DNA of 64,000 nucleotides, from NCBI RefSeq assembly GCF_900637515.1, contig NZ_LR134375.1, positions 2,051,001-2,115,000 of the forward strand, written 5' to 3'. The notes beneath the pieces are model-generated. The model saw only the letters and a list, made by a program, of their open reading frames with translations. It did not search any database and had not been told where the DNA came from. This DNA comes from Veillonella dispar. GTDB taxonomy: Bacteria > Bacillota > Negativicutes > Veillonellales > Veillonellaceae. How positions within the stretch are numbered: position 1 is the first letter of the stretch; every line of letters starts with the position of its first letter. A program made the position numbers and the translations under genes. This document shows positions 1 to 64,000 of the stretch, one piece after another.

Positions 1-501
1 GCGGGCTTCGTTATGGCCGCTGTCGTATCGGCGACACTTTCATCAGGCGCAGGCGACCTTTTAGGCGCTGCTACTGTATTTACCAAGGATATTGTGGAAC
101 ATCATTTTGGTAAAAGCCTCACTGATGCACAGCTCACAAATTATAGCCGTCTATGCGTGCTCTTCCTCGGCATCATCGCCATCGTTATCTCCCTCGTAAG
201 CAAAGCCATCATTCCAATGCTCGTATTTGCTTTCACCATGAGATCCGCTGGCCCATTCGCCGCATTCCTACTCGGCCTCACCTGGAAAAATGCAACAGCT
301 GGCGCTGGCATTTGGTCCATCGTGCTCGGCTCTATCGCAGGCGTGTACTGGGAATTCGTGGGCAATCCTTATGGCATTATGTCCATCATCTTTGGTTCCA
401 TCGTCAGCCTCATAGTCTTTGTAGCTGTCGTATGCATTGAAAGAGCCATGGGTAAACCACCGGCTCCACCGGCTATACCTGATGATGTAAAAGAAATGTA
501 A
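1..501 (+). CDS. Sodium:solute symporter (SSS) family permease, 3' part
   Basis: Partial gene: the frame is open from base 1, so its start lies left of the window. The 166 visible residues include about four membrane helices. The stretch LSSGAGDLLGAATVFTKDI, followed by a long hydrophobic helix, is the kind of sequence seen in the sodium-binding half of SSS carriers, which import small organic solutes with Na+. The tail is proline-rich and cytoplasmic-looking, ending in DDVKEM. The substrate cannot be read from this part. A strong terminator follows about 80 bases after the stop, so this is the last gene of its unit. Family assignment is from recognition; pantothenate-type or other organic-solute carriers are equally possible. 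Confidence 0.75.
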   Translation, partial: AGFVMAAVVSATLSSGAGDLLGAATVFTKDIVEHHFGKSLTDAQLTNYSRLCVLFLGIIAIVISLVSKAIIPMLVFAFTMRSAGPFAAFLLGLTWKNATAGAGIWSIVLGSIAGVYWEFVGNPYGIMSIIFGSIVSLIVFVAVVCIERAMGKPPAPPAIPDDVKEM

Positions 502-578
502 TCAATTTATTATAATCTGTAACTTAATAGTAGGTCTAAATCCTAAAAGTACTATCAAATTACAATTATAAAAACAAA

Positions 579-613
579 ACTCCTATCGGTTAAACCAATA
601 GGAGTTTTTTCTT
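579..613 (+). terminator. Rho-independent terminator after the symporter gene
   Basis: Eight-base stem ACTCCTAT / ATAGGAGT with an 11-base loop, followed directly by six T residues. It lies 78 bases after the stop at 501 on the same strand. Confidence 0.85.
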
Positions 614-798
614 ATTTTACAACGACATCCCCAAATTATGTGCCATACACACATCCATCATAATTTGACGATATATCATAACCTTACTATAATATAGATA
701 GATAGTCAGACGAGTAGTGACGTCAGGCTCATCTCACAAACTTAATAATATGTAGAAATGGCCTTTTCGTTTTATCTAATTTCCGAAGAAACGAAGGG

Positions 799-900
799 CT
801 ATTTTGCTATTTCTAGACAAATAAGCGCCACAAGTGCTCCAAAGGATATCATGACTGATAAAATCCCAAGGATAATCATAATGATTTTATAACCACTCAT
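799..900 (-). CDS. 33-aa hydrophobic peptide, holin-like toxin candidate
   Basis: A 33-codon frame with an ATG at 900 and a GGGAGG ribosome site 7 bases upstream. The peptide starts MSGYKIIMIILGIL and is one membrane helix with a short charged end (CLEIAK). Size, the 'M-polar-Y-hydrophobic helix' layout and the strong ribosome site match the small putative holin-like toxins (Hol_Tox family) of Firmicutes, which are type I toxin candidates kept silent by an antisense RNA. An imperfect GCCCTTCGTTT / AAACGAAAAGGC hairpin just past the stop (about 761-800) could end the transcript. No antisense promoter was identified with confidence. The gene stands alone between two terminators. Membrane toxicity is inferred only. 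Confidence 0.6.
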   Translation of the reverse strand: MSGYKIIMIILGILSVMISFGALVALICLEIAK

Positions 901-1028
901 AAGCAACCCTCCCTTCAAAAACGAAGAGAGGCCCAACCTCGTCCAACTATCCTAAGTCTATTATAGAACGAACTAATATACGATACAATAAGGAACGAAT
1001 AATAGAAATATATAGATAAATACAGTAA

Positions 1029-1056
1029 AGACCGTACCTAAAAGTACGGTCTTTTT
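1029..1056 (-). terminator. Terminator hairpin after the exported-protein gene
   Basis: Stem AAAGACCGTAC / GTACGGTCTTT with a six-base loop, immediately after the stop codon of the leftward gene ending at 1058. T residues lie on both sides, so it may work in both directions. Confidence 0.75.
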
Positions 1057-1057
1057 C

Positions 1058-2278
1058 TTATTTCTTTACTCTTTTATTACTAGCATGTCTTAGTTGCTTG
1101 GCATTTCCGAAGTCTAAGTATTCCATTATATTACGTAGTTCAATATGATTATACTTATTTTTACCATCTTCATAGGTAAGCGAAATATAGTATTCATATT
1201 TATCATCTGTAATCAGATGGAAAATACGAGATTTCTTACCTGGATTATATTGCTCCAAAAGATAAGAAGGAACACCATTATTCCATATTAAGGCTGCTTG
1301 AAGAGGTATATCTTTTACTAATATTGGATTCTTTTTATAGAAAAAATGTTTTAAAACAGTCTGAGTATACAACTGTATAGGCACAGCTTTATCTACTAAG
1401 GCACTACGTGCAACAACGAGTTTCATACCATCTCCAACATACACGCGACCTTGAAAGTTATCACTTTTTTCTTCCCTATCTAACATCATACCCTTAGGTA
1501 GTCGATAGGTTAGATTATCCCACGTAACAGTATCACTAGTTTTATCTAGATTATCTAATGTCTGCATAGAAGGAATTACAAAATTAGCCATTGTAGATTC
1601 TAACTTTTTTGTAACGGGCTGATTCTTATTGCCTAGGATTGCCATATACATCTGATTTGGGTATTGATCAAAAGTAACAGCTGCATACATTACAGGTAGA
1701 TTTCCATTCGAATATTTTTCTCTTATTCCCCAATAGCCTTTACTAATGCCCGGATACTTAAATTCCCCTTTACGTTGATCATTTCTATTAAATCCTGAAT
1801 CTTCAACTTGTTCATTAGCACCTACTAGACCAGCAATAACATTGTGTTCAAAAACATACGAGCCTTTACCCTTTTTATTTAAGTCCTCAAAATAACTTTC
1901 TACCACGGAAATAGGCAATGTCACTTTAGCCTTATAGTCACCTTCATGCAATAAAATTACAGTAGATTCATGCGTAATTAAATCCAAATACTTCGCATAG
2001 GCTTTTTTTAATTGCTCTGCCTTCTCTGCAGTACCTTTTTTCTTAAGAACCTCTCCATCAATCCTATTATTATACTCTTCTATTTTCTTAATGTGATCAG
2101 CAGTAGTAATATTGCGAGTCTTATCGTAACGATAGTTCTGATATGCATTATCTGGAATACTAGCATCAGCCCCTGGTACAGGCGGTTGTCCTTCAGGAAC
2201 AGTATACTGTGCCGCATTAATAGGCATGGTGAAAGCTAATGCTACAGCTAAGCTCAACAAAGTACTTTTTAGTTTCAT
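1058..2278 (-). CDS. Exported protein of unknown function, 406 aa
   Basis: No family recognised. The start is taken as the ATG at 2278 because GAGAGGTG sits 5 bases before it; an ATG six codons upstream has no such site. The first 23 residues are a clear Sec signal peptide (MKLKSTLLSLAVALAF, cleavage probably after INA). The mature part is hydrophilic, rich in Lys, Asn and Tyr, with no membrane segment, and has an N-terminal region likely to be helical (DHIKKIEEYNNRIDGEV) and a later beta-rich part. In a diderm Firmicute it would be periplasmic or outer-membrane associated. It is a single-gene unit between a long inverted repeat upstream and a terminator downstream. Confidence 0.75.
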   Translation of the reverse strand: MKLKSTLLSLAVALAFTMPINAAQYTVPEGQPPVPGADASIPDNAYQNYRYDKTRNITTADHIKKIEEYNNRIDGEVLKKKGTAEKAEQLKKAYAKYLDLITHESTVILLHEGDYKAKVTLPISVVESYFEDLNKKGKGSYVFEHNVIAGLVGANEQVEDSGFNRNDQRKGEFKYPGISKGYWGIREKYSNGNLPVMYAAVTFDQYPNQMYMAILGNKNQPVTKKLESTMANFVIPSMQTLDNLDKTSDTVTWDNLTYRLPKGMMLDREEKSDNFQGRVYVGDGMKLVVARSALVDKAVPIQLYTQTVLKHFFYKKNPILVKDIPLQAALIWNNGVPSYLLEQYNPGKKSRIFHLITDDKYEYYISLTYEDGKNKYNHIELRNIMEYLDFGNAKQLRHASNKRVKK

Positions 2279-2293
2279 ACAACACCTCTCAAA

Positions 2294-2358
2294 CAATAAT
2301 AGACACGTTCTCTCATTAGTATAAGTATACTATAACCTAGAGAACGTGCCTATTATTG
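2294..2358. repeat. 20-bp inverted repeat enclosing a promoter-like region
   Basis: The arms at 2294-2313 and 2339-2358 (CAATAATAGACACGTTCTCT and its complement) match at 19 of 20 positions. The 25 bases between them hold leftward -10-like hexamers (TATACT). The element lies between the carrier gene (stop at 2454) and the exported-protein gene (start at 2278). It could be the carrier's terminator, an operator pair around the next promoter, or both. Confidence 0.6.
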
Positions 2359-2453
2359 AGCCTTTTATAGTTCACATATTCTATTATTGCTGTATTATAT
2401 TTGCTTCTAATATCAGTTTAATTCCAATATGAACAACGAAGCACTATTTAGAA

Positions 2454-3815
2454 TTAGTGAATAAGCAAAATCGCAATTGTACTTGTAATGAATGTAACGA
2501 TGACAGGTACGCTTGTACGTTTTACAAGGTCGAAACTGGAGATGTTTGCGATACCTGCTACGGCGATCATAACAGCACTGATTGGGCTAAGTAAACGACC
2601 TACGCTAGCTGCATTTTGCATGCCAAGAAGGATTGTTGTCGCATTACCACCTAAATCAGCTGCAAAGTTAGGAACTAGTGGAGCGAATGCAAACATAGAT
2701 GCAACACCAGAGCCCATTACAATACTTAAACCTGTAATGATTGTAGATACGATTACACCTACTACATCAGCAGAGATGGCAAGACCTTGGATAGCAGCAA
2801 CGAATTCTTTTACGATACCCAAGGAAGTTAAACCGAAAGCGAATGTTTCGCCTGCAACGATCAATGTTACAGTATTTGCAAATTGGTCGCCCATACCTTT
2901 AAAGAAAGTTTGAATGCTAGCTGCCATTTTACGGAAGTCACGATGACGGATAAGTTCACAACCCATAGCGATGAACAAGCTAAGGAACATCGCTAGGTTT
3001 ACATTCATTTTAACGCCTTGAATACCATAGTCACTGAAACCAAGGATAAAGATTAATGGTAATAATGGCAAGAAGATATATGGTAATGGACCTACTTCAA
3101 GGTCATCTGATTTGTGAGACTCAACGTATTCTGCAGGAACATGACCAGACTTTTTATCCAAGTATTTTTGCCATACGAAGTGAGCAATAGCCGCCATCAG
3201 GCCACAGATAATATATACTTTTAACTGATAGCCTACAAAATACTCATGAACAGGCATATTTACAGTTTTAGATACGAGTAATGTAGTAGCAGATGCAGGA
3301 CCGATATCGAGCAAGTGGCCTGTAGCAACAGCTGCAGCAGCACCTACTGGACTAACGCCTAAACGCACGAGAATTGGGAAGATAGTTACCATCATGAGCA
3401 TCGCAAGACCAGATGCACTAGGAATAACTAGAGACATAAACATATTGAGGATAAATGTTAGCGCCATTACTAGGTACGCAGATTTCATTTTACCAAGTGG
3501 TTTAATAGCTGTTACAACGAGGCGAGAGCTGGCACCAATGTGGTCCATGTACTTCGCAAAACCAGTACAAGTCATAATCATGAGACCAAGGTTCGCCGCA
3601 TCTTTGGCAGTAGTAATATTAATAAATTCAAAAGCATCAAAGAAAAGAACCCCTGTGGCCTTTTTCGCCTCTACGAAGGATGTTGTATAGCCTAACAAAT
3701 AAGCTGCGAACATCATAATGAGACCGCCCAATAACAATACGGTTTGCGCTTTAAACTTCTTAATAACCAGCGTTCCCGTTATGACAATAACCAATAAACA
3801 AACTAACAAATTCAT
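2454..3815 (-). CDS. C4-dicarboxylate carrier, DcuC-like
   Basis: 453-residue integral membrane protein with about 12 helices. The half-repeat pattern (SLVIPSASGLAMLMM in the first half and VMGSGVASMFAFAPLV in the second) is that of the DcuC / ion-transporter superfamily, which exchange or take up dicarboxylates or related organic acids. The ATG at 3815 is chosen because GGAGGGA lies 7 bases before it; the upstream in-frame ATG overlaps that ribosome site. It starts 29 bases after the M20 amidohydrolase gene on the same strand, so both are probably one IclR-controlled transcript. That pairing suggests import of an amide- or peptide-linked substrate rather than plain succinate or fumarate. The substrate is not known. 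Confidence 0.7.
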   Translation of the reverse strand: MNLLVCLLVIVITGTLVIKKFKAQTVLLLGGLIMMFAAYLLGYTTSFVEAKKATGVLFFDAFEFINITTAKDAANLGLMIMTCTGFAKYMDHIGASSRLVVTAIKPLGKMKSAYLVMALTFILNMFMSLVIPSASGLAMLMMVTIFPILVRLGVSPVGAAAAVATGHLLDIGPASATTLLVSKTVNMPVHEYFVGYQLKVYIICGLMAAIAHFVWQKYLDKKSGHVPAEYVESHKSDDLEVGPLPYIFLPLLPLIFILGFSDYGIQGVKMNVNLAMFLSLFIAMGCELIRHRDFRKMAASIQTFFKGMGDQFANTVTLIVAGETFAFGLTSLGIVKEFVAAIQGLAISADVVGVIVSTIITGLSIVMGSGVASMFAFAPLVPNFAADLGGNATTILLGMQNAASVGRLLSPISAVMIAVAGIANISSFDLVKRTSVPVIVTFITSTIAILLIH

Positions 3816-3844
3816 ACATGTTCCCTCCATTCACAACACAATAC

Positions 3845-5005
3845 TTAGAAGTTTTCCTTTGCCTGTTTGAAATCTTCTTTGATTTTTTCTAACAAACCTG
3901 GTGTTTCAAGGATTTCTTCCACAGATAAGGCAATGCCCTTCGCGCCATACATGATAGCATACTCAGCGAGCTGACTTTTACCATTGTCTAACCATTCCTG
4001 AGAATGACTAGTCACACCCTTGCCTACGAATTTCACACGCAAGCAGGCACCTGGCACGCGGAATGTAACGCTAGAGAAATCGGTGGATCCCGTCACCTTG
4101 CGAGGCTCAGAAATCTCTGGGGCCCCTACCTTTTCTGCATTTTTTAAAAGTATATCGTTCAAGGTTTGTACATTGACTTTGTTGTCGTACGCCTTAACCT
4201 CTTCCCATTCCATGGTAGCGCCTACTTGCAAAGCCGCCCCTTGCGCTACATTCTTTACGCGCTCCACAATCTCATTAAGACGAATGCGACTGGAGGAGCG
4301 AATATACCATTGAGTACACGCATAATCCGGAACGATATTCGCCGCCTTGCCGCCGTCAGTGATGATACCGTGCATGCGAACCTCAGTCGGCACATGCTCA
4401 CGCAAGTACTCCATGCCGTTAAAGAACAACAACACCGCATCTAAGGCGCTAATGCCCTTTTCTGGAGCAATCGCCGCATGAGCAGACTTACCATGGAACT
4501 TAATATTCACCAGATTCAATGCTAAAGACTTGCCATCTACCGTCGTCGTATCGCTGCCGTGCATCATGAAAGCAAGATCTAAATCATCAAACACGCCTTC
4601 GCGAGCCATAACGAGCTTTCCGCTAGCCGTCTCCTCTGCAGGCGTACCGTACACAACTAATGTGCAAGGTGCTTGCAACGTACGTTTCAAGGCAATCGCT
4701 GCCGTACAAATAGATGGACCTTGTAGATTATGTCCACACGCATGCCCCAAGCCTTCAAGGGCATCATACTCGCAAAGTAGACCAATCTTAGGACCGCCAC
4801 CGTTAACGTGGTACACCGCTCTAAAGGCCGTCTTAAGACCACTCACCTCGCGGTCTACAGTGAAACCTTCCTTCTCCAACAAATTCGTCAACAACTCATG
4901 GGCTTGGAACTCTTCGTTCCCGAGCTCAGGATGATCGAAAATAAAATCATTCAACTCCTTCATGGGCTGTCTTAAGGCTTCAATCTCTTGTAAAAGCTGA
5001 CTCAT
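3845..5005 (-). CDS. M20 family amidohydrolase (AbgB / amidohydrolase-like)
   Basis: 386-residue cytoplasmic zinc hydrolase of the M20 peptidase/amidohydrolase family. It shows the metal-site motifs HACGHN (about residue 90) and GTPAEE (about 125), a dimerisation domain in the middle and a C-terminal closing motif with Ser-His (SHSQEW). Members cut amide bonds of N-acyl amino acids, p-aminobenzoyl-glutamate or aminoacyl conjugates. The ATG at 5005 follows GGAGGT by 5 bases; upstream Met codons have no site. It is the first gene of a two-gene unit with the carrier. The promoter region before it holds two overlapping palindromes likely to bind the upstream IclR regulator. Exact substrate unknown. 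Confidence 0.8.
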   Translation of the reverse strand: MSQLLQEIEALRQPMKELNDFIFDHPELGNEEFQAHELLTNLLEKEGFTVDREVSGLKTAFRAVYHVNGGGPKIGLLCEYDALEGLGHACGHNLQGPSICTAAIALKRTLQAPCTLVVYGTPAEETASGKLVMAREGVFDDLDLAFMMHGSDTTTVDGKSLALNLVNIKFHGKSAHAAIAPEKGISALDAVLLFFNGMEYLREHVPTEVRMHGIITDGGKAANIVPDYACTQWYIRSSSRIRLNEIVERVKNVAQGAALQVGATMEWEEVKAYDNKVNVQTLNDILLKNAEKVGAPEISEPRKVTGSTDFSSVTFRVPGACLRVKFVGKGVTSHSQEWLDNGKSQLAEYAIMYGAKGIALSVEEILETPGLLEKIKEDFKQAKENF

Positions 5006-5141
5006 TTCTACCTCCAACATACACACTATAAAAACATAAATTTATATATTTACATATACAAGCCTTATAAAACCTATATCTAATAACCTGTTTTTATTTA
5101 TCTATCTTTCTATTTATTTGTCTATTAATACACTAATAATT

Positions 5142-5167
5142 GTTCCGTATAATGGAACATCATTCCA
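5142..5167. promoter_or_regulatory. Overlapping palindromes, candidate IclR operators
   Basis: Two dyads share a half-site: GTTCCGTATAATGGAAC (5142-5158) and TGGAACATCATTCCA (5153-5167). They sit in the gap between the IclR-type regulator gene and the amidohydrolase gene it precedes. TTCC/GGAA dyads of this size are typical for IclR-family binding. Assignment is by position and symmetry only. Confidence 0.55.
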
Positions 5168-5188
5168 TTTAATAGGTAAAAAATAAAT

Positions 5189-5881
5189 TTATAAGGTTGC
5201 TCCCATTTGTTTGGAAATGGTTTGACCTAATGCCATCACGACAGATAAATACTCTTTGACACGCTCTTCCGTGTAGTCCCCTATAGGACCAGAGATTGTC
5301 ATCACCGCCTCAAGCTTATTGCCAAAGGAGAAAATAGGAACTGCGATGGATGCCGCATCAGGCACTCGATTGCCTCGTGTTACCACATACCCATCATGAC
5401 GAATTTGGGCGCTTTCACCAGCACTCATATCAGTATCATTGAAATCCCCTAGATAGGCACCGAAAATCTTGCCGGCCGCCCCTTTAAATATAGGGTAAAC
5501 CGTGCCAATCTTGATATCATGACGCAATGGCTTATCCGCCGCAACGCGCTCGATGCAAATGCGATAATCGCCCTGCGCCAAGAACAAATTCACCGACTGC
5601 TGCAACTGATCGCGGATAGCCACCATATACGGCTGCGCAATGGCACGCACATCCAAAGACGTAAGAAAGGACTTTGCCATGGGCAAAACACCCCAAGACA
5701 ACTGATACTTCTTGGCCCCGTTAAACTCAACCCAATGATGAGCCTCAAAGGTCTTGAGCAACCGATGAACCGTCGTCTTCGGCAACGCCGTCGCATTCGC
5801 CAACTCAGTTACACCAAGCGGGCCTGCCTCTAATAACTTGAGTATCTCAATACCACGCTCTATTGATTGAACCATATTCAT
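5189..5881 (-). CDS. IclR family transcriptional regulator
   Basis: About 230 residues. Residues 1-70 form the winged helix (SIERGIEILKLLE, then VTELANATALPKTTVHRLLK); the rest is the IclR effector-binding domain with the usual GTVYPIFKGAAGKIFGA segment and a Cys near residue 110 (CIERVAADKPLR). IclR proteins bind small acids or aromatic compounds and control adjacent catabolic operons. The gene lies directly upstream of the M20 amidohydrolase and carrier on the same strand, so these are the likely targets. The start is uncertain: ATGs at 5881 and 5875 and a TTG at 5887 are close together and none has a good ribosome site. Confidence 0.85.
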   Translation of the reverse strand: MNMVQSIERGIEILKLLEAGPLGVTELANATALPKTTVHRLLKTFEAHHWVEFNGAKKYQLSWGVLPMAKSFLTSLDVRAIAQPYMVAIRDQLQQSVNLFLAQGDYRICIERVAADKPLRHDIKIGTVYPIFKGAAGKIFGAYLGDFNDTDMSAGESAQIRHDGYVVTRGNRVPDAASIAVPIFSFGNKLEAVMTISGPIGDYTEERVKEYLSVVMALGQTISKQMGATL

Positions 5882-6088
5882 ATCCAAAGAAACGCACTAG
5901 CACAATGTGGGCTAATACATTTCACTATTCTATTAAAACTCATAACAATATACCTAATGTGTTTGATTACACATAATACCTCTGAAGAGTATATAGTGCA
6001 ATTAACTCATTATCAATATAACAATAACACATCCATGAAAAACTTAAAAATAACTAAGATGCATAGATAACGCTAACACTCCAAATAT

Positions 6089-7129
6089 TTACTTTAGTTG
6101 CCCCAGTATCATTGCCCCACCCATTCTCGTAAACATATTAGGCCGATTATAATGAAAGTCTCTGTCTAATTGTATTTGTAGGGTTTCTTTATTTAACTTA
6201 GTAAACATCGCTATATAAGTTGCTCTAGAGAATACTCCACAGTTTTGCAATATGCTCATATCGCGTCGCAGTTTATAGAGATTGCCTTCTGGTGTTACGT
6301 ATAGTAGTGGTTTACTATTGCTATCATCAAATAATAACTGTAATACATCGAGTACTAACTTCAATCTACAATGACGAACATAAAGAACATAATATAAGGA
6401 ATTTTCACCAGTAGCAAAGGAATGATGAATCTTATCATAAGGTACATCAAGAAAAGCGAGGTACTGCTGCATAGTACGTCCGTCTACCTTATGATCGATG
6501 ACTGGAACAAATAGAATATGATCCGCTCCTAAATGATTAAAAAGCTGTCCAAAGTCCTCTAGATTACTCCGGTCACAATGAGGCGCACGAACTAGGCGAT
6601 AGTCCCTGTTAATAGAGGTGCATTGATACAAACCGTCCTTATTTTTTGAGTCATCCACAAGTGTTTGTCCATATAGCTCAATATGCTCCGCCTGCCACGG
6701 ACCCAATTTATGGTTCCCTGCAATCCTAGAGCCATCATAGTTCAAAATCTTAGCTTCGCCCTTTAAGGAAATAAATAGCACATGATGGACTCCATATTTC
6801 TGTACATACCATGCCGCCACCTCTTGCAAATCCTCTAAGCGATCCGGACTCCAGCACATAAGCTCCATTCCAAAAGCATTATCTCCAACAAACCCAGGAA
6901 TATGATGGCGATTCCAATCTCGGCCTGTCGTATACGAATAAGGCAACCCTGCCGCCGCTTGATTGTTAGTAGCTAAACGAGATTCTACTTCGCTATTGGC
7001 ACCTAAATGATTACTTCCCTCCGCATCGACTCCTTGTTCTACAGACTGACTAGGCACAACTATCATGATTCGCTTGCCTATATAAGACTGAACAACACTA
7101 TTAAGCTGAGAGCTAACTAAGACGTCCAT
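6089..7129 (-). CDS. Protein of unknown function beside CRISPR array 1, 346 aa
   Basis: No family recognised. The ATG at 7129 follows GAGGTG by 6 bases and is preferred over one eight codons upstream. There is no signal peptide or membrane helix, so it should be cytoplasmic. The first 75 residues look like a separate small region (MDVLVSSQLNSVVQSYIGKR, then a low-complexity stretch rich in Gly, Asn and Ala). The rest looks like an alpha/beta domain with HHVLFISLKGEAKILNYDG and, near the end, a helical part with many basic residues. It is the last gene before array 1 and transcribed in the same direction as the cas genes, but the array terminator lies between. Nothing ties it functionally to CRISPR; it may be a chance neighbour. 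Confidence 0.6.
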   Translation of the reverse strand: MDVLVSSQLNSVVQSYIGKRIMIVVPSQSVEQGVDAEGSNHLGANSEVESRLATNNQAAAGLPYSYTTGRDWNRHHIPGFVGDNAFGMELMCWSPDRLEDLQEVAAWYVQKYGVHHVLFISLKGEAKILNYDGSRIAGNHKLGPWQAEHIELYGQTLVDDSKNKDGLYQCTSINRDYRLVRAPHCDRSNLEDFGQLFNHLGADHILFVPVIDHKVDGRTMQQYLAFLDVPYDKIHHSFATGENSLYYVLYVRHCRLKLVLDVLQLLFDDSNSKPLLYVTPEGNLYKLRRDMSILQNCGVFSRATYIAMFTKLNKETLQIQLDRDFHYNRPNMFTRMGGAMILGQLK

Positions 7130-7217
7130 ACATGCCACCTCACTTAACAACAAACTAGGATAAACGATAACTCTACACCTATACTATAACAGGAGAAATG
7201 AGGAAAATTTTACACAT

Positions 7218-7250
7218 AAAACTCTACCTTAAGACTATTAAGATAGAGCT
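7218..7250 (-). terminator. Terminator at the distal end of CRISPR array 1
   Basis: Hairpin CTCTATCTTAA / TTAAGGTAGAG (one wobble pair) followed on the - strand by TTTTATG. It lies directly beyond the oldest repeat of array 1, where leftward crRNA precursor transcription should stop. Confidence 0.75.
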
Positions 7251-8278
7251 TTTAAATACCCCTATGGGGGATTATTTAATTTAACCATTATACGAGGGCG
7301 AGCTCGAATATGAAAACCGCTTACTTGAGTTTCCATCCCCTAATGGGGATTATTTAATTTAACGAAAGCGAGGTCTATTATGACACGTCAAAACGAATGG
7401 AAGTTTCCGTCCCCTAATGGGGATTATTTAATTTAACTGAACGCTTGGTCCTTGTTTGAACACACTATTCCTGAGAACGTGTTTCCGTCCCCTAATGGGG
7501 ATCATTTAATTTAACAAGAAATAGCCGGACTAGAAACCGAAATAAATGCGGTTAATTGTTTCCGTTCCCTAATGGGGATTATTTAATTTAACGCGTTGAA
7601 GAGTTGAATTGTAATGAATTAATTGAGTACATAAAGTTTCCGTCCCCATCAGGGGATTATTTAATTTAACTACTTATAGAATATAAATCACATGAATTAG
7701 AGTTTGAACATGAGTTTCCGTCCCCTATTGGGGAGTATTTAATTTAACTTTCAAAAAAAAGAAAGCCATATACACCGACTGCAATCGACAGTTTCCGTCC
7801 CCTAATGGGGGTTATTTAATTTAACACAATTCATCCACTCTATTAGTATCGCTGATGACCATGTATGGTTTCCGTTCCCTAATGGGGATTATTTAATTTA
7901 ACGGTAACTAAAATCGCAACTATAAAAAAATCTATTGATACTAAGTTTCCGTCCCCATCAGGGGATTATTTAATTTAACTGATCTCAATGCCAAATCTCT
8001 TGGATAATATGCTCACCTTATCGTTTCCGTCCCCCAATGGGGATTATTTGATTTAATAGAATTGGCTATCAATTCAATATCTTGTTAAATGCAGATGTAG
8101 TATTTCCGTCCCCATCAGGGGATAATTTAATTTAACCAAAGAGAGAATGTCTCGCACTAATTTAAATACTATGGCTGAATATCCGCCCCCTTCAGGGGAT
8201 TATTTAATTTAACCAATAGCAATCTTATTCGGACTGTGTATGGAAAAGCCATAGGGTTTCCGTCCCCTAATGGGGAAC
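7251..8278 (-). CRISPR. CRISPR array 1: 14 repeats, 13 spacers
   Basis: 35-bp repeats, read on the + strand as GTTTCCGTCCCC, then a variable 4-base loop (TAAT, ATCA, TATT), then GGGGATTATTTAATTTAAC. Repeats start at 7251, 7329, 7403, 7481, 7558, 7636, 7713, 7791, 7868, 7945, 8023, 8102, 8179 and 8256. Spacers are about 39-45 bases. The first repeat (7251) and the last three (8102, 8179, 8256) are degenerate. The last is cut to 23 bases at the leader junction. Transcription is inferred to run leftwards, because the leader with a TATAAT box is on the right and the - strand repeat ends in GGGGACGGAAAC, which gives an ACGGAAAC 5' tag after Cas6 cleavage. Confidence 0.97.
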
Positions 8279-8390
8279 TAAGTCGATTTCAAAACACACT
8301 TTAACAAACTAAAATAATGCCGTTTAACCGCGCCATTATCGCAACGGCGCAGATTCAGTTTATCAAGGGTTAAAATCTAGAGATATTATA
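8279..8390 (-). promoter_or_regulatory. Leader of CRISPR array 1
   Basis: AT-rich leader sharing long blocks with the leaders at 18916 and 23586: an AAAATAATGCCGTTTAACCG-type block, a GCGCC...GGCGC inverted repeat and a leftward TATAAT box (8385-8390 as ATTATA). The part next to the array has diverged and the adjoining repeat has lost about 12 bases, so spacer uptake here may be impaired. Confidence 0.75.
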
Positions 8391-8419
8391 TCACATATAA
8401 AAAGAAATAATACAACAAC

Positions 8420-8476
8420 AGAACCATCAATATTCATAGTATAACTCCATATACTTTCACAAATATTAATGATTCT
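8420..8476 (-). terminator. Hairpin after cas2
   Basis: Long imperfect hairpin (AGAACCAT...AATATT / AATATT...ATGATTCT on the + strand) 62 bases past the cas2 stop. It separates the cas transcript from the array 1 leader promoter. The T-run is weak. Confidence 0.5.
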
Positions 8477-8537
8477 ATTATTGTTTATTACATATCTACA
8501 TCATAATATATTATTAATCGAAAGTAACCATTTATAT

Positions 8538-8813
8538 TTATAGTACGATGCAATCTTGTTCCTTACGTTCTCCAATGCCCCAGGTATAGATATTAATAAT
8601 ATCATCGAGGACATAGACACGTAAGGAATCTTCTACAGGATTAATCATCTTGCTTGCTCGCCGCATCATAGCATCATACTGCTTCCTATTAAGCAATGCT
8701 TCAAAGGCTGATTTCTGAACACGAACACCATAGCGCTCTAAGCATTTAACAAGACGATTACGCGTTTTATTATCCACCACATCATAGATAACTAGGACGA
8801 TAAACTTTTTCAT
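8538..8813 (-). CDS. cas2: CRISPR-associated endoribonuclease/integrase subunit Cas2
   Basis: 91 residues, normal for Cas2. The beta-strand MKKFIVLVIYDVVDNKTRNR opens the ferredoxin-like fold and carries the conserved Asp after IYD. With Cas1 it forms the complex that inserts new spacers at the leader end; its nuclease activity is not needed for that in studied systems. The ATG at 8813 is one base after the cas1 stop (TGATATG), so translation is coupled; a longer upstream frame overlaps cas1 and is rejected. Last gene of the cas unit, followed by a hairpin and the leader of array 1. Confidence 0.95.
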   Translation of the reverse strand: MKKFIVLVIYDVVDNKTRNRLVKCLERYGVRVQKSAFEALLNRKQYDAMMRRASKMINPVEDSLRVYVLDDIINIYTWGIGERKEQDCIVL

Positions 8814-8814
8814 A

Positions 8815-9810
8815 TCAGTGAATCTCCAATGGCGTATACAAATCAACATCTTCGTGCATAATTGCACTAGCAAATTGCTTACATTGTTTGTAAATAGATT
8901 CACGATAGCTTTTACGATCATCAATATATTGATTTTCAGACCGAATTTTCTTATTATAGGCTGTTAAAAATACCTTACGCCCTTCTGCTGTCAAATAGCA
9001 GCCCTTGTCTGAGTTATCAAATTCGGCTAAATCAACCATATTACGACTCACCATAGATAACACCATGGAATCAATAATTGGAGCCCGCCATTCTTCAATC
9101 AAGTCAGATGCAAGGGCTGGATGTCCTTTAGCAAGACTATGCATGATACCCACAAATGGATGAAGACCGGCATTAATAACCCCTGCTAGGATTTCATTAA
9201 ACAGCATGCTGTATCCTAGCCCTAGCATAGCATTAAAGGGATCTCGAGGTGGTTGTTTTGTGCGTTTTGTGAAAGCAAAAGCAGATGGCACAATTTTGCC
9301 AAGTGCTTCAAAATACAAGCGACTAATTAATCCCTCATAGCCCATCAGCTCAGATACACGCATACATTCACCAATATGACTACGAACAGATTTAATATTG
9401 GCAATCTGTGCATCTATATTAATATCTTCTTCTAAATTACGTGCATAACGACGCAAGATAGTCAGCTGATTTCGCACCTTCGCCCGAATAATTTTACGTG
9501 ACATAGCCACTCTAAATGCATTATCATCTAATAAATCAAATTGCTTCTTATGTTTATTAATATCAATAGTATTAGTATTGATTAAAGTACCAAAATACTT
9601 TCCATAACCAGACAACCAGGTAATCGGTACGCCGCGTTCGATAAAATCTGTCACCAATGAGCTCGTTATAGATACTGAATCAAAGACAGTAATATCTTCA
9701 ATTCGCTCTAAAGGAACTTCGAACAACACTTCATTATTTCGACCAACTACCACATGACCACCGTCACGCTTGATAAACGATCCTGCTTCTGTAACATATA
9801 GGGATGACAT
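8815..9810 (-). CDS. cas1: CRISPR-associated integrase Cas1
   Basis: 331 residues. The N-terminal beta domain starts MSSLYVTEAGSFIKRDGG. The helical catalytic domain carries the metal-binding residues Glu159 (GYEGLISRLYFEAL), His224 (HPFVGIMHS) and Glu239 (ASDLIEEWRAP). All are intact, so the integrase should be active. It inserts new spacers with Cas2. AAAGGAGGCGACTCT precedes the ATG. A 98-base gap separates it from csm6 upstream, so it may have its own weak promoter. One GTGAAAGC word occurs inside the gene at 9269, the only one in the cas genes that I saw. No reverse transcriptase domain is fused, unlike some type III Cas1 proteins. Confidence 0.96.
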   Translation of the reverse strand: MSSLYVTEAGSFIKRDGGHVVVGRNNEVLFEVPLERIEDITVFDSVSITSSLVTDFIERGVPITWLSGYGKYFGTLINTNTIDINKHKKQFDLLDDNAFRVAMSRKIIRAKVRNQLTILRRYARNLEEDINIDAQIANIKSVRSHIGECMRVSELMGYEGLISRLYFEALGKIVPSAFAFTKRTKQPPRDPFNAMLGLGYSMLFNEILAGVINAGLHPFVGIMHSLAKGHPALASDLIEEWRAPIIDSMVLSMVSRNMVDLAEFDNSDKGCYLTAEGRKVFLTAYNKKIRSENQYIDDRKSYRESIYKQCKQFASAIMHEDVDLYTPLEIH

Positions 9811-9908
9811 AGAGTCGCCTCCTTTTATACGAATGAATACGCTAAGGAATCGATTTAGGTCTAAAGATGATAGTTTATAAAAATTATTCGGTGCAAAGAG
9901 TGTTTACA

Positions 9909-11228
9909 CTATTGAATTTGATCTAATACATATTTGTTGATAGTATCGTAAATTAGTTTATTTTGTTTTTCTTGCCGAGCAATAATAAAGAACACATCTT
10001 TAATCTGATGTAAGAAAAATTGTAGTGATTGAATCTCTGCAGCACTACAAATATCCTGCTCAGTAAAGACAACAACCTCATGAGCTATTTTATTACGGAT
10101 TTTTCTCTCAATTCTACGTATCTCTTTTAAATGCTTCAATAAAGAACTATCTACTGTATCATAGTCTTCTAGCATATGTAACATATGATAAAAAGATACT
10201 TGAAGTTCTTGTAGATACGGAGTATCAGAGTTCTCCTGCCATGATTCATATAGTTTAGGATACTGATTTTTAAATGCTACCATGTCAAGGCGCATACCTT
10301 TAGATGTTTTTTTCTCAACTTGTCTCCAGTTTACATTGAGCTCTTTAGTGAAATAATACCGCATTAACTCATACATAAATGGAGTTGTTTTTAAAACAAA
10401 GTCCTCAATTTGACCTTGTTTTAACCGCACTTCCATAAGCATTAAAAACTCATGTAATTTTCGCAGTTCCTTATCAGTAAACAAAGAGGATAAAGATGTA
10501 GATCCTACTTTACGAGCCTTTTGTAAGGCATCATCATAGTTCAAGCCTAAACGTAATTGAGCATGTTCTAATAATGGTAACACATCATTAACAACATCAG
10601 ATTCAAAAGTTCTTTTATAGCTATGATAAGAACTTATAGCCTCTTTATATTTATAGCTAGTAATGAGTGTATGAAGGGATTGTTTAATATTATTACGCTT
10701 AATATATCCCATTTGAGGTTCATGGCATCGGTTTTCACTATCCTCTTGATCATCAAAATTATTTTCAATAACAAGTTCAATATCTTCGTCATCATTAACT
10801 GCCGGCTCAGAGCGGTTAGAACCACGCTGAGGACTATCAACTTGAATACCTCGTACCGCATCATGTTCCACGCTAAGATAAGACATAATTAACTTCATTT
10901 GAGGCGTACCGGAACTTAAGTTAATTAATATCTCTGCATCAGGATATGTTGAAAGTGTTTCATAGAAATGATCAACGAATGGTTGTAATACATCGATGCG
11001 ATGTACATCTTCAAGGCCTGTATGTATGATCTTGATATCTAAATCAGCTTTCACATGTTTTAAAGCCTTAGTAAATCTATGATTAGCAGCCTCCTTTTGC
11101 TCCATATCCTTACTCAATACAAGTATTGCCATATCAGGGTTATAATGTCTCACAATATGTAGCATGCCCCCATCATAGCAACCACGAATAGGATCTGTAT
11201 CCCCTACTGGGGTATAAAGAATTCTCAT
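9909..11228 (-). CDS. csm6: CRISPR-associated CARF-HEPN ribonuclease Csm6
   Basis: 439 residues. The N-terminal CARF domain (MRILYTPVGDTDPIRG, then LINLSSGTPQMK) should sense cyclic oligoadenylate made by Cas10. The C-terminal HEPN domain has the RX4H motif RNKIAH at residues 378-383, the catalytic Arg and His of this RNase family. An unusually acidic, Asn/Asp/Glu-rich linker (about residues 140-170) follows the CARF core. When Cas10 detects target RNA, Csm6 degrades RNA without sequence specificity. The start overlaps the cas6 stop (ATGA) and GTGAGG precedes it, so both are co-translated. Whether the activator is cA4 or cA6 cannot be decided here. Confidence 0.92.
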   Translation of the reverse strand: MRILYTPVGDTDPIRGCYDGGMLHIVRHYNPDMAILVLSKDMEQKEAANHRFTKALKHVKADLDIKIIHTGLEDVHRIDVLQPFVDHFYETLSTYPDAEILINLSSGTPQMKLIMSYLSVEHDAVRGIQVDSPQRGSNRSEPAVNDDEDIELVIENNFDDQEDSENRCHEPQMGYIKRNNIKQSLHTLITSYKYKEAISSYHSYKRTFESDVVNDVLPLLEHAQLRLGLNYDDALQKARKVGSTSLSSLFTDKELRKLHEFLMLMEVRLKQGQIEDFVLKTTPFMYELMRYYFTKELNVNWRQVEKKTSKGMRLDMVAFKNQYPKLYESWQENSDTPYLQELQVSFYHMLHMLEDYDTVDSSLLKHLKEIRRIERKIRNKIAHEVVVFTEQDICSAAEIQSLQFFLHQIKDVFFIIARQEKQNKLIYDTINKYVLDQIQ

Positions 11229-11995
11229 TGTACTACCTCACTTTGTACCCCACCCATGCCTAGTGCAGTCTTAATTCCGAGCCCTGTAAATTGGCTATAG
11301 TAGGTCAATAGAGATAGGATACGTTGCATCACTAGGTTTCGCTTAAATTGCATAACAATTTCACCACGGAAGCCACGAATTTTAATCCCTTCTAAACCAT
11401 ACATGCCCATACGCAAATTATAATCACGAATGAAAGCAGCTGATTCAAGCGCAGATAATAAATCATCAGAGTCCATCATTTCAAAGGTAGTGAATTGGTT
11501 CCATTGGCGTAACAAATAGCGGTAAATACGAAATGCTTCAGGGAAAATCGTATATTGTTGATCTACCTTAAAGCTTGTAGTGGTCACGCACCGTAATTTA
11601 GCTTGTGTATATTCTGCTTCACCACTCCAAAACTTGGCCATTAAAGCTTCATAGGAGGTTTCCTCCAACACAGTTCTATCTTGGATATAAATATGCCCTC
11701 GTTTTTGTTTCAAAAAAAGCTTTTCAGGCATATTTAGTACTGGTCGTAATATACGCTCAACAGCCTCTGCTGTTACAGCAGAAAGGCGCCAAATATATTG
11801 ACCTTTCTCTTTATCAAAATAGATATATTGACTATAAGGGCGCAGGCCTGTTTCATGCAACTGACCTGCGTATTCTGTCCCCACTAACTCCATTAAGACC
11901 CCATGTAGCACACTACCTATGGACTGTACAATTTTAATAGATGGATCTGCTGTAATTCCTAACTCTATGGCCATAATCTCAATATTATCTGCCAA
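11225..11995 (-). CDS. cas6: CRISPR repeat endoribonuclease Cas6
   Basis: About 256 residues. The C-terminal glycine-rich loop GLGIKTALGMGG is the Cas6 hallmark used to bind the repeat. It cuts the precursor inside each repeat, here leaving ACGGAAAC as 5' tag. The start is uncertain. A TTG at 11995 is preferred since GGGAGG lies 8 bases before it, giving MADNIEIMAIELG; ATGs at 12016 and 12028 have no ribosome site. The start overlaps the csm5 end by 11 bases, and the stop overlaps the csm6 start. A catalytic His is expected near the N-terminus; the only early candidates are His42 or His58 (GSVLHGV, QLHETG). Confidence 0.9.
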   Translation of the reverse strand: MADNIEIMAIELGITADPSIKIVQSIGSVLHGVLMELVGTEYAGQLHETGLRPYSQYIYFDKEKGQYIWRLSAVTAEAVERILRPVLNMPEKLFLKQKRGHIYIQDRTVLEETSYEALMAKFWSGEAEYTQAKLRCVTTTSFKVDQQYTIFPEAFRIYRYLLRQWNQFTTFEMMDSDDLLSALESAAFIRDYNLRMGMYGLEGIKIRGFRGEIVMQFKRNLVMQRILSLLTYYSQFTGLGIKTALGMGGVQSEVVQ

Positions 11996-13160
11996 TATGA
12001 ATGCCTCCCATCTCATAATAATTGCCATTCCACTTCACTAACTTGATTGCACGTGGTGCCATAATTGTATCTTTACGATCATGTTCAGCCTTTTGGAAAT
12101 TAACATCTAAAATGGCTTTAATAATATCAATTCCTGTTTTTTCATCATCTATGAAAGCTGCCATAATAATAGTTTTTTGAACAAAACCTGTATTACTGCC
12201 AATATAAGCATTAGCTAGTTCTAGAGCTTTAAAAATAGATGGACTCACTTTCTTAAATTTAGAGGCTAACAACTTATGAGTAGCATCAAAATCTTCTTGT
12301 AAAATATCTAACACTTGATTGATACTAGTAATTCCTATTTCTTTAGTCATAGCCGTATCAAGAGTTACTGTAAAGGAGAACTTCTGATTTGGTAAAATGC
12401 ACTCACGATGTACCGAAATAGCGTGAGTTCCATCTTCATCAATACAAGAATCCTCTTTCTTTAATACCTCTGTTTGAATCGCCCCCATAGGCATAGCATC
12501 AGAAACAGAAAGACCTCGGAAAGCACTGGCTAAAATAGCTTTAAATGGTTTTCCTTCATTATTCGTAAGGACATGAATATGTTTAAGAATAACTAGATTC
12601 ACCATCTTAAATATATCTTTGAAAAGGTTTCTAGCATTCTTTCTTTTATATACATCTAAAACTTTTTTTAACTCTCTTTGTACAGTACTCCTAAATGCTT
12701 TATTATTACGAAGCATATGCGAAATAATTGCACTATCAATAACGCCTTTAATCGAGCTACCAGGAATATAAACATCTCCATTAGCACCACGAATCTGAGG
12801 AGTAATATCATTCAATGAGTTTTTACGCCCTTTATTATATATCGATGATTTCATAATTGAACCAATAACTGGCCCTAATGCATCTTTTGTTAATTGTGCT
12901 GCACCAACAGTATTTTTGGCCCAATCATACATAGTCCGACCATTTGGTCTAACCATTTCATCCTGCATATATAATTCAAACTCTGCTAATTTATTATGAC
13001 GTGCTAAAAAGCGAAACCACTCGTAGTTATTAAGAAGATATACTTCACCAGCATCGTAATTATACATATAATCCTTAGTTGTTAACTTTTCAGGGCCACC
13101 AATATTGGTAGGGCTCACAACAGTGAGCAATAGTTGTGCATGATCTATACGATTACTCAT
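11985..13160 (-). CDS. csm5: Type III-A Csm5, RAMP subunit capping the crRNA 3' end
   Basis: 391 residues. RAMP-type protein with the conserved VYIPGSSIKGVIDSAI segment (about residue 130) that closely resembles the IPGSSIKGKLR segment of Csm3. Csm5 closes the Csm complex at the 3' end of the crRNA and helps recruit trimming nucleases. The ATG at 13160 overlaps the end of csm4 by 8 bases and follows GGGGTGGA; upstream Met codons lie deep inside csm4 and are rejected. The C-terminus (GGIHIGR) overlaps the cas6 start. A Lys/Arg-rich middle region (VLDVYKRKNARNLFKD) may contact RNA. Confidence 0.92.
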   Translation of the reverse strand: MSNRIDHAQLLLTVVSPTNIGGPEKLTTKDYMYNYDAGEVYLLNNYEWFRFLARHNKLAEFELYMQDEMVRPNGRTMYDWAKNTVGAAQLTKDALGPVIGSIMKSSIYNKGRKNSLNDITPQIRGANGDVYIPGSSIKGVIDSAIISHMLRNNKAFRSTVQRELKKVLDVYKRKNARNLFKDIFKMVNLVILKHIHVLTNNEGKPFKAILASAFRGLSVSDAMPMGAIQTEVLKKEDSCIDEDGTHAISVHRECILPNQKFSFTVTLDTAMTKEIGITSINQVLDILQEDFDATHKLLASKFKKVSPSIFKALELANAYIGSNTGFVQKTIIMAAFIDDEKTGIDIIKAILDVNFQKAEHDRKDTIMAPRAIKLVKWNGNYYEMGGIHIGR

Positions 13161-14151
13161 AATCCACCCCAATCCATAAGCCCATACCATTACGATATAC
13201 AGCATGAGGTAAACTATCCCCCGTAATAGTAAGCATTTGTCCTACTAATTCTTTTGGACAAATAGAGCCTTCTTTAACAACATAATAGGAGTTACGTTTT
13301 ACTTGAGTGGTACTTCTAGCAGTTCCTACAAATCCACCACGCTTTTGTAATTTATAAGAACCTTGTTTTAAAGTAGCCACCTCATCACAAGTCGGAACAC
13401 AGGCACTAATACACATCATCTTTTCGTACTTCTTATGAAGCAATGTATATAAGGCAGAATCATCTTCATAAATACCTTCAGATTCCAATTCAATAGGATC
13501 ATCAGCTAATTCAAACTTCCCATAACCACTACTGCGCTTGCCACCGATACCAGATAGGCCTAATAATTCAAGAATAGCTTCAAATAACTCTCGACTATCA
13601 TCATCGATAAAACCAGCTATAATATATAGTCCTGTATTCGACATAAATTGATAACTACCCACATAATATGGTCTACTTTTTTCACCACGCATATTCACTT
13701 GTGTCATGGCTTGCCTAGTTCCAAAGATAGGCATATGTTTTTGTGAGGTATCTGCCTCTATATATTGATTATAATTTTGTAGCTGTGATGCTCGAATGTA
13801 CTCGATCTTCTTTATCTTTTTTTGTTCCGTCGCTACACGTTTTGTTTCTGCAAAACTTGTAATCGGCATCTCTTTTGAATCAATTTGCATAATAGGTGAA
13901 GGAACATATAATTGATACTCACCATTATCTATGCAGTACGGAAACAAACTAGATAGTACAATATGCTGATCTTTTACAGAGTCGATAAAAGACTGTAATA
14001 AATCTGTATCATAACTGATTTCATGACAGCATGCACCAAATAGTGCATCAGAACCTACTGTAAGGGAAATAGTTTCTAAACTACCACCCTCTGAGGTATC
14101 TCCAAAATGCACTGGTGTAAGAAAACGCAGTGGATATATATAGTAGTTCAT
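13153..14151 (-). CDS. csm4: Type III-A Csm4, RAMP subunit at the crRNA 5' tag
   Basis: 332 residues. It begins with the RAMP strand YYIYPLRFLTPVHFGDT and has the glycine-rich loop GIGGKRSSGYGKF (about residues 201-213) usual for Csm4. This subunit binds the 5' tag of the crRNA and docks Cas10 into the complex. A cysteine cluster CISACVPTC near residue 250 is unusual and could be a metal or disulfide feature. It starts 9 bases after the csm3 stop and overlaps csm5 by 8 bases, consistent with one polycistronic message. No defect seen. Confidence 0.92.
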   Translation of the reverse strand: MNYYIYPLRFLTPVHFGDTSEGGSLETISLTVGSDALFGACCHEISYDTDLLQSFIDSVKDQHIVLSSLFPYCIDNGEYQLYVPSPIMQIDSKEMPITSFAETKRVATEQKKIKKIEYIRASQLQNYNQYIEADTSQKHMPIFGTRQAMTQVNMRGEKSRPYYVGSYQFMSNTGLYIIAGFIDDDSRELFEAILELLGLSGIGGKRSSGYGKFELADDPIELESEGIYEDDSALYTLLHKKYEKMMCISACVPTCDEVATLKQGSYKLQKRGGFVGTARSTTQVKRNSYYVVKEGSICPKELVGQMLTITGDSLPHAVYRNGMGLWIGVDYE

Positions 14152-14160
14152 AGTAACAAC

Positions 14161-14844
14161 CTACTTTCTTAATATATCTAACAAATCCTGCGTATTAATA
14201 GTACTATTACCTACTGATTTCACATCATCAATAGAAATATTTACACGACCATAACCGCGAGAACCATGGCCTCCGAGATAATCGATACCTAATAAATCAA
14301 GACCAGCTTTTAGTATATTCATATCCTCAATTACTTCATCTTCACTTTCAATATTATAAGCAACTTTAAAAGTGAATACAGTACCTGCTGGGACACGTTC
14401 AATTTGACGAGGGTTAGCACTACCATCAACACGATTAATAGTGTTTTCAAACTTGATTTCACCCATATAAGTATCTGTCTCTATATTAGAAAACAGTTGA
14501 CGTGTTTCGTCTGTAATAAATAAATCATAGAACTGTAAACGAGCTGGTTTTACAGGATTTACGGAACCAAACAAACGCTTGATTTCCTCTTTATCCTCTT
14601 TAATATCATTCATTATATAATCGTCACAATGGCTTTTAGCTAGTAGAGTACGTAATTTACCTTTAATAGAGCTACCAGGAATAATAGGTTCTTGAGACAC
14701 TACATCACGAATAAATGGTGTATCAACAGATCCAATAGGAGCAAAATCATTACTAGCACCAATATGCATACCTGTTTCTAGTTTAATAGTACCTGTAATT
14801 AGCAATTTACCACGTAAAGATTTTAAATTATCATTATTCTCCAT
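14161..14844 (-). CDS. csm3: Type III-A Csm3, backbone RNase subunit
   Basis: 227 residues. Multiple copies form the helical backbone of the Csm effector and cut target RNA every six bases. The catalytic Asp is present: Asp33 in HIGASNDFAPIG, at the same number as in the characterised Streptococcus thermophilus Csm3. The RAMP motifs IPGSSIKGKLR (residues 54-64) and GGHGSRGYGRV (near 195) are intact. GGAGGGGGATAAC precedes the ATG. It is the third gene of the cas10-csm unit, 12 bases from csm2. The complex should therefore be able to slice complementary RNA. Confidence 0.96.
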   Translation of the reverse strand: MENNDNLKSLRGKLLITGTIKLETGMHIGASNDFAPIGSVDTPFIRDVVSQEPIIPGSSIKGKLRTLLAKSHCDDYIMNDIKEDKEEIKRLFGSVNPVKPARLQFYDLFITDETRQLFSNIETDTYMGEIKFENTINRVDGSANPRQIERVPAGTVFTFKVAYNIESEDEVIEDMNILKAGLDLLGIDYLGGHGSRGYGRVNISIDDVKSVGNSTINTQDLLDILRK

Positions 14845-14856
14845 GTTATCCCCCTC

Positions 14857-15369
14857 CTATCGACGATTTCCATTTGATTGATTATAATTTTGATTATTAT
14901 ATGGTTTATTTTTGTTCCACGTGTCATTAGTATCTGCTATAACACTGACAGCTCTATATTTATAAAAAGCTACCAATGCCTCTACATATTTACAGAACAT
15001 ATCAAACTTTTTAACATCAGTACCAATACATTCAACCATCTCTACCAATTGGCTATCTTCAATAAATGATTTTATTGGGTATTTATAATCTTTATCTCGA
15101 CCAGCTTGATATAAGAATGTAGTTTTTAAAAAGCGAACTTCCATCGCTATACTATCAGGTAACTTATCAAAGGATTTACTTTTACGTTGTTCCACACCTA
15201 ATTTATTCTTAATTGCTACTACACTAGATAAAATTTTACGTACTTGAGCATACTTTACATCAAATACTTCATCTGTCTTTTTGCATTTTGGATTATATCT
15301 TAATCGACCTATAGTTTCTTCTGCCTTAGTGACAATATCTATATCCCAATTAAATTTACCTTGTATCAT
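14857..15369 (-). CDS. csm2: Type III-A Csm2, small helical subunit
   Basis: 170 residues. Mostly helical and basic, with the Csm2-type core YAQVRKILSSVVAIKNK and FLKTTFLYQAGRD, the latter carrying the conserved Tyr-Gln-Ala-Gly-Arg. Csm2 copies line the inner face of the complex next to the target RNA. The last 20 or so residues are an Asn/Gln/Lys-rich low-complexity tail (NKPYNNQNYNQSNGNRR) longer than in most family members; it may be disordered. GAGGAA precedes the ATG, and the gene lies 10 bases after cas10. Placement between cas10 and csm3 is the standard type III-A order. Confidence 0.92.
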   Translation of the reverse strand: MIQGKFNWDIDIVTKAEETIGRLRYNPKCKKTDEVFDVKYAQVRKILSSVVAIKNKLGVEQRKSKSFDKLPDSIAMEVRFLKTTFLYQAGRDKDYKYPIKSFIEDSQLVEMVECIGTDVKKFDMFCKYVEALVAFYKYRAVSVIADTNDTWNKNKPYNNQNYNQSNGNRR

Positions 15370-15379
15370 ATACTATTCC

Positions 15380-17935
15380 TCACTTTGTATCACGCATATA
15401 GTAAACAATGAGGTTGCAAGCTGTTAATAACGCTTTGCAATCTTCTTCTGATTGAATCCATCTATGAATAGCTGTAACAAAGTTTTTATATGATTCATAG
15501 GTAGGATTATTTTTCTTAGGTTCTAATCTAGCCAATAAATAGAGTATACGAGCCACATTAATATGTTTACCTAAGGCTCTATCATTTAAAACACCTTGTA
15601 GCAACTCCATTAGCTTATAAATCAGACCTTTACCCAATTTCATTTTGGCATCTTGTTTCTCATTAATACCTGGAATGACAAATAATTGATCTAGTGTATA
15701 AATTTTATCTTCAATAACATTATTAATAAGGTCATCCCATTTATATACATGACGACATATACGCTCTTCACCACTCGCATTTTTATTTGTTTCAAAACCA
15801 AATAAAGCGATACTATCTTTGCCATCATTGTCTTTAGCTACACTTTCAAGTAATCCTGTAATTGCTGCCATTTGGCTAATTGGATAAGATGGAGAGAATA
15901 AAGCTAAACCAGCAGACATAGTGATTTTATTATCTGTAACCTCAGCTAATTTCTCACGAATATCGATAGCTAGCTCTAACAATTCGTCCCATGCACCTAC
16001 AAGGAATACATCATCACCACCAGAATAAATAACGTGAATTTTTCTAGTCGTAACTTGTTTATTAGCCCAAATAGTAAATGGTGTAACAGATGTACCAAAG
16101 CCTTGTACATCACCTTGAGCCATTTTATTAACGGCAACCTTAAAGAACATTGCCAAATCACGAGATAGGTCAGCATAGCGTGATAATGTACCATATTTAA
16201 ATTTATCAGCGCCCTCAGAAATAAAGCCACCAATAAAGGCAGCACCAAGGTTATCTACGTCCGCTCGTAATACACCAAGTCGCTTAATACCTTTATCATC
16301 ACCGAATCCACTAGATGCGGCAAGTTCTTCAAATTCATAAACTTGACCATTATCCTTACGTGCTACATAATCTGCTAGCCAAATACGATTGAATACATTA
16401 TGTCCAGTTTTAGCTGTATTCTTAGAGTAAATTCTAAGAATCTCATGACTAGATTCAAACTTCTGTAATAATGATTCAGGAACAACATAAAGATATAGCT
16501 TCCCTTTATCCGCATCACTACTCAAATTGTTAACATATACTTCAACTTTAGGGATACTTTCACTATCATCACTAATATTAGGTCTAGCTAATACAAAGAC
16601 TGTATCTCGACCGTCGACAATTTGTTCCCCTAAACGATACAAGCCATTACAAATTGGACATGCCTCTGCATCAGTGTCCTTACCATAAGGAGATAGTGCT
16701 ACCGTTGAAGTATGACAAATGGAACATTCCCGTTCACCATGAAGAACCGTATTATACGTGCTATTTGGATTAAATAGATCTGCTAAATGTTGTTCAGAAT
16801 ATCGTTTAGACTTAGCCTCACCAACAGATTGGCTCACCTTACGGAATAATGCACGTTGCGACTGAATTAATTCTGCAGCTGCTGCTGTAGCAGAGCCAAG
16901 AGCTAAATACAATTTAGTACCAAATACTGTTAAGAACCATTCATTAATAGATTTCTCCATAGTTTCAATAGCAGTACTAGTTTTCGTCGTATTAGGTGCC
17001 AATATATAAAAATGACCGCCACCATTGTAAATAAGATTTGCCCGTGTTAACTGCAATGCATCTAACAACTCATCTACAATTTGTTCCATCAAAATTTCCA
17101 AATAGAATGAACGACCACGCAATGATTTCAATGCACCTTTAGACGGAATCGTATAAATAAAATTCTGGATACCAGAAATATCTCCAGATATAAGTCTAAA
17201 AGCTGGCATGTCACGGAACTTTTTAGAATTCTGATAACAGTATTCTTTATAATCAGTAATCTCCTGTTCCTCAAAGTAGTGCACCATACTATGTGCCACA
17301 GCAGCTGTTATCTTTGAGTGCATATACAAAGATATATCATTAGCTTGATCTGTTGCCGTACTAGATGGCATATAGGACACAGTGTCTTCATAAATTCTCA
17401 ACAACTCATTAACGGACATCTTATCGATTGGTTGTTGCTGAAAGTTCTGTACTAATACATCATATAGTGCCTTATACTTATCACTTGATGCACGTATAGT
17501 TTTATCATTTTCAGGATAATTAAAGTGATCAGATGCATCAATGCCACGTAGATAATATTGTAAAGGTTTATTGCTAGTGTTACCGCCAAATACACGGAAG
17601 ATTGATTGAAGTGGTAACTCTTTATTAAACTTCTGTGTAGCAGTACTCTCACCTTCATCAAGATCTCGACGATCTACAGCAGCAGCAATATTATCCGCTT
17701 CATACACAATGTATGCATAATCATCATTTTTTAGTTGAGCTGCACTAAGCTCTTTCCCATGATGATACTTTAAACAATGAGTAATACTTTGCTTCAAGCC
17801 CATATCGGAAAAATAGGGCTCGATGAAAGCAGCACCACGCTTAGAATGTGCATCAGTTCCCTGATTAGCACGATACACAACTTTGCCGATATCATGAAGC
17901 AATGCACCCTTTACCAGTGCATCCCATTTACCCAT
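15380..17935 (-). CDS. cas10: Type III-A Cas10 (Csm1), HD nuclease and oligoadenylate synthase
   Basis: 851 residues. Domains in order: HD nuclease with HDIGK (His15-Asp16) that cuts single-stranded DNA; a first palm-like domain; a zinc finger with CSIC and CPIC pairs (about residues 395-425); and the active palm domain with SGGDD (about 637-642) that makes cyclic oligoadenylates from ATP. All key residues are present, so both DNase and signalling activities should work. It is the large subunit of the Csm complex. GGAGGCGATGTG precedes the ATG at 17935; a GTG one codon upstream is an alternative. It is the first gene of the leftward csm unit, with a good promoter upstream. Confidence 0.97.
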   Translation of the reverse strand: MGKWDALVKGALLHDIGKVVYRANQGTDAHSKRGAAFIEPYFSDMGLKQSITHCLKYHHGKELSAAQLKNDDYAYIVYEADNIAAAVDRRDLDEGESTATQKFNKELPLQSIFRVFGGNTSNKPLQYYLRGIDASDHFNYPENDKTIRASSDKYKALYDVLVQNFQQQPIDKMSVNELLRIYEDTVSYMPSSTATDQANDISLYMHSKITAAVAHSMVHYFEEQEITDYKEYCYQNSKKFRDMPAFRLISGDISGIQNFIYTIPSKGALKSLRGRSFYLEILMEQIVDELLDALQLTRANLIYNGGGHFYILAPNTTKTSTAIETMEKSINEWFLTVFGTKLYLALGSATAAAAELIQSQRALFRKVSQSVGEAKSKRYSEQHLADLFNPNSTYNTVLHGERECSICHTSTVALSPYGKDTDAEACPICNGLYRLGEQIVDGRDTVFVLARPNISDDSESIPKVEVYVNNLSSDADKGKLYLYVVPESLLQKFESSHEILRIYSKNTAKTGHNVFNRIWLADYVARKDNGQVYEFEELAASSGFGDDKGIKRLGVLRADVDNLGAAFIGGFISEGADKFKYGTLSRYADLSRDLAMFFKVAVNKMAQGDVQGFGTSVTPFTIWANKQVTTRKIHVIYSGGDDVFLVGAWDELLELAIDIREKLAEVTDNKITMSAGLALFSPSYPISQMAAITGLLESVAKDNDGKDSIALFGFETNKNASGEERICRHVYKWDDLINNVIEDKIYTLDQLFVIPGINEKQDAKMKLGKGLIYKLMELLQGVLNDRALGKHINVARILYLLARLEPKKNNPTYESYKNFVTAIHRWIQSEEDCKALLTACNLIVYYMRDTK

Positions 17936-17983
17936 CACATCGCCTCCAAACTCTACTTAAGAAATAAAAGAACTATTGTCTTC

Positions 17984-18012
17984 ATTATATATTCATTTCT
18001 GATTAAAACCAA
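17984..18012 (-). promoter_or_regulatory. Promoter of the cas10-csm operon
   Basis: Leftward -10 TATAAT (17984-17989) and -35 TTGGTT (18007-18012) with an exact 17-base spacer, 49 bases upstream of the cas10 start. It lies between cas10 and the array 2 terminator. Confidence 0.65.
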
Positions 18013-18033
18013 TAGAAAACCCTCAGAATTATA

Positions 18034-18073
18034 CAAAAAAGCCAGTATATTCCTAAATAAGAATATACTGGCT
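18034..18073 (-). terminator. Terminator at the distal end of CRISPR array 2
   Basis: Perfect 13-base stem AGCCAGTATATTC / GAATATACTGGCT with an eight-base loop and, on the - strand, six T residues. It should stop crRNA precursor transcription before it enters the cas10 promoter. Confidence 0.9.
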
Positions 18074-18105
18074 ATATTTTTGTACTCATATGAGTTTTTG
18101 AGATA

Positions 18106-18915
18106 AGAACCGGCCCCAAATGGGGATTATTTAATTTAACTAGAAAATAAGTGTTGCTTTATTCACCAATATGGTGTATAAATTTCCGTCCCCCAATGGG
18201 GATTATTTAATTTAAATGTTATTGGCTTAGAGCATTTGCAGCTTTAATGGCCGTTGGGTTTCCGTCCCCTGTTGGGAATCAATAAATTTAACATGAGAAA
18301 ACACAGTTTCATGAACAGACATTTCTTAGCGTGTATGTTTCCGTCCCCTAATGGGGATCAATAAATTTAACAGACGACTACAACTATTATTCTTAATTCA
18401 AACTTATTTAACTGGTTTCCGTCCCCATTAGGGGATTATTTAACTTAACCAATGGTTAATAATACAACCTATGTGTTCGCTGGTACTGATGTGTTTCCGT
18501 CCCCATTAGAGGATTATTTAATTTAACTAGAACAAAACGTTGAGGCATTAACTCAACAAAACGCTATGTTGTTTCCGCCCCCTTATGGGGATTATTTTAT
18601 TTATCTAGTGAAAGCCAAGAAAATGAGAAAAAACTTAACGCTAATAAATTCCCGTCCCCCATCAGGGGATTAATAAATTTAACTGCAATTAATGGCTTAG
18701 GTCAAAAGGTAGCAACAAATACGGCATTTCCGTCCCCTATTGGGGATTATTTAATTTAACACTAGATATTTACATATTGTCTTTCTTATTGGAAAAAAGT
18801 TTATTCCGTCCCCTATTGGGGGATCATTAAATTTAACGCAGATGCGTTTTGTTAACACTCATGAACTAAAAGAGTATATAGTTTCCGTCCCCATTAGGGG
18901 ATCATTAAATTTAAC
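18106..18915 (-). CRISPR. CRISPR array 2: 11 repeats, 10 spacers
   Basis: Same 35-bp repeat family as arrays 1 and 3. Repeats begin near 18106, 18182, 18258, 18337, 18415, 18493, 18571, 18648, 18726, 18799 and 18881. Sequence is variable: the loop is TAAT, ATTA, TATT or ATCA, and the AT-rich half switches between ATTATTTAATTTAAC and ATCATTAAATTTAAC or ATCAATAAATTTAAC. The 18106 copy is the most decayed. Two copies (18648, 18799) are 1-4 bases long through small insertions. Spacers are about 38-46 bases. The leader is on the right, so the left end is oldest. A strong terminator lies directly left. Confidence 0.97.
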
Positions 18916-19024
18916 TTTTGACCTCAAAAGGCACTTTAGTCTGCTAAAATAACGCCGTTTAACCGCACCACTATCACAATGGCGCAGATTCGGTTTTTCT
19001 AAGATTAAATCTAAACTCATTATA
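18916..19024 (-). promoter_or_regulatory. Leader of CRISPR array 2
   Basis: Begins directly after a full repeat with TTTTGACCTCAAAAGGCAC and carries the shared AAAATAACGCCGTTTAACCG block, the GCACC...GGCGC inverted repeat and a leftward TATAAT box (19019-19024 as ATTATA). It is the most intact leader-repeat junction of the three arrays. Confidence 0.8.
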
Positions 19025-19053
19025 TCACATAAACTATATGACAAAATAATAAT

Positions 19054-19094
19054 AGAACCATTTGTATTATAAGATCTATAACACAAATGGTCCT
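19054..19094 (-). terminator. Terminator of the DUF262 gene
   Basis: Long hairpin AGAACCATTTGTATTATA / TATAACACAAATGGTCCT with a five-base loop, 31 bases past the stop of the leftward DUF262 gene. It insulates that gene from the array 2 leader promoter just beyond. Confidence 0.75.
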
Positions 19095-19125
19095 ATTCAT
19101 TTCAATTGTTTTATCCTATCTCACA

Positions 19126-20967
19126 TTATGGAACTTGTTTTAATAGTAGTTTTTCCAAGACTTCTACGAGTTTTTGACCTCGTTCATCGATTTGGGTTTT
19201 ATCCCAGTATGTGATTTGTTCAGGGTTATCTACTGCAAAGTATGTATTTTGGAAGTTAATCAAAGGTTGTTGATTTTGAACAGGGCTATCTATTTCTTCT
19301 GCTAAAGCTCTTGTAATAACGAATTCACAGGCTTTATAATGATCTAATTTTTCAGCGAAATTACCATTCTTAACAGAAGCATTTAAACTCTTATCCAAAA
19401 GTGTCAAATTGCCTAGATGATTCAAATATTCTTTTCGAGTGTCTTCATCATCAAAGGAGTAATCTGCATTATCTGCAGCTTGTGGCATGATATGCTCTAA
19501 CTCAATCTTTTTATTTGTTTTAATGCTGTCTTTTTGGTTCAAGTATAACTCGATAAATTTAAGAATTTGGAATGCTTTTGGCGCCTGCTTCTTATTTTTG
19601 GAACCAAAATCTTTCACAGGCAATAATACACGAATCAAATCGACATATGGTTTTGTTCGTAACTCTAATTCAGTTACTGCAACCTCTAGTCTGCATGCTG
19701 GATCAGATTCATGTAAAATCTTTTCTATAATTTCAGGTAATTCCGCTTCAATAGCATTTGTTTGCGTATATGAGAATATTACTGCTGCTACATATCTTAC
19801 AGCCGCATCAACAAGTCTCACCTTATCTACACGCGAAGCATTATAGAACGGCATTAACAACGGATGAATTTGAACGGTATTAAACAATGTAAATAACGTA
19901 TACATCCCATCATCATTAGACAAGAAATCGTTAGATAATGGATCTCTATTGATGCTAGCATAGACTTTACTGATGGAATTGATGTCTGATGAAAGTTGCA
20001 AAATATCGTTAGCTACGAGTTCATTGTCTTTAAAATGCTCAAATAAATCCTTCTTCTTTACATTAATAGCTTTTGTACCAATAATAAAATGCTTAATGAA
20101 AGTAGATGTTTCAATCGCTTTTGATTTACCTGTATCTTTCAGATTTTTCAAGAACTGACTCCAACTATCAGAGAAGTCCTTAATCTGATTCTGTGTAATG
20201 CCAGGTGCAGAAGTAAGATTTTTCAATAAGTAATTTTTTAAAAGATCTAATGGCTCTAATGACTGACCACGATTATTTAAAATCTCAAACAACTGAAATG
20301 CACGTTCAATCGATGGTGCTGTAGTTTCAATTAACTTAACTTTAGTTGTTAAATACTGCAAGAAATATAATAATTTCTGAGGCTCATCATCATAAATACT
20401 TCTTAAATGCTGAAGAATAGATTCATAAACAGCTTCTAAGTTATTAGCGCTTGTATTATCCTCATCACTCACTAGAGCACCTTGTTTTATGATACTTTTA
20501 TAAGTCTCTTTAAAATCTAAGTCCTGAGTATGAAGAATTTTGTAATCTACAAACTGTAAATTATTATCTAGTATTCTAAAGTACTCTTTAAAGCTAAATG
20601 TATGCCCCATCCACATATCTGCATTAGCACCTAAATTTCGGCGAGTCTCTTCTGCAATATCCATAAATAAATTATTTAATGCACAGAAAATAAGCGTCAA
20701 TGTCGTAAGCCTTTGCTGACCATCGATAACATCAAATCTAGTCGGATTATTTTCATTGCTAATCAAAACAATATTGCCTAATAAATACCCAGGCAACGTA
20801 TCTAATCTATCTGTATAGTTATCCGTATCTTCCTTGAAATCAGAAAAAAGTGTATCTACATCTTTATCTGTCCATACAAAACTCCGTTGAAAGTCAGGTA
20901 TAACAAATTGATTTTTATTATCTAATATCCCCTTAATATCCTTCATTAAGGACGTAATTTCAGCCAT
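19126..20967 (-). CDS. DUF262-DUF1524 protein, GmrSD-like candidate defence nuclease
   Basis: 613 residues. The N-terminal DUF262 domain has IPDFQRSFVW (about residue 23) and the nucleotide-binding motif DGQQRLTTL (about 81). The C-terminal DUF1524 HNH-type nuclease domain has LEHIMPQ and HLGNLTLL (about 488-530). This pairing in one chain occurs in GmrSD-type modification-dependent restriction enzymes and in related defence proteins such as SspE-type nickases. GGGGAGGATATC precedes the ATG. It stands alone between CRISPR arrays 2 and 3, on the same strand as the cas genes, so defence is likely by context. No partner genes such as ssp, dnd or brx are in the window. Confidence 0.85.
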   Translation of the reverse strand: MAEITSLMKDIKGILDNKNQFVIPDFQRSFVWTDKDVDTLFSDFKEDTDNYTDRLDTLPGYLLGNIVLISNENNPTRFDVIDGQQRLTTLTLIFCALNNLFMDIAEETRRNLGANADMWMGHTFSFKEYFRILDNNLQFVDYKILHTQDLDFKETYKSIIKQGALVSDEDNTSANNLEAVYESILQHLRSIYDDEPQKLLYFLQYLTTKVKLIETTAPSIERAFQLFEILNNRGQSLEPLDLLKNYLLKNLTSAPGITQNQIKDFSDSWSQFLKNLKDTGKSKAIETSTFIKHFIIGTKAINVKKKDLFEHFKDNELVANDILQLSSDINSISKVYASINRDPLSNDFLSNDDGMYTLFTLFNTVQIHPLLMPFYNASRVDKVRLVDAAVRYVAAVIFSYTQTNAIEAELPEIIEKILHESDPACRLEVAVTELELRTKPYVDLIRVLLPVKDFGSKNKKQAPKAFQILKFIELYLNQKDSIKTNKKIELEHIMPQAADNADYSFDDEDTRKEYLNHLGNLTLLDKSLNASVKNGNFAEKLDHYKACEFVITRALAEEIDSPVQNQQPLINFQNTYFAVDNPEQITYWDKTQIDERGQKLVEVLEKLLLKQVP

Positions 20968-21081
20968 GATATCCTCCCCATACCAAAATTTATTTTCTTA
21001 TATCTATTAGATCATAAAAATAAGATGAAGATCAACACTTTAAATTCATCAAACTCTCAAAAGGCAAAATATTCTATACAC

Positions 21082-21117
21082 AAAATAACCACCCTATACA
21101 AGAGTGGTTATTTTTGT
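21082..21117 (-). terminator. Terminator at the distal end of CRISPR array 3
   Basis: Stem AAATAACCAC / GTGGTTATTT with an 11-base loop and T-runs on both sides. It lies just beyond the oldest repeat of array 3, as with the terminators of arrays 1 and 2, and before the DUF262 promoter region. Confidence 0.8.
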
Positions 21118-21137
21118 CTTTAAAAGAAAATATTGAT

Positions 21138-23585
21138 TTATTCTGTCCCCGAATGGGGGCATTTTATGTAACCTCAACAAAACGCAATGCTCATGGATTT
21201 ATTAAAATATAAGGGATTTCCGTCCCCTATTGGGGATTAATAAATTTGACTAGTTAAAGCATTATATAAATTCATTATTACAACCTTATATAAGTTACCG
21301 TCCCCTGTTGGGGATCATTAAATTTAACTAGCATTATGCGTAATTAGTAAAGAATGTGAGAAATGGGAGGAGGTTTCCGTCCCCGAATGGAGATCATTTA
21401 ATTTAACTCAATCTACCGAAAAGCCTGCTGAAAAGCCTAAAAAAGCAGTTTCCGTCCCCTATTGGGGATCAATAAATTTAACTTTAGACGCTATCAATGG
21501 TAGTCAACTATATGCAGTAGTTGAGTTTCCGTCCCCATTAGGGGATTATTTAATTTAACGAAATCATCAAGAATAGTACCTAAGCCGAGTGATTGGCTAC
21601 TATGTTTTCGTCCCCATCAGGGGATTATTTAATTTAACACGCTAGAAAATTGCAAGAAAAGGAACAATTACCAATCGTAGAGTTTCCGTCCCCATTAGGG
21701 GATTATTTAATTTAACTTATTGGAGGTTTAAAATGAAAATCTTTATTAATTATCAACTATTTCCATCCCCATCAGGGGATCAATAAATTTAACGAAAATC
21801 GGTATATTTTGCCTTTGGAGATTGGCTTTAGGTTTGTTTCCGTCCCCTATTGGGGAGCAATAAATTTAACGTGAAAAGCTACCTATTCAAGATAGAAAAT
21901 ACGTAGCTACTGTATTTATGTCCCCTGGGGATTATTAAATTTAACCACCTGGTATATTAATCTACAAAACACAATGTTATAGGATTAGTTTTCCGTCCCC
22001 TTATGGGGATCATTTAATTTAACCCAACAATAAGGGTTATACATACATCAACTTGCGAGTATTCGTGTTTCCGTCCCCATCTGGGGATTATTTAATTTAA
22101 CAAGGTGCGTATCGTAGATAGCATTGAGGAATTATGGAGCGGTAGGTTTCCGTCCCCATCTGGGGATTATTTAATTTAACTTACGTAAACAGAATGAAAT
22201 GCTTATGAAATTGTTACAAGACAAGTTTCCGTCCCCATCTGGGGATTATTTAATTTAACAGCCAATCATGGAAAAGACATACGTTATAGACAGCAAATTA
22301 GTTTCCGTCCCCATCTGGGGATTATTTAATTTAACAAGCGGTAGCTTTAATGAAACATGTAAATTACTGTCTTTCGAGTTTCCGTCCCCATCTGGGGATT
22401 ATTTAATTTAACAGCCAATCATGGAAAAGACATACGTTATAGACAGCAAATTAGTTTCCGTCCCCATCTGGGAATTATTTAATTTAACCGTATGGGTATA
22501 TTAGCATCAACGGTCTATATGGTTATTGCGAGTTTCCGTCCCCATCTGGGGATTATTTAATTTAACAAACACACAATTAGCGGAGTGAATACATTTGTAC
22601 TAGATGAAAAGTTTCCGTCCCCATCTGGGGATTATTTAATTTAACCGTTCTCCTCTCTCATGGGTAAAACTACAAAGTTCTGCTTGGGGTTTTCCGTCCC
22701 CATCTGGGGATTATTTAATTTAACATGATTTTCTTTGGTTTGATGATGAGTACATCTATGAGAGCTTAGTTTTCCGTCCCCATCTGGGGATTATTTAATT
22801 TAACGGCTGTTAAAGCTAAAACTAGCTCAGAAAAGGACTTATTAAAAGTTTTCCGTCCCCATCTGGGGATTATTTAATTTAACAGTACAAAAAGCGGTAG
22901 CGAATACATGATAAACCTAAGCCAATTTTCCGTCCCCATCTGGGGATTATTTAATTTAACTTGGAAAGTGGACTGGAACGTAAAAATGGAGGACAAAAAT
23001 GAATTTTCCGTCCCCATCTGGGGATTATTTAATTTAACATACAGACATTTTAGTAGGCGACCTCGCCAAATTGCTAAACCAGTTTCCGTCCCCATCTGGG
23101 GATTATTTAATTTAACACTAATTCTGAAAAAGAGCTTTTAAAAGAACAAAATGCTATGTGTTTCCGTCCCCATCTGGGGATTATTTAATTTAACATAAAA
23201 CAGTTGAGTTATACAATAGAAATAGCGAATATTATTGGGTTTCCGTCCCCATCTGGGGATTATTTAATTTAACTTTGTACAAGGTGATAATTATTGCTTT
23301 GTTACCGCAAAAGGCGTTTCCGTCCCCATCTGGGGATTATTTAATTTAACTAATTCCTGTAAATGTAACTAAGAATGATGAGCAATATGTAAGTTTCCGT
23401 CCCCATCTGGGGATTATTTAATTTAACTTTACATCTTTAAAACTACATTTGGTTATGAGCCTGTAATTAAGTTTCCGTCCCCATCTGGGGATTATTTAAT
23501 TTAACAGAAGAACGCAATTATTTAGAGAACTACGACAAGGACGTATGTGAGTTTCCGTCCCCATCTGGGGATTATTTAATTTAAC
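21138..23585 (-). CRISPR. CRISPR array 3: 32 repeats, 31 spacers
   Basis: Largest array. The first 12 repeats (21138-22023) vary in the loop and AT-rich half, and the copies at 21138 and 21912 are decayed or short. From 22067 to 23551 there are 20 repeats nearly all with the loop ATCT and the end GGGGATTATTTAATTTAAC; one copy at 22454 has a single G-to-A change. This homogeneous block next to the leader is the youngest part and shows recent spacer acquisition. One spacer occurs twice, at 22260-22300 and 22413-22453. Spacers are about 41-45 bases. Inferred transcription is leftwards from the leader on the right. Confidence 0.98.
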
Positions 23586-23755
23586 CCTGTCTCTGAAACA
23601 ATAAGTATTTACTGGTTCCAAAACCTAAAAAACGGCGGAGATTGTATTTCGGCCTCAAAAGGCACTTTAGCCAGCTAAAATAATACCGTTTAATCGCGCC
23701 ACTATCACAACGGCGCAGATTTGTTTTTTCAAGGGTTAAATCTAGGTCTATTATA
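23586..23755 (-). promoter_or_regulatory. Leader of CRISPR array 3 with extra 61-base segment
   Basis: The conserved leader runs from about 23647 (TTTCGGCCTCAAAAGGCAC, then the shared block, the GCGCC...GGCGC inverted repeat and a leftward TATAAT box at 23750-23755). Between it and the last repeat are 61 bases with no counterpart in leader 2. They read as one open frame on the + strand, like a spacer without a repeat. See findings. Confidence 0.75.
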
Positions 23756-23789
23756 GCATAGCTTCAAGGGAAATGAAAAATATATGAAA

Positions 23790-23820
23790 ACAGAGCTATC
23801 TCGTGACAAGATAGCTCTGT
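23790..23820 (-). terminator. Terminator after the 202-aa gene
   Basis: Perfect 12-base stem ACAGAGCTATCT / AGATAGCTCTGT with a seven-base loop, followed on the - strand by TTTTCATATATTTTTC. It ends the leftward transcript starting at 24578, before the array 3 leader. Confidence 0.8.
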
Positions 23821-23867
23821 AAGAGAGTAAATCGTTATTTGAGTTGTCTTAATGATAACCTTTTATT

Positions 23868-23965
23868 TATTTCTCCCGTATGTTATTGTTCTCCCTATAT
23901 TTCCTCCTCTCTTTCTCTCCCCCTATTACTTCATCTCCCCTACTTATTCTTCTCTTCCCCCTAAC
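23868..23965. other. Polypyrimidine tract (purine-rich 3' UTR on the - strand)
   Basis: About 98 bases that are nearly all C and T on the + strand, broken by short TATT or TTAC steps. On the - strand this is the region just after the 202-aa gene, so its mRNA would have a long G/A-rich 3' UTR with several GGAGG-like motifs but no start codons placed to use them. No gene seen here. Confidence 0.6.
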
Positions 23966-23969
23966 AGTT

Positions 23970-24578
23970 TTATCTTGTTAGGTCTCTCCAGGCGATAAAT
24001 AGTTCGGCCACGACTTGTGGGTTTTGGCTAAGTTTGATGCGGGCTAGCATTTTACGCACGTAGTTACAGTGTTCTAGCATAGCTTCGTTCAGCTTGTGTT
24101 TCACGTGGTGTGGGGCTTGGTACACCAAGATGGGTTTAAAGTCACCCACATGAATGTAGCTCGTATCTGGATCAGGGCCATCGGTAACGATATACTGATA
24201 AGGTATCGCCACGTTAAAGAGTCCGTATACCACGTCCTTGCCGATAGGGCGCCGACATTTAATATGCCCAAAGGTAAGGTGCGGGCCATAGGTTTTAGGC
24301 GCTGTATAGCTGCTACGCCGACCGTCGCTGGTCATGATATAATTCGGCCTCAACCCTTCTTGTAAGGCCAGCTCTCGCAGGATGGTACGAATTGGCAGAT
24401 GTACCAATTCTTGACGGCCATCTACGAAATAGCACATCGTGCTATCACCACCGCCAGGTTCATAGGTAGGGATAAAACAAACAATATGATTCTTCGGATT
24501 CGTATAGATCAAATCCAAATTCTCTCCCTTCGATAGCCAAGTGGCCACCGCTACTGGTACTTCATTACATGTCATCAT
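23970..24578 (-). CDS. Orphan 202-aa cytoplasmic protein
   Basis: No family recognised with confidence. GGGAGAG precedes an ATG-ATG start. No signal peptide or membrane helix. The middle is beta-rich and holds KCRRPIGKDVV and, later, TSYIHVGDFKPIL; the C-terminus is helical and basic (YVRKMLARIKLSQNPQ). The pattern 'RPI...IPY...IHVxxFK' is faintly like the core of the competence regulator ComK (which has KPPI...FPT...SHVHVKEFK); this is a weak by-eye resemblance, not an assignment. The next gene upstream on the same strand is a sigma-70-like factor, so a regulatory role is possible. It lies right beside the leader of CRISPR array 3 but has its own terminator. Confidence 0.55.
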   Translation of the reverse strand: MMTCNEVPVAVATWLSKGENLDLIYTNPKNHIVCFIPTYEPGGGDSTMCYFVDGRQELVHLPIRTILRELALQEGLRPNYIMTSDGRRSSYTAPKTYGPHLTFGHIKCRRPIGKDVVYGLFNVAIPYQYIVTDGPDPDTSYIHVGDFKPILVYQAPHHVKHKLNEAMLEHCNYVRKMLARIKLSQNPQVVAELFIAWRDLTR

Positions 24579-25054
24579 AGGAATTCTCTCCCCTCAACTT
24601 AGGAACATTCCTTTCAACAATACAATGAACACGTGTTCTGTGAAAGCAGATTCGCATGCTTTAATCTGCTGTTGGTTTAATTGTATATCACACTGTATAA
24701 TTTGTAAATATATACACAAAACTATAGAAATTTATGTAAAATTAAAGACTTTATGATCTTGTAAAAGTAATACCTACCTATATGTGTCATTATTTTCTCA
24801 TTTAAATTGAGAATTGCATATTTTATGTATATCTGTTAATCGTGATTAACGTAATTATGCAATAATCAGAATATAAATAAGAAATTAAATTATATTAACA
24901 CATATCATTTTAATACAAACTTGACTCTAATAGACTAATAGTCATATGTTTACACTACATATTCTAATCGATTCAGAGTTCTAAGAATCTCATATGTATA
25001 TAACTCTAATACGTGTATAACTCTAATGAATGTATAGCCCTATTGCATTCATAC
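24579..25054. other. AT-rich intergenic region with a short hairpin
   Basis: 476 bases with no credible frame. The only structure seen is the inverted repeat AGCAGATT / AATCTGCT (24645-24670), overlapping a GTGAAAGC word at 24640, which may be a terminator for the sigma-factor gene or part of the 5' region of the 202-aa gene. The rest is low-complexity AT sequence, with a TATGTATATAACTCTAAT-like repetition near 24990-25030. Confidence 0.5.
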
Positions 25055-25945
25055 TTAATGTACTAGTAGTTTCTTAAAGTCTGTCGTCAAGTATCTGCGC
25101 AGCTTCCGCAGAGCTCGTTCATGGCGCCGTTGGATAGCTTGGCGGCTACAGTTCAGCTCTTCACTAACGGATACGAGGCTTTTACAATCACCATACACTC
25201 GACGCAATAGGTCTTGTTGATCTTGAGATAGTCTGCCAAGGGCCCATACGAGGCGAGCTCGTAAGCGTTGTTCCTCATCGGCCGTCATAATCATGTCTGC
25301 TATATTTTCTCCAGATGCAAAGATATCCATACCAACCGTAACCTCTCCATCATCGGTGATGCGGTCTGGTATATGGATCTCACGATGATTGCGCAATCGT
25401 TCCCGCTTCCAATACCGCATGTAACCATACCTAACACCGGCTTTCACAAAACCTGGAAATGGTACAGAACCTTTCAGGTCAAAGCTATAAATCGATTCCA
25501 AGAGTATGGCCCATAGATAGCTCTCTAGGTCTTCACGGAACTCGCGGTTCCCCGTCTTATTCGTATAGTGCAAAATGAGTGGCCGATACCTGCGACAGAG
25601 CTCGATTTGAGCCGCATCATGGCGTAGCTCATCAGCGGACCACGGCTGGTAGCCCACCGTCTGAATCCTCATATTCGGATTTTGACAAATCGATACGAGG
25701 CTCTTATCCGATAAGGAGGTTAACACCTGATGCCCGCAGATAAGAGTCTGTAATTTCAGCTCCTCCGGTACCTTATACTCAGATTCCTTAGAAGGTATCT
25801 TTTCAGATTCTGAGTCCTTAAAAGAAAGCTTCTTAGATAGTACTTCCGTAGAAGATAATCCCTTTGAAGATATTTCCTCAGATTGTAAGCTTGCAGTTTT
25901 AATACAGGTTCGTTGTACTAACGGTTCTTCGTTTGTGTATAACAT
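25055..25945 (-). CDS. Sigma-70 family RNA polymerase sigma factor (SigH/ECF-like)
   Basis: 296 residues. Two sigma regions are visible: region 2 (about 120-185; CRRYRPLILHYTNKTGNREFR, then YLWAILLESIYSFD and the basic helix YWKRERLRNHRE) and region 4 (about 230-290; ALGRLSQDQQDLLRRVYGD, then a helix-turn-helix SVSEELNCSRQAIQRRHERA). Residues 1-75 are an odd, Ser/Lys/Glu-rich repetitive leader (SSKGLSSTE, SEKIPSKESE) not found in standard sigma factors. AAAGGGGATTT precedes the ATG at 25945. It is not a housekeeping factor; it could run an alternative regulon such as competence. No anti-sigma gene is adjacent. Confidence 0.75.
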   Translation of the reverse strand: MLYTNEEPLVQRTCIKTASLQSEEISSKGLSSTEVLSKKLSFKDSESEKIPSKESEYKVPEELKLQTLICGHQVLTSLSDKSLVSICQNPNMRIQTVGYQPWSADELRHDAAQIELCRRYRPLILHYTNKTGNREFREDLESYLWAILLESIYSFDLKGSVPFPGFVKAGVRYGYMRYWKRERLRNHREIHIPDRITDDGEVTVGMDIFASGENIADMIMTADEEQRLRARLVWALGRLSQDQQDLLRRVYGDCKSLVSVSEELNCSRQAIQRRHERALRKLRRYLTTDFKKLLVH

Positions 25946-26120
25946 AAATCCCCTTTCCTGCCATGGCATAGCGCTTATCTACACAATAGCGCGGAACGGG
26001 GATTTTGACAAATTGGCAATTCTTTAGAATTCTCACATATTCTGTTACAATCTAACATTAATTTCTATCCATTAAAAGACATATCTATACACCTAGATAG
26101 GTAATTGCTGAAAATAATAC

Positions 26121-26156
26121 AAAAAAGACACCACAGAGGAATATGGTGTCTTTTTT
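26121..26156. terminator. Bidirectional terminator between sigma factor and ATPase genes
   Basis: Perfect stem AAAAAAGACACCA / TGGTGTCTTTTTT with a 10-base loop. T-runs on both strands. It sits in the 334-base gap 25946-26279; nothing else was seen in that gap. Confidence 0.85.
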
Positions 26157-26279
26157 AGAGGAATTAGTACTACCATTGGGTAATAGTACATAAGTTACGA
26201 TTACTGATATACACGTTAGGAGTAACGTATTCTGATGTTACAAGTAATTGTACAGGTAATCGTATTTTAAATTGTCTGA

Positions 26280-27344
26280 TTACATTGCAATACAGGAGGC
26301 TTCCACAAAGTCTTTGAGTTGTGGTTTTACGTAGGTTTGGTACACGTCTGCACCATTACCACGGACGATGTCGCCCCAGTATTTATACACATAGCGGTAC
26401 CAGAAATGGAACATGCTATTTGTGAAGTGGTAGTCAGCGTATTTCGCAGGTCCACGGCTATTCGCTTGGATACGACCTACGAGCCCCATCGCCATGAGGT
26501 CATTCAAACGAGATGTAAAGGTGCCGCTTTTAATTTGGCTCGCTTGCAACAGCTCCACATAGTATGGTCTCTCTAGTGTTGCAAGGCCCGATAGGATGGC
26601 GTTAGCACCCGTAATATTCTTCATATCTCGATGTAAGATATGTTGCGTTTCTTCAAAGAGTGCGCCCGATACGGAGAAGAACAAATTAATAATATTCGTC
26701 TCGATGCTTTCACCATTATCAAAGTACTGCACATAGGCAGGTAAACCACCTGTTACGGCAAATACAGTACGCAAGTCATCCTTAGCATAGTGAAGGCCCA
26801 AGGATTTCATATCCACCAAGGAGAACGGTTTTACCTCAAAGTATTCCGACACATAGGAACCAATCAAACTGCGATCGCCAATGATGCGGCCATCGAGCTG
26901 TTCTAATCCATTGGCCATCAAGATGATGTTCAAATGGCTCGTTTCTTGATAAGCCTCTAACAAATCGCGCAAGTGGATAGGGAATTGAGGTACAGCCTCC
27001 ACCAAGGAAGGGTAATCATCAATCACCACAGTCTGAGGCGTATTTACACTGCTTTCAAATAGACCCTCAAAGGCCTCTTGCAAGCTAGTGATCGGTTCAA
27101 ATTTGTCCTGCTCATCGGTAGGAACAAAACGTGCCTCAAGAGCTCGATTCATATCGGCTACATGAATTGCTTCATTAGCCATGCGACCTGCCAAGTACAG
27201 CGCCTTATGACGGCGTACGAGCTGGGAAGCCACATAGGATTTGCCACTGCGATGCGGACCATACACAACACACAAACTCATTTGATCTATCGCAATACGG
27301 GACTGGATACTCTCAATAATTTCAGCACGTCCCACAAAATTCAT
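26280..27344 (-). CDS. AAA-type ATPase (ATPase_2 family), C-terminally truncated
   Basis: 354 residues. P-loop GPHRSGKS (about residue 29), Walker B VVIDDYPSL (about 116), and the winged-helix part DFxTSRLNDLMAMGLV-like that follows in this 'archaeal ATPase / DUF234' family (here SGTFTSRLNDLMAMG), then the conserved HFTNSMFHFWYRYVYK-like segment. Family members are normally about 450 residues and end with a PD-(D/E)XK nuclease-like DUF234 domain. Here the frame stops just where that domain begins (FVEASCIAM), and the next 100 bases show no clear continuation in the other frames. It is probably a decaying gene, or a variant keeping only the ATPase. Function of the family is not settled. Confidence 0.75.
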   Translation of the reverse strand: MNFVGRAEIIESIQSRIAIDQMSLCVVYGPHRSGKSYVASQLVRRHKALYLAGRMANEAIHVADMNRALEARFVPTDEQDKFEPITSLQEAFEGLFESSVNTPQTVVIDDYPSLVEAVPQFPIHLRDLLEAYQETSHLNIILMANGLEQLDGRIIGDRSLIGSYVSEYFEVKPFSLVDMKSLGLHYAKDDLRTVFAVTGGLPAYVQYFDNGESIETNIINLFFSVSGALFEETQHILHRDMKNITGANAILSGLATLERPYYVELLQASQIKSGTFTSRLNDLMAMGLVGRIQANSRGPAKYADYHFTNSMFHFWYRYVYKYWGDIVRGNGADVYQTYVKPQLKDFVEASCIAM

Positions 27345-27596
27345 ATACTCTCACCTCCAACATTCTATGGAGACTATTATATCATAAATTTAAAACAAAT
27401 TTAAACTTATTTTCATGTTATTAACATGACTTTTTATTATGTTAATTTTTTTACGCATAAAATATACTTATTTAATGGTTTACTTTTTACCCATTCGATT
27501 GTAGAATCCCTTATATTTACTGCATTCTTATAGGTCTATCCTCGTCACGCTAACATACAATATTCCGTATATAATCTTTTTCCATACTCAACACAT

Positions 27597-27632
27597 ATAA
27601 AAAGACGTGCCTACCATAAGGTATAGCACGTC
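27597..27632 (-). terminator. Terminator after the GH3 lipoprotein gene
   Basis: Stem GACGTGCTATACC / GGTAGGCACGTC with a short loop, followed on the - strand by TTTTTATATG, 66 bases past the stop at 27698. The remaining gap (27345-27596) is AT-rich with no feature seen. Confidence 0.8.
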
Positions 27633-27697
27633 ATATGACTCGTATGTAATAAGGATATTTATATAGTCGTTTCTTTATTGTTGTATTTATTTCTTTA

Positions 27698-28843
27698 TTA
27701 TTGTATTTGAGTTTGCATCTTCATGAGCAAAATATGCTTAACCGCATCATTGAGTCGGTCATTTGAAATGGTTCCGTTCGCCACTGCTTGTATAAGTGCG
27801 CGATGGACTTCATCGATGTGCCCCGTATCCGCATCAAGGAGGACGAGGTCACTGCCCGCTACGATGGAGTTAACTGCAAAGTCCCCTATCTTTTGGTTTG
27901 CTTGCAAGGCCCCTACATCGACACGGTCGGTCATAACCACGCCGTTATAGCCTAGCTCGTGTCGTAACCAGTCCGTTATGATTGCTTTCGAGTTACTCGC
28001 TAGATGTTCGTTATCGATGGCAGGGATTTGCACATGGCTTATGACGAGCATGTACGTATTCGCTGTCGTCTGTGTAATGAGACGTTTAAATACGGACACA
28101 TCGTTGTTGTTCAAATAGGCCTTCGCATCGTTAGCGGTCTCAAAGGATGCATCACCAAGGCTCACTGTTGGGAAGTAGTTATAGCCAAACCACATGTGGT
28201 TGATTTGGTAACGCTCCGCCATGGCCAGATCCATATGCCCGGCCCACGTAGGGTCAGATGTATAGGACACATTCGGCACCCCTAGGTTTGCATTCGGTCC
28301 CACAATGAGGTTAAAGCCCATATCGCGCATTTCAATGGCCGATCGAGTCACTAAATTAATGATCCGTTCCATCGGTAGTTGCCCCCAACGATTTGGCTCT
28401 GGCAAGCGCAAGAAACTTTCATTCGTACTCAACACCTTATCCCGATTGATGCCAATGTATGGCGTCACCATACTTGCCGTTGTGGCCGTTTGCATGATAT
28501 CGCTGGTGAAAGCTTTCACTTGATTTTTATTATTTAGATTTTCATTAGTTAGCATAACGCCGCTCACACGGTATTTCCTGATGACGTCCTTTTGGGACTG
28601 TCCTACCGTGCTGCCATGAAGGCTAATCATCATCAGTTGACCTATCTTGTCCTCTTGAGACATAGCCCCAAGCCAAGTGTTCACCTTCTCAGGAACAGGT
28701 TTGTCTGATTGCATGACGGCCCGATACGATACAGTTCGTACCTCTTCCTGCTCTGCCTGACTCTCATGTTGGCATCCCGCAGTACCGATGGCGGCGACAA
28801 TCAAGGCCATGCCACATAGAGCACGCCGTAAAAACAAGTTCAT
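27698..28843 (-). CDS. Lipoprotein of glycoside hydrolase family 3 (NagZ-like), divergent active site
   Basis: 381 residues. A lipoprotein signal ends in GTAGC (Cys24), so it should be anchored in a membrane facing the periplasm. The body is a GH3 barrel: EDKIGQLMMISLHG, VSGVMLTNENLNN, YIGINRD and YNGVVMTDRVDVGAL, which contains the nucleophile Asp (TD). NagZ-type enzymes normally carry KHFPGHGDT with the His-Asp catalytic pair; here the matching segment is YNYFPTVSLGDA, lacking the Lys, both His and the loop. Activity on N-acetylglucosamine-muropeptides is therefore doubtful; it may bind rather than cleave. A GTGAAAGCTTTCAC palindrome lies within the gene at 28506. Start ATG 28843 has AAGGAG 12 bases upstream. 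Confidence 0.8.
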   Translation of the reverse strand: MNLFLRRALCGMALIVAAIGTAGCQHESQAEQEEVRTVSYRAVMQSDKPVPEKVNTWLGAMSQEDKIGQLMMISLHGSTVGQSQKDVIRKYRVSGVMLTNENLNNKNQVKAFTSDIMQTATTASMVTPYIGINRDKVLSTNESFLRLPEPNRWGQLPMERIINLVTRSAIEMRDMGFNLIVGPNANLGVPNVSYTSDPTWAGHMDLAMAERYQINHMWFGYNYFPTVSLGDASFETANDAKAYLNNNDVSVFKRLITQTTANTYMLVISHVQIPAIDNEHLASNSKAIITDWLRHELGYNGVVMTDRVDVGALQANQKIGDFAVNSIVAGSDLVLLDADTGHIDEVHRALIQAVANGTISNDRLNDAVKHILLMKMQTQIQ

Positions 28844-29045
28844 CTCTCCACAAAACTCCTTGTCATACTCTCTTACATGTTATCTTTCTATATATTATAC
28901 ACTATATAATTCATCTTTTCCTCATGTGAAAGCTAGTTTTCTATATCAATTTATCATAATAAAGTTATAAAGTAGTAGTAAAAATTAATATAAAAGGTAA
29001 TTCATACATATAACATATATAAAACTATAAGAAGGTTATACATAA

Positions 29046-29127
29046 AAATCCTACGAATCGCATGTAAGATGACACTCAGTAGTCAATATCTACACAAGTA
29101 TCAAGTCACTCATGACCCGTAGGATTT
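29046..29127 (-). other. Large structured hairpin downstream of hydA
   Basis: Outer stem AAATCCTACG (29046-29055) / CGTAGGATTT (29118-29127), with inner short stems such as GTAG/CTAC. On the - strand it follows the hydrogenase stop and ends in T-rich sequence, so it can serve as terminator. The 62-base interior includes GTCATGAGTGACTTGA, which resembles the conserved loop of the hairpins at 32774, 33452, 43251 and 55862. The rest of the 28844-29254 gap holds nothing recognised. Confidence 0.6.
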
Positions 29128-29254
29128 ATTTCTGTTTAGTTAGTTACCCATATACCAGTCTAACTATACTAATGTATGTATGTATGGATGTATTCATCGC
29201 CAGAATACATTCGATACGACTCGTACTGAGCAAATTAGCTAATGTATAAAACTA

Positions 29255-30685
29255 TTAGCCCTTGTATTTAGGGGATGTTGGGCATGTTTCAGGTGTTACG
29301 TCTTTGCGATCACCAAGCACCGCGCTACGGTCTGTGTAATGTGTATGCAATAATTCGTGTGCCTTGTGGCCCAATGGTTCGCCTAAGAAGTCTTTGTACA
29401 ATGCTTGGATTTCTGGGTTTTCATAAGAAGCAACCCATTTGTAGTTCGCATCAGCTTCGTAAAGGCCGCCGATACGAGCTTCCTTAGTTTTCACAGCTTG
29501 AGGCAATTTAGTGCGCGGTTGACCACCGCCACCAATACAACCACCTGGGCACGCCATAACTTCGATGAAGTCATAGTGTTTGTCGCTGTCTTTCAACGCA
29601 TTAAGGAAGTCACGTGTATTTTTACCGCCATGTACTACAGCAACGGACAATGTAACGTCATCACCTAATTGAACAGTTGCCTCTTTAACGCCTTCCATAC
29701 CACGAACGTCTTCGAGGTGAGTCAAAGCATATGGAGGTGGCTCTTTGTCAGTGATGAGCTTGTACGCTGTACGCATAGCCGCTTCCATAACACCACCAGT
29801 GTTACCGAAGATGATGGATGCACCAGTTTCCATACCGATTAAGTCATCGAATTGGGACTCTTCAATCGCATTGAAGTCGAGGTTTTCCTCTTGGATCCAA
29901 CGGATGAACTCACGAGTTGTAATGGAAATGTCTGTATCCATGCCAAGGGATTCGTCATCATAGAAACGAGCCGCTGCATTTTCTTCTTCTCGTTTTGTTT
30001 CTGCTTTTTTAGCAGTACAAGGGTTTACAGATACAGATACGATGTTGCTAGGATTAATGCCTTTTTTCTCAGCAAAGTATGTTTTAATCATAGCCGCTTC
30101 CATAGCGATACAAGAACGTGTGGAAGACAAGTTAGGAATCAATTCAGGGAAGTAGATTTCTGCAAAGCGTACCCACGCTGGGCAGCAGCTTGTGAACTGA
30201 GGAATTTGACCGCCAGTTTTAAGACGTTCTACAAGCTCAGATGCTTCTTCCATGATCGTTAAGTCCGCACCGAAGTTAGTGTCTACTACATAGTCCGCAC
30301 CTAATGCACGCAAAGCACCAACCATTTTGCCTTCAAGGAATGTACCTGGTTCGTAGCCAAAGCCTTCGCCGATAGCTACACGCACAGCTGGAGCTGTTTG
30401 GATAACCACAATTTTTTCAGGATCTGCAAGAGCTGCTTTCACCTTTTCAAGCTCGGATTTAGCATGCATGGAGTCAAATGGACATGCAGCCGCACATTGA
30501 CCACAGTGGATACATACAGGCACGTCACCGTTTGCATCGAGATCATAGTAGTCGAGTACGCTCATTACGTCCGCACAAGCACGACGGCATAACGTACAGT
30601 TTTTACACTTGGAAATGTCGTGATAAATGGATGGATTGTCTAATGCAATCGGCACACGTTTATCGATAAATTCGTATTGAGACAT
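29255..30685 (-). CDS. hydA: [FeFe]-hydrogenase, monomeric, with two-cluster ferredoxin domain
   Basis: 476 residues. N-terminal ferredoxin domain with two [4Fe-4S] motifs (CKNCTLCRRAC and CIHCGQCAAAC, about 27-70). The H-cluster domain has L1 TSCCPAW, L2 NPCTAKKAE (usual Met before Pro-Cys is Asn here) and L3 ACPGGCIGGGGQP. The C-terminus has the small-subunit segment (ALYKDFLGEPLGHKAHELLH). It reduces protons or oxidises H2 in the cytoplasm, probably to dispose of electrons from ferredoxin in fermentation. The ATG at 30685 follows GGAGGTCCTC. Its maturase hydF is 17 kb away in this window; hydE and hydG are not here. Monocistronic. Confidence 0.93.
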   Translation of the reverse strand: MSQYEFIDKRVPIALDNPSIYHDISKCKNCTLCRRACADVMSVLDYYDLDANGDVPVCIHCGQCAAACPFDSMHAKSELEKVKAALADPEKIVVIQTAPAVRVAIGEGFGYEPGTFLEGKMVGALRALGADYVVDTNFGADLTIMEEASELVERLKTGGQIPQFTSCCPAWVRFAEIYFPELIPNLSSTRSCIAMEAAMIKTYFAEKKGINPSNIVSVSVNPCTAKKAETKREEENAAARFYDDESLGMDTDISITTREFIRWIQEENLDFNAIEESQFDDLIGMETGASIIFGNTGGVMEAAMRTAYKLITDKEPPPYALTHLEDVRGMEGVKEATVQLGDDVTLSVAVVHGGKNTRDFLNALKDSDKHYDFIEVMACPGGCIGGGGQPRTKLPQAVKTKEARIGGLYEADANYKWVASYENPEIQALYKDFLGEPLGHKAHELLHTHYTDRSAVLGDRKDVTPETCPTSPKYKG

Positions 30686-31060
30686 GAGGACCTCCTCTAA
30701 CAAACTAAAACTATCAAACCTTTTGGGAAACATCGGCCAAACTACAGAGCACTGTGCTCAAGGCGTACTTCCACATCTTACCTTTAGTATACGCTATGGT
30801 GAAAGTTTATACTATGTAGAAATGTTACACTTTAGTGCAAAATTATGGTCAATCAACCCTCTCTAGATACCATAATATTGCGCATGAAATTATAAGTGAC
30901 ATTATGAGTGACATTCTATATGACATTGTACGTCAGTATATTTCAACAAGATAGAAATTACATAAATGCGTAATAATATTCCCATTGTACCACGAATGAG
31001 TAAATAATTCACCAACTTTTCGGGAATTAAAACAAAAGAAAACCGCACGTCAATTAAAAT
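30686..31060. other. Upstream region of hydA, no gene seen
   Basis: About 375 bases. One GTGAAAG word at 30799, a short dyad GAGCACTGTGCTC (30748-30760) about 63 bases before the hydA start that could be an operator, and AT-rich repeats TGACATTNTA near 30895-30930. No reading frame with a ribosome site. Confidence 0.45.
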
Positions 31061-31098
31061 AAAAAAACGCACGCCCTCTAATGAGAACGTGCGTGTGT
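31061..31098 (-). terminator. Terminator after the first small exported paralogue
   Basis: Stem ACGCACG / CGTGCGT with a 14-base interior that can pair further (CCCTCT / GAGAAC region), followed on the - strand by seven T residues. Confidence 0.8.
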
Positions 31099-31137
31099 GA
31101 AGCTTTCACAAAGAATCATACCCCTCGAAGGATCAGA

Positions 31138-31512
31138 TTATTTGTCACCCCAGATAAGTGTGTACACAGCGTATGCAGGAGTGCCTTGTTCAACCTTACG
31201 AGTAGATTTGTTAGGTTGTTCTTCTTTCACAACATAACCTTGTGGGTTATAAAGAGTTACCTTAACGTCTTTTACTTCGCGTTTTTTGTGGTTGAACTCT
31301 TCAGTTACGATATAGTGGTAACCTTCGTAGTCCATAGCTTTGATGTCCAAAGTAGCTTTTTTGTCATCTTTTTTAACAGAATCGTTGTCGATAGACCAAG
31401 TGATACCATTGCTATCTGTACCAACTGTATACCAATTTGCTGCATCAACACTACCAATACCACCAATGAATAAAGCGCCTGCTGCCAAAACAGCTGCCAA
31501 TGTTTTTTTCAT
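31138..31512 (-). CDS. Small exported protein, paralogue 1 of 3 (124 aa)
   Basis: Signal peptide MKKTLAAVLAAGALFIGG with cleavage probably after VDA. The mature domain starts NWYTVGTDSNGITWSIDND and continues with alternating beta-like strands, ending YTLIWGDK. The genes at 32859 and 33574 encode paralogues with the same layout: W-Y, an acidic D/T-D, then IDN(D/A)SV, a charged turn, and a C-terminal L-I-W or LWGK. The fold pattern faintly resembles the surface-adhesin protein E family (WY.x..D......YID..S); that is a guess. GAGAGGTAAAAAT precedes the ATG at 31512. It should lie in the periplasm or at the surface. Confidence 0.75.
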   Translation of the reverse strand: MKKTLAAVLAAGALFIGGIGSVDAANWYTVGTDSNGITWSIDNDSVKKDDKKATLDIKAMDYEGYHYIVTEEFNHKKREVKDVKVTLYNPQGYVVKEEQPNKSTRKVEQGTPAYAVYTLIWGDK

Positions 31513-31623
31513 ATTTTTACCTCTCGAATTAAATACAAGAACATGAAATCTAGTATATTCGATGAAAATAAATATTTTATGAAATACAAACGTGCTCAAT
31601 TATTAGAATATCTATTCCAAACA

Positions 31624-32667
31624 TTAAGACTTCACATAATAAGTAGACCGTCCCCCACCTTTACGTTGAATATGACCATCCTTCACAAGGGTACGTATGA
31701 CGCCTTCAATGGAACTATCACTGAGATTTGGACACCATTCTCTAATATCTTGCTTTGTAAAAGCCCCTAGATGACTATCGATAGCTGCTTTCACCTGATC
31801 CATTGCTGAACCACTATTTGCCAGTATAGAACTACGGTCCTCAAAGTCATGATACGCGGCTAACAGCATTTGTAACCAATAGCAAATAAACGGTATAGGG
31901 CAGGAACTTTCATCATACCAAGTATCACTAGACTCGCGTAAAGCAGCATAATACATATCCTTATGTCTTGCAATCTTAGCCTCTAACGATACATATTTAC
32001 CTACCATAAAGCCGCTACGGTACAACAATAATGTCGTTAACAAACGGCTCATGCGTCCATTCCCATCATTAAATGGGTGAATACATAAGAAATCATGTAT
32101 AAAAATAGGAATGGCTAAGAGTGGCTCCACCTCTCCATTACCTACAACACGATTATATTCAGCACAAATCTTATCGAGGGCCTCTGCTGTCTCATAGGGT
32201 GCTAGGGGAGTAAATAACACCTCGGTCCGTCCATCGGGATAGGTAGCACTAATATAATTCTGTACACTCTTTAACTGTCCACCACGGGCATTGAACTGGT
32301 AATTATACAAAATCTTGTGTAACTGCAAAATATGATTGCGAGACAAAGATATGGAATCATAACTTTCATGGATAACATTTAAGGCATCACGATACCCCAT
32401 AATCTCCTGCTCATCCCTATTTCGAGGCGTAGTCTTATCAGCTACCAACTGCCGAAGGCGCGTACTCGTCGTCACAATCCCTTCAATCTCATTCGAAGCC
32501 TCTGTACTCTGTACCTTTGCCAACTCTACAAGAGAATCTAATATGGCAGGACTCTGTGAAAGCAAAACCTCCTCCTTGCCATTCGCCCTATAAATCCCTG
32601 CAATTAGACTTAAAATATCCATATCCCACGACAAAGACTGAATCCGACCATACTCAAAACGACGCAT
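31624..32667 (-). CDS. Fic domain protein, predicted AMP transferase
   Basis: 347 residues. Fic core motif HPFNDGNGR (197-205) with catalytic His197 and all phosphate-binding residues. An N-terminal inhibitory motif SNEIEG (58-63; S-x3-E-G) marks a self-inhibited class II Fic protein. A C-terminal winged-helix part (LGAFTKQDIREWCPNLSDSS, then IRTLVKDGHIQRKGGGRSTYY) could bind DNA. Such proteins attach AMP to a target protein Tyr, Ser or Thr; the target is unknown. The ATG at 32667 follows GTAGGTG. It splits the cluster of three exported paralogues and may be a later insertion. A GTGAAAGC word lies inside at 32556. Confidence 0.9.
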   Translation of the reverse strand: MRRFEYGRIQSLSWDMDILSLIAGIYRANGKEEVLLSQSPAILDSLVELAKVQSTEASNEIEGIVTTSTRLRQLVADKTTPRNRDEQEIMGYRDALNVIHESYDSISLSRNHILQLHKILYNYQFNARGGQLKSVQNYISATYPDGRTEVLFTPLAPYETAEALDKICAEYNRVVGNGEVEPLLAIPIFIHDFLCIHPFNDGNGRMSRLLTTLLLYRSGFMVGKYVSLEAKIARHKDMYYAALRESSDTWYDESSCPIPFICYWLQMLLAAYHDFEDRSSILANSGSAMDQVKAAIDSHLGAFTKQDIREWCPNLSDSSIEGVIRTLVKDGHIQRKGGGRSTYYVKS

Positions 32668-32773
32668 ACACACACCTACTTTCTACTCTAATCCCTTATA
32701 AATAAAATTATTCCCTTAAATTATACCATAAAATAAGGGAATAAATAATTTGGATACATTTAATTATACATGC

Positions 32774-32843
32774 AGAAAGGGTTCTATCTCTTTGAGACCG
32801 ACTTAGGTCACTATGGAGGTCGATGAGAGATAGAACCCTTTCT
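32774..32843 (-). terminator. 18-bp hairpin with conserved loop after paralogue 2
   Basis: Perfect 18-base stem at 32774-32791 / 32826-32843 (AGAAAGGGTTCTATCTCT). Read in the direction of the upstream gene, the loop contains GACCTCCATAGTGACC followed by TAAGTCGGTC. The same loop recurs at 33452 and 55862, so it is more than a simple terminator. It lies 16 bases past the stop at 32859. Confidence 0.8.
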
Positions 32844-32858
32844 ACTAGTAGAGGAAAT

Positions 32859-33224
32859 TTACCAAATCAAGTGATACACGCGATCTAGATTACTTCCGTC
32901 TTGTATTTGTACTTTTGTATTTGCCAATGTTTCAGAACCAATCATATAGCCTTGTGGGTTATATGTAGCAACATCAATGAGCTGTACTGTTTTATCAGCA
33001 CGGTTGAATGTCATTGTATAAATGGAGTGATCTCCATTTGGATCTACAATCTTCAAGCGCAATGTAGCACGAGCATCGTTTTTATCAACAGAGTCATTGT
33101 CGATATAGCCAGTACGACCATATTGATCCGTATCAAGAGCATACCAACTTTCAGCATGAGACACGCCCACACCAGCACTGAATAATAACCCGGCTACCGC
33201 TAAACAGGCAAACCATTTTTTCAT
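32859..33224 (-). CDS. Small exported protein, paralogue 2 of 3 (121 aa)
   Basis: Signal peptide MKKWFACLAVAGLLFSAGVG, mature start near ESWYALDTDQYGRTGYIDND. It shares the W-Y, D-T-D, Y-I-D-N-D-S-V and YNPQGY features with the gene at 31138 and the LIW end. A Cys at residue 7 is inside the signal helix and not in a lipobox, so it is not a lipoprotein. GGAGAGAATAGTT precedes the ATG. It is followed by one of the conserved-loop hairpins. Function unknown; the three genes probably arose by duplication and diverged strongly. Confidence 0.75.
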   Translation of the reverse strand: MKKWFACLAVAGLLFSAGVGVSHAESWYALDTDQYGRTGYIDNDSVDKNDARATLRLKIVDPNGDHSIYTMTFNRADKTVQLIDVATYNPQGYMIGSETLANTKVQIQDGSNLDRVYHLIW

Positions 33225-33451
33225 AACTATTCTCTCCTGACTATAAAATTCAAATAACTATGCAATCTGCATACCATAAATTCCCTACGCCTTCATTATA
33301 ACACCATAATTGCATATTACTAATAAAAACTCTATAAACTGCATAATTAATATAAATCTATTAAGGACGATGTGCCGAGTCCTATGGGCTTTGATAATAT
33401 AACGTATTTGATGACTGATATTCGCGCTGTAAGGTCAACAAAACATAGAAA

Positions 33452-33512
33452 GCCCCGAACTGTTCTGAAAACGACTTCGGTCACTATGGAGGCTTTCAGG
33501 ATAGTTCGGGGC
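33452..33512 (-). terminator. Hairpin with conserved loop after paralogue 3
   Basis: Outer stem GCCCCGAAC / GTTCGGGGC, extended by wobble pairs through 33470 and 33494. In the sense of the upstream gene, the loop reads GCCTCCATAGTGACCGAAGTCG, nearly identical to the loops at 32774 and 55862. It lies 62 bases past the stop at 33574. Confidence 0.75.
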
Positions 33513-33573
33513 CAAATACGTTCTGAGTATCTAAATAAACAGAGCGAATATAAGCTTCTATTAAATTGTTGGA

Positions 33574-33945
33574 TTATTTACCCCATAGGGCCTTCATAAC
33601 TTCCGCACCCATAGTATCATCTTCAATTTTTGTAGGTTTTTGTGCTTCTTTGCTGGACAATAACGCTACGCCTGCAGCGCTGTATACTGTTGTATCAAGT
33701 TCTGTCCATGTTTTTTCTTTACGGTCAATGCGTACTGTGTAGATGTATGTGAAACCTTCTACATTGTTAATTTTAACAAGTACTGTAGCCGCATCATCTG
33801 TTTTGTATACAGATGCATTATCGATGAACCATGCTGCATCATCAGCATCAGCATCGATATAGTACCAATCAGCAGCACTAGCTTGACCAAAGCCGCCTAA
33901 GAATAAAACCCCTGCTGCAAACATAGCAGCTAACCATTTTTTCAT
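33574..33945 (-). CDS. Small exported protein, paralogue 3 of 3 (123 aa)
   Basis: Signal peptide MKKWLAAMFAAGVLFLGGFG with cleavage after ASA. The mature part begins ADWYYIDADADDAAWFIDNA and ends VMKALWGK; the same W-Y, I-D-N-x-S-V and strand pattern as the genes at 31138 and 32859, but more acidic at the start. TAAGGAGTTTAGAT precedes the ATG at 33945; a longer frame upstream lacks a ribosome site. It lies 76 bases after gyrA on the same strand with only a weak hairpin between, so some read-through from gyrA is possible. Function unknown. Confidence 0.75.
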   Translation of the reverse strand: MKKWLAAMFAAGVLFLGGFGQASAADWYYIDADADDAAWFIDNASVYKTDDAATVLVKINNVEGFTYIYTVRIDRKEKTWTELDTTVYSAAGVALLSSKEAQKPTKIEDDTMGAEVMKALWGK

Positions 33946-34021
33946 ATCTAAACTCCTTAACGCTAGAGACGACCATCTAAGATGGCCGCCCATAGTTTCT
34001 TACATATACTATTAATACAAA

Positions 34022-36493
34022 TTATTCTGCTTCTTCGTCTTCGATTTCAGCACCTGGAATAACAGCAATACTAGCTACTTTATCACCTTCGTCGAGATTT
34101 TGTGTTTTCACACCAGAAATAGCTTTGCCCTTCTTCACAGCAATATCGTTCATGTTGAAGCGGATGATTTTGCCTTGTTCAGAGATAAGCATAACTTCAT
34201 CATCGTTATGAACTACTTCTACGGCAACTACGTCGCCTGTTTTGTTCGTAATCTTGAAGTTCTTAGAGCCTTTACCACCGCGTTTTTGCAATGTGTAAGC
34301 TTCCGCATCATTGCGTTTACCGAAACCTTCTTCGGAGATTGTAAACACTTGTGCTTCGCTTTCATCAGCATTAAGAACACCAGCGCCTACTACTACGTCG
34401 CCGGTATTAAGTTTAATACCACGCACACCGTGAGCCGCACGTTTCATGAGACGTACGTCGCTTTCACTGAAACGAATAGCGATACCCAATTTAGTACCGA
34501 TCAAGATATCTTGATTGCCAGTCGTTACGCTAACGGAAATCAAGCGATCCCCTTCGTCGAGGTTGATAGCGTTGAGACCAGAACGACGGATGTTGCGATA
34601 TTCTTCGATAGCTGTACGTTTTACAACGCCGAACTCAGTAACCATGAATAAGTTTACATCTTCATGGATACGTTCAAGGTCAATCATAGTTGTAACGGAT
34701 TCGCCGACAGCAAGTGGCAATACATTAACCATAGCGGTACCGCGAGAGTTACGGGAACCTGCTTCTGGCACTTCGTATGCTTTGAGGCGATATGTACGGC
34801 CAGTGGACGTGAAGAACAACAATGTATTATGCGTACGAACATGCATAATTTGCGTTACATAATCGTCTTCCTTCGTCTTCATGCCGATAACGCCAGCGCC
34901 ACCTTTATGTTGGTTGCGATATACGTTCGCGTTCATGCGTTTGATATAACCTTGTTTAGTCAAGGTAATAACCATCTCTTCGTCAGCGATGAGGTCTTCT
35001 ACATCAAGGTCGGACGTATCGATAGTGATTTCAGAACGACGAGGGTCGCCGTATTTCTTCTTCATATCTTCTAGTTCTTCTTTGATGATTTGACGTTGAC
35101 GCGCTTCGCTAGCCAAGATAGCTTTCAAATCTTCGATCAATGCCAACAATTCCTTGTATTCCTCTTCGATTTTTTCGCGTTCCAAGCCTGTTAAACGGCG
35201 TAGACGCATGTCGAGGATGGCTACTGCTTGTTTTTCTGAAAGCCCGAATTTTTGCATCAATGCGTTACGCGCGATTTCGTCAGTTTGGGAACTGCGGATT
35301 GTAGCGATAACTTCATCGATGTGGTCGAGAGCAATCAACAAGCCTTCCAAGATGTGAGCACGTGCTTCTGCTTTGTTAAGCTCGAATTGTGTACGGCGTA
35401 CGATAACATCGAGGCGATGATCTAAGTAGTAACCCAATACTTCTTTCAAATTCAATACGCGAGGATGACCATCCACGAGGGCTAACATAATCACGCCGAA
35501 AGATTCTTGAAGTTGAGTGTGTTTATATAATTTGTTAAGAACGATATCTGGTTGCACATCAGCGCGCAATTCGATAACGATGCGCATACCTTGACGGTCA
35601 GATTCGTCGCGAAGTGCTGTGATACCATCGATTACCTTGTCGCGGCTCAAGTTCGCAATTGTTTCAATAACGCGAGCCTTGTTAACTTGGTATGGAATCT
35701 CAGTCACTACGATTTTATGCTTGCCCTTCGCCATTTCTTCAATGGTTGCACGAGCGCGCATTTTTACGCTACCACGACCTGTGGAGTACGCTTTTTTAAT
35801 ACCTTCCCGGCCCAAAATGAGCGCCCCTGTCGGGAAGTCTGGACCTTTGATTTGTGTCATCAATTCTTCCACAGTTACATCTGGGTTATCGATGAGCATT
35901 GTAAGGCCATTACATACTTCGTTAAGGTTGTGCGGTGGAATATTTGTCGCCATCCCTACGGCGATACCGCTGGAACCATTGATGAGAAGATTTGGGATCT
36001 TCGCTGGCAATACTGTTGGTTCTTGCAAGCTTTCATCATAGTTCGGCATGAAATCAACAGTTTCCTTGTCGATATCAGCGAGCATTTCTTGAGTAATTTT
36101 TGCCATACGTACTTCAGTATAACGCATCGCAGCGGCACTATCGCCGTCGATGGAACCAAAGTTACCGTGGCCGTCTACCAAGAGGTAGCGCGTATTGAAA
36201 TCTTGCGCCAAACGTACAGTCGCGTCGTAAACAGAACTATCACCATGTGGATGATACTTACCGAGTACGTCACCGACGATACGAGCTGATTTCTTGTACG
36301 GTTTATTTGGCGTCATACCTGTTTCGTGCATCGCGTACAAAATACGACGATGAACTGGTTTCAAGCCATCACGCACATCTGGAAGAGCACGCATTACGAT
36401 TACGGACATCGCATAATCGATATAAGCGTTCTTCATTTCTTTATCAATCTGAACGGGATGAATATTCCCGTGGGACCATTGTTGGTCTGCCAC
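34022..36493 (-). CDS. gyrA: DNA gyrase subunit A
   Basis: 823 residues, full length. The active Tyr125 sits in [11 protein letters not shown]. The quinolone region [10 protein letters not shown] has Ser86 and Asp90, matching Ser83 and Asp87 of E. coli, so it is the sensitive type. The C-terminal beta-pinwheel has the GyrA box QKRGGKG, which separates it from ParC. With GyrB it introduces negative supercoils. The start is GTG at 36493 after GAGGTGAGATT. gyrB is not next to it and not in the window. A weak hairpin (33970-33988) follows the stop. Ends acidic (EDEEAE), as usual. Confidence 0.97.
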
Positions 36494-36684
36494 AATCTCA
36501 CCTCATTTTACTAACACTGATTATAATACATCATAATATTATAGCATTTTTGAGGGCTAAACGCTAATATTATAGGCATTTTTATGGATTTTTGTGAAAG
36601 CTGTTTTCTCAAAATCCCATGCGAAAAGAAACAACAATCACTTAACTAAGTAAGCGTATAGCCTTTGGGCCCCATCAATAATAA

Positions 36685-37848
36685 TTACCGATTAATTAGT
36701 TCGTCTAGCATATTCATGCGATAATTTTCCACCACATCCATAAATTCCTTATTATGTATCGGATTTTCCATCATCCCAAATAGGTGGCTTTTGCAGTCGC
36801 AGTCAGAGCAGCCGAATTTAGGGACGTCCCATTCGGCAACGCTACGTACCGCATCAGCGAGAGCGCATTCTGCATCAGCCCAGCTAGTTCGTATTGGTAG
36901 GCCTGCTATCATTTCGCAGTGACCGCGGAAGTAATCTAGATGCCAGTGCATTTTTTTGCGTTTTCGTTTATGGCGCTCAATGCGTTTCGTTAAGTTCGCC
37001 TTCGCAGAGCCTACGTACATATAGTAGCCAGATTGGAAATGCATCATTCCTTTAGAACCGATTTCAAGGTCAAGATCGTGGTCTAGGTGCATAACCATCA
37101 CGTACACGCCGCTATCGTGAGCCTCTGTGTCGAGGATTGTACTCGGATAAGAACATTCTCGTGTTAGAGTGGGCATGGTGAAAGTCTCATCCCAGGTCAC
37201 AGCAACGGCTTTCCAGTCTAACGAAGGAGCTACCTCTTTAAAGGTACGAGCAAATTCTAAATCTGTGTGGTAGTCCGGTAAGAACCACTGCGCTCTATCC
37301 CATTGCACGAGGAATAGAACACCTGTGTGGTAGCCTTCGTTTTGTAATTCTTTCAGATGTAATAAGTGCTTGCGACCTCGTTCTGTTATGGCATCAGGGA
37401 ACATGGCGCCCGTTTTAGAGAATAACGTACAAGACTTGACCTCTAGCAAAAACTCATCGCCCTTATCATTGGTAAGGAGCAAGTCAAAACGTGATGATGT
37501 GCCGTGTAATTTAACCGTATACTCACGTCTTACAACGCGCCATTCCTCCCAACCAGGGATCAGCTTATTTTCTATCAAATGCTGCGCTACATCATTACTA
37601 TAGTTCGTGTCGAGCATAATTACGACGCCATCGCGCTCAATGCCCACTACGCGGTATTTCGTCTTTGCATCAGGCTTATCGTGAAGCACGATGTACATCA
37701 TTACACCGGTGAATAAGAGCTCCCACATACGCCCTGGATTTGGTAAATGAGCGAGTACGCTTTCACCATTCAAATCTAAGGTCACCACAAAACGGTTCGG
37801 GCGACCAGTATATGTTGCTTTCAAAATTGTATCGTAAAGGACCTTCAT
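36685..37848 (-). CDS. sfsA: SfsA nuclease-like protein fused to a DUF123 (GIY-YIG-like) domain
   Basis: 387 residues, versus about 230 for plain SfsA. Residues 1-230 are SfsA: LAHLPNPGRMWELL, then RFDLLLTND and the PD-(D/E)XK-like LLEVKSCTL, and FPDAITERGRKHL. Residues about 245-385 form a DUF123 domain related to GIY-YIG nucleases: SGVYVMVMHL, GYYMYVGSAKANLTKRIERH, WHLDYFR, and a Cys cluster GCSDCDCKSH that may bind metal. SfsA was first named for sugar fermentation stimulation, but structure points to nucleic-acid binding. The fusion supports a DNA/RNA-processing role. AGGAGATACA precedes the ATG. Single gene. Confidence 0.88.
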   Translation of the reverse strand: MKVLYDTILKATYTGRPNRFVVTLDLNGESVLAHLPNPGRMWELLFTGVMMYIVLHDKPDAKTKYRVVGIERDGVVIMLDTNYSNDVAQHLIENKLIPGWEEWRVVRREYTVKLHGTSSRFDLLLTNDKGDEFLLEVKSCTLFSKTGAMFPDAITERGRKHLLHLKELQNEGYHTGVLFLVQWDRAQWFLPDYHTDLEFARTFKEVAPSLDWKAVAVTWDETFTMPTLTRECSYPSTILDTEAHDSGVYVMVMHLDHDLDLEIGSKGMMHFQSGYYMYVGSAKANLTKRIERHKRKRKKMHWHLDYFRGHCEMIAGLPIRTSWADAECALADAVRSVAEWDVPKFGCSDCDCKSHLFGMMENPIHNKEFMDVVENYRMNMLDELINR

Positions 37849-38024
37849 TGTATCTCCTATATCAGTAATATTCTATATGTCTATTATACGCTATTTTGTT
37901 ACAGGATAAGAATCCTATACATCGTACTATGAAAGTCCTTACGTTAATGGGAACCTCTAACAAGTGCTATAAGCCCTTAAAAACTTACAAAAAAGTGGTG
38001 TTTAAAAACTTACCAAAATATGGC

Positions 38025-38888
38025 TCAATAATTCACCACAGTTACAGGATCATTGTTACGGTATTTGCGATTACTTCGTTGATAATCACGCTCTAACAAG
38101 TTATGTAGGGCTTCTTCTAATAAATTCCAAAAACTATCCGTGTCTTCCGTTGGTATACCAAGAACAATGGAGCTTCCTTTGGAATACGTAATACATGTGG
38201 AGGTTATATTATCAAGAATTGGCAAATACACAATAATCACACCACATGCTGCTAACATGTCTTTGAGAGACTCTTTCACACCAATTAAAGGTTCACTAGA
38301 AAGTTCCTTAATTTTTGGTATAAATTTTCTTAGTAACTCCGCATCATAAGAATTTACCTCTACAAAACGCGCCTGTCCTTTCGTGATTTGTACTAATGTA
38401 TAAATCGCACTCTTTTTAGCTGGCTCCATATCCTTAATATTTTCATACACTAAGGGCATAACCATTTCATTATCTACATTTTTTAAAGAAGCTACCTCAA
38501 AAAACTTTTGTAAATTATTAACCTGCTCCGCTGCCTTTTTTGTTTCTGGCACTATACCTAAACGCGCAAGTTTGGCATAACCAAAGGGCTTAGCAAAGTT
38601 AATTTCTTCATCAATAGAATTCTCATACTCTACTTTTAATATCTTCTCTCTATAATTGGCTTCTAATCCATTCCAAAAACTTGCTTCTACACCAAACACC
38701 CGTTCAAGACGCATTGCCACATCCTGTGTTAGTGGGACTTCACCATTAATGAGCTTACTGATGTGCTTCTCACTCATATCCATTCGTGTAGCTAATTCTT
38801 TTTGCGTCATATGCCTATCTTCTAAAACCTCTTTTATTGTCATTCCAGGCGGTATAGCAATAAAAGTTTTACTTTCATATATCTTCAT
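38025..38888 (-). CDS. higA: HigA-type antitoxin with long C-terminal ImmA-like remnant
   Basis: 287 residues, against about 100 for short HigA. Residues 10-75 are an XRE helix-turn-helix (MTIKEVLEDRHMTQKELATR, then MSEKHISKLINGEVPLT). The long C-terminal part resembles the ImmA/IrrE (M78) domain of long HigA proteins, but the zinc motif HExxH is replaced by EEALH (FWNLLEEALHNLLE), and the chain ends soon after, where such domains usually go on. It should bind and neutralise HigB and repress the promoter at 39265-39343. TAGGAGATATAC precedes the ATG. It lies 16 bases after higB, the reverse toxin-first order typical of higBA. Confidence 0.85.
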   Translation of the reverse strand: MKIYESKTFIAIPPGMTIKEVLEDRHMTQKELATRMDMSEKHISKLINGEVPLTQDVAMRLERVFGVEASFWNGLEANYREKILKVEYENSIDEEINFAKPFGYAKLARLGIVPETKKAAEQVNNLQKFFEVASLKNVDNEMVMPLVYENIKDMEPAKKSAIYTLVQITKGQARFVEVNSYDAELLRKFIPKIKELSSEPLIGVKESLKDMLAACGVIIVYLPILDNITSTCITYSKGSSIVLGIPTEDTDSFWNLLEEALHNLLERDYQRSNRKYRNNDPVTVVNY

Positions 38889-38904
38889 ATGTATATCTCC
38901 TATA

Positions 38905-39201
38905 CTAATGATAATCTACAATTTCTTGAATCTCTACTACGTGAAACATTCCATCAATATGTATAAAAATAAGTCTATAAGGGTGTACTAAATCCATAGC
39001 ATATTGAGTTTTGCGATCTCCAACTAACTTATGGCACCGTCCCACACCATTTAAAATCAAAGACTGAATAGATGTAGCAAAACGAAGTTGATCAATTCTT
39101 AAATGAATTTTACGTGCCATCTCACGTCCATATTCTCGCCTAGCAGTATTTGCATCTGTACAAACTGTTTCTAACTTATTATTCTTATATCGTATGTCCA
39201 A
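38905..39201 (-). CDS. higB: HigB toxin (RelE/ParE superfamily)
   Basis: 98 residues. Pattern MDIRYKNNKLETVC, ARREYGREMARKIHLRIDQL, and a C-terminal YRLIFIHID / VVEIQEIVDYH, which is the plasmid-maintenance killer (HigB) family that cuts mRNA at the ribosome. The start is probably a TTG at 39201, five bases after GGTGA; no ATG fits. First gene of the higBA pair. A rare start codon and weak ribosome site would keep toxin output low. Upstream are two operator-like dyads and a good promoter. Confidence 0.87.
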   Translation of the reverse strand: MDIRYKNNKLETVCTDANTARREYGREMARKIHLRIDQLRFATSIQSLILNGVGRCHKLVGDRKTQYAMDLVHPYRLIFIHIDGMFHVVEIQEIVDYH

Positions 39202-39264
39202 TATGTCACCGACTCTCTCAAATCACAGTGAATGGTTGATACAATATAAATGGCCATTTATAAT

Positions 39265-39343
39265 AATTTACCTAGTAGGTTAATTCTATTATACTCTCTC
39301 AAATACAAATGTAAATATATAATTTACCAATTAGGTAAATTAT
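39265..39343 (-). promoter_or_regulatory. higBA promoter with two HigA operators
   Basis: Two dyads of the same form: AATTTACC-N5-GGTTAATT (39265-39285, one mismatch) and ATAATTTACC-N5-GGTAAATTAT (39319-39343, perfect). Between them is a leftward promoter, -10 TATAAT (39287-39292) and -35 TTTACA with a 16-base gap. This is the usual layout for self-repression by the HigBA complex. Confidence 0.75.
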
Positions 39344-39435
39344 TTTATAATATCTAGTATTATAAATCATATATGCTATTAATAATTAATATTGAAATTT
39401 TTCATTTTTGTAGCTTAGGTTACATTATTACATGT

Positions 39436-39664
39436 TAAAATAGTTTATACTAGGAACATCAGGTCAGTATTTAATACCCGTACTGATCGTTACGCCGGGT
39501 TTTGGTGAGGCATCGCCTAGTTGATCTCATCACGCTGTACGTATACGTGCGAAGCTTTCACAAAACCCAACGGCGTATATAGATTACATATAAAGAATTA
39601 CATAGATTAACTAAGTAGTTTAGGCCACTATTCTCCGCAGAGATGGCTCGAGAAAGGATTAACA
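39436..39664 (+). promoter_or_regulatory. Promoter and structured 5' leader of the sulfite/nitrite reductase-like gene
   Basis: A rightward extended -10 (TGTTAAAAT, 39434-39442) or TATACT (39446-39451) is followed by about 210 untranslated bases. They can fold into TCAGTA / TACTGA (39463-39488) and a larger hairpin TACGCCGGGTTTTG (39493-39506) / CAAAACCC-AACGGCGTA (39561-39577) with an inner GTGAGG...CTCATCAC stem. A GCTTTCAC word is in the arm. No known riboswitch class was recognised. AAGGATTAACA precedes the ATG. Confidence 0.5.
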
Positions 39665-40621
39665 ATGGCACAAATCGCAGCAAATTTACAACGCATTAAA
39701 AACGGCCAACGCCGTTATGCAATTACACCTCGCGTTCCAGCAGGTTTCATTCAACCAGAACAATTACAAAAATATATCGACGTAGCGAATGAGTTCGGCG
39801 CGGTTCTTAAATTGACTGGCAGCCAACGCATTATGATTACGAATTTGAAAGCAGAAGACGTAGATAAAGCTTGGGAAATGCTCGGCATGGAGCCAGCGTA
39901 CACTGTTTCTAACCGCGTGCGCAGCGTAAAAATCTGCCCAGGTACTACATTCTGTAAACGCGCTAAACAAGACAGTGTACATCTTGGCATGCAAATTGAA
40001 CGCAAATATTTGTCTCAAGAAATGCCAAGCAAAATGAAAATCGGCGTATCCGGTTGTCTTAATTCTTGTACTGAAAGCCGCATGAAAGATGTGGGTATCA
40101 TCGGTACTGTAGAGGGTTGGAACGTATACGCTGGCGGTAGCGGCGGCGCGCATCCACGCATCGGCGACCTCATCGCAGAAGTAACAACTGAAAAAGAAGC
40201 TCTTGCATTGGTAGATCGTATCATTGCATACTATAAAGAAAACGCACAAATTGAACGTATGGGCGAATTCATTGACCGCATTGGTTTAGAGGCTTTTAAA
40301 GAGGCTGTATTGGGCGACCTTGAAGGTGCTCCAGCTGAAAGCAAATCCGATGAACCAGCTGTGTTCTTGCCTGGTCATGGTAACGATCCTGAACCAGAAG
40401 CACCACGCCTCGAAGCAGGTGCTCCTATCACACCAGACACAATCATTCGCGACATCGTGGATACATATCCAAATGTTGTGCCTGTATTACAAAGCATCGG
40501 CATGGGTTGCCTAGGTTGCCCATCTTCTACAGCTGAACCATTGTGGCAAGCTGCAGAAATCCACGGTGTTAATGTATACGATTTAGTTCAAAAATTAGAA
40601 ACTGCACGAAAAGGAGCTTAA
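39665..40621 (+). CDS. Siroheme/[4Fe-4S] nitrite-sulfite reductase-like protein with C-terminal DUF1858
   Basis: 318 residues. Ferredoxin-like half domain (RRYAITPRVPAGFIQPEQL), then the siroheme-[4Fe-4S] ligands CPGTTFC (Cys91, Cys97) and CLNSC (Cys131, Cys135), as in the small anaerobic sulfite reductases and NirA-like proteins. After a Pro/Glu-rich linker (about 225-255) comes a DUF1858 domain (ITPDTIIRDIVDTYPNVVPV, GMGCLGC), a helical domain often found near redox proteins and with a possible metal or cluster-binding Cys pair. Substrate not fixed; sulfite or a related oxyanion is likely. Transcribed with the next gene one base after the stop (TAATATG). Confidence 0.8.
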   Translation: MAQIAANLQRIKNGQRRYAITPRVPAGFIQPEQLQKYIDVANEFGAVLKLTGSQRIMITNLKAEDVDKAWEMLGMEPAYTVSNRVRSVKICPGTTFCKRAKQDSVHLGMQIERKYLSQEMPSKMKIGVSGCLNSCTESRMKDVGIIGTVEGWNVYAGGSGGAHPRIGDLIAEVTTEKEALALVDRIIAYYKENAQIERMGEFIDRIGLEAFKEAVLGDLEGAPAESKSDEPAVFLPGHGNDPEPEAPRLEAGAPITPDTIIRDIVDTYPNVVPVLQSIGMGCLGCPSSTAEPLWQAAEIHGVNVYDLVQKLETARKGA

Positions 40622-40622
40622 T

Positions 40623-41288
40623 ATGTCCGCATTCTTAGGTCACATCCATTACTGGTTATATCGTAAAATTCAATTGCTCGTTGAGCGTGAAAACTTGATT
40701 TTAGAAAAAACAACTAAGGTTGTTGATGATTTGGCAGAGGAATTACACTCTATCTCCGTAGATACATACGGCGAGCCAATCAACCCTAGCATTCCACTAG
40801 AGAACATCATCGACCATGGCAATATCCATGGCTGGTTGTCCAACCAAATCAACATCGCATCCGTTCGCGAAGCAGCTTTCATCAAAGATTTGCTCGATAC
40901 AAACTCTGGCGACGAAGCCGTACATGTAGTAACAGCAATTCTTGATGCATTCGCAGTACAAGGTCAAGCTTGTGGCGTTGTGGCGCAAGACAATCTTGAG
41001 GAACACACTGCACCTGCTATTTACAATGCACTTCAAAACTTCTATGTAAACGGCATGCCTTGTGACGGTGGTGACCAAGTTGTTTCTGAAAGCCCAGATG
41101 AATTTACATGGGTTGGGGATCACAGATTACAAGCAGGCTACTGGCGTACAGCGGGCGTTGACCCTAAGTTCATGGCATTAGCGTACCAAACATGGTTCGA
41201 AGCCTTTGTAAAAGCGGTAGATCCAAACTTTGAACTTGTAACGACTGAAGAAAACGGCACACGTTTATACTCCATTCGCAGAAAATAA
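40623..41288 (+). CDS. Conserved protein of unknown function coupled to the reductase (221 aa)
   Basis: Family not named. It starts MSAFLGHIHYWLYRKIQLLVERE, a helix with His and Trp residues, and is mostly helical with several conserved-looking His and Cys residues (NIHGWLSNQI, GQACGVVAQ, VNGMPCDGG). Together with WVGDHRLQAGYWRTAG this could be a metal or heme binding helical bundle. AAAGGAGCTTAAT precedes the ATG and the start follows the reductase stop by one base, so the two are translationally coupled and probably act together. Soluble; no signal peptide. Confidence 0.7.
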   Translation: MSAFLGHIHYWLYRKIQLLVERENLILEKTTKVVDDLAEELHSISVDTYGEPINPSIPLENIIDHGNIHGWLSNQINIASVREAAFIKDLLDTNSGDEAVHVVTAILDAFAVQGQACGVVAQDNLEEHTAPAIYNALQNFYVNGMPCDGGDQVVSESPDEFTWVGDHRLQAGYWRTAGVDPKFMALAYQTWFEAFVKAVDPNFELVTTEENGTRLYSIRRK

Positions 41289-41317
41289 TAGAGTATCTAC
41301 TCTCAGATATATGTACC

Positions 41318-41350
41318 AAAAAACGAGCGTTTACAGCGCTCGTTTTTTCT
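41318..41350 (+). terminator. Terminator of the reductase operon
   Basis: Stem AAAAAACGAGCG / CGCTCGTTTTTT with an eight-base loop, followed by C and more T, 30 bases past the stop at 41288. Confidence 0.88.
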
Positions 41351-41545
41351 TGCCTAATATTTGATTATGTGAGTTTTCTATATATTTCTCCCCTATTTTT
41401 CCAAAACTGTAGCTATAGGCACAGCATTGATAAGTAATATCATTTATAATATAACCATAAGATAAATACATCATATTATGTATTAACACATCGTAACGTA
41501 TAAACGTAAGCTTTCAAAATAAAAGCTAGAATTAGGAGGTCTATT

Positions 41546-41833
41546 ATGGCAGGCACAGTTAATCAAGAATTAGGTTTATTATTTCAAGGTCCTAACTATG
41601 TAATCGTTAAAAAAGGCGGCAAAGCTGGTGAAAAGGTAGAAAAACACAACCATCCAGAAGCTAATGTTATCTTTACTGTAGTTAAAGGTAAAGTACAAGT
41701 ATTCCTTAACGAAACAGAAGAACACGTACTTATTCCAGGCCAAGTATTAGAATTCAACGGCGACAACTACATCCAAGCTACACTTGTAGAAGACAGCGAA
41801 TTCGTTGTAAACCTTATTCACAAACCAGAATAA
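41546..41833 (+). CDS. Small single-domain cupin protein
   Basis: 95 residues. Cupin motif with HNHPEANVIFTVVKGKVQV (metal-binding His-His-Glu) and second motif VLIPGQVLEFNGDN. Such small cupins bind a metal or a small molecule; enzymatic role unknown. AATTAGGAGGTC precedes the ATG. It has its own 250-base upstream region with a GTAAGCTTTC-type near-match of the repeated word but no recognised operator. Terminator follows. Codon use looks like that of a well expressed gene. Confidence 0.85.
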   Translation: MAGTVNQELGLLFQGPNYVIVKKGGKAGEKVEKHNHPEANVIFTVVKGKVQVFLNETEEHVLIPGQVLEFNGDNYIQATLVEDSEFVVNLIHKPE

Positions 41834-41861
41834 AATCTAGTTTAGTACATAAACCTATGAG

Positions 41862-41900
41862 AAAAGGCGGTTAATCGTTTGAGATTAACCGCCTTTTTTA
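41862..41900. terminator. Terminator between cupin and nitroreductase genes
   Basis: Stem AAAAGGCGGTTAATC / GATTAACCGCCTTTT with a seven-base loop and T-run; it lies between convergent genes, so it may serve both. Confidence 0.88.
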
Positions 41901-41922
41901 TGGAGCTTACATTTTGTAGAGC

Positions 41923-42444
41923 TTAAAAGGAATTATATATTGTTAGCTCACTTACATCAGACCGTTTTGTATGTCCCGGTGCAGGCATACAGTCTGGATG
42001 TGGGTATCCAATAGGAAAGATGGCTACAGGTACGATAGTATCCGGCAAGTTATAAGCCGTACGCACTTTAGCTGGATCAAAATGAGCAATCCATGTTGTA
42101 CCTAGCCCCATATCTGCGACTTGGAACATAATATGAGAACCTACAATACTGGCGTCTACAGTGCCTAAATCCGCATCATCGTACTCTCGTTTCCAGCTTA
42201 CTTGATTATCGTAACAAACAATAATAGCCAAAGGCGCATTAAAATGACCATTTGTGCATTCTTTAAGTTTATTAAGACTATCTGCTGTATTTAATACAAG
42301 TAGTCGTTGTGGCTGATAATTATGAGCTGTAGGCGCTAATCTAGCTACCGCTAAAATAGCATCTACCTTCTCCTGCTCTACAGGTTTCGTATCAAATTTT
42401 CGAACCGAATACCGTTCTGTGGCTAATGCTTTAAAATCCTTCAT
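41923..42444 (-). CDS. Nitroreductase family FMN protein
   Basis: 173 residues. The N-terminal motif TERYSVRKFDTKPV binds the FMN phosphate. LAPTAHNYQPQRLLVL and ADMGLGTTWIAHFDPAKV are typical of the family. As a dimer it would reduce nitro or quinone compounds, or act on another FMN-dependent reaction, with NAD(P)H. TAAGGAGTGAGATCTA precedes the ATG. The C-terminal part with PHPDCMPAPGHTKR is short, so it belongs to the compact nitroreductases. Convergent with the cupin gene. Confidence 0.88.
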   Translation of the reverse strand: MKDFKALATERYSVRKFDTKPVEQEKVDAILAVARLAPTAHNYQPQRLLVLNTADSLNKLKECTNGHFNAPLAIIVCYDNQVSWKREYDDADLGTVDASIVGSHIMFQVADMGLGTTWIAHFDPAKVRTAYNLPDTIVPVAIFPIGYPHPDCMPAPGHTKRSDVSELTIYNSF

Positions 42445-42596
42445 TAGATCTCACTCCTTAATTGAAATAAGCTAATCTATTTTAAAGAAAATTCCGATAT
42501 AACTCTTATAGTATATAAATTCGCTATATAGATAAAAAAGTCCTATCATAAAGAAGTCCTATCAAAGACCTCAAAAGAAAGCTCCCCTATACAACC

Positions 42597-42631
42597 AAAA
42601 AGCCCCTCATCTGAAACCAGACAAGGGGCCA
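42597..42631 (-). terminator. Terminator after the ompH-like gene
   Basis: Stem GGCCCCTTGTCTGG / CAGATGAGGGGCTTTTTGG on the - strand (about 42600-42631), followed by T residues; 10 bases past the stop at 42642. Confidence 0.85.
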
Positions 42632-42641
42632 TTGTTATATA

Positions 42642-43100
42642 TTATTTTTTAAGACGGCTAATTACTTCGTTAGTAATGTTTTCGATTTTGCTGTTAGCGT
42701 CAGCCGCACGGATTGTGTATGGATCATCCAATACTACATCCATTTTTTTCTCAACGCGAATGGATTCAACAGCATTGTGAATTGCTTGCATCATAGGTTG
42801 AGCAATTTTATTGATTTCTTCGTTTTCTTTTTGAAGCAATGGAGCTACGGATTTGTTGAATTCAGCTTCTGCTTGAGTTTGATCTTGAATTTTTTCAATT
42901 TCTTGTACTTTTTTCTCAATTTGTGGACGGTATTGAGCGTCTACTTGTTGCATTTTCATATCTAATGCACCATAGCCAGGGTAGCTATTTACTACTTGGC
43001 TCATATTTACTAAGCCAATGTTAGCAGCACTTGCTACTGCAGCAGTAGCAGACATAGCACCAACGATAGCTAGGGTAGTTAATTTTTTAGATAATTTCAT
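42642..43100 (-). CDS. OmpH/Skp family periplasmic chaperone-like protein
   Basis: 152 residues. Signal peptide MKLSKKLTTLAIVGAMS with cleavage after ASA, then NIGLVNMSQVVNSYPGYGAL, a long charged coiled coil (about 55-120), and a C-terminal strand DVVLDDPYTIRAAD. This is the OmpH/Skp layout; Skp holds unfolded outer-membrane proteins in the periplasm. Its presence fits a diderm cell. The ATG at 43100 follows GAGGAGGATTTCAG; a 28-codon N-terminal extension without a ribosome site is rejected. Isolated here, not in the usual bamA-ompH cluster, so it is likely one of several copies. Confidence 0.85.
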   Translation of the reverse strand: MKLSKKLTTLAIVGAMSATAAVASAANIGLVNMSQVVNSYPGYGALDMKMQQVDAQYRPQIEKKVQEIEKIQDQTQAEAEFNKSVAPLLQKENEEINKIAQPMMQAIHNAVESIRVEKKMDVVLDDPYTIRAADANSKIENITNEVISRLKK

Positions 43101-43250
43101 CTGAAATCCTCCTCGAAATAAAAGTGTCACTATACAATCCAATAGTGTACTATTTTTACTATAACAAATCTCGCTAACTTTCACAAGACTATGTTACATA
43201 GCATAATAAAGACCTATGAACTGCTTATGAAAGTCTATAGAAGTTAAAAT

Positions 43251-43323
43251 AATACCCACAGGCATGCCCTGAAGCTATAATCGCAGTCGTTACGGACATA
43301 TTCAGAGCACACATGTGGGTATT
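43251..43323 (-). terminator. Hairpin with conserved-loop motif after the ytfJ-like gene
   Basis: Outer stem AATACCCACA / TGTGGGTATT. In the sense of the upstream gene, the interior has TCCGTAACGACTGCGAT, which lines up with the TCCATAGTGACCTAAGT loop of the hairpins at 32774, 33452 and 55862. It lies 36 bases past the stop at 43360. TTATTTTAAC follows the stem on the - strand. Confidence 0.65.
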
Positions 43324-43359
43324 ACGGCTTTCACCTAGTATTTATAATTCGTCACCGAA

Positions 43360-43737
43360 TTATTGTTCATCGTTCAAATAAATGTATTTATCGGATTTCA
43401 ATTTGGACACGAGGTCAGGCACCAAACCGATAAGACGATCGAAGCTGCTGCTGTAAGGGTTGCCTTTAATGTTGAACAACTCGATGCGTTCGCCTTTAAT
43501 AACGAGGATAGCGCTTGGTTCCATTTTGGCACCGCCGCCACCGCCACCACATTCGTGATTTTTGTTAGCAGTGTTGTGGTTTGTACCAGTACCAAAACCA
43601 AATGTTACGTCTACGAATGGAACAAGTGTAGTATCGCCGATTTGCACAGCTTCGCCTACTACAGTTTCCACCTTAATCATATTTTTGAATTTCTCGAATA
43701 GGACTTCCAAATTCTCTTTTACATTACTGTTCTCCAT
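43360..43737 (-). CDS. ytfJ: YtfJ / GerW family protein
   Basis: 125 residues. N-terminal helix (NVKENLEVLFEKFKNMIKVE), then GEAVQIGDTTLVPFVDVTFGFG, a Gly/His-rich stretch ending CGGGGGGAKMEPSA and a C-terminal ILVIKGERIELFNI. This is the GerW (YtfJ) family, first known from spore germination; its role in a non-sporulating relative is not known. GGAGGTACT precedes a GTG-ATG start; the ATG at 43737 is used. It lies next to a DUF2953 gene upstream, the same pairing seen in spore-forming Firmicutes, which supports both calls. Confidence 0.88.
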   Translation of the reverse strand: MENSNVKENLEVLFEKFKNMIKVETVVGEAVQIGDTTLVPFVDVTFGFGTGTNHNTANKNHECGGGGGGAKMEPSAILVIKGERIELFNIKGNPYSSSFDRLIGLVPDLVSKLKSDKYIYLNDEQ

Positions 43738-43809
43738 CACAGTACCTCCGCTTTTTGTGAAAGTATCATTGCTATATTAGCTCATGTACTTAGTTGACTT
43801 AATATATCC

Positions 43810-44949
43810 TTACGCTGTTTGACCTTGTTCGGCTTTCAGCTTTTCTAACTGCTTTGCTTCCTTCCGTTTAACCCAGAAGACGCGAGCACCTTCGCCCAAT
43901 AGGGAACGCATTGGTTTAGATAGTAAAAATCTTGTGCCATGCCAAGCCATAACAGCTAAAATGATGCGACCTTTAATGTGACCGCTACCTTCACCTGCCC
44001 AATTTACATAATCGAGCTCGATGTTCTCAGCTTGTTCTGGCCAAATGCTATATAGCATAGATGCAATAATCCCCATGCGATATGGGTCACCGATACCAAA
44101 TCGACCTTCTATAGCCACATCGCGTGGTTTAGAGTGGTCATAGCATCGTTTTGAAACAAGGAATAACTGGTGCCACAATTCTGTATTTGTTACATGTTTC
44201 ATGAACCAGAATGTAGGAATTTTAGACTTAAATGATGCCACTGGATCATTTGGATCTGGCTTTTCAAAACGTTGTTTCACCGTCGTTTTGAGGTCATTCA
44301 CCTTCGTAAATACCTTTTCCTTAATGGAACCGTCACTGTTAAAAGTAACGCGGCTCACTGTTTCATCATCGCTTTGAATATGAGATGTTGGATCTTGCTG
44401 AATGGAGTCATACCGATCAGCACGAGCCTGTGCATCCATATCCTTAGAAGCTTGTTCAGGACGTTCTATGCGTTCATTCGGCTTTTGAGAAGTCCCAGCC
44501 CCTGGCGCTTCTTCATCACTAAAGGTAGCGTCAGAACGCTGAGCACTCTTCAAATCATCAAAGCTAGTACCACTAGAGCTTGCAGAAGGACCTTGTCCGC
44601 CCCCTTGCATCGCCTTGGCGAAGGCTTCCGATTGCGACATGTCGCCATCGTCGTCCATCACCTTTTGGTATTCTTCTTCTACGCGATTTTCAAGCCATTC
44701 TTCATAATCTTTCACAGGACCAATCTTGAGCATGCCCAAAATGTATAATTCCTTAAAAAATGGTTTGTCCTGTAAATACGCTAGATGCAGTGAAAATACA
44801 CGCCACAGCCATTTGACGCGCACCTCGCCACGATATGGCGATCGTCCGTTGATTTCGATGCTATATGTGATTGGTGTCAGTAGGATAATCAAGATGAGTG
44901 CTGCAATGATGGCCACAATAACGAGGGCCACAATAGCCACTGTACTCAA
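43810..44949 (-). CDS. DUF2953 membrane protein
   Basis: About 379 residues. One N-terminal membrane helix (VAIVALVIVAIIAALILIIL) followed by a cytoplasmic or periplasmic body. The middle is a Ser/Asp/Glu-rich low-complexity region (about 115-210) that is not usual for the family, and the C-terminal part with the SKRCYDHSKPRDVAIEGRFG and DYVNWAGEG segments is the DUF2953 core. The start is uncertain: AAGGAGG is 8 bases before a TTG at 44949 but only 2 before an ATG at 44955. It lies directly upstream of the ytfJ-like gene. Function unknown. Confidence 0.8.
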   Translation of the reverse strand: MSTVAIVALVIVAIIAALILIILLTPITYSIEINGRSPYRGEVRVKWLWRVFSLHLAYLQDKPFFKELYILGMLKIGPVKDYEEWLENRVEEEYQKVMDDDGDMSQSEAFAKAMQGGGQGPSASSSGTSFDDLKSAQRSDATFSDEEAPGAGTSQKPNERIERPEQASKDMDAQARADRYDSIQQDPTSHIQSDDETVSRVTFNSDGSIKEKVFTKVNDLKTTVKQRFEKPDPNDPVASFKSKIPTFWFMKHVTNTELWHQLFLVSKRCYDHSKPRDVAIEGRFGIGDPYRMGIIASMLYSIWPEQAENIELDYVNWAGEGSGHIKGRIILAVMAWHGTRFLLSKPMRSLLGEGARVFWVKRKEAKQLEKLKAEQGQTA

Positions 44950-44978
44950 CCACATCACCTCCTTAGGTGTACCTATGA

Positions 44979-45557
44979 TTAGTTTTCAATACCTTTTCGA
45001 GCCATTACGCCTTGAAGGTAGTAATGTTTGACCTCTTTCATTTCCGTTACAAGGTCTGCCTCATCGATTAATTCTTGAGGAGCCCCACGGCCCGTAAATA
45101 CGAGTTCCGTTTCTGGATGACGAGCATCGAGCAAAGCCTTTGTTTTATCCCATGTAATGAGTTCAAAGAAGAGTGCCATATTGTATTCATCTAGAACCAC
45201 GAGATCGTACTCACCACTGCTGATAGCAGCTAGTGCACGTTCGTAGCCTTTTTCGATGAGCGCTACATAATCCTTTGGCGGATTGCCAGATTCAAAGACA
45301 ACCACTTCATCGCCCCATTTAGCGAGTTCGTCCTTGCTCTTCATCCCTTCTTTAATGATAAAGAATGGCTTGCCCACGGTTTCCAAGGTTAAATTCTTTA
45401 AGGTAGGTAAAATAGTATGTTCACTATATACTTTAGATTTCATAAATTGCAAAAAGAGGACTTTCTTGCCAGCGCCGATGGCACGGATGGCTAGACCAAT
45501 AGCAGCGGTCGTTTTGCCCTTGCCTTCGCCGGTATAAACTTGTACATAGGCCTTCAT
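44979..45557 (-). CDS. cobO: Cob(I)yrinic acid a,c-diamide adenosyltransferase (CobA/BtuR type)
   Basis: 192 residues. P-loop-like GEGKGKTTAAIGLAIRA binds ATP; VLDEYNMALFF and VFTGRGAPQELIDEADLVTEM are typical of CobA/BtuR. It adds the adenosyl group to reduced corrinoids in cobalamin synthesis or salvage. The ATG at 45557 follows GGAGGTATATCT; the upstream Met lies inside the ribosome-site region. It serves B12 supply, which is relevant for the B12-dependent methionine synthase at 52422 only indirectly, because that enzyme uses methyl- rather than adenosyl-cobalamin. Confidence 0.92.
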   Translation of the reverse strand: MKAYVQVYTGEGKGKTTAAIGLAIRAIGAGKKVLFLQFMKSKVYSEHTILPTLKNLTLETVGKPFFIIKEGMKSKDELAKWGDEVVVFESGNPPKDYVALIEKGYERALAAISSGEYDLVVLDEYNMALFFELITWDKTKALLDARHPETELVFTGRGAPQELIDEADLVTEMKEVKHYYLQGVMARKGIEN

Positions 45558-45613
45558 AGATATACCTCCGTTCATATACTTTTATTTTACAATATATATA
45601 TACAAAAGAAAAG

Positions 45614-45664
45614 AAAAAGAACTTGCTATTAGTGCATTTGCACGCATAACAAGTTCTTTTTTCT
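45614..45664 (-). terminator. Terminator after the M23 peptidase gene
   Basis: Stem AAAAGAACTTG / CAAGTTCTTTT with an inner TGCATTTGCA loop, and T-rich ends on both strands; 66 bases past the stop at 45730. Confidence 0.85.
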
Positions 45665-45729
45665 ATGAATTATGTTTTATGTTGCATATATCGTAAAGGA
45701 TATTACGTATATAGTATTGGTTTTACCTA

Positions 45730-46683
45730 TTAGTTGCTAATTGGCAAGAAGATCATAGGGTCTGTAGGAGATCCATTGAGGCGTACCTCATAGTGAACGT
45801 GGGCACCTGTACTTTTACCAGTACTACCCATCAAGGCAATTGTTTGACCTTGTTTTACGCTCATCCCAACCGTTACCAATACAGCACTATTATGACCATA
45901 CCGTGTTACGAAGCCATTGCCATGGTCGATTTCAACGAGGTTACCGTAACCGCCCTCTGTATAACCGGCAAAGGTTACAACGCCAGCAGCAGTAGCCACG
46001 ATTGGTGTACCATAGTCATCCGCAATATCTACCCCTTCATGGAACGCACCGATAGCGCCCGTTACAGGGTCCACACGGCTACCAAATGGAGAGGTAATAA
46101 CGCCCTTGCTTGGCCAGATACTTGGTGTAGTGTTATTCGTAACACCACCAGAGCCAGCGGAGAAGTTGATGGATTGCATAGCCATAAGGTCTTGCGCACC
46201 ACCATCGCGAAGGATATTACGCATTGTATAGAAGCTAACTAGCAATTTTTGTGCATCCTTGTCCATTTTGGATAGACGCGCTGATAATTGTGCCGCCGTC
46301 AGCGTCTTTACTTCGCTTTCATCAGCGGCTTGCTGCTTTGGGTCGCTACCGTCCCCGCCACCTTGAGATGGTGTGCCAGATTCAGCGCCCTTCAGCATTT
46401 GCTTGTTTTCTTCGCTAATTTGATTTAAGTTTTGAATTTTCTTATCTAAAACATCTGTCTTTTGTTGTAATAACTTCAGCTGTTCCGATTGCAATTGTGT
46501 CTGTTGACGTAATTGCACTACCTCAGCTTGGCGCACAATGCCCCAAATGCCGAGAACCAACGCCACAACGATTAAGATAGAACCTACAATAGCTGCTATT
46601 TTCGCCTGCTTGGTTGTTAATGTCAATATGCAGTTGTCACCATTTCTTTCAACTTTGTTTGAAATAAATGCCGGTACTTTCAA
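45730..46683 (-). CDS. M23 family murein endopeptidase, membrane-anchored
   Basis: 317 residues. One membrane helix (about 28-50), a coiled coil rich in Gln and Leu (about 52-100), a Gly/Gln-rich linker, and a C-terminal LytM domain with the zinc motifs FHEGVDIADD (H-x3-D) and GAHVHYEV (H-x-H). It cuts peptide cross-links in peptidoglycan or activates amidases. Start is TTG at 46683 after AAGGAAGG. It follows the DUF4446 gene by 12 bases, so the two are probably co-transcribed. The HxH site is complete, so it should be active rather than an EnvC-like activator. Confidence 0.9.
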   Translation of the reverse strand: MKVPAFISNKVERNGDNCILTLTTKQAKIAAIVGSILIVVALVLGIWGIVRQAEVVQLRQQTQLQSEQLKLLQQKTDVLDKKIQNLNQISEENKQMLKGAESGTPSQGGGDGSDPKQQAADESEVKTLTAAQLSARLSKMDKDAQKLLVSFYTMRNILRDGGAQDLMAMQSINFSAGSGGVTNNTTPSIWPSKGVITSPFGSRVDPVTGAIGAFHEGVDIADDYGTPIVATAAGVVTFAGYTEGGYGNLVEIDHGNGFVTRYGHNSAVLVTVGMSVKQGQTIALMGSTGKSTGAHVHYEVRLNGSPTDPMIFLPISN

Positions 46684-46695
46684 TACAAACCTTCC

Positions 46696-47217
46696 TTATT
46701 TAGAAACGATGGCGCTCGTTAACGCTTCCTCATTGGTGCGTTCGCCCAACGCTTCGTTCAAACTCTCTAATTCTTCTTGTGAAAGACTTACGAGACTTTT
46801 ACCTTTCACAATGGGTTTACTAAAAATACGGGATTCATTACGACCGTAAATACTGGAGATACAGATGCCGTTATTGTTGCCGTCAAGCAATGTAAGCGCA
46901 AAGGACAAATCATTACCGATATTTTCAAAGGCGTTATATTTAATAAAGCCAATTTTTTGTATCGTATTGCTTTGAATATTGCGGATTGCCGCTTGCTCAG
47001 TCAACATTGTCTCAAGACCCTTCGCAGCATCACGAATTTCGCTAACCTCTACAGATAATTTACGTTCTAGGCTCGCACCATTGTCCCCTTGCATAAAGAA
47101 ATCATATTTCTTTTTAAGGCTCCCTAAGCGAATGTGCAAGATCACACAATACACTAACAACGCTATAACAAGGACGATGGTTGCCATGCCAATCCACGGT
47201 TGAATCGATTCGAACAT
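46696..47217 (-). CDS. DUF4446 family membrane-anchored protein
   Basis: 173 residues. N-terminal membrane helix (WIGMATIVLVIALLVYCVIL), a coiled-coil neck, and the DUF4446 body with IGFIKYNAFENIGNDLSFAL and DGNNNGICISSIYGR. In other Firmicutes this gene is often beside parAB or rsmG near the origin, and here parB is 1.6 kb upstream with hydF between. GGAAGGAATATAC precedes the ATG. Two GTGAAAG words lie within 25 bases, in opposite orientation, near the 3' end (46780, 46803). Function unknown. Confidence 0.85.
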   Translation of the reverse strand: MFESIQPWIGMATIVLVIALLVYCVILHIRLGSLKKKYDFFMQGDNGASLERKLSVEVSEIRDAAKGLETMLTEQAAIRNIQSNTIQKIGFIKYNAFENIGNDLSFALTLLDGNNNGICISSIYGRNESRIFSKPIVKGKSLVSLSQEELESLNEALGERTNEEALTSAIVSK

Positions 47218-47313
47218 GTATATTCCTTCCTATACAATCATTCAAACTCCAACACTTAATTATACCATTCTTATTGTGAAAGTTAAATGACTGCATACAA
47301 TTTAATTTAATAA

Positions 47314-48567
47314 CTACCCCTTTAATTCATCAACAAATGGGCTTATCGCTCGTTCTAGTATACCATGTAGAGCTGCTATGAGTACACCGTAATTTACAAT
47401 TGGTGTGCCTTGTACAACGGCACATTCAATGCGTCGCAATACCTCACGGCGTGTAAGCATACAAGCACCACAGTGAATGATTAAATCATACTGAGATACA
47501 TCTTTTGGGAAGGCTCCCCCACTCGTAAATTCTAACTGTAAATCCGTATGACCTTGCTTCTTAAGTAGATTAGGAATTTTTACGGTCCCAATATCATCAC
47601 ATTGACGGCGATGTGTACAGCCTTCGCTGATGAGCACTCTAGAACCTGGTTTCAAATTCTTAATTGCCTCTACACCAGCTACTAAGTCCTGTAATTTCCC
47701 TTTAAAGCGGGCCATCAAGATGGAAAAGGACGTCAACGGAATTGTATTAGGTGTTAACTCATCAACTCGATCAAAGGCTTGAGAGTCACAGATAACCATC
47801 TTAGGCGGATTCTTAAGAGAGTTAATCATAGCAGGTAACTCTTCTGTTTGGCACACTAGCGCTAAGCCTTTGTAATCAAGAATTTCTCGAATCGTTTGTA
47901 CCTGTGGCAAGATAAGACGGCCCTTTGGTGCTGCACTATCGATAGGACACACAAGAATTATGGCATCCCCCTCTTCCACTAAGCCTTGTAATAGAGTTTG
48001 ATCACCTTCTACATCAAGCGGTGTTAAACCACCCAAAAGATCGAGTAATTCTAAACGTTTAGTCTTAGATGTAAAATCAGCAGAACCAATGACAGTAGCT
48101 AATTCAGATAAACCCTTATGACTTTCAACATAAGCAGATGCATCTTCTTTATTTTCTTCTTGATTTACTTCTTTATTTTCTGCATTAATTTCATTAATAA
48201 ATAATGCAATAGGCACATTATTTTGTTTTAAAAGCCCTAACCAGTGCATATCATCAGCAGTTGGTTCTTCATCGGTACGAAGTACATAAACAGCGAGGTT
48301 AATCTTCTTCACAACCTCTTCTGTTTTCTCCATCCGCAATGTACCTAATTCAGTTGTATCGTCTATACCAGCTGTATCGGTAATCACTACAGGTCCTAGT
48401 GGTAAAATCTCCATAGATTTACTCACAGGATCTGTCGTTGTCCCTGCCACTTCAGATACAAGGGATACAGGCTGATCTGTTAACATATTAATCAATGTAG
48501 ACTTACCAGCATTACAACGACCAAAAAAGCCAATATGTACGCGGTTTGCTTTAGGTGTTTGTTCCAT
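47314..48567 (-). CDS. hydF: [FeFe]-hydrogenase maturation GTPase HydF
   Basis: 417 residues. GTPase domain with G1 GRCNAGKST, GTTTDP and DTAG; a middle dimerisation domain; and the C-terminal cluster domain with CTHRRQC and HCGAC, which together give the Cys-x-His...His-Cys-x2-Cys pattern that binds a [4Fe-4S] cluster. It carries the H-cluster precursor and delivers it to HydA. A Glu/Asn-rich insert (about 130-145) interrupts the GTPase domain. AAGGATAGACT precedes the ATG. hydE and hydG are outside the window. Serves the hydrogenase at 29255. Confidence 0.94.
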   Translation of the reverse strand: MEQTPKANRVHIGFFGRCNAGKSTLINMLTDQPVSLVSEVAGTTTDPVSKSMEILPLGPVVITDTAGIDDTTELGTLRMEKTEEVVKKINLAVYVLRTDEEPTADDMHWLGLLKQNNVPIALFINEINAENKEVNQEENKEDASAYVESHKGLSELATVIGSADFTSKTKRLELLDLLGGLTPLDVEGDQTLLQGLVEEGDAIILVCPIDSAAPKGRLILPQVQTIREILDYKGLALVCQTEELPAMINSLKNPPKMVICDSQAFDRVDELTPNTIPLTSFSILMARFKGKLQDLVAGVEAIKNLKPGSRVLISEGCTHRRQCDDIGTVKIPNLLKKQGHTDLQLEFTSGGAFPKDVSQYDLIIHCGACMLTRREVLRRIECAVVQGTPIVNYGVLIAALHGILERAISPFVDELKG

Positions 48568-48787
48568 AGTCTATCCTTGTTACTTAACATAACAGTAAAA
48601 GCGCAGCCCGTAGACTACGCTTTCACCGTGGATTGTAAATTGTATTTACATTATACAGAATTGCTATCGATTTGTCATTACTAAATTTACATAATTCGAT
48701 ATCAAATTTAATATACCAATTATGATATTTAATTAAAAATCCACTATATATAGTAATTACGTAGTAATAAAGAGTATATAGTTATCC

Positions 48788-48835
48788 ATTGCTATTGCTA
48801 TTGCTATTGCTATTGCTATTGCTATTGCTATTGCT
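48788..48835. repeat. Hexanucleotide tandem repeat (ATTGCT)8
   Basis: Eight perfect copies, 48 bases, starting 6 bases past the parB stop on its 3' side. Long perfect hexamer tracts change length by slippage. Here it lies between parB and hydF, outside coding sequence, so it could affect the spacing or stability of the parB 3' end. Confidence 0.97.
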
Positions 48836-48841
48836 AAGCAA

Positions 48842-49771
48842 TTATACTCTAAATTCTACAGTTTCCGTATCATCTGTATGCTCTTGACCATCCATATAAG
48901 CAATGAGTCGTTCTAATTCTGCTTCAGAGGAGAAGGCAATTTCAATCTTACCTTGTACCTTTTTACCAGCGCGGAACTTAATGTTTACAGGAGATCCTAA
49001 GCTTAGTTTTAAACGATCCATAAGAGCACGTACCTCTGCTGTACTTTGTGGTTTAGCACCCTTTGCCTTAGGCGTTTTATTTTGCATAGACTTCACAAGA
49101 GCCTCTACTTGACGTGCACTTAATTCGCCCTCTTTAATGCGTTCAGCAGCTTCCATTTGTTGAGCTGCACTACGCAATGCCAACAATGGACGAGCTTGAC
49201 CTACCGTTAAGTCACCTTCGATAAGATCTTTTTGTACAGAATCACATAATTTCAACAAACGAACCATGTTTGCAATATAAGAACGGCTGCGACCTAGACG
49301 AGCAGAAATCATTTCTTGTGTTTGTTTGTAAGTATCCATTAGACCTTGGTATGCCAAAGCTTCTTCAATTGGATCTAAGCCTTCACGTTGTAGATTTTCA
49401 ACGAGGGCTACCTCTGTCATTTCTTCTGTATTATATTTCTTTACAACAACTGGTACTGTTTCTAAGCCTGCAATAATAGCGGCACGGTAACGACGTTCAC
49501 CAGCTACAATTTGGTATTTATTCTTTTGTTTACGTACTACAATTGGTTGGAAAATACCAAGATTTTTAATAGACTCAGCTAATGTGGCTAAACTATCTTC
49601 ATCAAAGCTTTTACGAGGTTGATCTGCATTCGGAACTAATTCAGAAATTGGTAGTTCGTGAATCTCCTTTTCAGGTAATACAGACTCTACAGTATCTACC
49701 TTCATTAAGTTTCCAAGGCCCTTACCCAAGCCAGATGATTTACTTTTCTTACTTTTAACTTCTCTAGGCAT
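48842..49771 (-). CDS. parB: Chromosome partitioning protein ParB
   Basis: 309 residues. A basic N-terminal tail (KKSKSSGLGKGLG), the CTP-binding motif AGERRYRAA (about 91-99) and ENLQREGLDPIEEA, a helix-turn-helix LGRSRSYIANMVRLL, a basic linker (NKTPKAKGAKPQ), and a C-terminal dimerisation domain. ParB loads at parS and spreads as a CTP-dependent clamp, working with ParA to segregate origins. GAGAGAGGTTAGTT precedes the ATG. Four perfect parS sites lie within 3.5 kb. Second gene of the parA-parB unit, 152 bases after parA. Confidence 0.96.
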   Translation of the reverse strand: MPREVKSKKSKSSGLGKGLGNLMKVDTVESVLPEKEIHELPISELVPNADQPRKSFDEDSLATLAESIKNLGIFQPIVVRKQKNKYQIVAGERRYRAAIIAGLETVPVVVKKYNTEEMTEVALVENLQREGLDPIEEALAYQGLMDTYKQTQEMISARLGRSRSYIANMVRLLKLCDSVQKDLIEGDLTVGQARPLLALRSAAQQMEAAERIKEGELSARQVEALVKSMQNKTPKAKGAKPQSTAEVRALMDRLKLSLGSPVNIKFRAGKKVQGKIEIAFSSEAELERLIAYMDGQEHTDDTETVEFRV

Positions 49772-49923
49772 AACTAACCTCTCTCACCTTACATATAGTG
49801 GCTATATTAATTAATAACACTCAATTATTTAATAGCCAATGCATTAGCATTAATTCTATTAATCTCAGACATTTGTTTAACTAAACACTTAGCCATTTAG
49901 CTCTTTCAGCTATATATAACCAT

Positions 49924-50694
49924 TTATTTAGCTTTTGATGCTTTAATTACTTCTTTAGCTAATTTAGTATATACATCAGCACCCTTAGATTTTGGATCAT
50001 ATACGATAATTGGTTCACCATAACTTGGCGCTTCGCTAAGACGTACATTACGAGGGATAATAGTCTTATATACTTTATTGCCAAAAAATTTTTTCACTTC
50101 ATCAGCAACTTGAATAGATAAATTTGTACGACCATCAAACATAGTTAACAAGACGCCTTCAATTTCAAGGTCTTTATTAGATGTTTGTTGCACAATTGTT
50201 ATGGTTTTTACTAATTGGCTAACCCCTTCTAATGCGTAGAATTCACTTTGAATTGGAATTAATACGCTATCTGCTGCTGTGAAAGCATTTAATGTTAGTA
50301 AACCAAGGGATGGCGGACAGTCAATAATAATGAAATCGTACTCATCGCGTACCGGTGCTAATGCTTTTTTCAACATTGTTTCACGTGAAACAACGGAAAC
50401 AAGTTCCACTTCTGCACCAGCCAATTGAATCGTTGCAGGCGCTACAAATAGCTTTTTAAGCATTGTAGGCTGAACAATATCAGCAATAGGTTCACCATCG
50501 ATTAGAACATCGTGTACACAGAGTTCTAAATCATCTTTTTCAATGCCTAAACCAGAGCTAGCATTACCTTGTGGATCTAAATCAACAAGCAATACTTTCT
50601 TACCAGCATCAGCCAAACAAGCGCTCAAATTCACGGATGTTGTTGTTTTACCAACACCGCCTTTTTGATTAGTAATAGCTATAACTTTGCCCAC
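49924..50694 (-). CDS. parA: Chromosome partitioning ATPase ParA (Soj)
   Basis: 256 residues. Deviant Walker [14 protein letters not shown] (about 10-22), Walker A' [11 protein letters not shown], and Walker [10 protein letters not shown], the standard ParA/Soj set. As a DNA-bound ATP dimer it interacts with ParB-parS to separate origins. Start is GTG at 50694 after GAGGTGAATTAA. A perfect parS site lies inside the gene (50377-50392). Neighbouring rsmG is 5.3 kb upstream, separated by the metH-metF genes, so the usual gidB-parA-parB block is interrupted here. Confidence 0.96.
50377..50392. promoter_or_regulatory. parS: parS site 1 (inside parA)
   Basis: Perfect 16-base palindrome TGTTTCACGTGAAACA, the consensus ParB-binding site. 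Confidence 0.97.
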
Positions 50695-50902
50695 TTAATT
50701 CACCTCACATGTTCGTTCAAAATATTTCTTTTTAATTATAACATAAAACAACGATAATTACGGTAATTACAAATCAAATTCTAAAAAAATATCTATAATT
50801 TCATCTACCATACACATTATTTTAAAAATTATATAGTTTTCATCAGCAAACAAAATGGGTTTAATGCATTTTTCTTTAAACTTTAGAATTAGTTTTCTTG
50901 AT

Positions 50903-50918
50903 TGTTTCACGTGAAACA
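50903..50918. promoter_or_regulatory. parS: parS site 2
   Basis: Perfect TGTTTCACGTGAAACA in the gap upstream of parA. Confidence 0.97.
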
Positions 50919-50968
50919 ATTTACTTTTAATTTTTCAAAATATATTTGAGTAAAAACTTATCTATAAA

Positions 50969-50984
50969 TATTTTACGTGAAACA
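50969..50984. promoter_or_regulatory. Degenerate parS-like site
   Basis: TATTTTACGTGAAACA: right half perfect, left half with two changes from the parS consensus. It lies 66 bases from site 2 and may bind ParB weakly or be a relic. Confidence 0.6.
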
Positions 50985-51254
50985 TTTATAGATAATCAAA
51001 ATTTTATAGTTACTCAAAACGTAAATTTATAGTTGTTCAATACATATTTTTAACATAAAAATTTTTATAGTAAAAAATAGAATTAGTATATAAATATATG
51101 CCAACCAATAAAATTTACACATAAAAATTTTCAGATAATTTTGTTTGAAATAACTAAACTAAAAAAATTACAGCCTAACTAATCTAAAATATATAACTAA
51201 CCTAAAAATTCAATTTGATAATTGAAATAGTTAAGCTAATGAAAATAATTCAAT

Positions 51255-51270
51255 TGTTTCACGTGAAACA
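51255..51270. promoter_or_regulatory. parS: parS site 3
   Basis: Perfect TGTTTCACGTGAAACA in the gap between parA and the methionine unit. Confidence 0.97.
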
Positions 51271-51557
51271 ATTAGAATGAAAATAATAAGATCATCAAGT
51301 AAACATAATAGATATAATAGATATAATACTTAAAACAATTATATTTATAACTTTTAGGATTAAAATATATTTTGATATAGCTTTAAGTTATACCAATATA
51401 CTACTAAATTATATGAGAATACAGGCCCTATATGCTTTGACAGGCATTATCGATATCTATATACTATTAAATAGATAGTAATTATATTTATAGGCGTAAA
51501 ATAGATAAATTTTGAAATTAATCTAATCTATAAACAATATACTAATATTAAGTACAC

Positions 51558-51583
51558 GCTCTACGGATACGCAGAGCTTTTTA
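51558..51583 (+). terminator. Terminator-like hairpin in the 5' leader of the methionine unit
   Basis: GCTCTACG / CGCAGAGC (one mismatch) with a four-base loop, then TTTTTATTTT, ending only 12 bases before the GGAGG ribosome site of the gene at 51605. Placement before the first gene suggests transcription attenuation. No upstream riboswitch of a known class was recognised. Confidence 0.6.
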
Positions 51584-51604
51584 TTTTGAAAAGGAGGCGT
51601 TTCC

Positions 51605-52372
51605 ATGCCCATTTATAACGGAATGCTTCCTGCCATCGATAAAGCAGAAGTAAAACGATACGCAGGACTTCGTCATGCAGAGGATTTTCCTCAAAATTAC
51701 GTAGACGAAGCATGTAAAGAAATCCAGTTATTAGCGACACCTAAAGGTGTATATCAAGAATACGATTATGATGCTGAAACAAAGACAATTTTGAGCAATC
51801 CACCGCTTAAAATTGAAGGTTCCATCATTGAAAAACATTTAGAAAAATCTACAAAAGTCTATGTATTAGGCGTAACAGTAGGTGAAGATGTAGAAATTCG
51901 CAGTGAACAGTTATTTAAACAAGGTAATTACACTGTAGGTTTGTTACTTGATGCAGCAGCTACAACAGCAGTAGAACAAGTAGCAGATCAAGTAAATGAA
52001 GTTATCAATACAATTGCTAAAAAACAAGGCTATAAACCTACATGGCGCTTTAGCCCTGGCTATGGTAACTGGCCATTAGAAGTTCAGCCACAACTAGCTA
52101 AAATCATCAAAACAGAGATGATTGGCTTACAAGTAACAGAGAACTATTTATTGTTCCCACGTAAGTCTGTAACAGCTATTATTGGTTTGATGCCAGCTAA
52201 CGAAGATATCAAAACAAAACGCGGTTGCACATCTTGTTCTCAAAAAGATTGTGCATCTCGTAAACTACCAGAAAAGGCGATTGTAACGTCTAATAACGAA
52301 GGCGAAGAGGGCTGTAACAAAACAACAGCCGAAGCCTCTGGTATCGCTATGAAAGGCCAACCAACAGAATAA
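51605..52372 (+). CDS. Methionine synthase reactivation domain as a separate protein
   Basis: 255 residues. It matches the C-terminal activation domain of B12-dependent methionine synthase: the SAM-binding signature RFSPGYGNWPLEVQPQL (about 153-169), with VLGVTVGEDVE and DAAATTAVEQVAD. The domain re-methylates oxidised cobalamin using SAM and reduced flavodoxin. In E. coli it is part of MetH; here it is a stand-alone gene just before the rest of MetH. The C-terminus has four Cys (RGCTSCSQKDCASRK) that could bind a metal. AAAGGAGGCGTTTCC precedes the ATG. A parS site lies between it and metH. Confidence 0.87.
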   Translation: MPIYNGMLPAIDKAEVKRYAGLRHAEDFPQNYVDEACKEIQLLATPKGVYQEYDYDAETKTILSNPPLKIEGSIIEKHLEKSTKVYVLGVTVGEDVEIRSEQLFKQGNYTVGLLLDAAATTAVEQVADQVNEVINTIAKKQGYKPTWRFSPGYGNWPLEVQPQLAKIIKTEMIGLQVTENYLLFPRKSVTAIIGLMPANEDIKTKRGCTSCSQKDCASRKLPEKAIVTSNNEGEEGCNKTTAEASGIAMKGQPTE

Positions 52373-52388
52373 TGTTTCACGTGAAACA
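52373..52388. promoter_or_regulatory. parS: parS site 4 (between the methionine genes)
   Basis: Perfect TGTTTCACGTGAAACA starting directly after the stop of the reactivation-domain gene. Confidence 0.97.
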
Positions 52389-52421
52389 TTGTAAAATTTA
52401 GGATGATAAAGGAAGATGTTT

Positions 52422-54857
52422 ATGTATATATTTGACGGTGCTATGGGCACAATGCTTCAAGCTGCAGGCTTAGAAGAGGGCTATTGTCCCGAATTATTTA
52501 ACGTAGAAAAACCAGAAGTAGTAAAGAATATTCACGCCCAATACTTACAACATGGCAGTGATGTTATCACTACAAATACATTCGGTGCTTGTGGTCTTAA
52601 ATTAGAAGATTACGACTTACAAGATCGTGTAAGAGAAATTAATATTGCCGCTGTAAAGGTAGCAAAAGATGCTATTGCAGAGTTTAAACCATCTGCACGT
52701 GTAGCCGGTTCTATGGGTCCTACGGGTCGTTTCTTACAACCATTGGGCAACATGAGCTTTGACTCTATTTATGACACATACCGCGAACAAGCTGAAGCAT
52801 TGATCGAAGGTGGCGTAGATTTCATCATCATTGAAACTATCATCGACGTACAAGAAATGCGCGCCGCTTTATTAGCATCTCTTGATGCTCGTGAAGCAGC
52901 AGGAAAGACAAAAGAAGATGTACAAATCATCTGTCAATTTTCTTTCAGTGAAGACGGTCGTACTATTACAGGTACACCACCAGCAGTTGCAACTACTATC
53001 GTAGAGGCTATGGGTGCTGATATTATTGGTATTAACTGTTCCCTTGGACCTGAACAAATCACACCTCTTATTGAGGAAATTGCAAGCGTAACAAACTTGC
53101 CAATTATCTGCCAACCAAATGCAGGCATGCCTCAATTAATCAATAAACAAACTGTATTCCCACTTACAGCAGAAGAAATGGGTCCATTGATGCTTCCAAT
53201 CGTAGATGCAGGTGCAAGCTATGTAGGCGGCTGCTGTGGTACAACACCAGCTCATATTCAAGCAATTTCTGACGCTGTAAAAGCACATACACCTAAGGAA
53301 CGTGCTCACGTAGAACCTAAAACAATCATTACTAGCCGTACTAAATTGTTAGAATTAGGTCACAATACAAAACCTCTTATCATTGGTGAACGTATCAATC
53401 CTACAGGCCGTAAAGTTCTTGCTCAAGAGTTACGCGATGGCTCTTTCATCCGCGTAAAACGCGATGCTTTGGACCAAGTAGAAGCAGGTGCAGACATCCT
53501 CGACGTAAACATGGGCGTAGCTGGTATGGACCAAACTCCATTGATGGAACGTGCTATCTTCGAATTATCCATGCTCGTTGAAACTCCATTGTCCATCGAC
53601 ACATTGGATCCAGCAGCTATGGAAGTAGCTCTTAAAAACTACCCAGGTCGCGCTCTTATCAACTCCGTAAATGGGGAAGAGGAGTCCATCACTCACGTTA
53701 TGCCTTTGGCTAAACGCTATGGTGCAGCTTTACTTTGCTTGCCAATCTGCAGTGGTGATTTGCCTGAAAAAGCAGAGGACCGTGTTGCTTTAGCTGAAAG
53801 CATCGTAAATCGCGCTTATGGTTATGGTCTTCAACCACATGACTTATTACTTGATCCATTGGTATTAACACTTGCCAGCGGTGAAGATAGTGCACGTCAA
53901 ACATTGCGTACATTACAGTTATACAAAGAGAAATTTGGCTTCCCAACAGTAATGGGCTTGTCCAATATTTCCTTCGGTATGCCTCAACGTCCTTACTTGA
54001 ACGGCCAATTCTTAACAATGGCTCTTGCTTGTGGCTTAACAACACCAATTATGAATCCATTAAACTATCCAGCTAAAAAAGCGTTCGTATCTAGTACAAC
54101 ACTATTAGGCTGGGACCCAGGTTCTGCAGAGTTCATCAAAGAATACGGCTACGAAGATGAAACAAGTGCTCCTGGTAATGCTGCTCCAAAAGGTCCTGAA
54201 AAGAAATCCTTCGACAGCAATGATCCTTTAGCGAATATCCGTGCTTGTGTAGAACAAGGCGAAAAAGAAGCTATTGTTGACCTTGTGAAAAAAGCGTTGG
54301 CTGACGGCATGGACCCATTAGATATTACGAAAAAAGGCTTATCTGAAGCGATGAATGTAGTAGGGGATAAATTTGGTTCTGGTAAATTATTCTTGCCACA
54401 AGTAATGCTCGCTGCCGAAACAATGCAAGCTGCTTTCAACACTATTAAAGAAATCATTCCTGCTAGTGAAAGCTTGGATAAAGGTACAGTCGTTGTGGCA
54501 ACCGTTAAAGGCGATATCCATGATTTAGGTAAAAACATCGTAGCAGCCTTGCTTGAAAACAATGGTTACAAAATCGTCGACCTTGGCAAGGACGTTGATC
54601 CAGAGGTCATCGTTCAAGCGATTAAAGACAATAAGGCAGCTCTCGTTGGTATTTGTTCCTTGATGACTACAACAATGCCTCAAATCGACAATACTATCGC
54701 TGCTATCCGCGCTGCAGGCCTTAAAACTAAGGTTATGGTTGGTGGTGCCGTAGTTTCTCAAGACTACGCAGACCAAGCGGGCGCAGACATCTATGCTAAA
54801 GACGGTATCGCTGCCGTTAACCACGCAAATGATTACTTTGAAACATTAGAAAAATAA
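52422..54857 (+). CDS. metH: Cobalamin-dependent methionine synthase, core without reactivation domain
   Basis: 811 residues versus about 1,200 for E. coli MetH. Domains in order: homocysteine methyltransferase (1-300) with zinc ligands GINCS and GGCCGT; pterin/methyl-THF binding (about 310-560; IGERINPTGRK, DVNMG); B12 cap (about 600-680); and B12-binding domain with DIHDLG, where His700 ligates cobalt. The reactivation domain is on the separate upstream gene. Start ATG 52422 is favoured because AGGAAG lies 6 bases before; an ATG two codons upstream overlaps it. It makes methionine from homocysteine using methyl-THF from MetF downstream. Confidence 0.95.
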   Translation: MYIFDGAMGTMLQAAGLEEGYCPELFNVEKPEVVKNIHAQYLQHGSDVITTNTFGACGLKLEDYDLQDRVREINIAAVKVAKDAIAEFKPSARVAGSMGPTGRFLQPLGNMSFDSIYDTYREQAEALIEGGVDFIIIETIIDVQEMRAALLASLDAREAAGKTKEDVQIICQFSFSEDGRTITGTPPAVATTIVEAMGADIIGINCSLGPEQITPLIEEIASVTNLPIICQPNAGMPQLINKQTVFPLTAEEMGPLMLPIVDAGASYVGGCCGTTPAHIQAISDAVKAHTPKERAHVEPKTIITSRTKLLELGHNTKPLIIGERINPTGRKVLAQELRDGSFIRVKRDALDQVEAGADILDVNMGVAGMDQTPLMERAIFELSMLVETPLSIDTLDPAAMEVALKNYPGRALINSVNGEEESITHVMPLAKRYGAALLCLPICSGDLPEKAEDRVALAESIVNRAYGYGLQPHDLLLDPLVLTLASGEDSARQTLRTLQLYKEKFGFPTVMGLSNISFGMPQRPYLNGQFLTMALACGLTTPIMNPLNYPAKKAFVSSTTLLGWDPGSAEFIKEYGYEDETSAPGNAAPKGPEKKSFDSNDPLANIRACVEQGEKEAIVDLVKKALADGMDPLDITKKGLSEAMNVVGDKFGSGKLFLPQVMLAAETMQAAFNTIKEIIPASESLDKGTVVVATVKGDIHDLGKNIVAALLENNGYKIVDLGKDVDPEVIVQAIKDNKAALVGICSLMTTTMPQIDNTIAAIRAAGLKTKVMVGGAVVSQDYADQAGADIYAKDGIAAVNHANDYFETLEK

Positions 54858-54884
54858 TTTCTAATTTACATGACACAAAACAAG

Positions 54885-54956
54885 GTGAAAGCTCATCTTA
54901 AAAACTTATTTTGATGGTAAAAACCACGTAAAAGATTAAACATAATTAGCTTTCAC
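54885..54956. repeat. Inverted pair of GGTGAAAGCT words between metH and metF
   Basis: GGTGAAAGCT at 54884-54893 and its complement AGCTTTCACC at 54948-54957, 54 bases apart with AT-rich sequence between. One of several inverted pairs of the same word in the window. Confidence 0.75.
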
Positions 54957-54982
54957 CATATGTATAGATCAAGAGGTACATG

Positions 54983-55840
54983 ATGACATTAAGAGAGAAA
55001 CATCAACAAGGGAAGTTCACCATCACTGTTGAATTAGACCCACCAAAGAGCAGTTCTGCTCAAAAAGTATTCGACCAAGCAGCGCGTTTAAAAGGTAAGG
55101 TTGACGCTATTAACATCGCTGACAGCCCTATGTCCAAAATGCGTATGAGCCCAATTTCCTTGTCTTATTTGTTACAACACAATAAAGATATCGAAACTAT
55201 CTTCCACCTTACATGCCGCGATCGTAATATCATCGGCTTGCAATCCGAATTACTTGGTGCTGCAGCACTTGGCGTAAATAATATCTTAACCCTTACTGGT
55301 GACAAACCAGATAATGGGGACCATCCATTTGCACAATCCGTATTCGAAGTAGACTGCATGGGTTTACTAAATATCGCTAAAACTTTGAATTCTGGCAAAG
55401 ACTTGGCAGGTAACGACTTAGACGAGCCTACAAACTTCTACATCGGTGCTACTGGTAACCCTGGTGCTCCAGATTTAGAAATCGAACGTCAAAAATTGGC
55501 TGCTAAAATTAAAAATGGTGCGCATTTCGTACAAACACAACCAATTTACGATTTAGAACAAGCAAAACGCTACATCGATAAAATGTCTGAGTTCGATGTG
55601 CCTATTATGCTCGGTTTAATTCCACTTAAAAGCTTCAAAATGGCCACATACCTACACGAAAAAGTGCCTGGGATCAACCTTACACAAGAAATCCTAGACC
55701 GCGTAGAAAAGGGTGGTAAAGAAGCGGGTACAGAAATCGCTATCGAAACATTGGAACAAATCAAAAAAATCGCTGCAGGCGTACATATTATGCCTTTAAA
55801 CGATATCGATACAACATTACACATCATTGACCACGTATAA
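54983..55840 (+). CDS. metF: Methylenetetrahydrofolate reductase
   Basis: 285 residues, a normal size. FITVELDPPKSSS opens the barrel; SPMSKMRMSP, ILTLTGDKPDNGDHP (with the conserved Thr-Gly-Asp) and FVQTQPIYDLEQAKRY are typical of MetF. It reduces methylene-THF to methyl-THF for MetH, with FAD. The ATG at 54983 (six bases after AGAGG) is preferred over the ATG at 54980. It follows metH after 125 bases and is probably in the same operon. No C-terminal regulatory part as in eukaryotes. Its stop is followed by a conserved-loop hairpin. Confidence 0.94.
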   Translation: MTLREKHQQGKFTITVELDPPKSSSAQKVFDQAARLKGKVDAINIADSPMSKMRMSPISLSYLLQHNKDIETIFHLTCRDRNIIGLQSELLGAAALGVNNILTLTGDKPDNGDHPFAQSVFEVDCMGLLNIAKTLNSGKDLAGNDLDEPTNFYIGATGNPGAPDLEIERQKLAAKIKNGAHFVQTQPIYDLEQAKRYIDKMSEFDVPIMLGLIPLKSFKMATYLHEKVPGINLTQEILDRVEKGGKEAGTEIAIETLEQIKKIAAGVHIMPLNDIDTTLHIIDHV

Positions 55841-55861
55841 GACGTCATAAAATGATTATAG

Positions 55862-55916
55862 AACACCTTTCCCACGGCCTCCAAAGCGAGCTAAGTCGTC
55901 CTTAGGGAAAGGTGTT
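55862..55916 (+). terminator. Hairpin with conserved loop after metF
   Basis: Perfect 12-base stem AACACCTTTCCC / GGGAAAGGTGTT, then TTATTTT. The loop, in metF sense, reads GGCCTCCAAAGCGAG followed by CTAAGTCGTCC, the same as at 32774 and 33452. Confidence 0.82.
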
Positions 55917-55944
55917 TATTTTATTTAATAAGCCTAGAGAAAAA

Positions 55945-55980
55945 GAAAAAGGATGCAAATCATAGATTTGCATCCTTTAT
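55945..55980 (-). terminator. Terminator of rsmG
   Basis: Stem GGATGCAAATC / GATTTGCATCC with a three-base loop and T-rich flank on the - strand, 8 bases past the stop at 55988. Confidence 0.85.
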
Positions 55981-55987
55981 TCATACA

Positions 55988-56740
55988 TTAGATTAATGGC
56001 TTATCTTTAATTTCTTTTGGTTTACGTGGGTATTGTTTAGGTGTTTTACCTGTTTTCTTAATGTACAGGATTGCCCGTTTATCATCCAAAGTTGGAAGTG
56101 TAACAGTACGTACTTCTTCAATCTTAGCTTTCAATGTGCTAAGGGCTTTATTGGATTCTCCCACTTCTTCTTCGTAGATGGCGCCTTTTAAAGCAATAAC
56201 GTAGCCACCTTCTTTTACATATGGTACAGTCCATTCTAACAGAATAGGTAATCTCGCTACTGCACGGCTCGTAGCAATATCGAAGCTTTCACGGTAATCT
56301 TGATGACTAAGATCCTCTGCACGGCCATGTAAAGTAGTACAGTTCGTCAATTGTAGCTCATCCATAATGGATTCAAGGAAGGTAAGACGTTTTTTCAAAG
56401 AATCAAACAACGTAACCTTTAGACTACGGTCGTAGATGGCCAATGGAATGCCCGGGAAACCAGCTCCAGTACCAACGTCAATAATGGACATACCAGATTT
56501 AATGATATGTGGGTCATAGCAGGAGAGGGAGTCGATCATGTGTTTAACCACAACCTCTTTCATGTCTGTAATACCCGTGAGGTTGAGATATTTATTTGTT
56601 TCAATCATGCGCGCATAATACACGTAAAAGTCTTTTGCTTGCTCTTCTGTACAAAGCAAACCAAATTGGCTCATTTGCTCCATCATATATGAAACAAATT
56701 CAGACTCAGGTGCAATAGGCACATCGTATTTTTCTTTCAT
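55988..56740 (-). CDS. rsmG: 16S rRNA (guanine-N7) methyltransferase G
   Basis: 250 residues. SAM-binding motif SIIDVGTGAGFPGIPLAI, then KVTLFDSLKKRLTFLESI and TSRAVARLPILLEWTVPYVK, as in RsmG (GidB). It methylates G527 of 16S rRNA; loss in other species gives low-level streptomycin resistance. AGGAGTACTT precedes the ATG. The C-terminal tail is Lys/Pro rich (KTGKTPKQYPRKPKEIKDKP). Separated from mnmG by a vapBC pair on the other strand. Confidence 0.95.
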   Translation of the reverse strand: MKEKYDVPIAPESEFVSYMMEQMSQFGLLCTEEQAKDFYVYYARMIETNKYLNLTGITDMKEVVVKHMIDSLSCYDPHIIKSGMSIIDVGTGAGFPGIPLAIYDRSLKVTLFDSLKKRLTFLESIMDELQLTNCTTLHGRAEDLSHQDYRESFDIATSRAVARLPILLEWTVPYVKEGGYVIALKGAIYEEEVGESNKALSTLKAKIEEVRTVTLPTLDDKRAILYIKKTGKTPKQYPRKPKEIKDKPLI

Positions 56741-57437
56741 AAGTACTCCTAATGAATTATCCGATATTTATATGCTAGTAAAAGTAATCGACACATAGCT
56801 AGAAAATCTCATGTCATATGGTAAATCATATTAACAATATATAAGTTATAAGAATAGTATTTCTTATTTCAAAGGCTATAAAACTCAAAAATTTGCGTTC
56901 TACGCCGTTTTTAATCTATTTTATATAAGTTTATATATAAAAACTTATATAACGACTATACAAGCGAAATATTTAAGTCATTTTTCTTTATATTATAGCA
57001 TATTCTCAATTAATTCTCATTTAAACAGATATATTTCCTAAAAATACCATCTAAACATAGGGTAGAAGAGGTATTAACCAACTATTATCATTTAAATAAC
57101 AATATTGAGAAATCGGTCCATCTTTTTAACCTATTTTGTTAACCTTTTACAATATCTATTTTCAATTTCATCATTCATCTTTTCAGCAACTTCATTTCAC
57201 AGTTTATTTCTAATTTATCACCATGAACTTTTCTTCACTTACAAAATATTTTGTCTATTCTGAATGAACACTCAATGTATTTCTCTAGTGTACATATTTT
57301 AACTGCAGAATACTATTTATTTTATAAATATCCATATAAATATACATACTAGCTTTTTAATAATATGTATACAAAATTACATCTTGTTAAAATATATATC
57401 AAGGTATATACTTTTTATTAATAAGGAGGTGATATGT
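56741..57437. other. AT-rich region between rsmG and vapB
   Basis: About 700 bases with no gene. A perfect AT palindrome TATATAAGTTT / AAACTTATATA (56922-56951) is the clearest structure. The region flanks the inserted vapBC pair and is richer in A and T than the neighbouring housekeeping genes. No direct repeats marking an insertion were found by eye. Confidence 0.5.
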
Positions 57438-57668
57438 ATGACCACAGCAAAGCTATTTGAAAATGGCCGTAGCCAGGCTGTACGATTACCAAAGGAATTT
57501 CGATTTAATGGTGATGAAGTAATCATCAACAAAATAGGGAATGTAGTCTTACTTATGCCAAAAGATGATGAATGGGCGGGATTTGTAGCTGGTTTATCAT
57601 TATTTACAGATGATTTTATGTGTAACGGACGGGAAGATATTGATCATCAGGAGCGTGAAGCCTTATGA
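57438..57668 (+). CDS. vapB: VapB-type antitoxin (AbrB/SpoVT fold)
   Basis: 76 residues. The N-terminal swapped-hairpin DNA-binding domain is clear: MTTAKLFENGRSQAVRLPKE, then FRFNGDEVIINKIGNVVLL. The C-terminus (LFTDDFMCNGREDIDHQE) would block the toxin. AAGGAGGTGATATGT precedes the ATG at 57438; an 18-codon extension upstream lacks a ribosome site. It overlaps vapC by four bases (ATGA). The pair is transcribed against the surrounding rsmG-mnmG genes. Confidence 0.92.
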   Translation: MTTAKLFENGRSQAVRLPKEFRFNGDEVIINKIGNVVLLMPKDDEWAGFVAGLSLFTDDFMCNGREDIDHQEREAL

Positions 57669-58075
57669 AGTATATGTTAGATACTAATATATGTATTTAT
57701 GCTATCAAACAAGAGCCAGAAGTTGTACTACAGAAAATATTGAAACATCATCCTTCAGATATATGTATTTCATCAATTACATATGCTGAACTAATGCATG
57801 GTGTAGAAAAAAGCCAATCAAAAGATAAAAATAGATTAGCTTTAACACTTTTATTATCACCTATACAGATTATTGATTTCGATAGTCACGCTGCTGAAGA
57901 GTATGGAAAAATAAAAGCTGATTTACAATCACAAGGAAAAATTATTGGTCCTATGGATTTACTCATTGCTAGTCATGCAAAATCAAAGGGTCTTACTATC
58001 GTTACTAACAATACAAAAGAGTTTAAAAGAGTTAATCAATTAGAAGTGGAAGATTGGTCTAAACCATTAAGCTAA
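57665..58075 (+). CDS. vapC: VapC-type toxin, PIN domain ribonuclease
   Basis: 136 residues. PIN-domain acidic residues are all present: Asp6 (MLDTNICIYA), Glu42 (TYAELMHG), Asp98 (GPMDLLIASHA), and the NN pair in TIVTNNTKEF (115-116). VapC toxins cut initiator tRNA or rRNA when VapB is lost. No defect seen, so it should be active. A strong terminator follows directly. Translationally coupled to vapB. Confidence 0.93.
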   Translation: MKYMLDTNICIYAIKQEPEVVLQKILKHHPSDICISSITYAELMHGVEKSQSKDKNRLALTLLLSPIQIIDFDSHAAEEYGKIKADLQSQGKIIGPMDLLIASHAKSKGLTIVTNNTKEFKRVNQLEVEDWSKPLS

Positions 58076-58097
58076 TTCAACCTATTAAGTATTTACT

Positions 58098-58135
58098 AAA
58101 AAAGCTAGTTAATCATAGGATTAACTAGCTTTTTT
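58098..58135. terminator. Bidirectional terminator between vapC and mnmG
   Basis: Perfect stem AAAAAAGCTAGTTAATC / GATTAACTAGCTTTTTT with a four-base loop; serves vapC and possibly the convergent mnmG. Confidence 0.9.
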
Positions 58136-58152
58136 GTATGTTATCACATATT

Positions 58153-60024
58153 TTATTTGCTTCGATTGTATTGTTCTAATTGGATCAATAGAACAGATAC
58201 GTCCGCTGGGGATACGCCAGAGATACGGCTTGCTTGGCCGATGGAGTGAGGGCGGATTTTATTGAGCTTTTGTTGAGCTTCAAGAGAAATGCCCTTAATT
58301 TGTGTATAGTCCCATTCTTTTGGAAGAATTTTTTCTTCTAGTTTGCGAACCTTATCAACTTGGTCCATTTGCTTTTTGATATAACCTTCGTAAGTAATGG
58401 AGATATCAACAGCTTCTTCAACATCAGGAGTATAGCGTTTTAAACCAAATGCATCGGCTACGATAGCGTAGGAGAGTTCATTACGTTTTACTAAATCATA
58501 AGCGTGAATACCTGTTCTAATAGGTGCTGTACCTAAACTTTCAAGCAAAGCTTGTGTTTCTTTGGATGGATTTACAGGTGTATTTCGTAACATATCCATC
58601 GCTTCTTCGATAGCAGCTTTCTTAGCTGTGAATTTAGCCCAACGATCGTCTTTTACAAGACCGATAGCACGGCCTTTTTCAGTAAGACGCATGTCCGCGT
58701 TGTCTTGACGAAGCAACAAACGATATTCACTGCGGCTCGTCATCATGCGGTACGGTTCGTTTGTACCTTTTGTTACGAGATCATCGATAAGAACACCGAT
58801 GTATGCTTCAGAGCGAGCAAGGATAAACGGTTCTTTACCTTCAAGCCACAATGCCGCATTAATACCAGCCATGAGGCCTTGAGCAGCCGCTTCTTCATAG
58901 CCAGATGTACCATTGGCTTGACCAGCAGAGTAGAGGCCTTCAATATGTTTCACTTGAAGGGCTGGTGTCAATTGTGTTGGGTTCAAGCAATCGTATTCAA
59001 TCGCATACGCTGGGCGCATGATTTCTACATTTTCAAGGCCTGGAATAGTACGAAGAAACGCGTATTGTACGTCCATAGGAAGGGATGTACTCATACCTTG
59101 TACGTACATTTCATTTGTGCCTGTACCTTCTGGTTCTACGAATAATTGATGGCGTTCTTTATCGGCAAAGCGCACTACTTTATCTTCGATAGAAGGGCAG
59201 TAACGAGGGCCTACACCTTCGATTTTACCGCTATACATTGGAGCGCGGTGAATATTGCTCGTAATAATTTCGTGCGTTTCTTTGTTAGTATAGGTCAACC
59301 AACATACATCTTCATTACGGTTGATCCATTCATCCATGAAGGAGAAGGAGTGGTGATGTGTATCGCCTTCTTGAACCTCCATGTTTTCAAGGTTAAGAGT
59401 TCGTTTATCTACACGAGCTGGCGTACCAGTCTTAAAGCGCATCAACTCAATGCCATTATCGAGCAAGGATTGAGAAAAGTGTTCCGCTACGCGTTGACCA
59501 TTTGGGCCACCTACGTAGTCGATGTCGCCGATGAGGATTTTACCTTTCAAATAGGTACCTGTACAAAGAACGACAGCTTTAGCACCATAGAATTCGCCAA
59601 GCTCTGTAACGATACCTGTTACCTTGCCATCCTCAACCTTAAGCTCCGTCACCATGATTTGCTTAACATTAAGGTTCTCCGTATTTTCAATGGTTTGTTT
59701 CATCAAATGTTGGTATTTGATTTTATCCGATTGGCAACGCAAGGAATGAACGGCAGGGCCTTTACCCATATTGAGCATACGCATTTGAATAGCCGTAGCA
59801 TCCGCATTGATACCCATTTGACCGCCTAAAGCATCAAGCTCATAAACAAGATGGCTTTTACCAGGACCACCAACGGCAGGATTACATGGCATAAGCGCAA
59901 TATTATCTAAACTGATGGTCGCCATCAATGTGCGATGACCCATGCGGGCAGCGGCGAGAGCCGCCTCACAACCAGCATGACCACCACCGATGACGATGAC
60001 ATCATAATTATCTACTGTGTACAT
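58153..60024 (-). CDS. mnmG: tRNA U34 carboxymethylaminomethyl-modifying enzyme, FAD subunit
   Basis: 623 residues. FAD-binding [17 protein letters not shown] at the N-terminus, [29 protein letters not shown], and the second nucleotide motif [17 protein letters not shown]. With MnmE it modifies U34 of certain tRNAs for correct wobble reading. Start ATG at 60024 has only a weak ribosome site, so translation may depend on mnmE upstream. Order mnmE-mnmG is standard near the origin. Confidence 0.96.
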
Positions 60025-60137
60025 ATCAATTGAATTCCTTATATTTGTTACTTATCTTATTGTGAAAGTATATTTTATTCAAAACTACGAGGCAAAATAT
60101 CTCAGGGTCCAGTTCCTCACTGTGAATTTTCTTTGGG

Positions 60138-61523
60138 TTATTTGCCAAGGCAGAAACGACTGAATAGTTCGTCGATCATGCTTTCACGGATGGTGTCGCC
60201 TGTGATGTCGCCTAGTAGTTCCCAGGCGCTGCGCAGGTCGGTAGCTACAAAGTCTACTGGCATGCCCATGTCGATGGAGGAGAGGGCTTGTTCAACTTGA
60301 GCCTTCGCTTGTTCCATGAGGCTGATGTGGCGCACGTTACTGATCATGGCGCTGTTGTCTTGTTTTACGCGACCGCCGTAGACGAGTTCTTGCACCCATT
60401 TGGAGAGAACTGCAGAGCCTTCGCCTTCTTTAGCACTGATGCGTTCGATAGCCGTAAAATTTCCGTGTTCTTTAATATGTTCGTCTGTAACGACTTGTGC
60501 CATATCGGACTTATTGAGGAGTACGATAGTATTCAAACCGCTCACAGAGGTCAAAATTTCGATTTCTTCAGGGGTTAATGGAGTAGACCCGTCGATAACG
60601 CAGAGCACGATGTCTGCTTTGTTGATATAATCACGAGCACGCTCTACACCGAGGGCTTCTACCGTATCTTGAGTATCGCGAATACCTGCCGTATCGATGA
60701 GGCGCAGAGAAATGCCTTCTACAGTCATATATTCTTCAATACTGTCCCGCGTCGTACCAGGAATATCCGTTACAATGGCGCGGTTTTCACGCAAGAGAGC
60801 GTTCATAAGGCTCGATTTACCTGCGTTCGGACGACCTACAATAACCGTCGTAATACCATCGCGAATGAGTCGTCCTGTATTCGCTGTGGACAAGAGATCA
60901 TCCATAGCTTTCAAAATAGGCTCTAGCTGTTCACGAACCTCTTGGCTCGTTACATCCTCAATATCCTCTTCAGGATAGTCGATAGTTACCTCTAAATGGG
61001 CAATCATAGCGATGAGCTGTTCACGCACATCTTTTACAAAGGATGAAACGGTCCCATCTAGCTGCGATACAGCGAGGGAGAGGGAGTCCTCCGTTTTTGC
61101 TTCAATAATATCAATAATCGCCTCTGCTTGGGTGAGGTCGATGCGTCCGTTCATAAAGGCGCGCTTCGTAAATTCGCCGGCTTCGGCCATGCGCACATCG
61201 TGATTTACGAGCAATTTCAGAATTTGTCGAACCGGCACAATACCGCCGTGACACTGAATTTCTACTACATCCTCTGCCGTGTAGGAATGAGGGCCTTTCA
61301 TTAATAATACAAGAACCTCGTCGATGGTCTTGTTCGTTCCGGGATCCACAATGGTCCCATATTGTATCGTTCTATTTTGGCGGTCCATCAAAGGAACGGT
61401 GCCAGCGCTCTTGAACAGGCTATTTACAATAGGAAAACTATCCTTGCCGCTGACCCGAATAATACCAACCCCGCCGATACCGGGCGGCGTCGCAATGGCC
61501 GCTATTGTATCATCTATATACAT
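60138..61523 (-). CDS. mnmE: tRNA modification GTPase MnmE
   Basis: 461 residues. N-terminal THF-binding domain (DTIAAIATPPGIGGVGIIRV), helical domain, inserted GTPase with GRPNAGKSS, DIPGTTRD, DTAG and NKSD, and the C-terminal CLGK with the Cys (FCLGK) that is conserved in the family. It works with MnmG on tRNA U34. GGAGATATGT precedes the ATG. Full length with no defect seen. A GCTTTCAC word lies near the 3' end (60181). Confidence 0.96.
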   Translation of the reverse strand: MYIDDTIAAIATPPGIGGVGIIRVSGKDSFPIVNSLFKSAGTVPLMDRQNRTIQYGTIVDPGTNKTIDEVLVLLMKGPHSYTAEDVVEIQCHGGIVPVRQILKLLVNHDVRMAEAGEFTKRAFMNGRIDLTQAEAIIDIIEAKTEDSLSLAVSQLDGTVSSFVKDVREQLIAMIAHLEVTIDYPEEDIEDVTSQEVREQLEPILKAMDDLLSTANTGRLIRDGITTVIVGRPNAGKSSLMNALLRENRAIVTDIPGTTRDSIEEYMTVEGISLRLIDTAGIRDTQDTVEALGVERARDYINKADIVLCVIDGSTPLTPEEIEILTSVSGLNTIVLLNKSDMAQVVTDEHIKEHGNFTAIERISAKEGEGSAVLSKWVQELVYGGRVKQDNSAMISNVRHISLMEQAKAQVEQALSSIDMGMPVDFVATDLRSAWELLGDITGDTIRESMIDELFSRFCLGK

Positions 61524-61579
61524 ACATATCTCCGTATTTCGATTATCTAGTATTTGCTTTTGTATATGTTCTTCGCCTG

Positions 61580-61636
61580 TGAAAGTTAAACTAAACTAAT
61601 CTTTGCATGCGAAGATTAACTTAGGTTAGCTTTCAC
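61580..61636. repeat. 57-base near-palindrome made of two GTGAAAG words
   Basis: GTGAAAGTTAAACTAAACTA, then ATCTTTGCATGCGAAGAT, then TAACTTAGGTTAGCTTTCAC: almost fully self-complementary around a central GCATGC. It lies between jag and mnmE, past the jag stop. It could be a terminator without a T-run, or a pair of uptake-like words in inverted arrangement. Confidence 0.75.
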
Positions 61637-61712
61637 CATAACCTAAAGAATAAAGAGGACAGCCCTCAAGCAACCGATAACCTCAGTTACTTGAAAGCTG
61701 CACCACTATATT

Positions 61713-62501
61713 TTATTTTTTGTACATAATCACAACGTGACGGAACGGTTCGTCCCCTTCACTGTTAGTAACAACGTTTTTGTCGCCTTGAAGGGCAGTG
61801 TGAATGATTTTACGTTCAAAAGCATTCATTGGTTCTAAGGAAACCTTTTGACGGTTGCGTTTCACCTTAGAAGCCAAGCGTTTCGCGAGATTTACCAATG
61901 TTTCTTCTCGGCGAGAACGATAGTTTTCCACATCTACAACGATATGGCAGTGGCCAGATACATCCTTATGAGCCACGAGATTTGTTAAGTATTGAATAGC
62001 ATCCAATGTTTGACCATGTTTACCGATCAAAATACCCAAATCTTCGCCGTGTACTTGGAATGTAATCTTATCTTTAGTCATCATTTTTTCGATAACCACA
62101 GTGAGGCCCATTTGAGTAAACATATCATCGAGGAATTGTTTACCTTTTTCAGCGATTTCTTGTTGATCTTCTTTTGAAAGTTCCTTTTTAGAAGGTTTTT
62201 CTTCTACAGAAGCTTCAACTGCTGTGTCTTCTACTTCTGTTTCAGTTGTTGCCACCGGCTGGGAAGCAACAGCTACAGATTGTTCTTCTACATGAGCTAC
62301 TTCTTCTTGAGTAGCAGTTTTAGCTACAGATGTGAAGAATAAGCGAACAACTGCTGGTTTACGACCAATGCCCAAGAAGCCATTAGAAGGTTGTTCCAAG
62401 ACTTTAGTTTCTACCAATTCTTGGCCTTCTGCAGCCAATTGAGCTACGCCTTTGGCAATGGCATCTTCAATGGTTTTAGCAGATACATCGATAAATTCCA
62501 T
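61713..62501 (-). CDS. jag: RNA-binding protein Jag / KhpB
   Basis: 262 residues. Jag_N domain (1-56; IDVSAKTIEDAIAKGV), an acidic linker (57-115) rich in Glu, Val and Thr, a KH domain (about 125-195; ILIGKHGQTLDAIQYL), and an R3H domain (about 200-262; ERKIIHTAL with Arg and His). It binds RNA, usually with KhpA, and affects cell division and envelope genes in other Firmicutes. AGGAGACACT precedes the ATG; it starts 9 bases after yidC. Part of the rnpA-yidD-yidC-jag unit. Confidence 0.94.
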   Translation of the reverse strand: MEFIDVSAKTIEDAIAKGVAQLAAEGQELVETKVLEQPSNGFLGIGRKPAVVRLFFTSVAKTATQEEVAHVEEQSVAVASQPVATTETEVEDTAVEASVEEKPSKKELSKEDQQEIAEKGKQFLDDMFTQMGLTVVIEKMMTKDKITFQVHGEDLGILIGKHGQTLDAIQYLTNLVAHKDVSGHCHIVVDVENYRSRREETLVNLAKRLASKVKRNRQKVSLEPMNAFERKIIHTALQGDKNVVTNSEGDEPFRHVVIMYKK

Positions 62502-62509
62502 AGTGTCTC

Positions 62510-63178
62510 CTATTTCTTAGCTTCTAAGCCTTTGTAAATGAAATGTTGTTGCACAAATTGGAATACATTGGATACGATCCAGTAAATAACTAAGCCAGAT
62601 GGGAAGTTAAGGGAAATGTAACCAATGAATAAAGGCATAAAGATTGTCATAATCTTTTGTTGTTGCGCAGCAGCACCAGATGCACCGCTACTAGTTTGCT
62701 TGGACATAATCCATGTGGATGCCGCACTCAATACTGGCAAGATGTACATTGGATCTGGTTCGCCAAGACTAGGAAGCCATAAGAATTGTACATAGTTTTG
62801 ATCGTATGGATAGCCTTGTAAAGCATAGAAGATAGCGATCAAGAATGGCATTTGCACCAATAGAGGCAAGCAGCCTGCTAATGGGTTAACGCCCATTTCT
62901 TTGTACAATGCACCCATTTCAGCTTGAAGTTTTGCAGGATCGTTTTTGTATTTGTCTTGCAATTCTTTCATGCGAGGCTGTAACTCTTGCATAGCCTTCA
63001 TGGATTTGATTTGTTTTACAGTAAGTGGTGCCAAAATCGCTTTGATAACGATTGTTAAAAGGATAATAGCCACACCGTAGCTTGGATAGCCTACCATTTG
63101 AGTTAATTGGAACGCATAGGTTACCAATGTAGTCATCAATTCAACGATAGGGTGGAATATACTACTTAAGAATTCCAT
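62510..63178 (-). CDS. yidC: Membrane protein insertase YidC
   Basis: 222 residues, the short Gram-positive-like form without the large periplasmic domain of E. coli YidC. Five membrane helices are visible, with the hydrophilic hairpin TVKQIKSMKAMQELQPRMKE between the first two core helices and NPLAGCLPLLVQMPFLIA in the middle. It inserts small membrane proteins alone or with SecYEG. No lipoprotein signal. AAAAAGGAGAAACA precedes the ATG. Same operon as rnpA, yidD and jag. Confidence 0.95.
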   Translation of the reverse strand: MEFLSSIFHPIVELMTTLVTYAFQLTQMVGYPSYGVAIILLTIVIKAILAPLTVKQIKSMKAMQELQPRMKELQDKYKNDPAKLQAEMGALYKEMGVNPLAGCLPLLVQMPFLIAIFYALQGYPYDQNYVQFLWLPSLGEPDPMYILPVLSAASTWIMSKQTSSGASGAAAQQQKIMTIFMPLFIGYISLNFPSGLVIYWIVSNVFQFVQQHFIYKGLEAKK

Positions 63179-63300
63179 TGTTTCTCCTTTTTCTTACAGT
63201 CCGAAACCGTCCTTTGCGCATCTATATATCGTTATGGTATGGTCTAAATTTCATCCATACAGATGCTCAGGTATTTCCAAAACTGTGCTCGATGGTTTTT

Positions 63301-63317
63301 GTGAAAGTTGCTTTCAC
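63301..63317. repeat. Tight inverted pair GTGAAAG-TTG-CTTTCAC
   Basis: Two copies of the repeated word, inverted, with three bases between, in the yidD-yidC gap, where no T-run follows. See the finding on this word. Confidence 0.75.
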
Positions 63318-63346
63318 AGAACGCATCCAGCCTAAGCCCAAATAGG

Positions 63347-63568
63347 TTAGGGAACTGGATCGTAGCCACCCTTGTGAAAAGGATGGCAGCGAAGAATGCG
63401 TTTTAAACCCATCCAGCTACCTTTCAAAGGACCATATTTTTCGATGGCCTGCAGAGTATATGTGGAACATGTCGGATAATAACGGCAACATCCAGGTTTT
63501 AAGGGAGATATGGCAAGCTGATAGAACCTAATTAAAAGTCGTAAAAGCGCGGTTATACAGCGTTTCAT
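63347..63568 (-). CDS. yidD: Membrane protein insertion efficiency factor YidD
   Basis: 73 residues. Motif [21 protein letters not shown] followed by [17 protein letters not shown] and [17 protein letters not shown], the full YidD signature, with three or more conserved Cys. It sits at the inner membrane and helps YidC. The ATG at 63568 follows GGAGGTTTCC; a six-codon upstream extension includes this ribosome site and is rejected. Confidence 0.95.
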
Positions 63569-63618
63569 GGAAACCTCCATATACACAAAAAAGGACCAAA
63601 GCCTTCTAACTTGTGGTC

Positions 63619-63978
63619 CTATTTATCATTTTGTATCAACAATTTGCTTTTTCGCAAGAGATACAAAATTTCCTTTTCCGCTTTTTCATAGGTAGCGTTT
63701 TTCAGAGGGCCACGTCCAACAATTACGATATGATACCCTTCGCGTATGGAATGTTGATTGAGGCGATATACCTCTTTCATAAGGCGTCTAGCTCGGTTGC
63801 GCTCTACAGCACAACCAACCTTTTTGCCGGTTACAAAACCAATGCGAGTCGATTGCTTCGCCACGGGCATACGATATAGTACACACATACGGCCTACTTC
63901 GTATTTACCGTGCTTATACACAAGGCGATATTCATTATTGTGCGTCAGTCGTCTTGCTTTTTTGAGGCAATAATCCAT
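63619..63978 (-). CDS. rnpA: Ribonuclease P protein component
   Basis: 119 residues. RnpA pattern [16 protein letters not shown], then [21 protein letters not shown] with the RNR motif, and [15 protein letters not shown]. It binds RNase P RNA for tRNA 5' processing. AAGGACA precedes two possible ATGs (63984 and 63978); the second has the better spacing (8 bases). rpmH and then dnaA are expected just beyond the right end. Confidence 0.95.
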
Positions 63979-64000
63979 ATGCATTGTCCTTAAGTCCTAA

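What the first reader, a model, noticed from the sequence alone, without database searches (positions are those of the whole stretch)
230..63317. GTGAAAGC is strongly over-represented on both strands: candidate DNA uptake sequence
A by-eye scan found about 40 copies of GTGAAAG or its complement, of which about 28 extend to GTGAAAGC, usually preceded by G or T. Base composition predicts roughly 8 and 2. Copies occur in both orientations, in genes and gaps, and several form inverted pairs in gaps (54885/54950, 61580/61630, 63301/63311) plus a perfect palindrome GTGAAAGCTTTCAC at 28506. Balanced orientation and inverted intergenic pairs are what uptake sequences show in Neisseria and Haemophilus; Chi-like words would be strand-biased. 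Veillonella parvula is known to be naturally competent.
Basis: partly seen in the sequence, partly recalled or inferred. Interest (0 to 1): 0.85.

Follow-up and report, generated by a model that had tools for sequence, protein, structure and literature searches.

The report
Candidate Veillonella DNA uptake sequence
An eight-letter DNA word, GTGAAAGC, is scattered hundreds of times over both strands of nearly all Veillonella genomes but is no commoner than chance in the Veillonella prophages examined and rare in other acquired DNA, which suggests that these mouth bacteria use it as a 'self' tag when they take up DNA, something so far known in only two bacterial families.

Summary
GTGAAAGC occurs 30 times in the window against about 1.5-2 expected, and 430 times (212+/218-) in the 2.12-Mb Veillonella genome against 66-86; it is the most over-represented 8-mer there. 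Codon use does not explain it: coding DNA holds 353 copies against 92 after synonymous-codon permutation, gaps 77 against 6-8. The consensus is TKGTGAAAGY. It is enriched in 14 of 15 Veillonella genomes and one sister genus, and nowhere else among 251 genomes of the class. Copies are 2.6 times better conserved than letter-permuted words. The word is at background level in Veillonella prophage DNA and rare in islands. Counts are nearly strand-neutral, unlike Chi or KOPS. New here is a symmetric, nearly four-fold fall in density from origin to terminus. In V. parvula SKV38, three of four published PCR constructs that transformed worse than genomic DNA lack GTGAAAGC, so the published argument against an uptake sequence fails; the fourth carries one copy without visible benefit, so those data prove nothing. 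Best reading: an uptake sequence (about 0.6), the third known and the first outside Proteobacteria. Uptake bias itself is untested.

The parts
229..236 (-). GTGAAAGC, TGGTGAAAGCAA, in gene
2229..2236 (+). GTGAAAGC, TGGTGAAAGCTA, in gene
5411..5418 (-). GTGAAAGC, TGGTGAAAGCGC, in gene
9269..9276 (+). GTGAAAGC, TTGTGAAAGCAA, in gene
11047..11054 (-). GTGAAAGC, ATGTGAAAGCTG, in csm6-like gene
18608..18615 (+). GTGAAAGC inside a CRISPR spacer
24640..24647 (+). GTGAAAGC, CTGTGAAAGCAG, intergenic
25440..25447 (-). GTGAAAGC, TTGTGAAAGCCG, intergenic by the home-made gene calls (inside ORF 25055-25969)
26706..26713 (-). GTGAAAGC, TGGTGAAAGCAT, in gene
28506..28513 (+). GTGAAAGC, left half of palindrome GTGAAAGCTTTCAC
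28512..28519 (-). GTGAAAGC, right half of the palindrome
28926..28933 (+). GTGAAAGC, ATGTGAAAGCTA, intergenic
30435..30442 (-). GTGAAAGC, AGGTGAAAGCAG, in FeFe hydrogenase gene
31102..31109 (-). GTGAAAGC, TTGTGAAAGCTT, intergenic by the home-made gene calls
31787..31794 (-). GTGAAAGC, AGGTGAAAGCAG, in gene
32556..32563 (+). GTGAAAGC, CTGTGAAAGCAA, in gene
34460..34467 (-). GTGAAAGC, CAGTGAAAGCGA, in gyrA
36594..36601 (+). GTGAAAGC, TTGTGAAAGCTG, intergenic
37759..37766 (-). GTGAAAGC, TGGTGAAAGCGT, in sfsA-like gene
39554..39561 (-). GTGAAAGC, TTGTGAAAGCTT, intergenic
43327..43334 (-). GTGAAAGC, AGGTGAAAGCCG, intergenic
48619..48626 (-). GTGAAAGC, CGGTGAAAGCGT, intergenic
50279..50286 (+). GTGAAAGC, CTGTGAAAGCAT, in parA
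54466..54473 (+). GTGAAAGC, TAGTGAAAGCTT, in metH-like gene
54885..54892 (+). GTGAAAGC, left arm of inverted pair between metH-like and MTHFR genes
54949..54956 (-). GTGAAAGC, right arm of the inverted pair
56285..56292 (-). GTGAAAGC, CCGTGAAAGCTT, in gene
60180..60187 (-). GTGAAAGC, CCGTGAAAGCAT, in mnmE
61629..61636 (-). GTGAAAGC, right arm of inverted pair/hairpin between mnmE and jag
63310..63317 (-). GTGAAAGC, right arm of short hairpin
8453..8460 (-). variant GTGAAAGT (TTGTGAAAGT)
16556..16563 (-). variant GTGAAAGT, in cas10 gene
30799..30806 (+). variant GTGAAAGT (TGGTGAAAGT)
37178..37185 (+). variant GTGAAAGT (TGGTGAAAGT)
43177..43184 (-). variant GTGAAAGT (TTGTGAAAGT)
43757..43764 (+). 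variant GTGAAAGT (TTGTGAAAGT)
47276..47283 (+). variant GTGAAAGT (TTGTGAAAGT)
60062..60069 (+). variant GTGAAAGT (TTGTGAAAGT)
61579..61586 (+). variant GTGAAAGT, left arm of hairpin with 61629
63301..63308 (+). variant GTGAAAGT, left arm of hairpin with 63310

Best explanation
TKGTGAAAGY (core GTGAAAGC) is the DNA uptake sequence of Veillonella. Proposed mechanism: a DNA-binding component of the competence type IV pilus (the gspE/pilT/gspF/pilin/pilD/minor-pilin locus whose deletion abolishes transformation in V. parvula SKV38) binds the word and so favours uptake of kin DNA. Recombination of preferentially imported fragments then enriches the word in shared chromosomal DNA, on both strands, in and between genes, by molecular drive, and leaves prophages and other foreign DNA near background. 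The denser origin-proximal half would follow if donor DNA from growing cells is richer in origin-proximal fragments. Shown here: genome-wide enrichment, strand neutrality, independence of codon use, lineage restriction, conservation, background level in prophages and scarcity in islands, and presence of the competence genes. Inferred: recognition, uptake bias, the receptor, and the cause of the gradient.
For: Top 8-mer of the genome: 430 against 66-86. Coding 353 against 92 after synonymous permutation; intergenic 77 against 6-8. Present in all five stop-free reading phases. Strand-neutral: 212+/218-, 56% on the leading strand, while composition would predict 54 leading against 18 lagging. Enriched in 14 of 15 Veillonella and 6 of 6 genomes of genus g3, near control level elsewhere in the class. 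Conserved 33/67 against 18.9% for permuted words at 78.5% identity. Rare in islands (0.037 against 0.29 per kb) and at Markov level in Veillonella prophage DNA (2 in 62.5 kb against 2.2 expected and 18 at the host rate). ComEC and GspE-type ATPase genes in all 29 family members. V. parvula prefers genomic DNA over PCR product and plasmid (PMC5397411); three of four PCR constructs lack GTGAAAGC.
Against: No uptake data exist. Density (0.2 per kb; 0.34 counting GTGAAAGT) and enrichment (5-6 fold, 10-12 fold in gaps) are below the roughly 1 per kb quoted for Neisseria and Haemophilus. The origin-to-terminus gradient is not mentioned in the passages on uptake sequences read here and suits a chromosome-organising site at least as well. 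The one construct with a GTGAAAGC (79 bp from its end) was reported in the same 10-fold-lower class as those without. No receptor is identified: the FimT-like candidate has no family match and its model matched no pilin in the PDB.
Confidence: 0.6

Rival explanations
1. The word is the binding site of an intracellular chromosome protein (nucleoid organisation, replication control or segregation) whose targets are concentrated around the origin.
For: Density falls symmetrically from origin to terminus: 68/50/39/23/30 and 80/52/37/22/29 per distance bin on the two arms, with a flat expectation of 13-14 per fifth; G010 shows low counts near its terminus. Strand neutrality fits a protein-bound site. 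The window itself carries parS-like sites with parA and parB.
Against: The word still exceeds expectation about three-fold in the terminus fifth (41 against 13). It sits mostly inside genes (82%) without promoter preference. Background-level counts in prophage, scarcity in islands and restriction to two genera need extra assumptions. No such protein is known to me.
Confidence: 0.2
2. The word is a Chi-like recombination hotspot or a KOPS-like orienting sequence.
For: Short, over-represented, conserved, in genes and gaps.
Against: Such words point along replication; here 56% lie on the leading strand although composition alone predicts about 75%. Another word, TGATGCGG, shows the expected 81% bias and is enriched in prophage DNA as well. 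KOPS-like words should be dense at the terminus; the opposite is seen.
Confidence: 0.08
3. Regulatory or RNA element (transcription-factor half-site, terminator stem, RNA motif).
For: Three intergenic inverted pairs in the window fold into stable hairpins; one perfect palindrome.
Against: Genome-wide, close pairs are near chance (28 against 24), intergenic density is not promoter-biased (tandem 0.66, divergent 0.59, convergent 0.28 per kb) and about 80% of copies are within genes on either strand.
Confidence: 0.05
4. By-product of codon pairs, composition or a dispersed repeat.
For: Many copies read GTG AAA GCN (Val-Lys-Ala) or NGT GAA AGC.
Against: Synonymous permutation leaves only 92 of 353; gaps hold 10-12 times expectation; copies share at most a 10-bp core, with no longer repeat unit; genera g2 and g4, with the same competence genes, lack the enrichment.
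Confidence: 0.02

Closest known systems
Neisseriaceae DNA uptake sequence (DUS, receptor ComP)
   Same: Short non-palindromic word, abundant on both strands without orientation bias, in genes and gaps, over-represented in core DNA, scarce in acquired DNA, itself highly conserved (PMC2397512, PMC1939737); competence by type IV pilus.
   Different: Unrelated sequence; one fifth to one third of the quoted density; graded from origin to terminus; inverted pairs not enriched; competence genes but no uptake bias or receptor shown; host is a diderm Firmicute.
Pasteurellaceae uptake signal sequence (USS)
   Same: Same genomic behaviour; most copies inside ORFs; tolerated near-matches around a rigid core.
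   Different: Different core (AAGTGCGGT or ACAAGCGGT in PMC12616744); no extended AT-rich flanks seen around GTGAAAGC; lower copy number.
Chi sites (RecBCD/AddAB)
   Same: Octamer-sized, over-represented, conserved.
   Different: Chi is oriented with replication (own knowledge); GTGAAAGC is nearly neutral.

Membership tests
DNA uptake sequence (DUS/USS) | Preferential uptake or transformation of DNA carrying the word | not testable with these tools
   Needs a bench assay; published PCR against genomic DNA data (PMC5397411) do not discriminate.
DNA uptake sequence (DUS/USS) | Strong genomic over-representation not due to composition or codons | tested here: met
   430 against 66-86; coding 353 against 92; intergenic 77 against 6-8.
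[quoted passage not shown]
   212+/218-; 56% leading, less than composition predicts.
DNA uptake sequence (DUS/USS) | Enriched in core DNA, scarce in acquired DNA | tested here: met
   0.29 per kb shared, 0.037 per kb in islands of 3 kb or more; prophage 2 in 62.5 kb, which is background level. Small samples.
DNA uptake sequence (DUS/USS) | Word conserved above its surroundings between species | tested here: met
   49% against 18.9% for permuted words.
DNA uptake sequence (DUS/USS) | Host naturally competent with pilus-type uptake machinery | tested here: met
   comEC and GspE-type ATPases in all 29 genomes; competence itself from PMC5397411.
DNA uptake sequence (DUS/USS) | Sequence-specific receptor (ComP-like minor pilin) | tested here: inconclusive
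   FimT-like minor pilin candidate with invariant C-terminal GRIR in five species, but no family match and no pilin match of a pLDDT-70 model.
Chi / KOPS | Strong leading-strand bias | tested here: not met
   56% leading against 81% for TGATGCGG.

The most novel reading that the evidence does not exclude
Veillonella and a sister genus evolved a third, independent DNA uptake sequence, the first outside Proteobacteria, and its density gradient records replication-dependent gene dosage in donor DNA, so that molecular drive is strongest near the origin.
Probability: 0.45. Interest if true: 0.85.

Novelty: new variant of a known kind. Interest (0 to 1): 0.72.

Why it matters
[quoted passage not shown] A third, unrelated system in a diderm Firmicute would show that uptake sequences arise repeatedly, would offer an explanation for V. 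parvula taking genomic DNA 10-100 fold better than PCR products, would help genetics in a hard-to-manipulate genus, and would make the molecular-drive theory testable through the origin-to-terminus gradient and the sister lineages with competence genes but without the word.

Tried and rejected
Searches for an alternative dominant word in 200 kb each of g2 and g4 found none comparable. A one-mismatch search of G007 and G016 listed only perfect copies and was not informative. CRISPR arrays against phage records gave nothing from Veillonella, three spacers against IMG/VR gave nothing, and a host stretch against plasmids gave no match. The FimT-like structure model matched no pilin. A profile hit to EccE3 (E about 0.001) was treated as chance because it is an unrelated secretion-system protein. 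Rejected: codon use, repeats, terminators, Chi/KOPS.
Full report
OBSERVATION. GTGAAAGC occurs 30 times in the 64-kb window (11+, 19-); 100 dinucleotide shuffles gave a mean of 1.5 and a maximum of 5, and Markov models of order 2-3 give 2.0. The window is G000:C1:2051001-2115000 of a 2,116,915-bp single-contig genome, next to the origin: it carries parA, parB, parS-like palindromes, mnmE, jag and the membrane-insertase gene. The competence locus is 96.9% identical to Veillonella sp. T11011-6 over 21 kb, so the genus is Veillonella.

GENOME-WIDE. I read the genome as 20-kb stretches (three 5-kb blocks are masked). GTGAAAGC is the most over-represented 8-mer at Markov orders 2, 3 and 4: 430 copies against 69, 66 and 86; the reversed word occurs 4 times. 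Synonymous-codon permutation within genes leaves 55 sense and 37 antisense copies where 214 and 139 are observed; intergenic DNA holds 77 against 6-8. Copies fall in all five stop-free reading phases and in gaps. Gene calls came from a simple home-made caller that missed some genes (comEC, for example), so coding and intergenic shares are approximate.

MOTIF. Flanks in gaps alone give T at -2 (59%), T or G at -1 (74%) and C or T at the eighth position (82%), with little beyond: TKGTGAAAGY, a 10-bp element. GTGAAAGT is also enriched (289 in all; intergenic 82 against 10). In gaps, most single changes in the inner TGAAAG drop to background, while changes at the first G, and G to A at position 3, remain 2-3 fold enriched, as expected for one recognised core with tolerated near-matches.

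STRAND AND POSITION. The word is 56% on the leading strand, while strand-specific Markov models predict 54 leading and 18 lagging; observed 242 and 188. A Chi or KOPS would do the opposite. Density falls from origin to terminus in parallel on both arms (68/50/39/23/30 and 80/52/37/22/29; p about 4e-21) with a flat compositional expectation. TKGTGAAAGC falls from 72 copies in the first fifth to 13 in the last. GTAAAAGC and CTATCGAT show no gradient; TGATGCGG shows a weaker one. Sampled tiles of G010 agree loosely. Close pairs are near chance (28 against 24; 19 inverted, 9 direct), and there is no promoter or terminator preference, so the hairpins in the window are not a general arrangement.

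PHYLOGENY. Fourteen of 15 Veillonella genomes carry 362-548 copies of GTGAAAGC, G007 only 103; all six genomes of sister genus g3 carry 273-369; genera g2 and g4 and the other families of the order are far lower. TKGTGAAAGY across 251 Negativicutes genomes repeats this: 199-401 in Veillonella except G007 (50), 149-211 in g3, near the reversed-word control elsewhere. Named genomes: V. parvula SKV38 411, V. rogosae 432, V. denticariosi 548. ComEC and GspE-type ATPases are present in all 29 family members, so competence genes do not require the word.

CONSERVATION AND FOREIGN DNA. Between G000 and G010 (78.5% identity) GTGAAAGC is kept at 33 of 67 aligned sites, against 18.9% for permutations of its letters; GTGAAAGT at 17 of 37; C/T exchange at 15 sites. 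In G010, shared DNA has 0.29 copies per kb, islands of 3 kb or more 0.037. The 19-kb island is a podovirus-like prophage. With two IMG/VR relatives (82-91% identical portal) it gives 2 copies in 62.5 kb: Markov expectation 2.2, host shared-DNA rate 18. The word is thus at background there rather than avoided. TGATGCGG is enriched in the same phage DNA (8 against 1.5), so background level is not general for host-enriched words. The window's own CRISPR-Cas block (7200-23800) has 3 of the 30 copies (p = 0.03).

PUBLISHED TRANSFORMATION DATA. Knapp and colleagues (PMC5397411) found that V. parvula SKV38 takes genomic DNA 10-100 fold better than PCR products and plasmid worst, and argued that an uptake sequence was unlikely because 2 kb of chromosomal sequence should contain one. 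They found no word of 10 bp or more with at least 100 copies and left shorter words open. Locus L177 is the SKV38 competence locus. Mapping their primers: Red (10311-11230 plus 16939-17884), Yellow and Green constructs contain no GTGAAAGC; Orange (8483-11230 plus 16939-19606) has one, about 79 bp from its end. SKV38 has one copy per 5.2 kb on average, so the '2 kb must contain one' argument fails. Orange, however, was in the same 10-fold-lower class as Yellow and Green, so the data do not positively support the word; fragment length and homology remain possible causes. The primer listed for the Green construct's left end appears misprinted, so its left boundary is approximate, and SKV38 primer sites carry up to two mismatches. 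In G000 the equivalent recA construct would contain one GTGAAAGC in a poor flank; SKV38 recA was not read.

RECEPTOR. The locus encodes two ATPases, a platform protein, a ComGC-like major pilin, a prepilin peptidase and several small proteins with pilin-like N-termini. One (L177:14256-14714) ends in GRIR, invariant in five species; FimT of Legionella binds DNA through a C-terminal GRxR (PMC8897410). No family profile recognises it, and a model at pLDDT 70 matched no pilin. It is a lead, not a finding.

MECHANISM. Best reading: an uptake sequence enriched by biased import and recombination. Everything up to 'a conserved, strand-neutral, lineage-specific word enriched in shared chromosomal DNA' is shown; recognition at uptake is inferred. 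The main rival is an intracellular origin-weighted site. The decisive assay is uptake of matched fragments.

NOVELTY. Searches of the paper library found no uptake sequence or mention of this word for Veillonella; the library lacks most subscription papers and all preprints. A 2025 paper names only Neisseriaceae and Pasteurellaceae as families with such sequences.

Noticed in passing
genome G000 (stretches L001-L104 plus window): TGATGCGG: 262 copies against 36-72 expected, 81% on the leading strand, and enriched in Veillonella prophage DNA too (8 against 1.5): a candidate Chi-like word.
   Followed up: partly
genome G000: The reversed word CGAAAGTG is strikingly rare (4 copies against 17-43 expected) and is also low in other Veillonella genomes; unexplained.
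   Followed up: no
window 7200-23800: Type III-A CRISPR-Cas locus (Cas10, Csm6) with three arrays, about 54 repeats in all, and a GmrSD-type restriction gene between two of them.
   Followed up: partly
window 22260-22300 and 22413-22453: The same CRISPR spacer occurs twice within one array, part of a 112-nt stretch repeated at 99% identity.
   Followed up: no
window 50372-52395: Four parS-like palindromes TGTTTCACGTGAAACA around parA, near parB.
   Followed up: no
window 61579-61636: Long stable hairpin between mnmE and jag whose outer arms are GTGAAAGT/GTGAAAGC (-24.5 kcal/mol, z -6.1).
   Followed up: no
window 48788-48835: Eight tandem ATTGCT hexamers just beside the parB gene, possibly a slippage-prone site.
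   Followed up: no
L176 and L178: V. rogosae and V. denticariosi do carry the competence locus that the 2017 paper could not find in them.
   Followed up: yes
L166:1-19123: Podovirus-like prophage in Veillonella genome G010, with close relatives in IMG/VR (L254, L255).
   Followed up: partly
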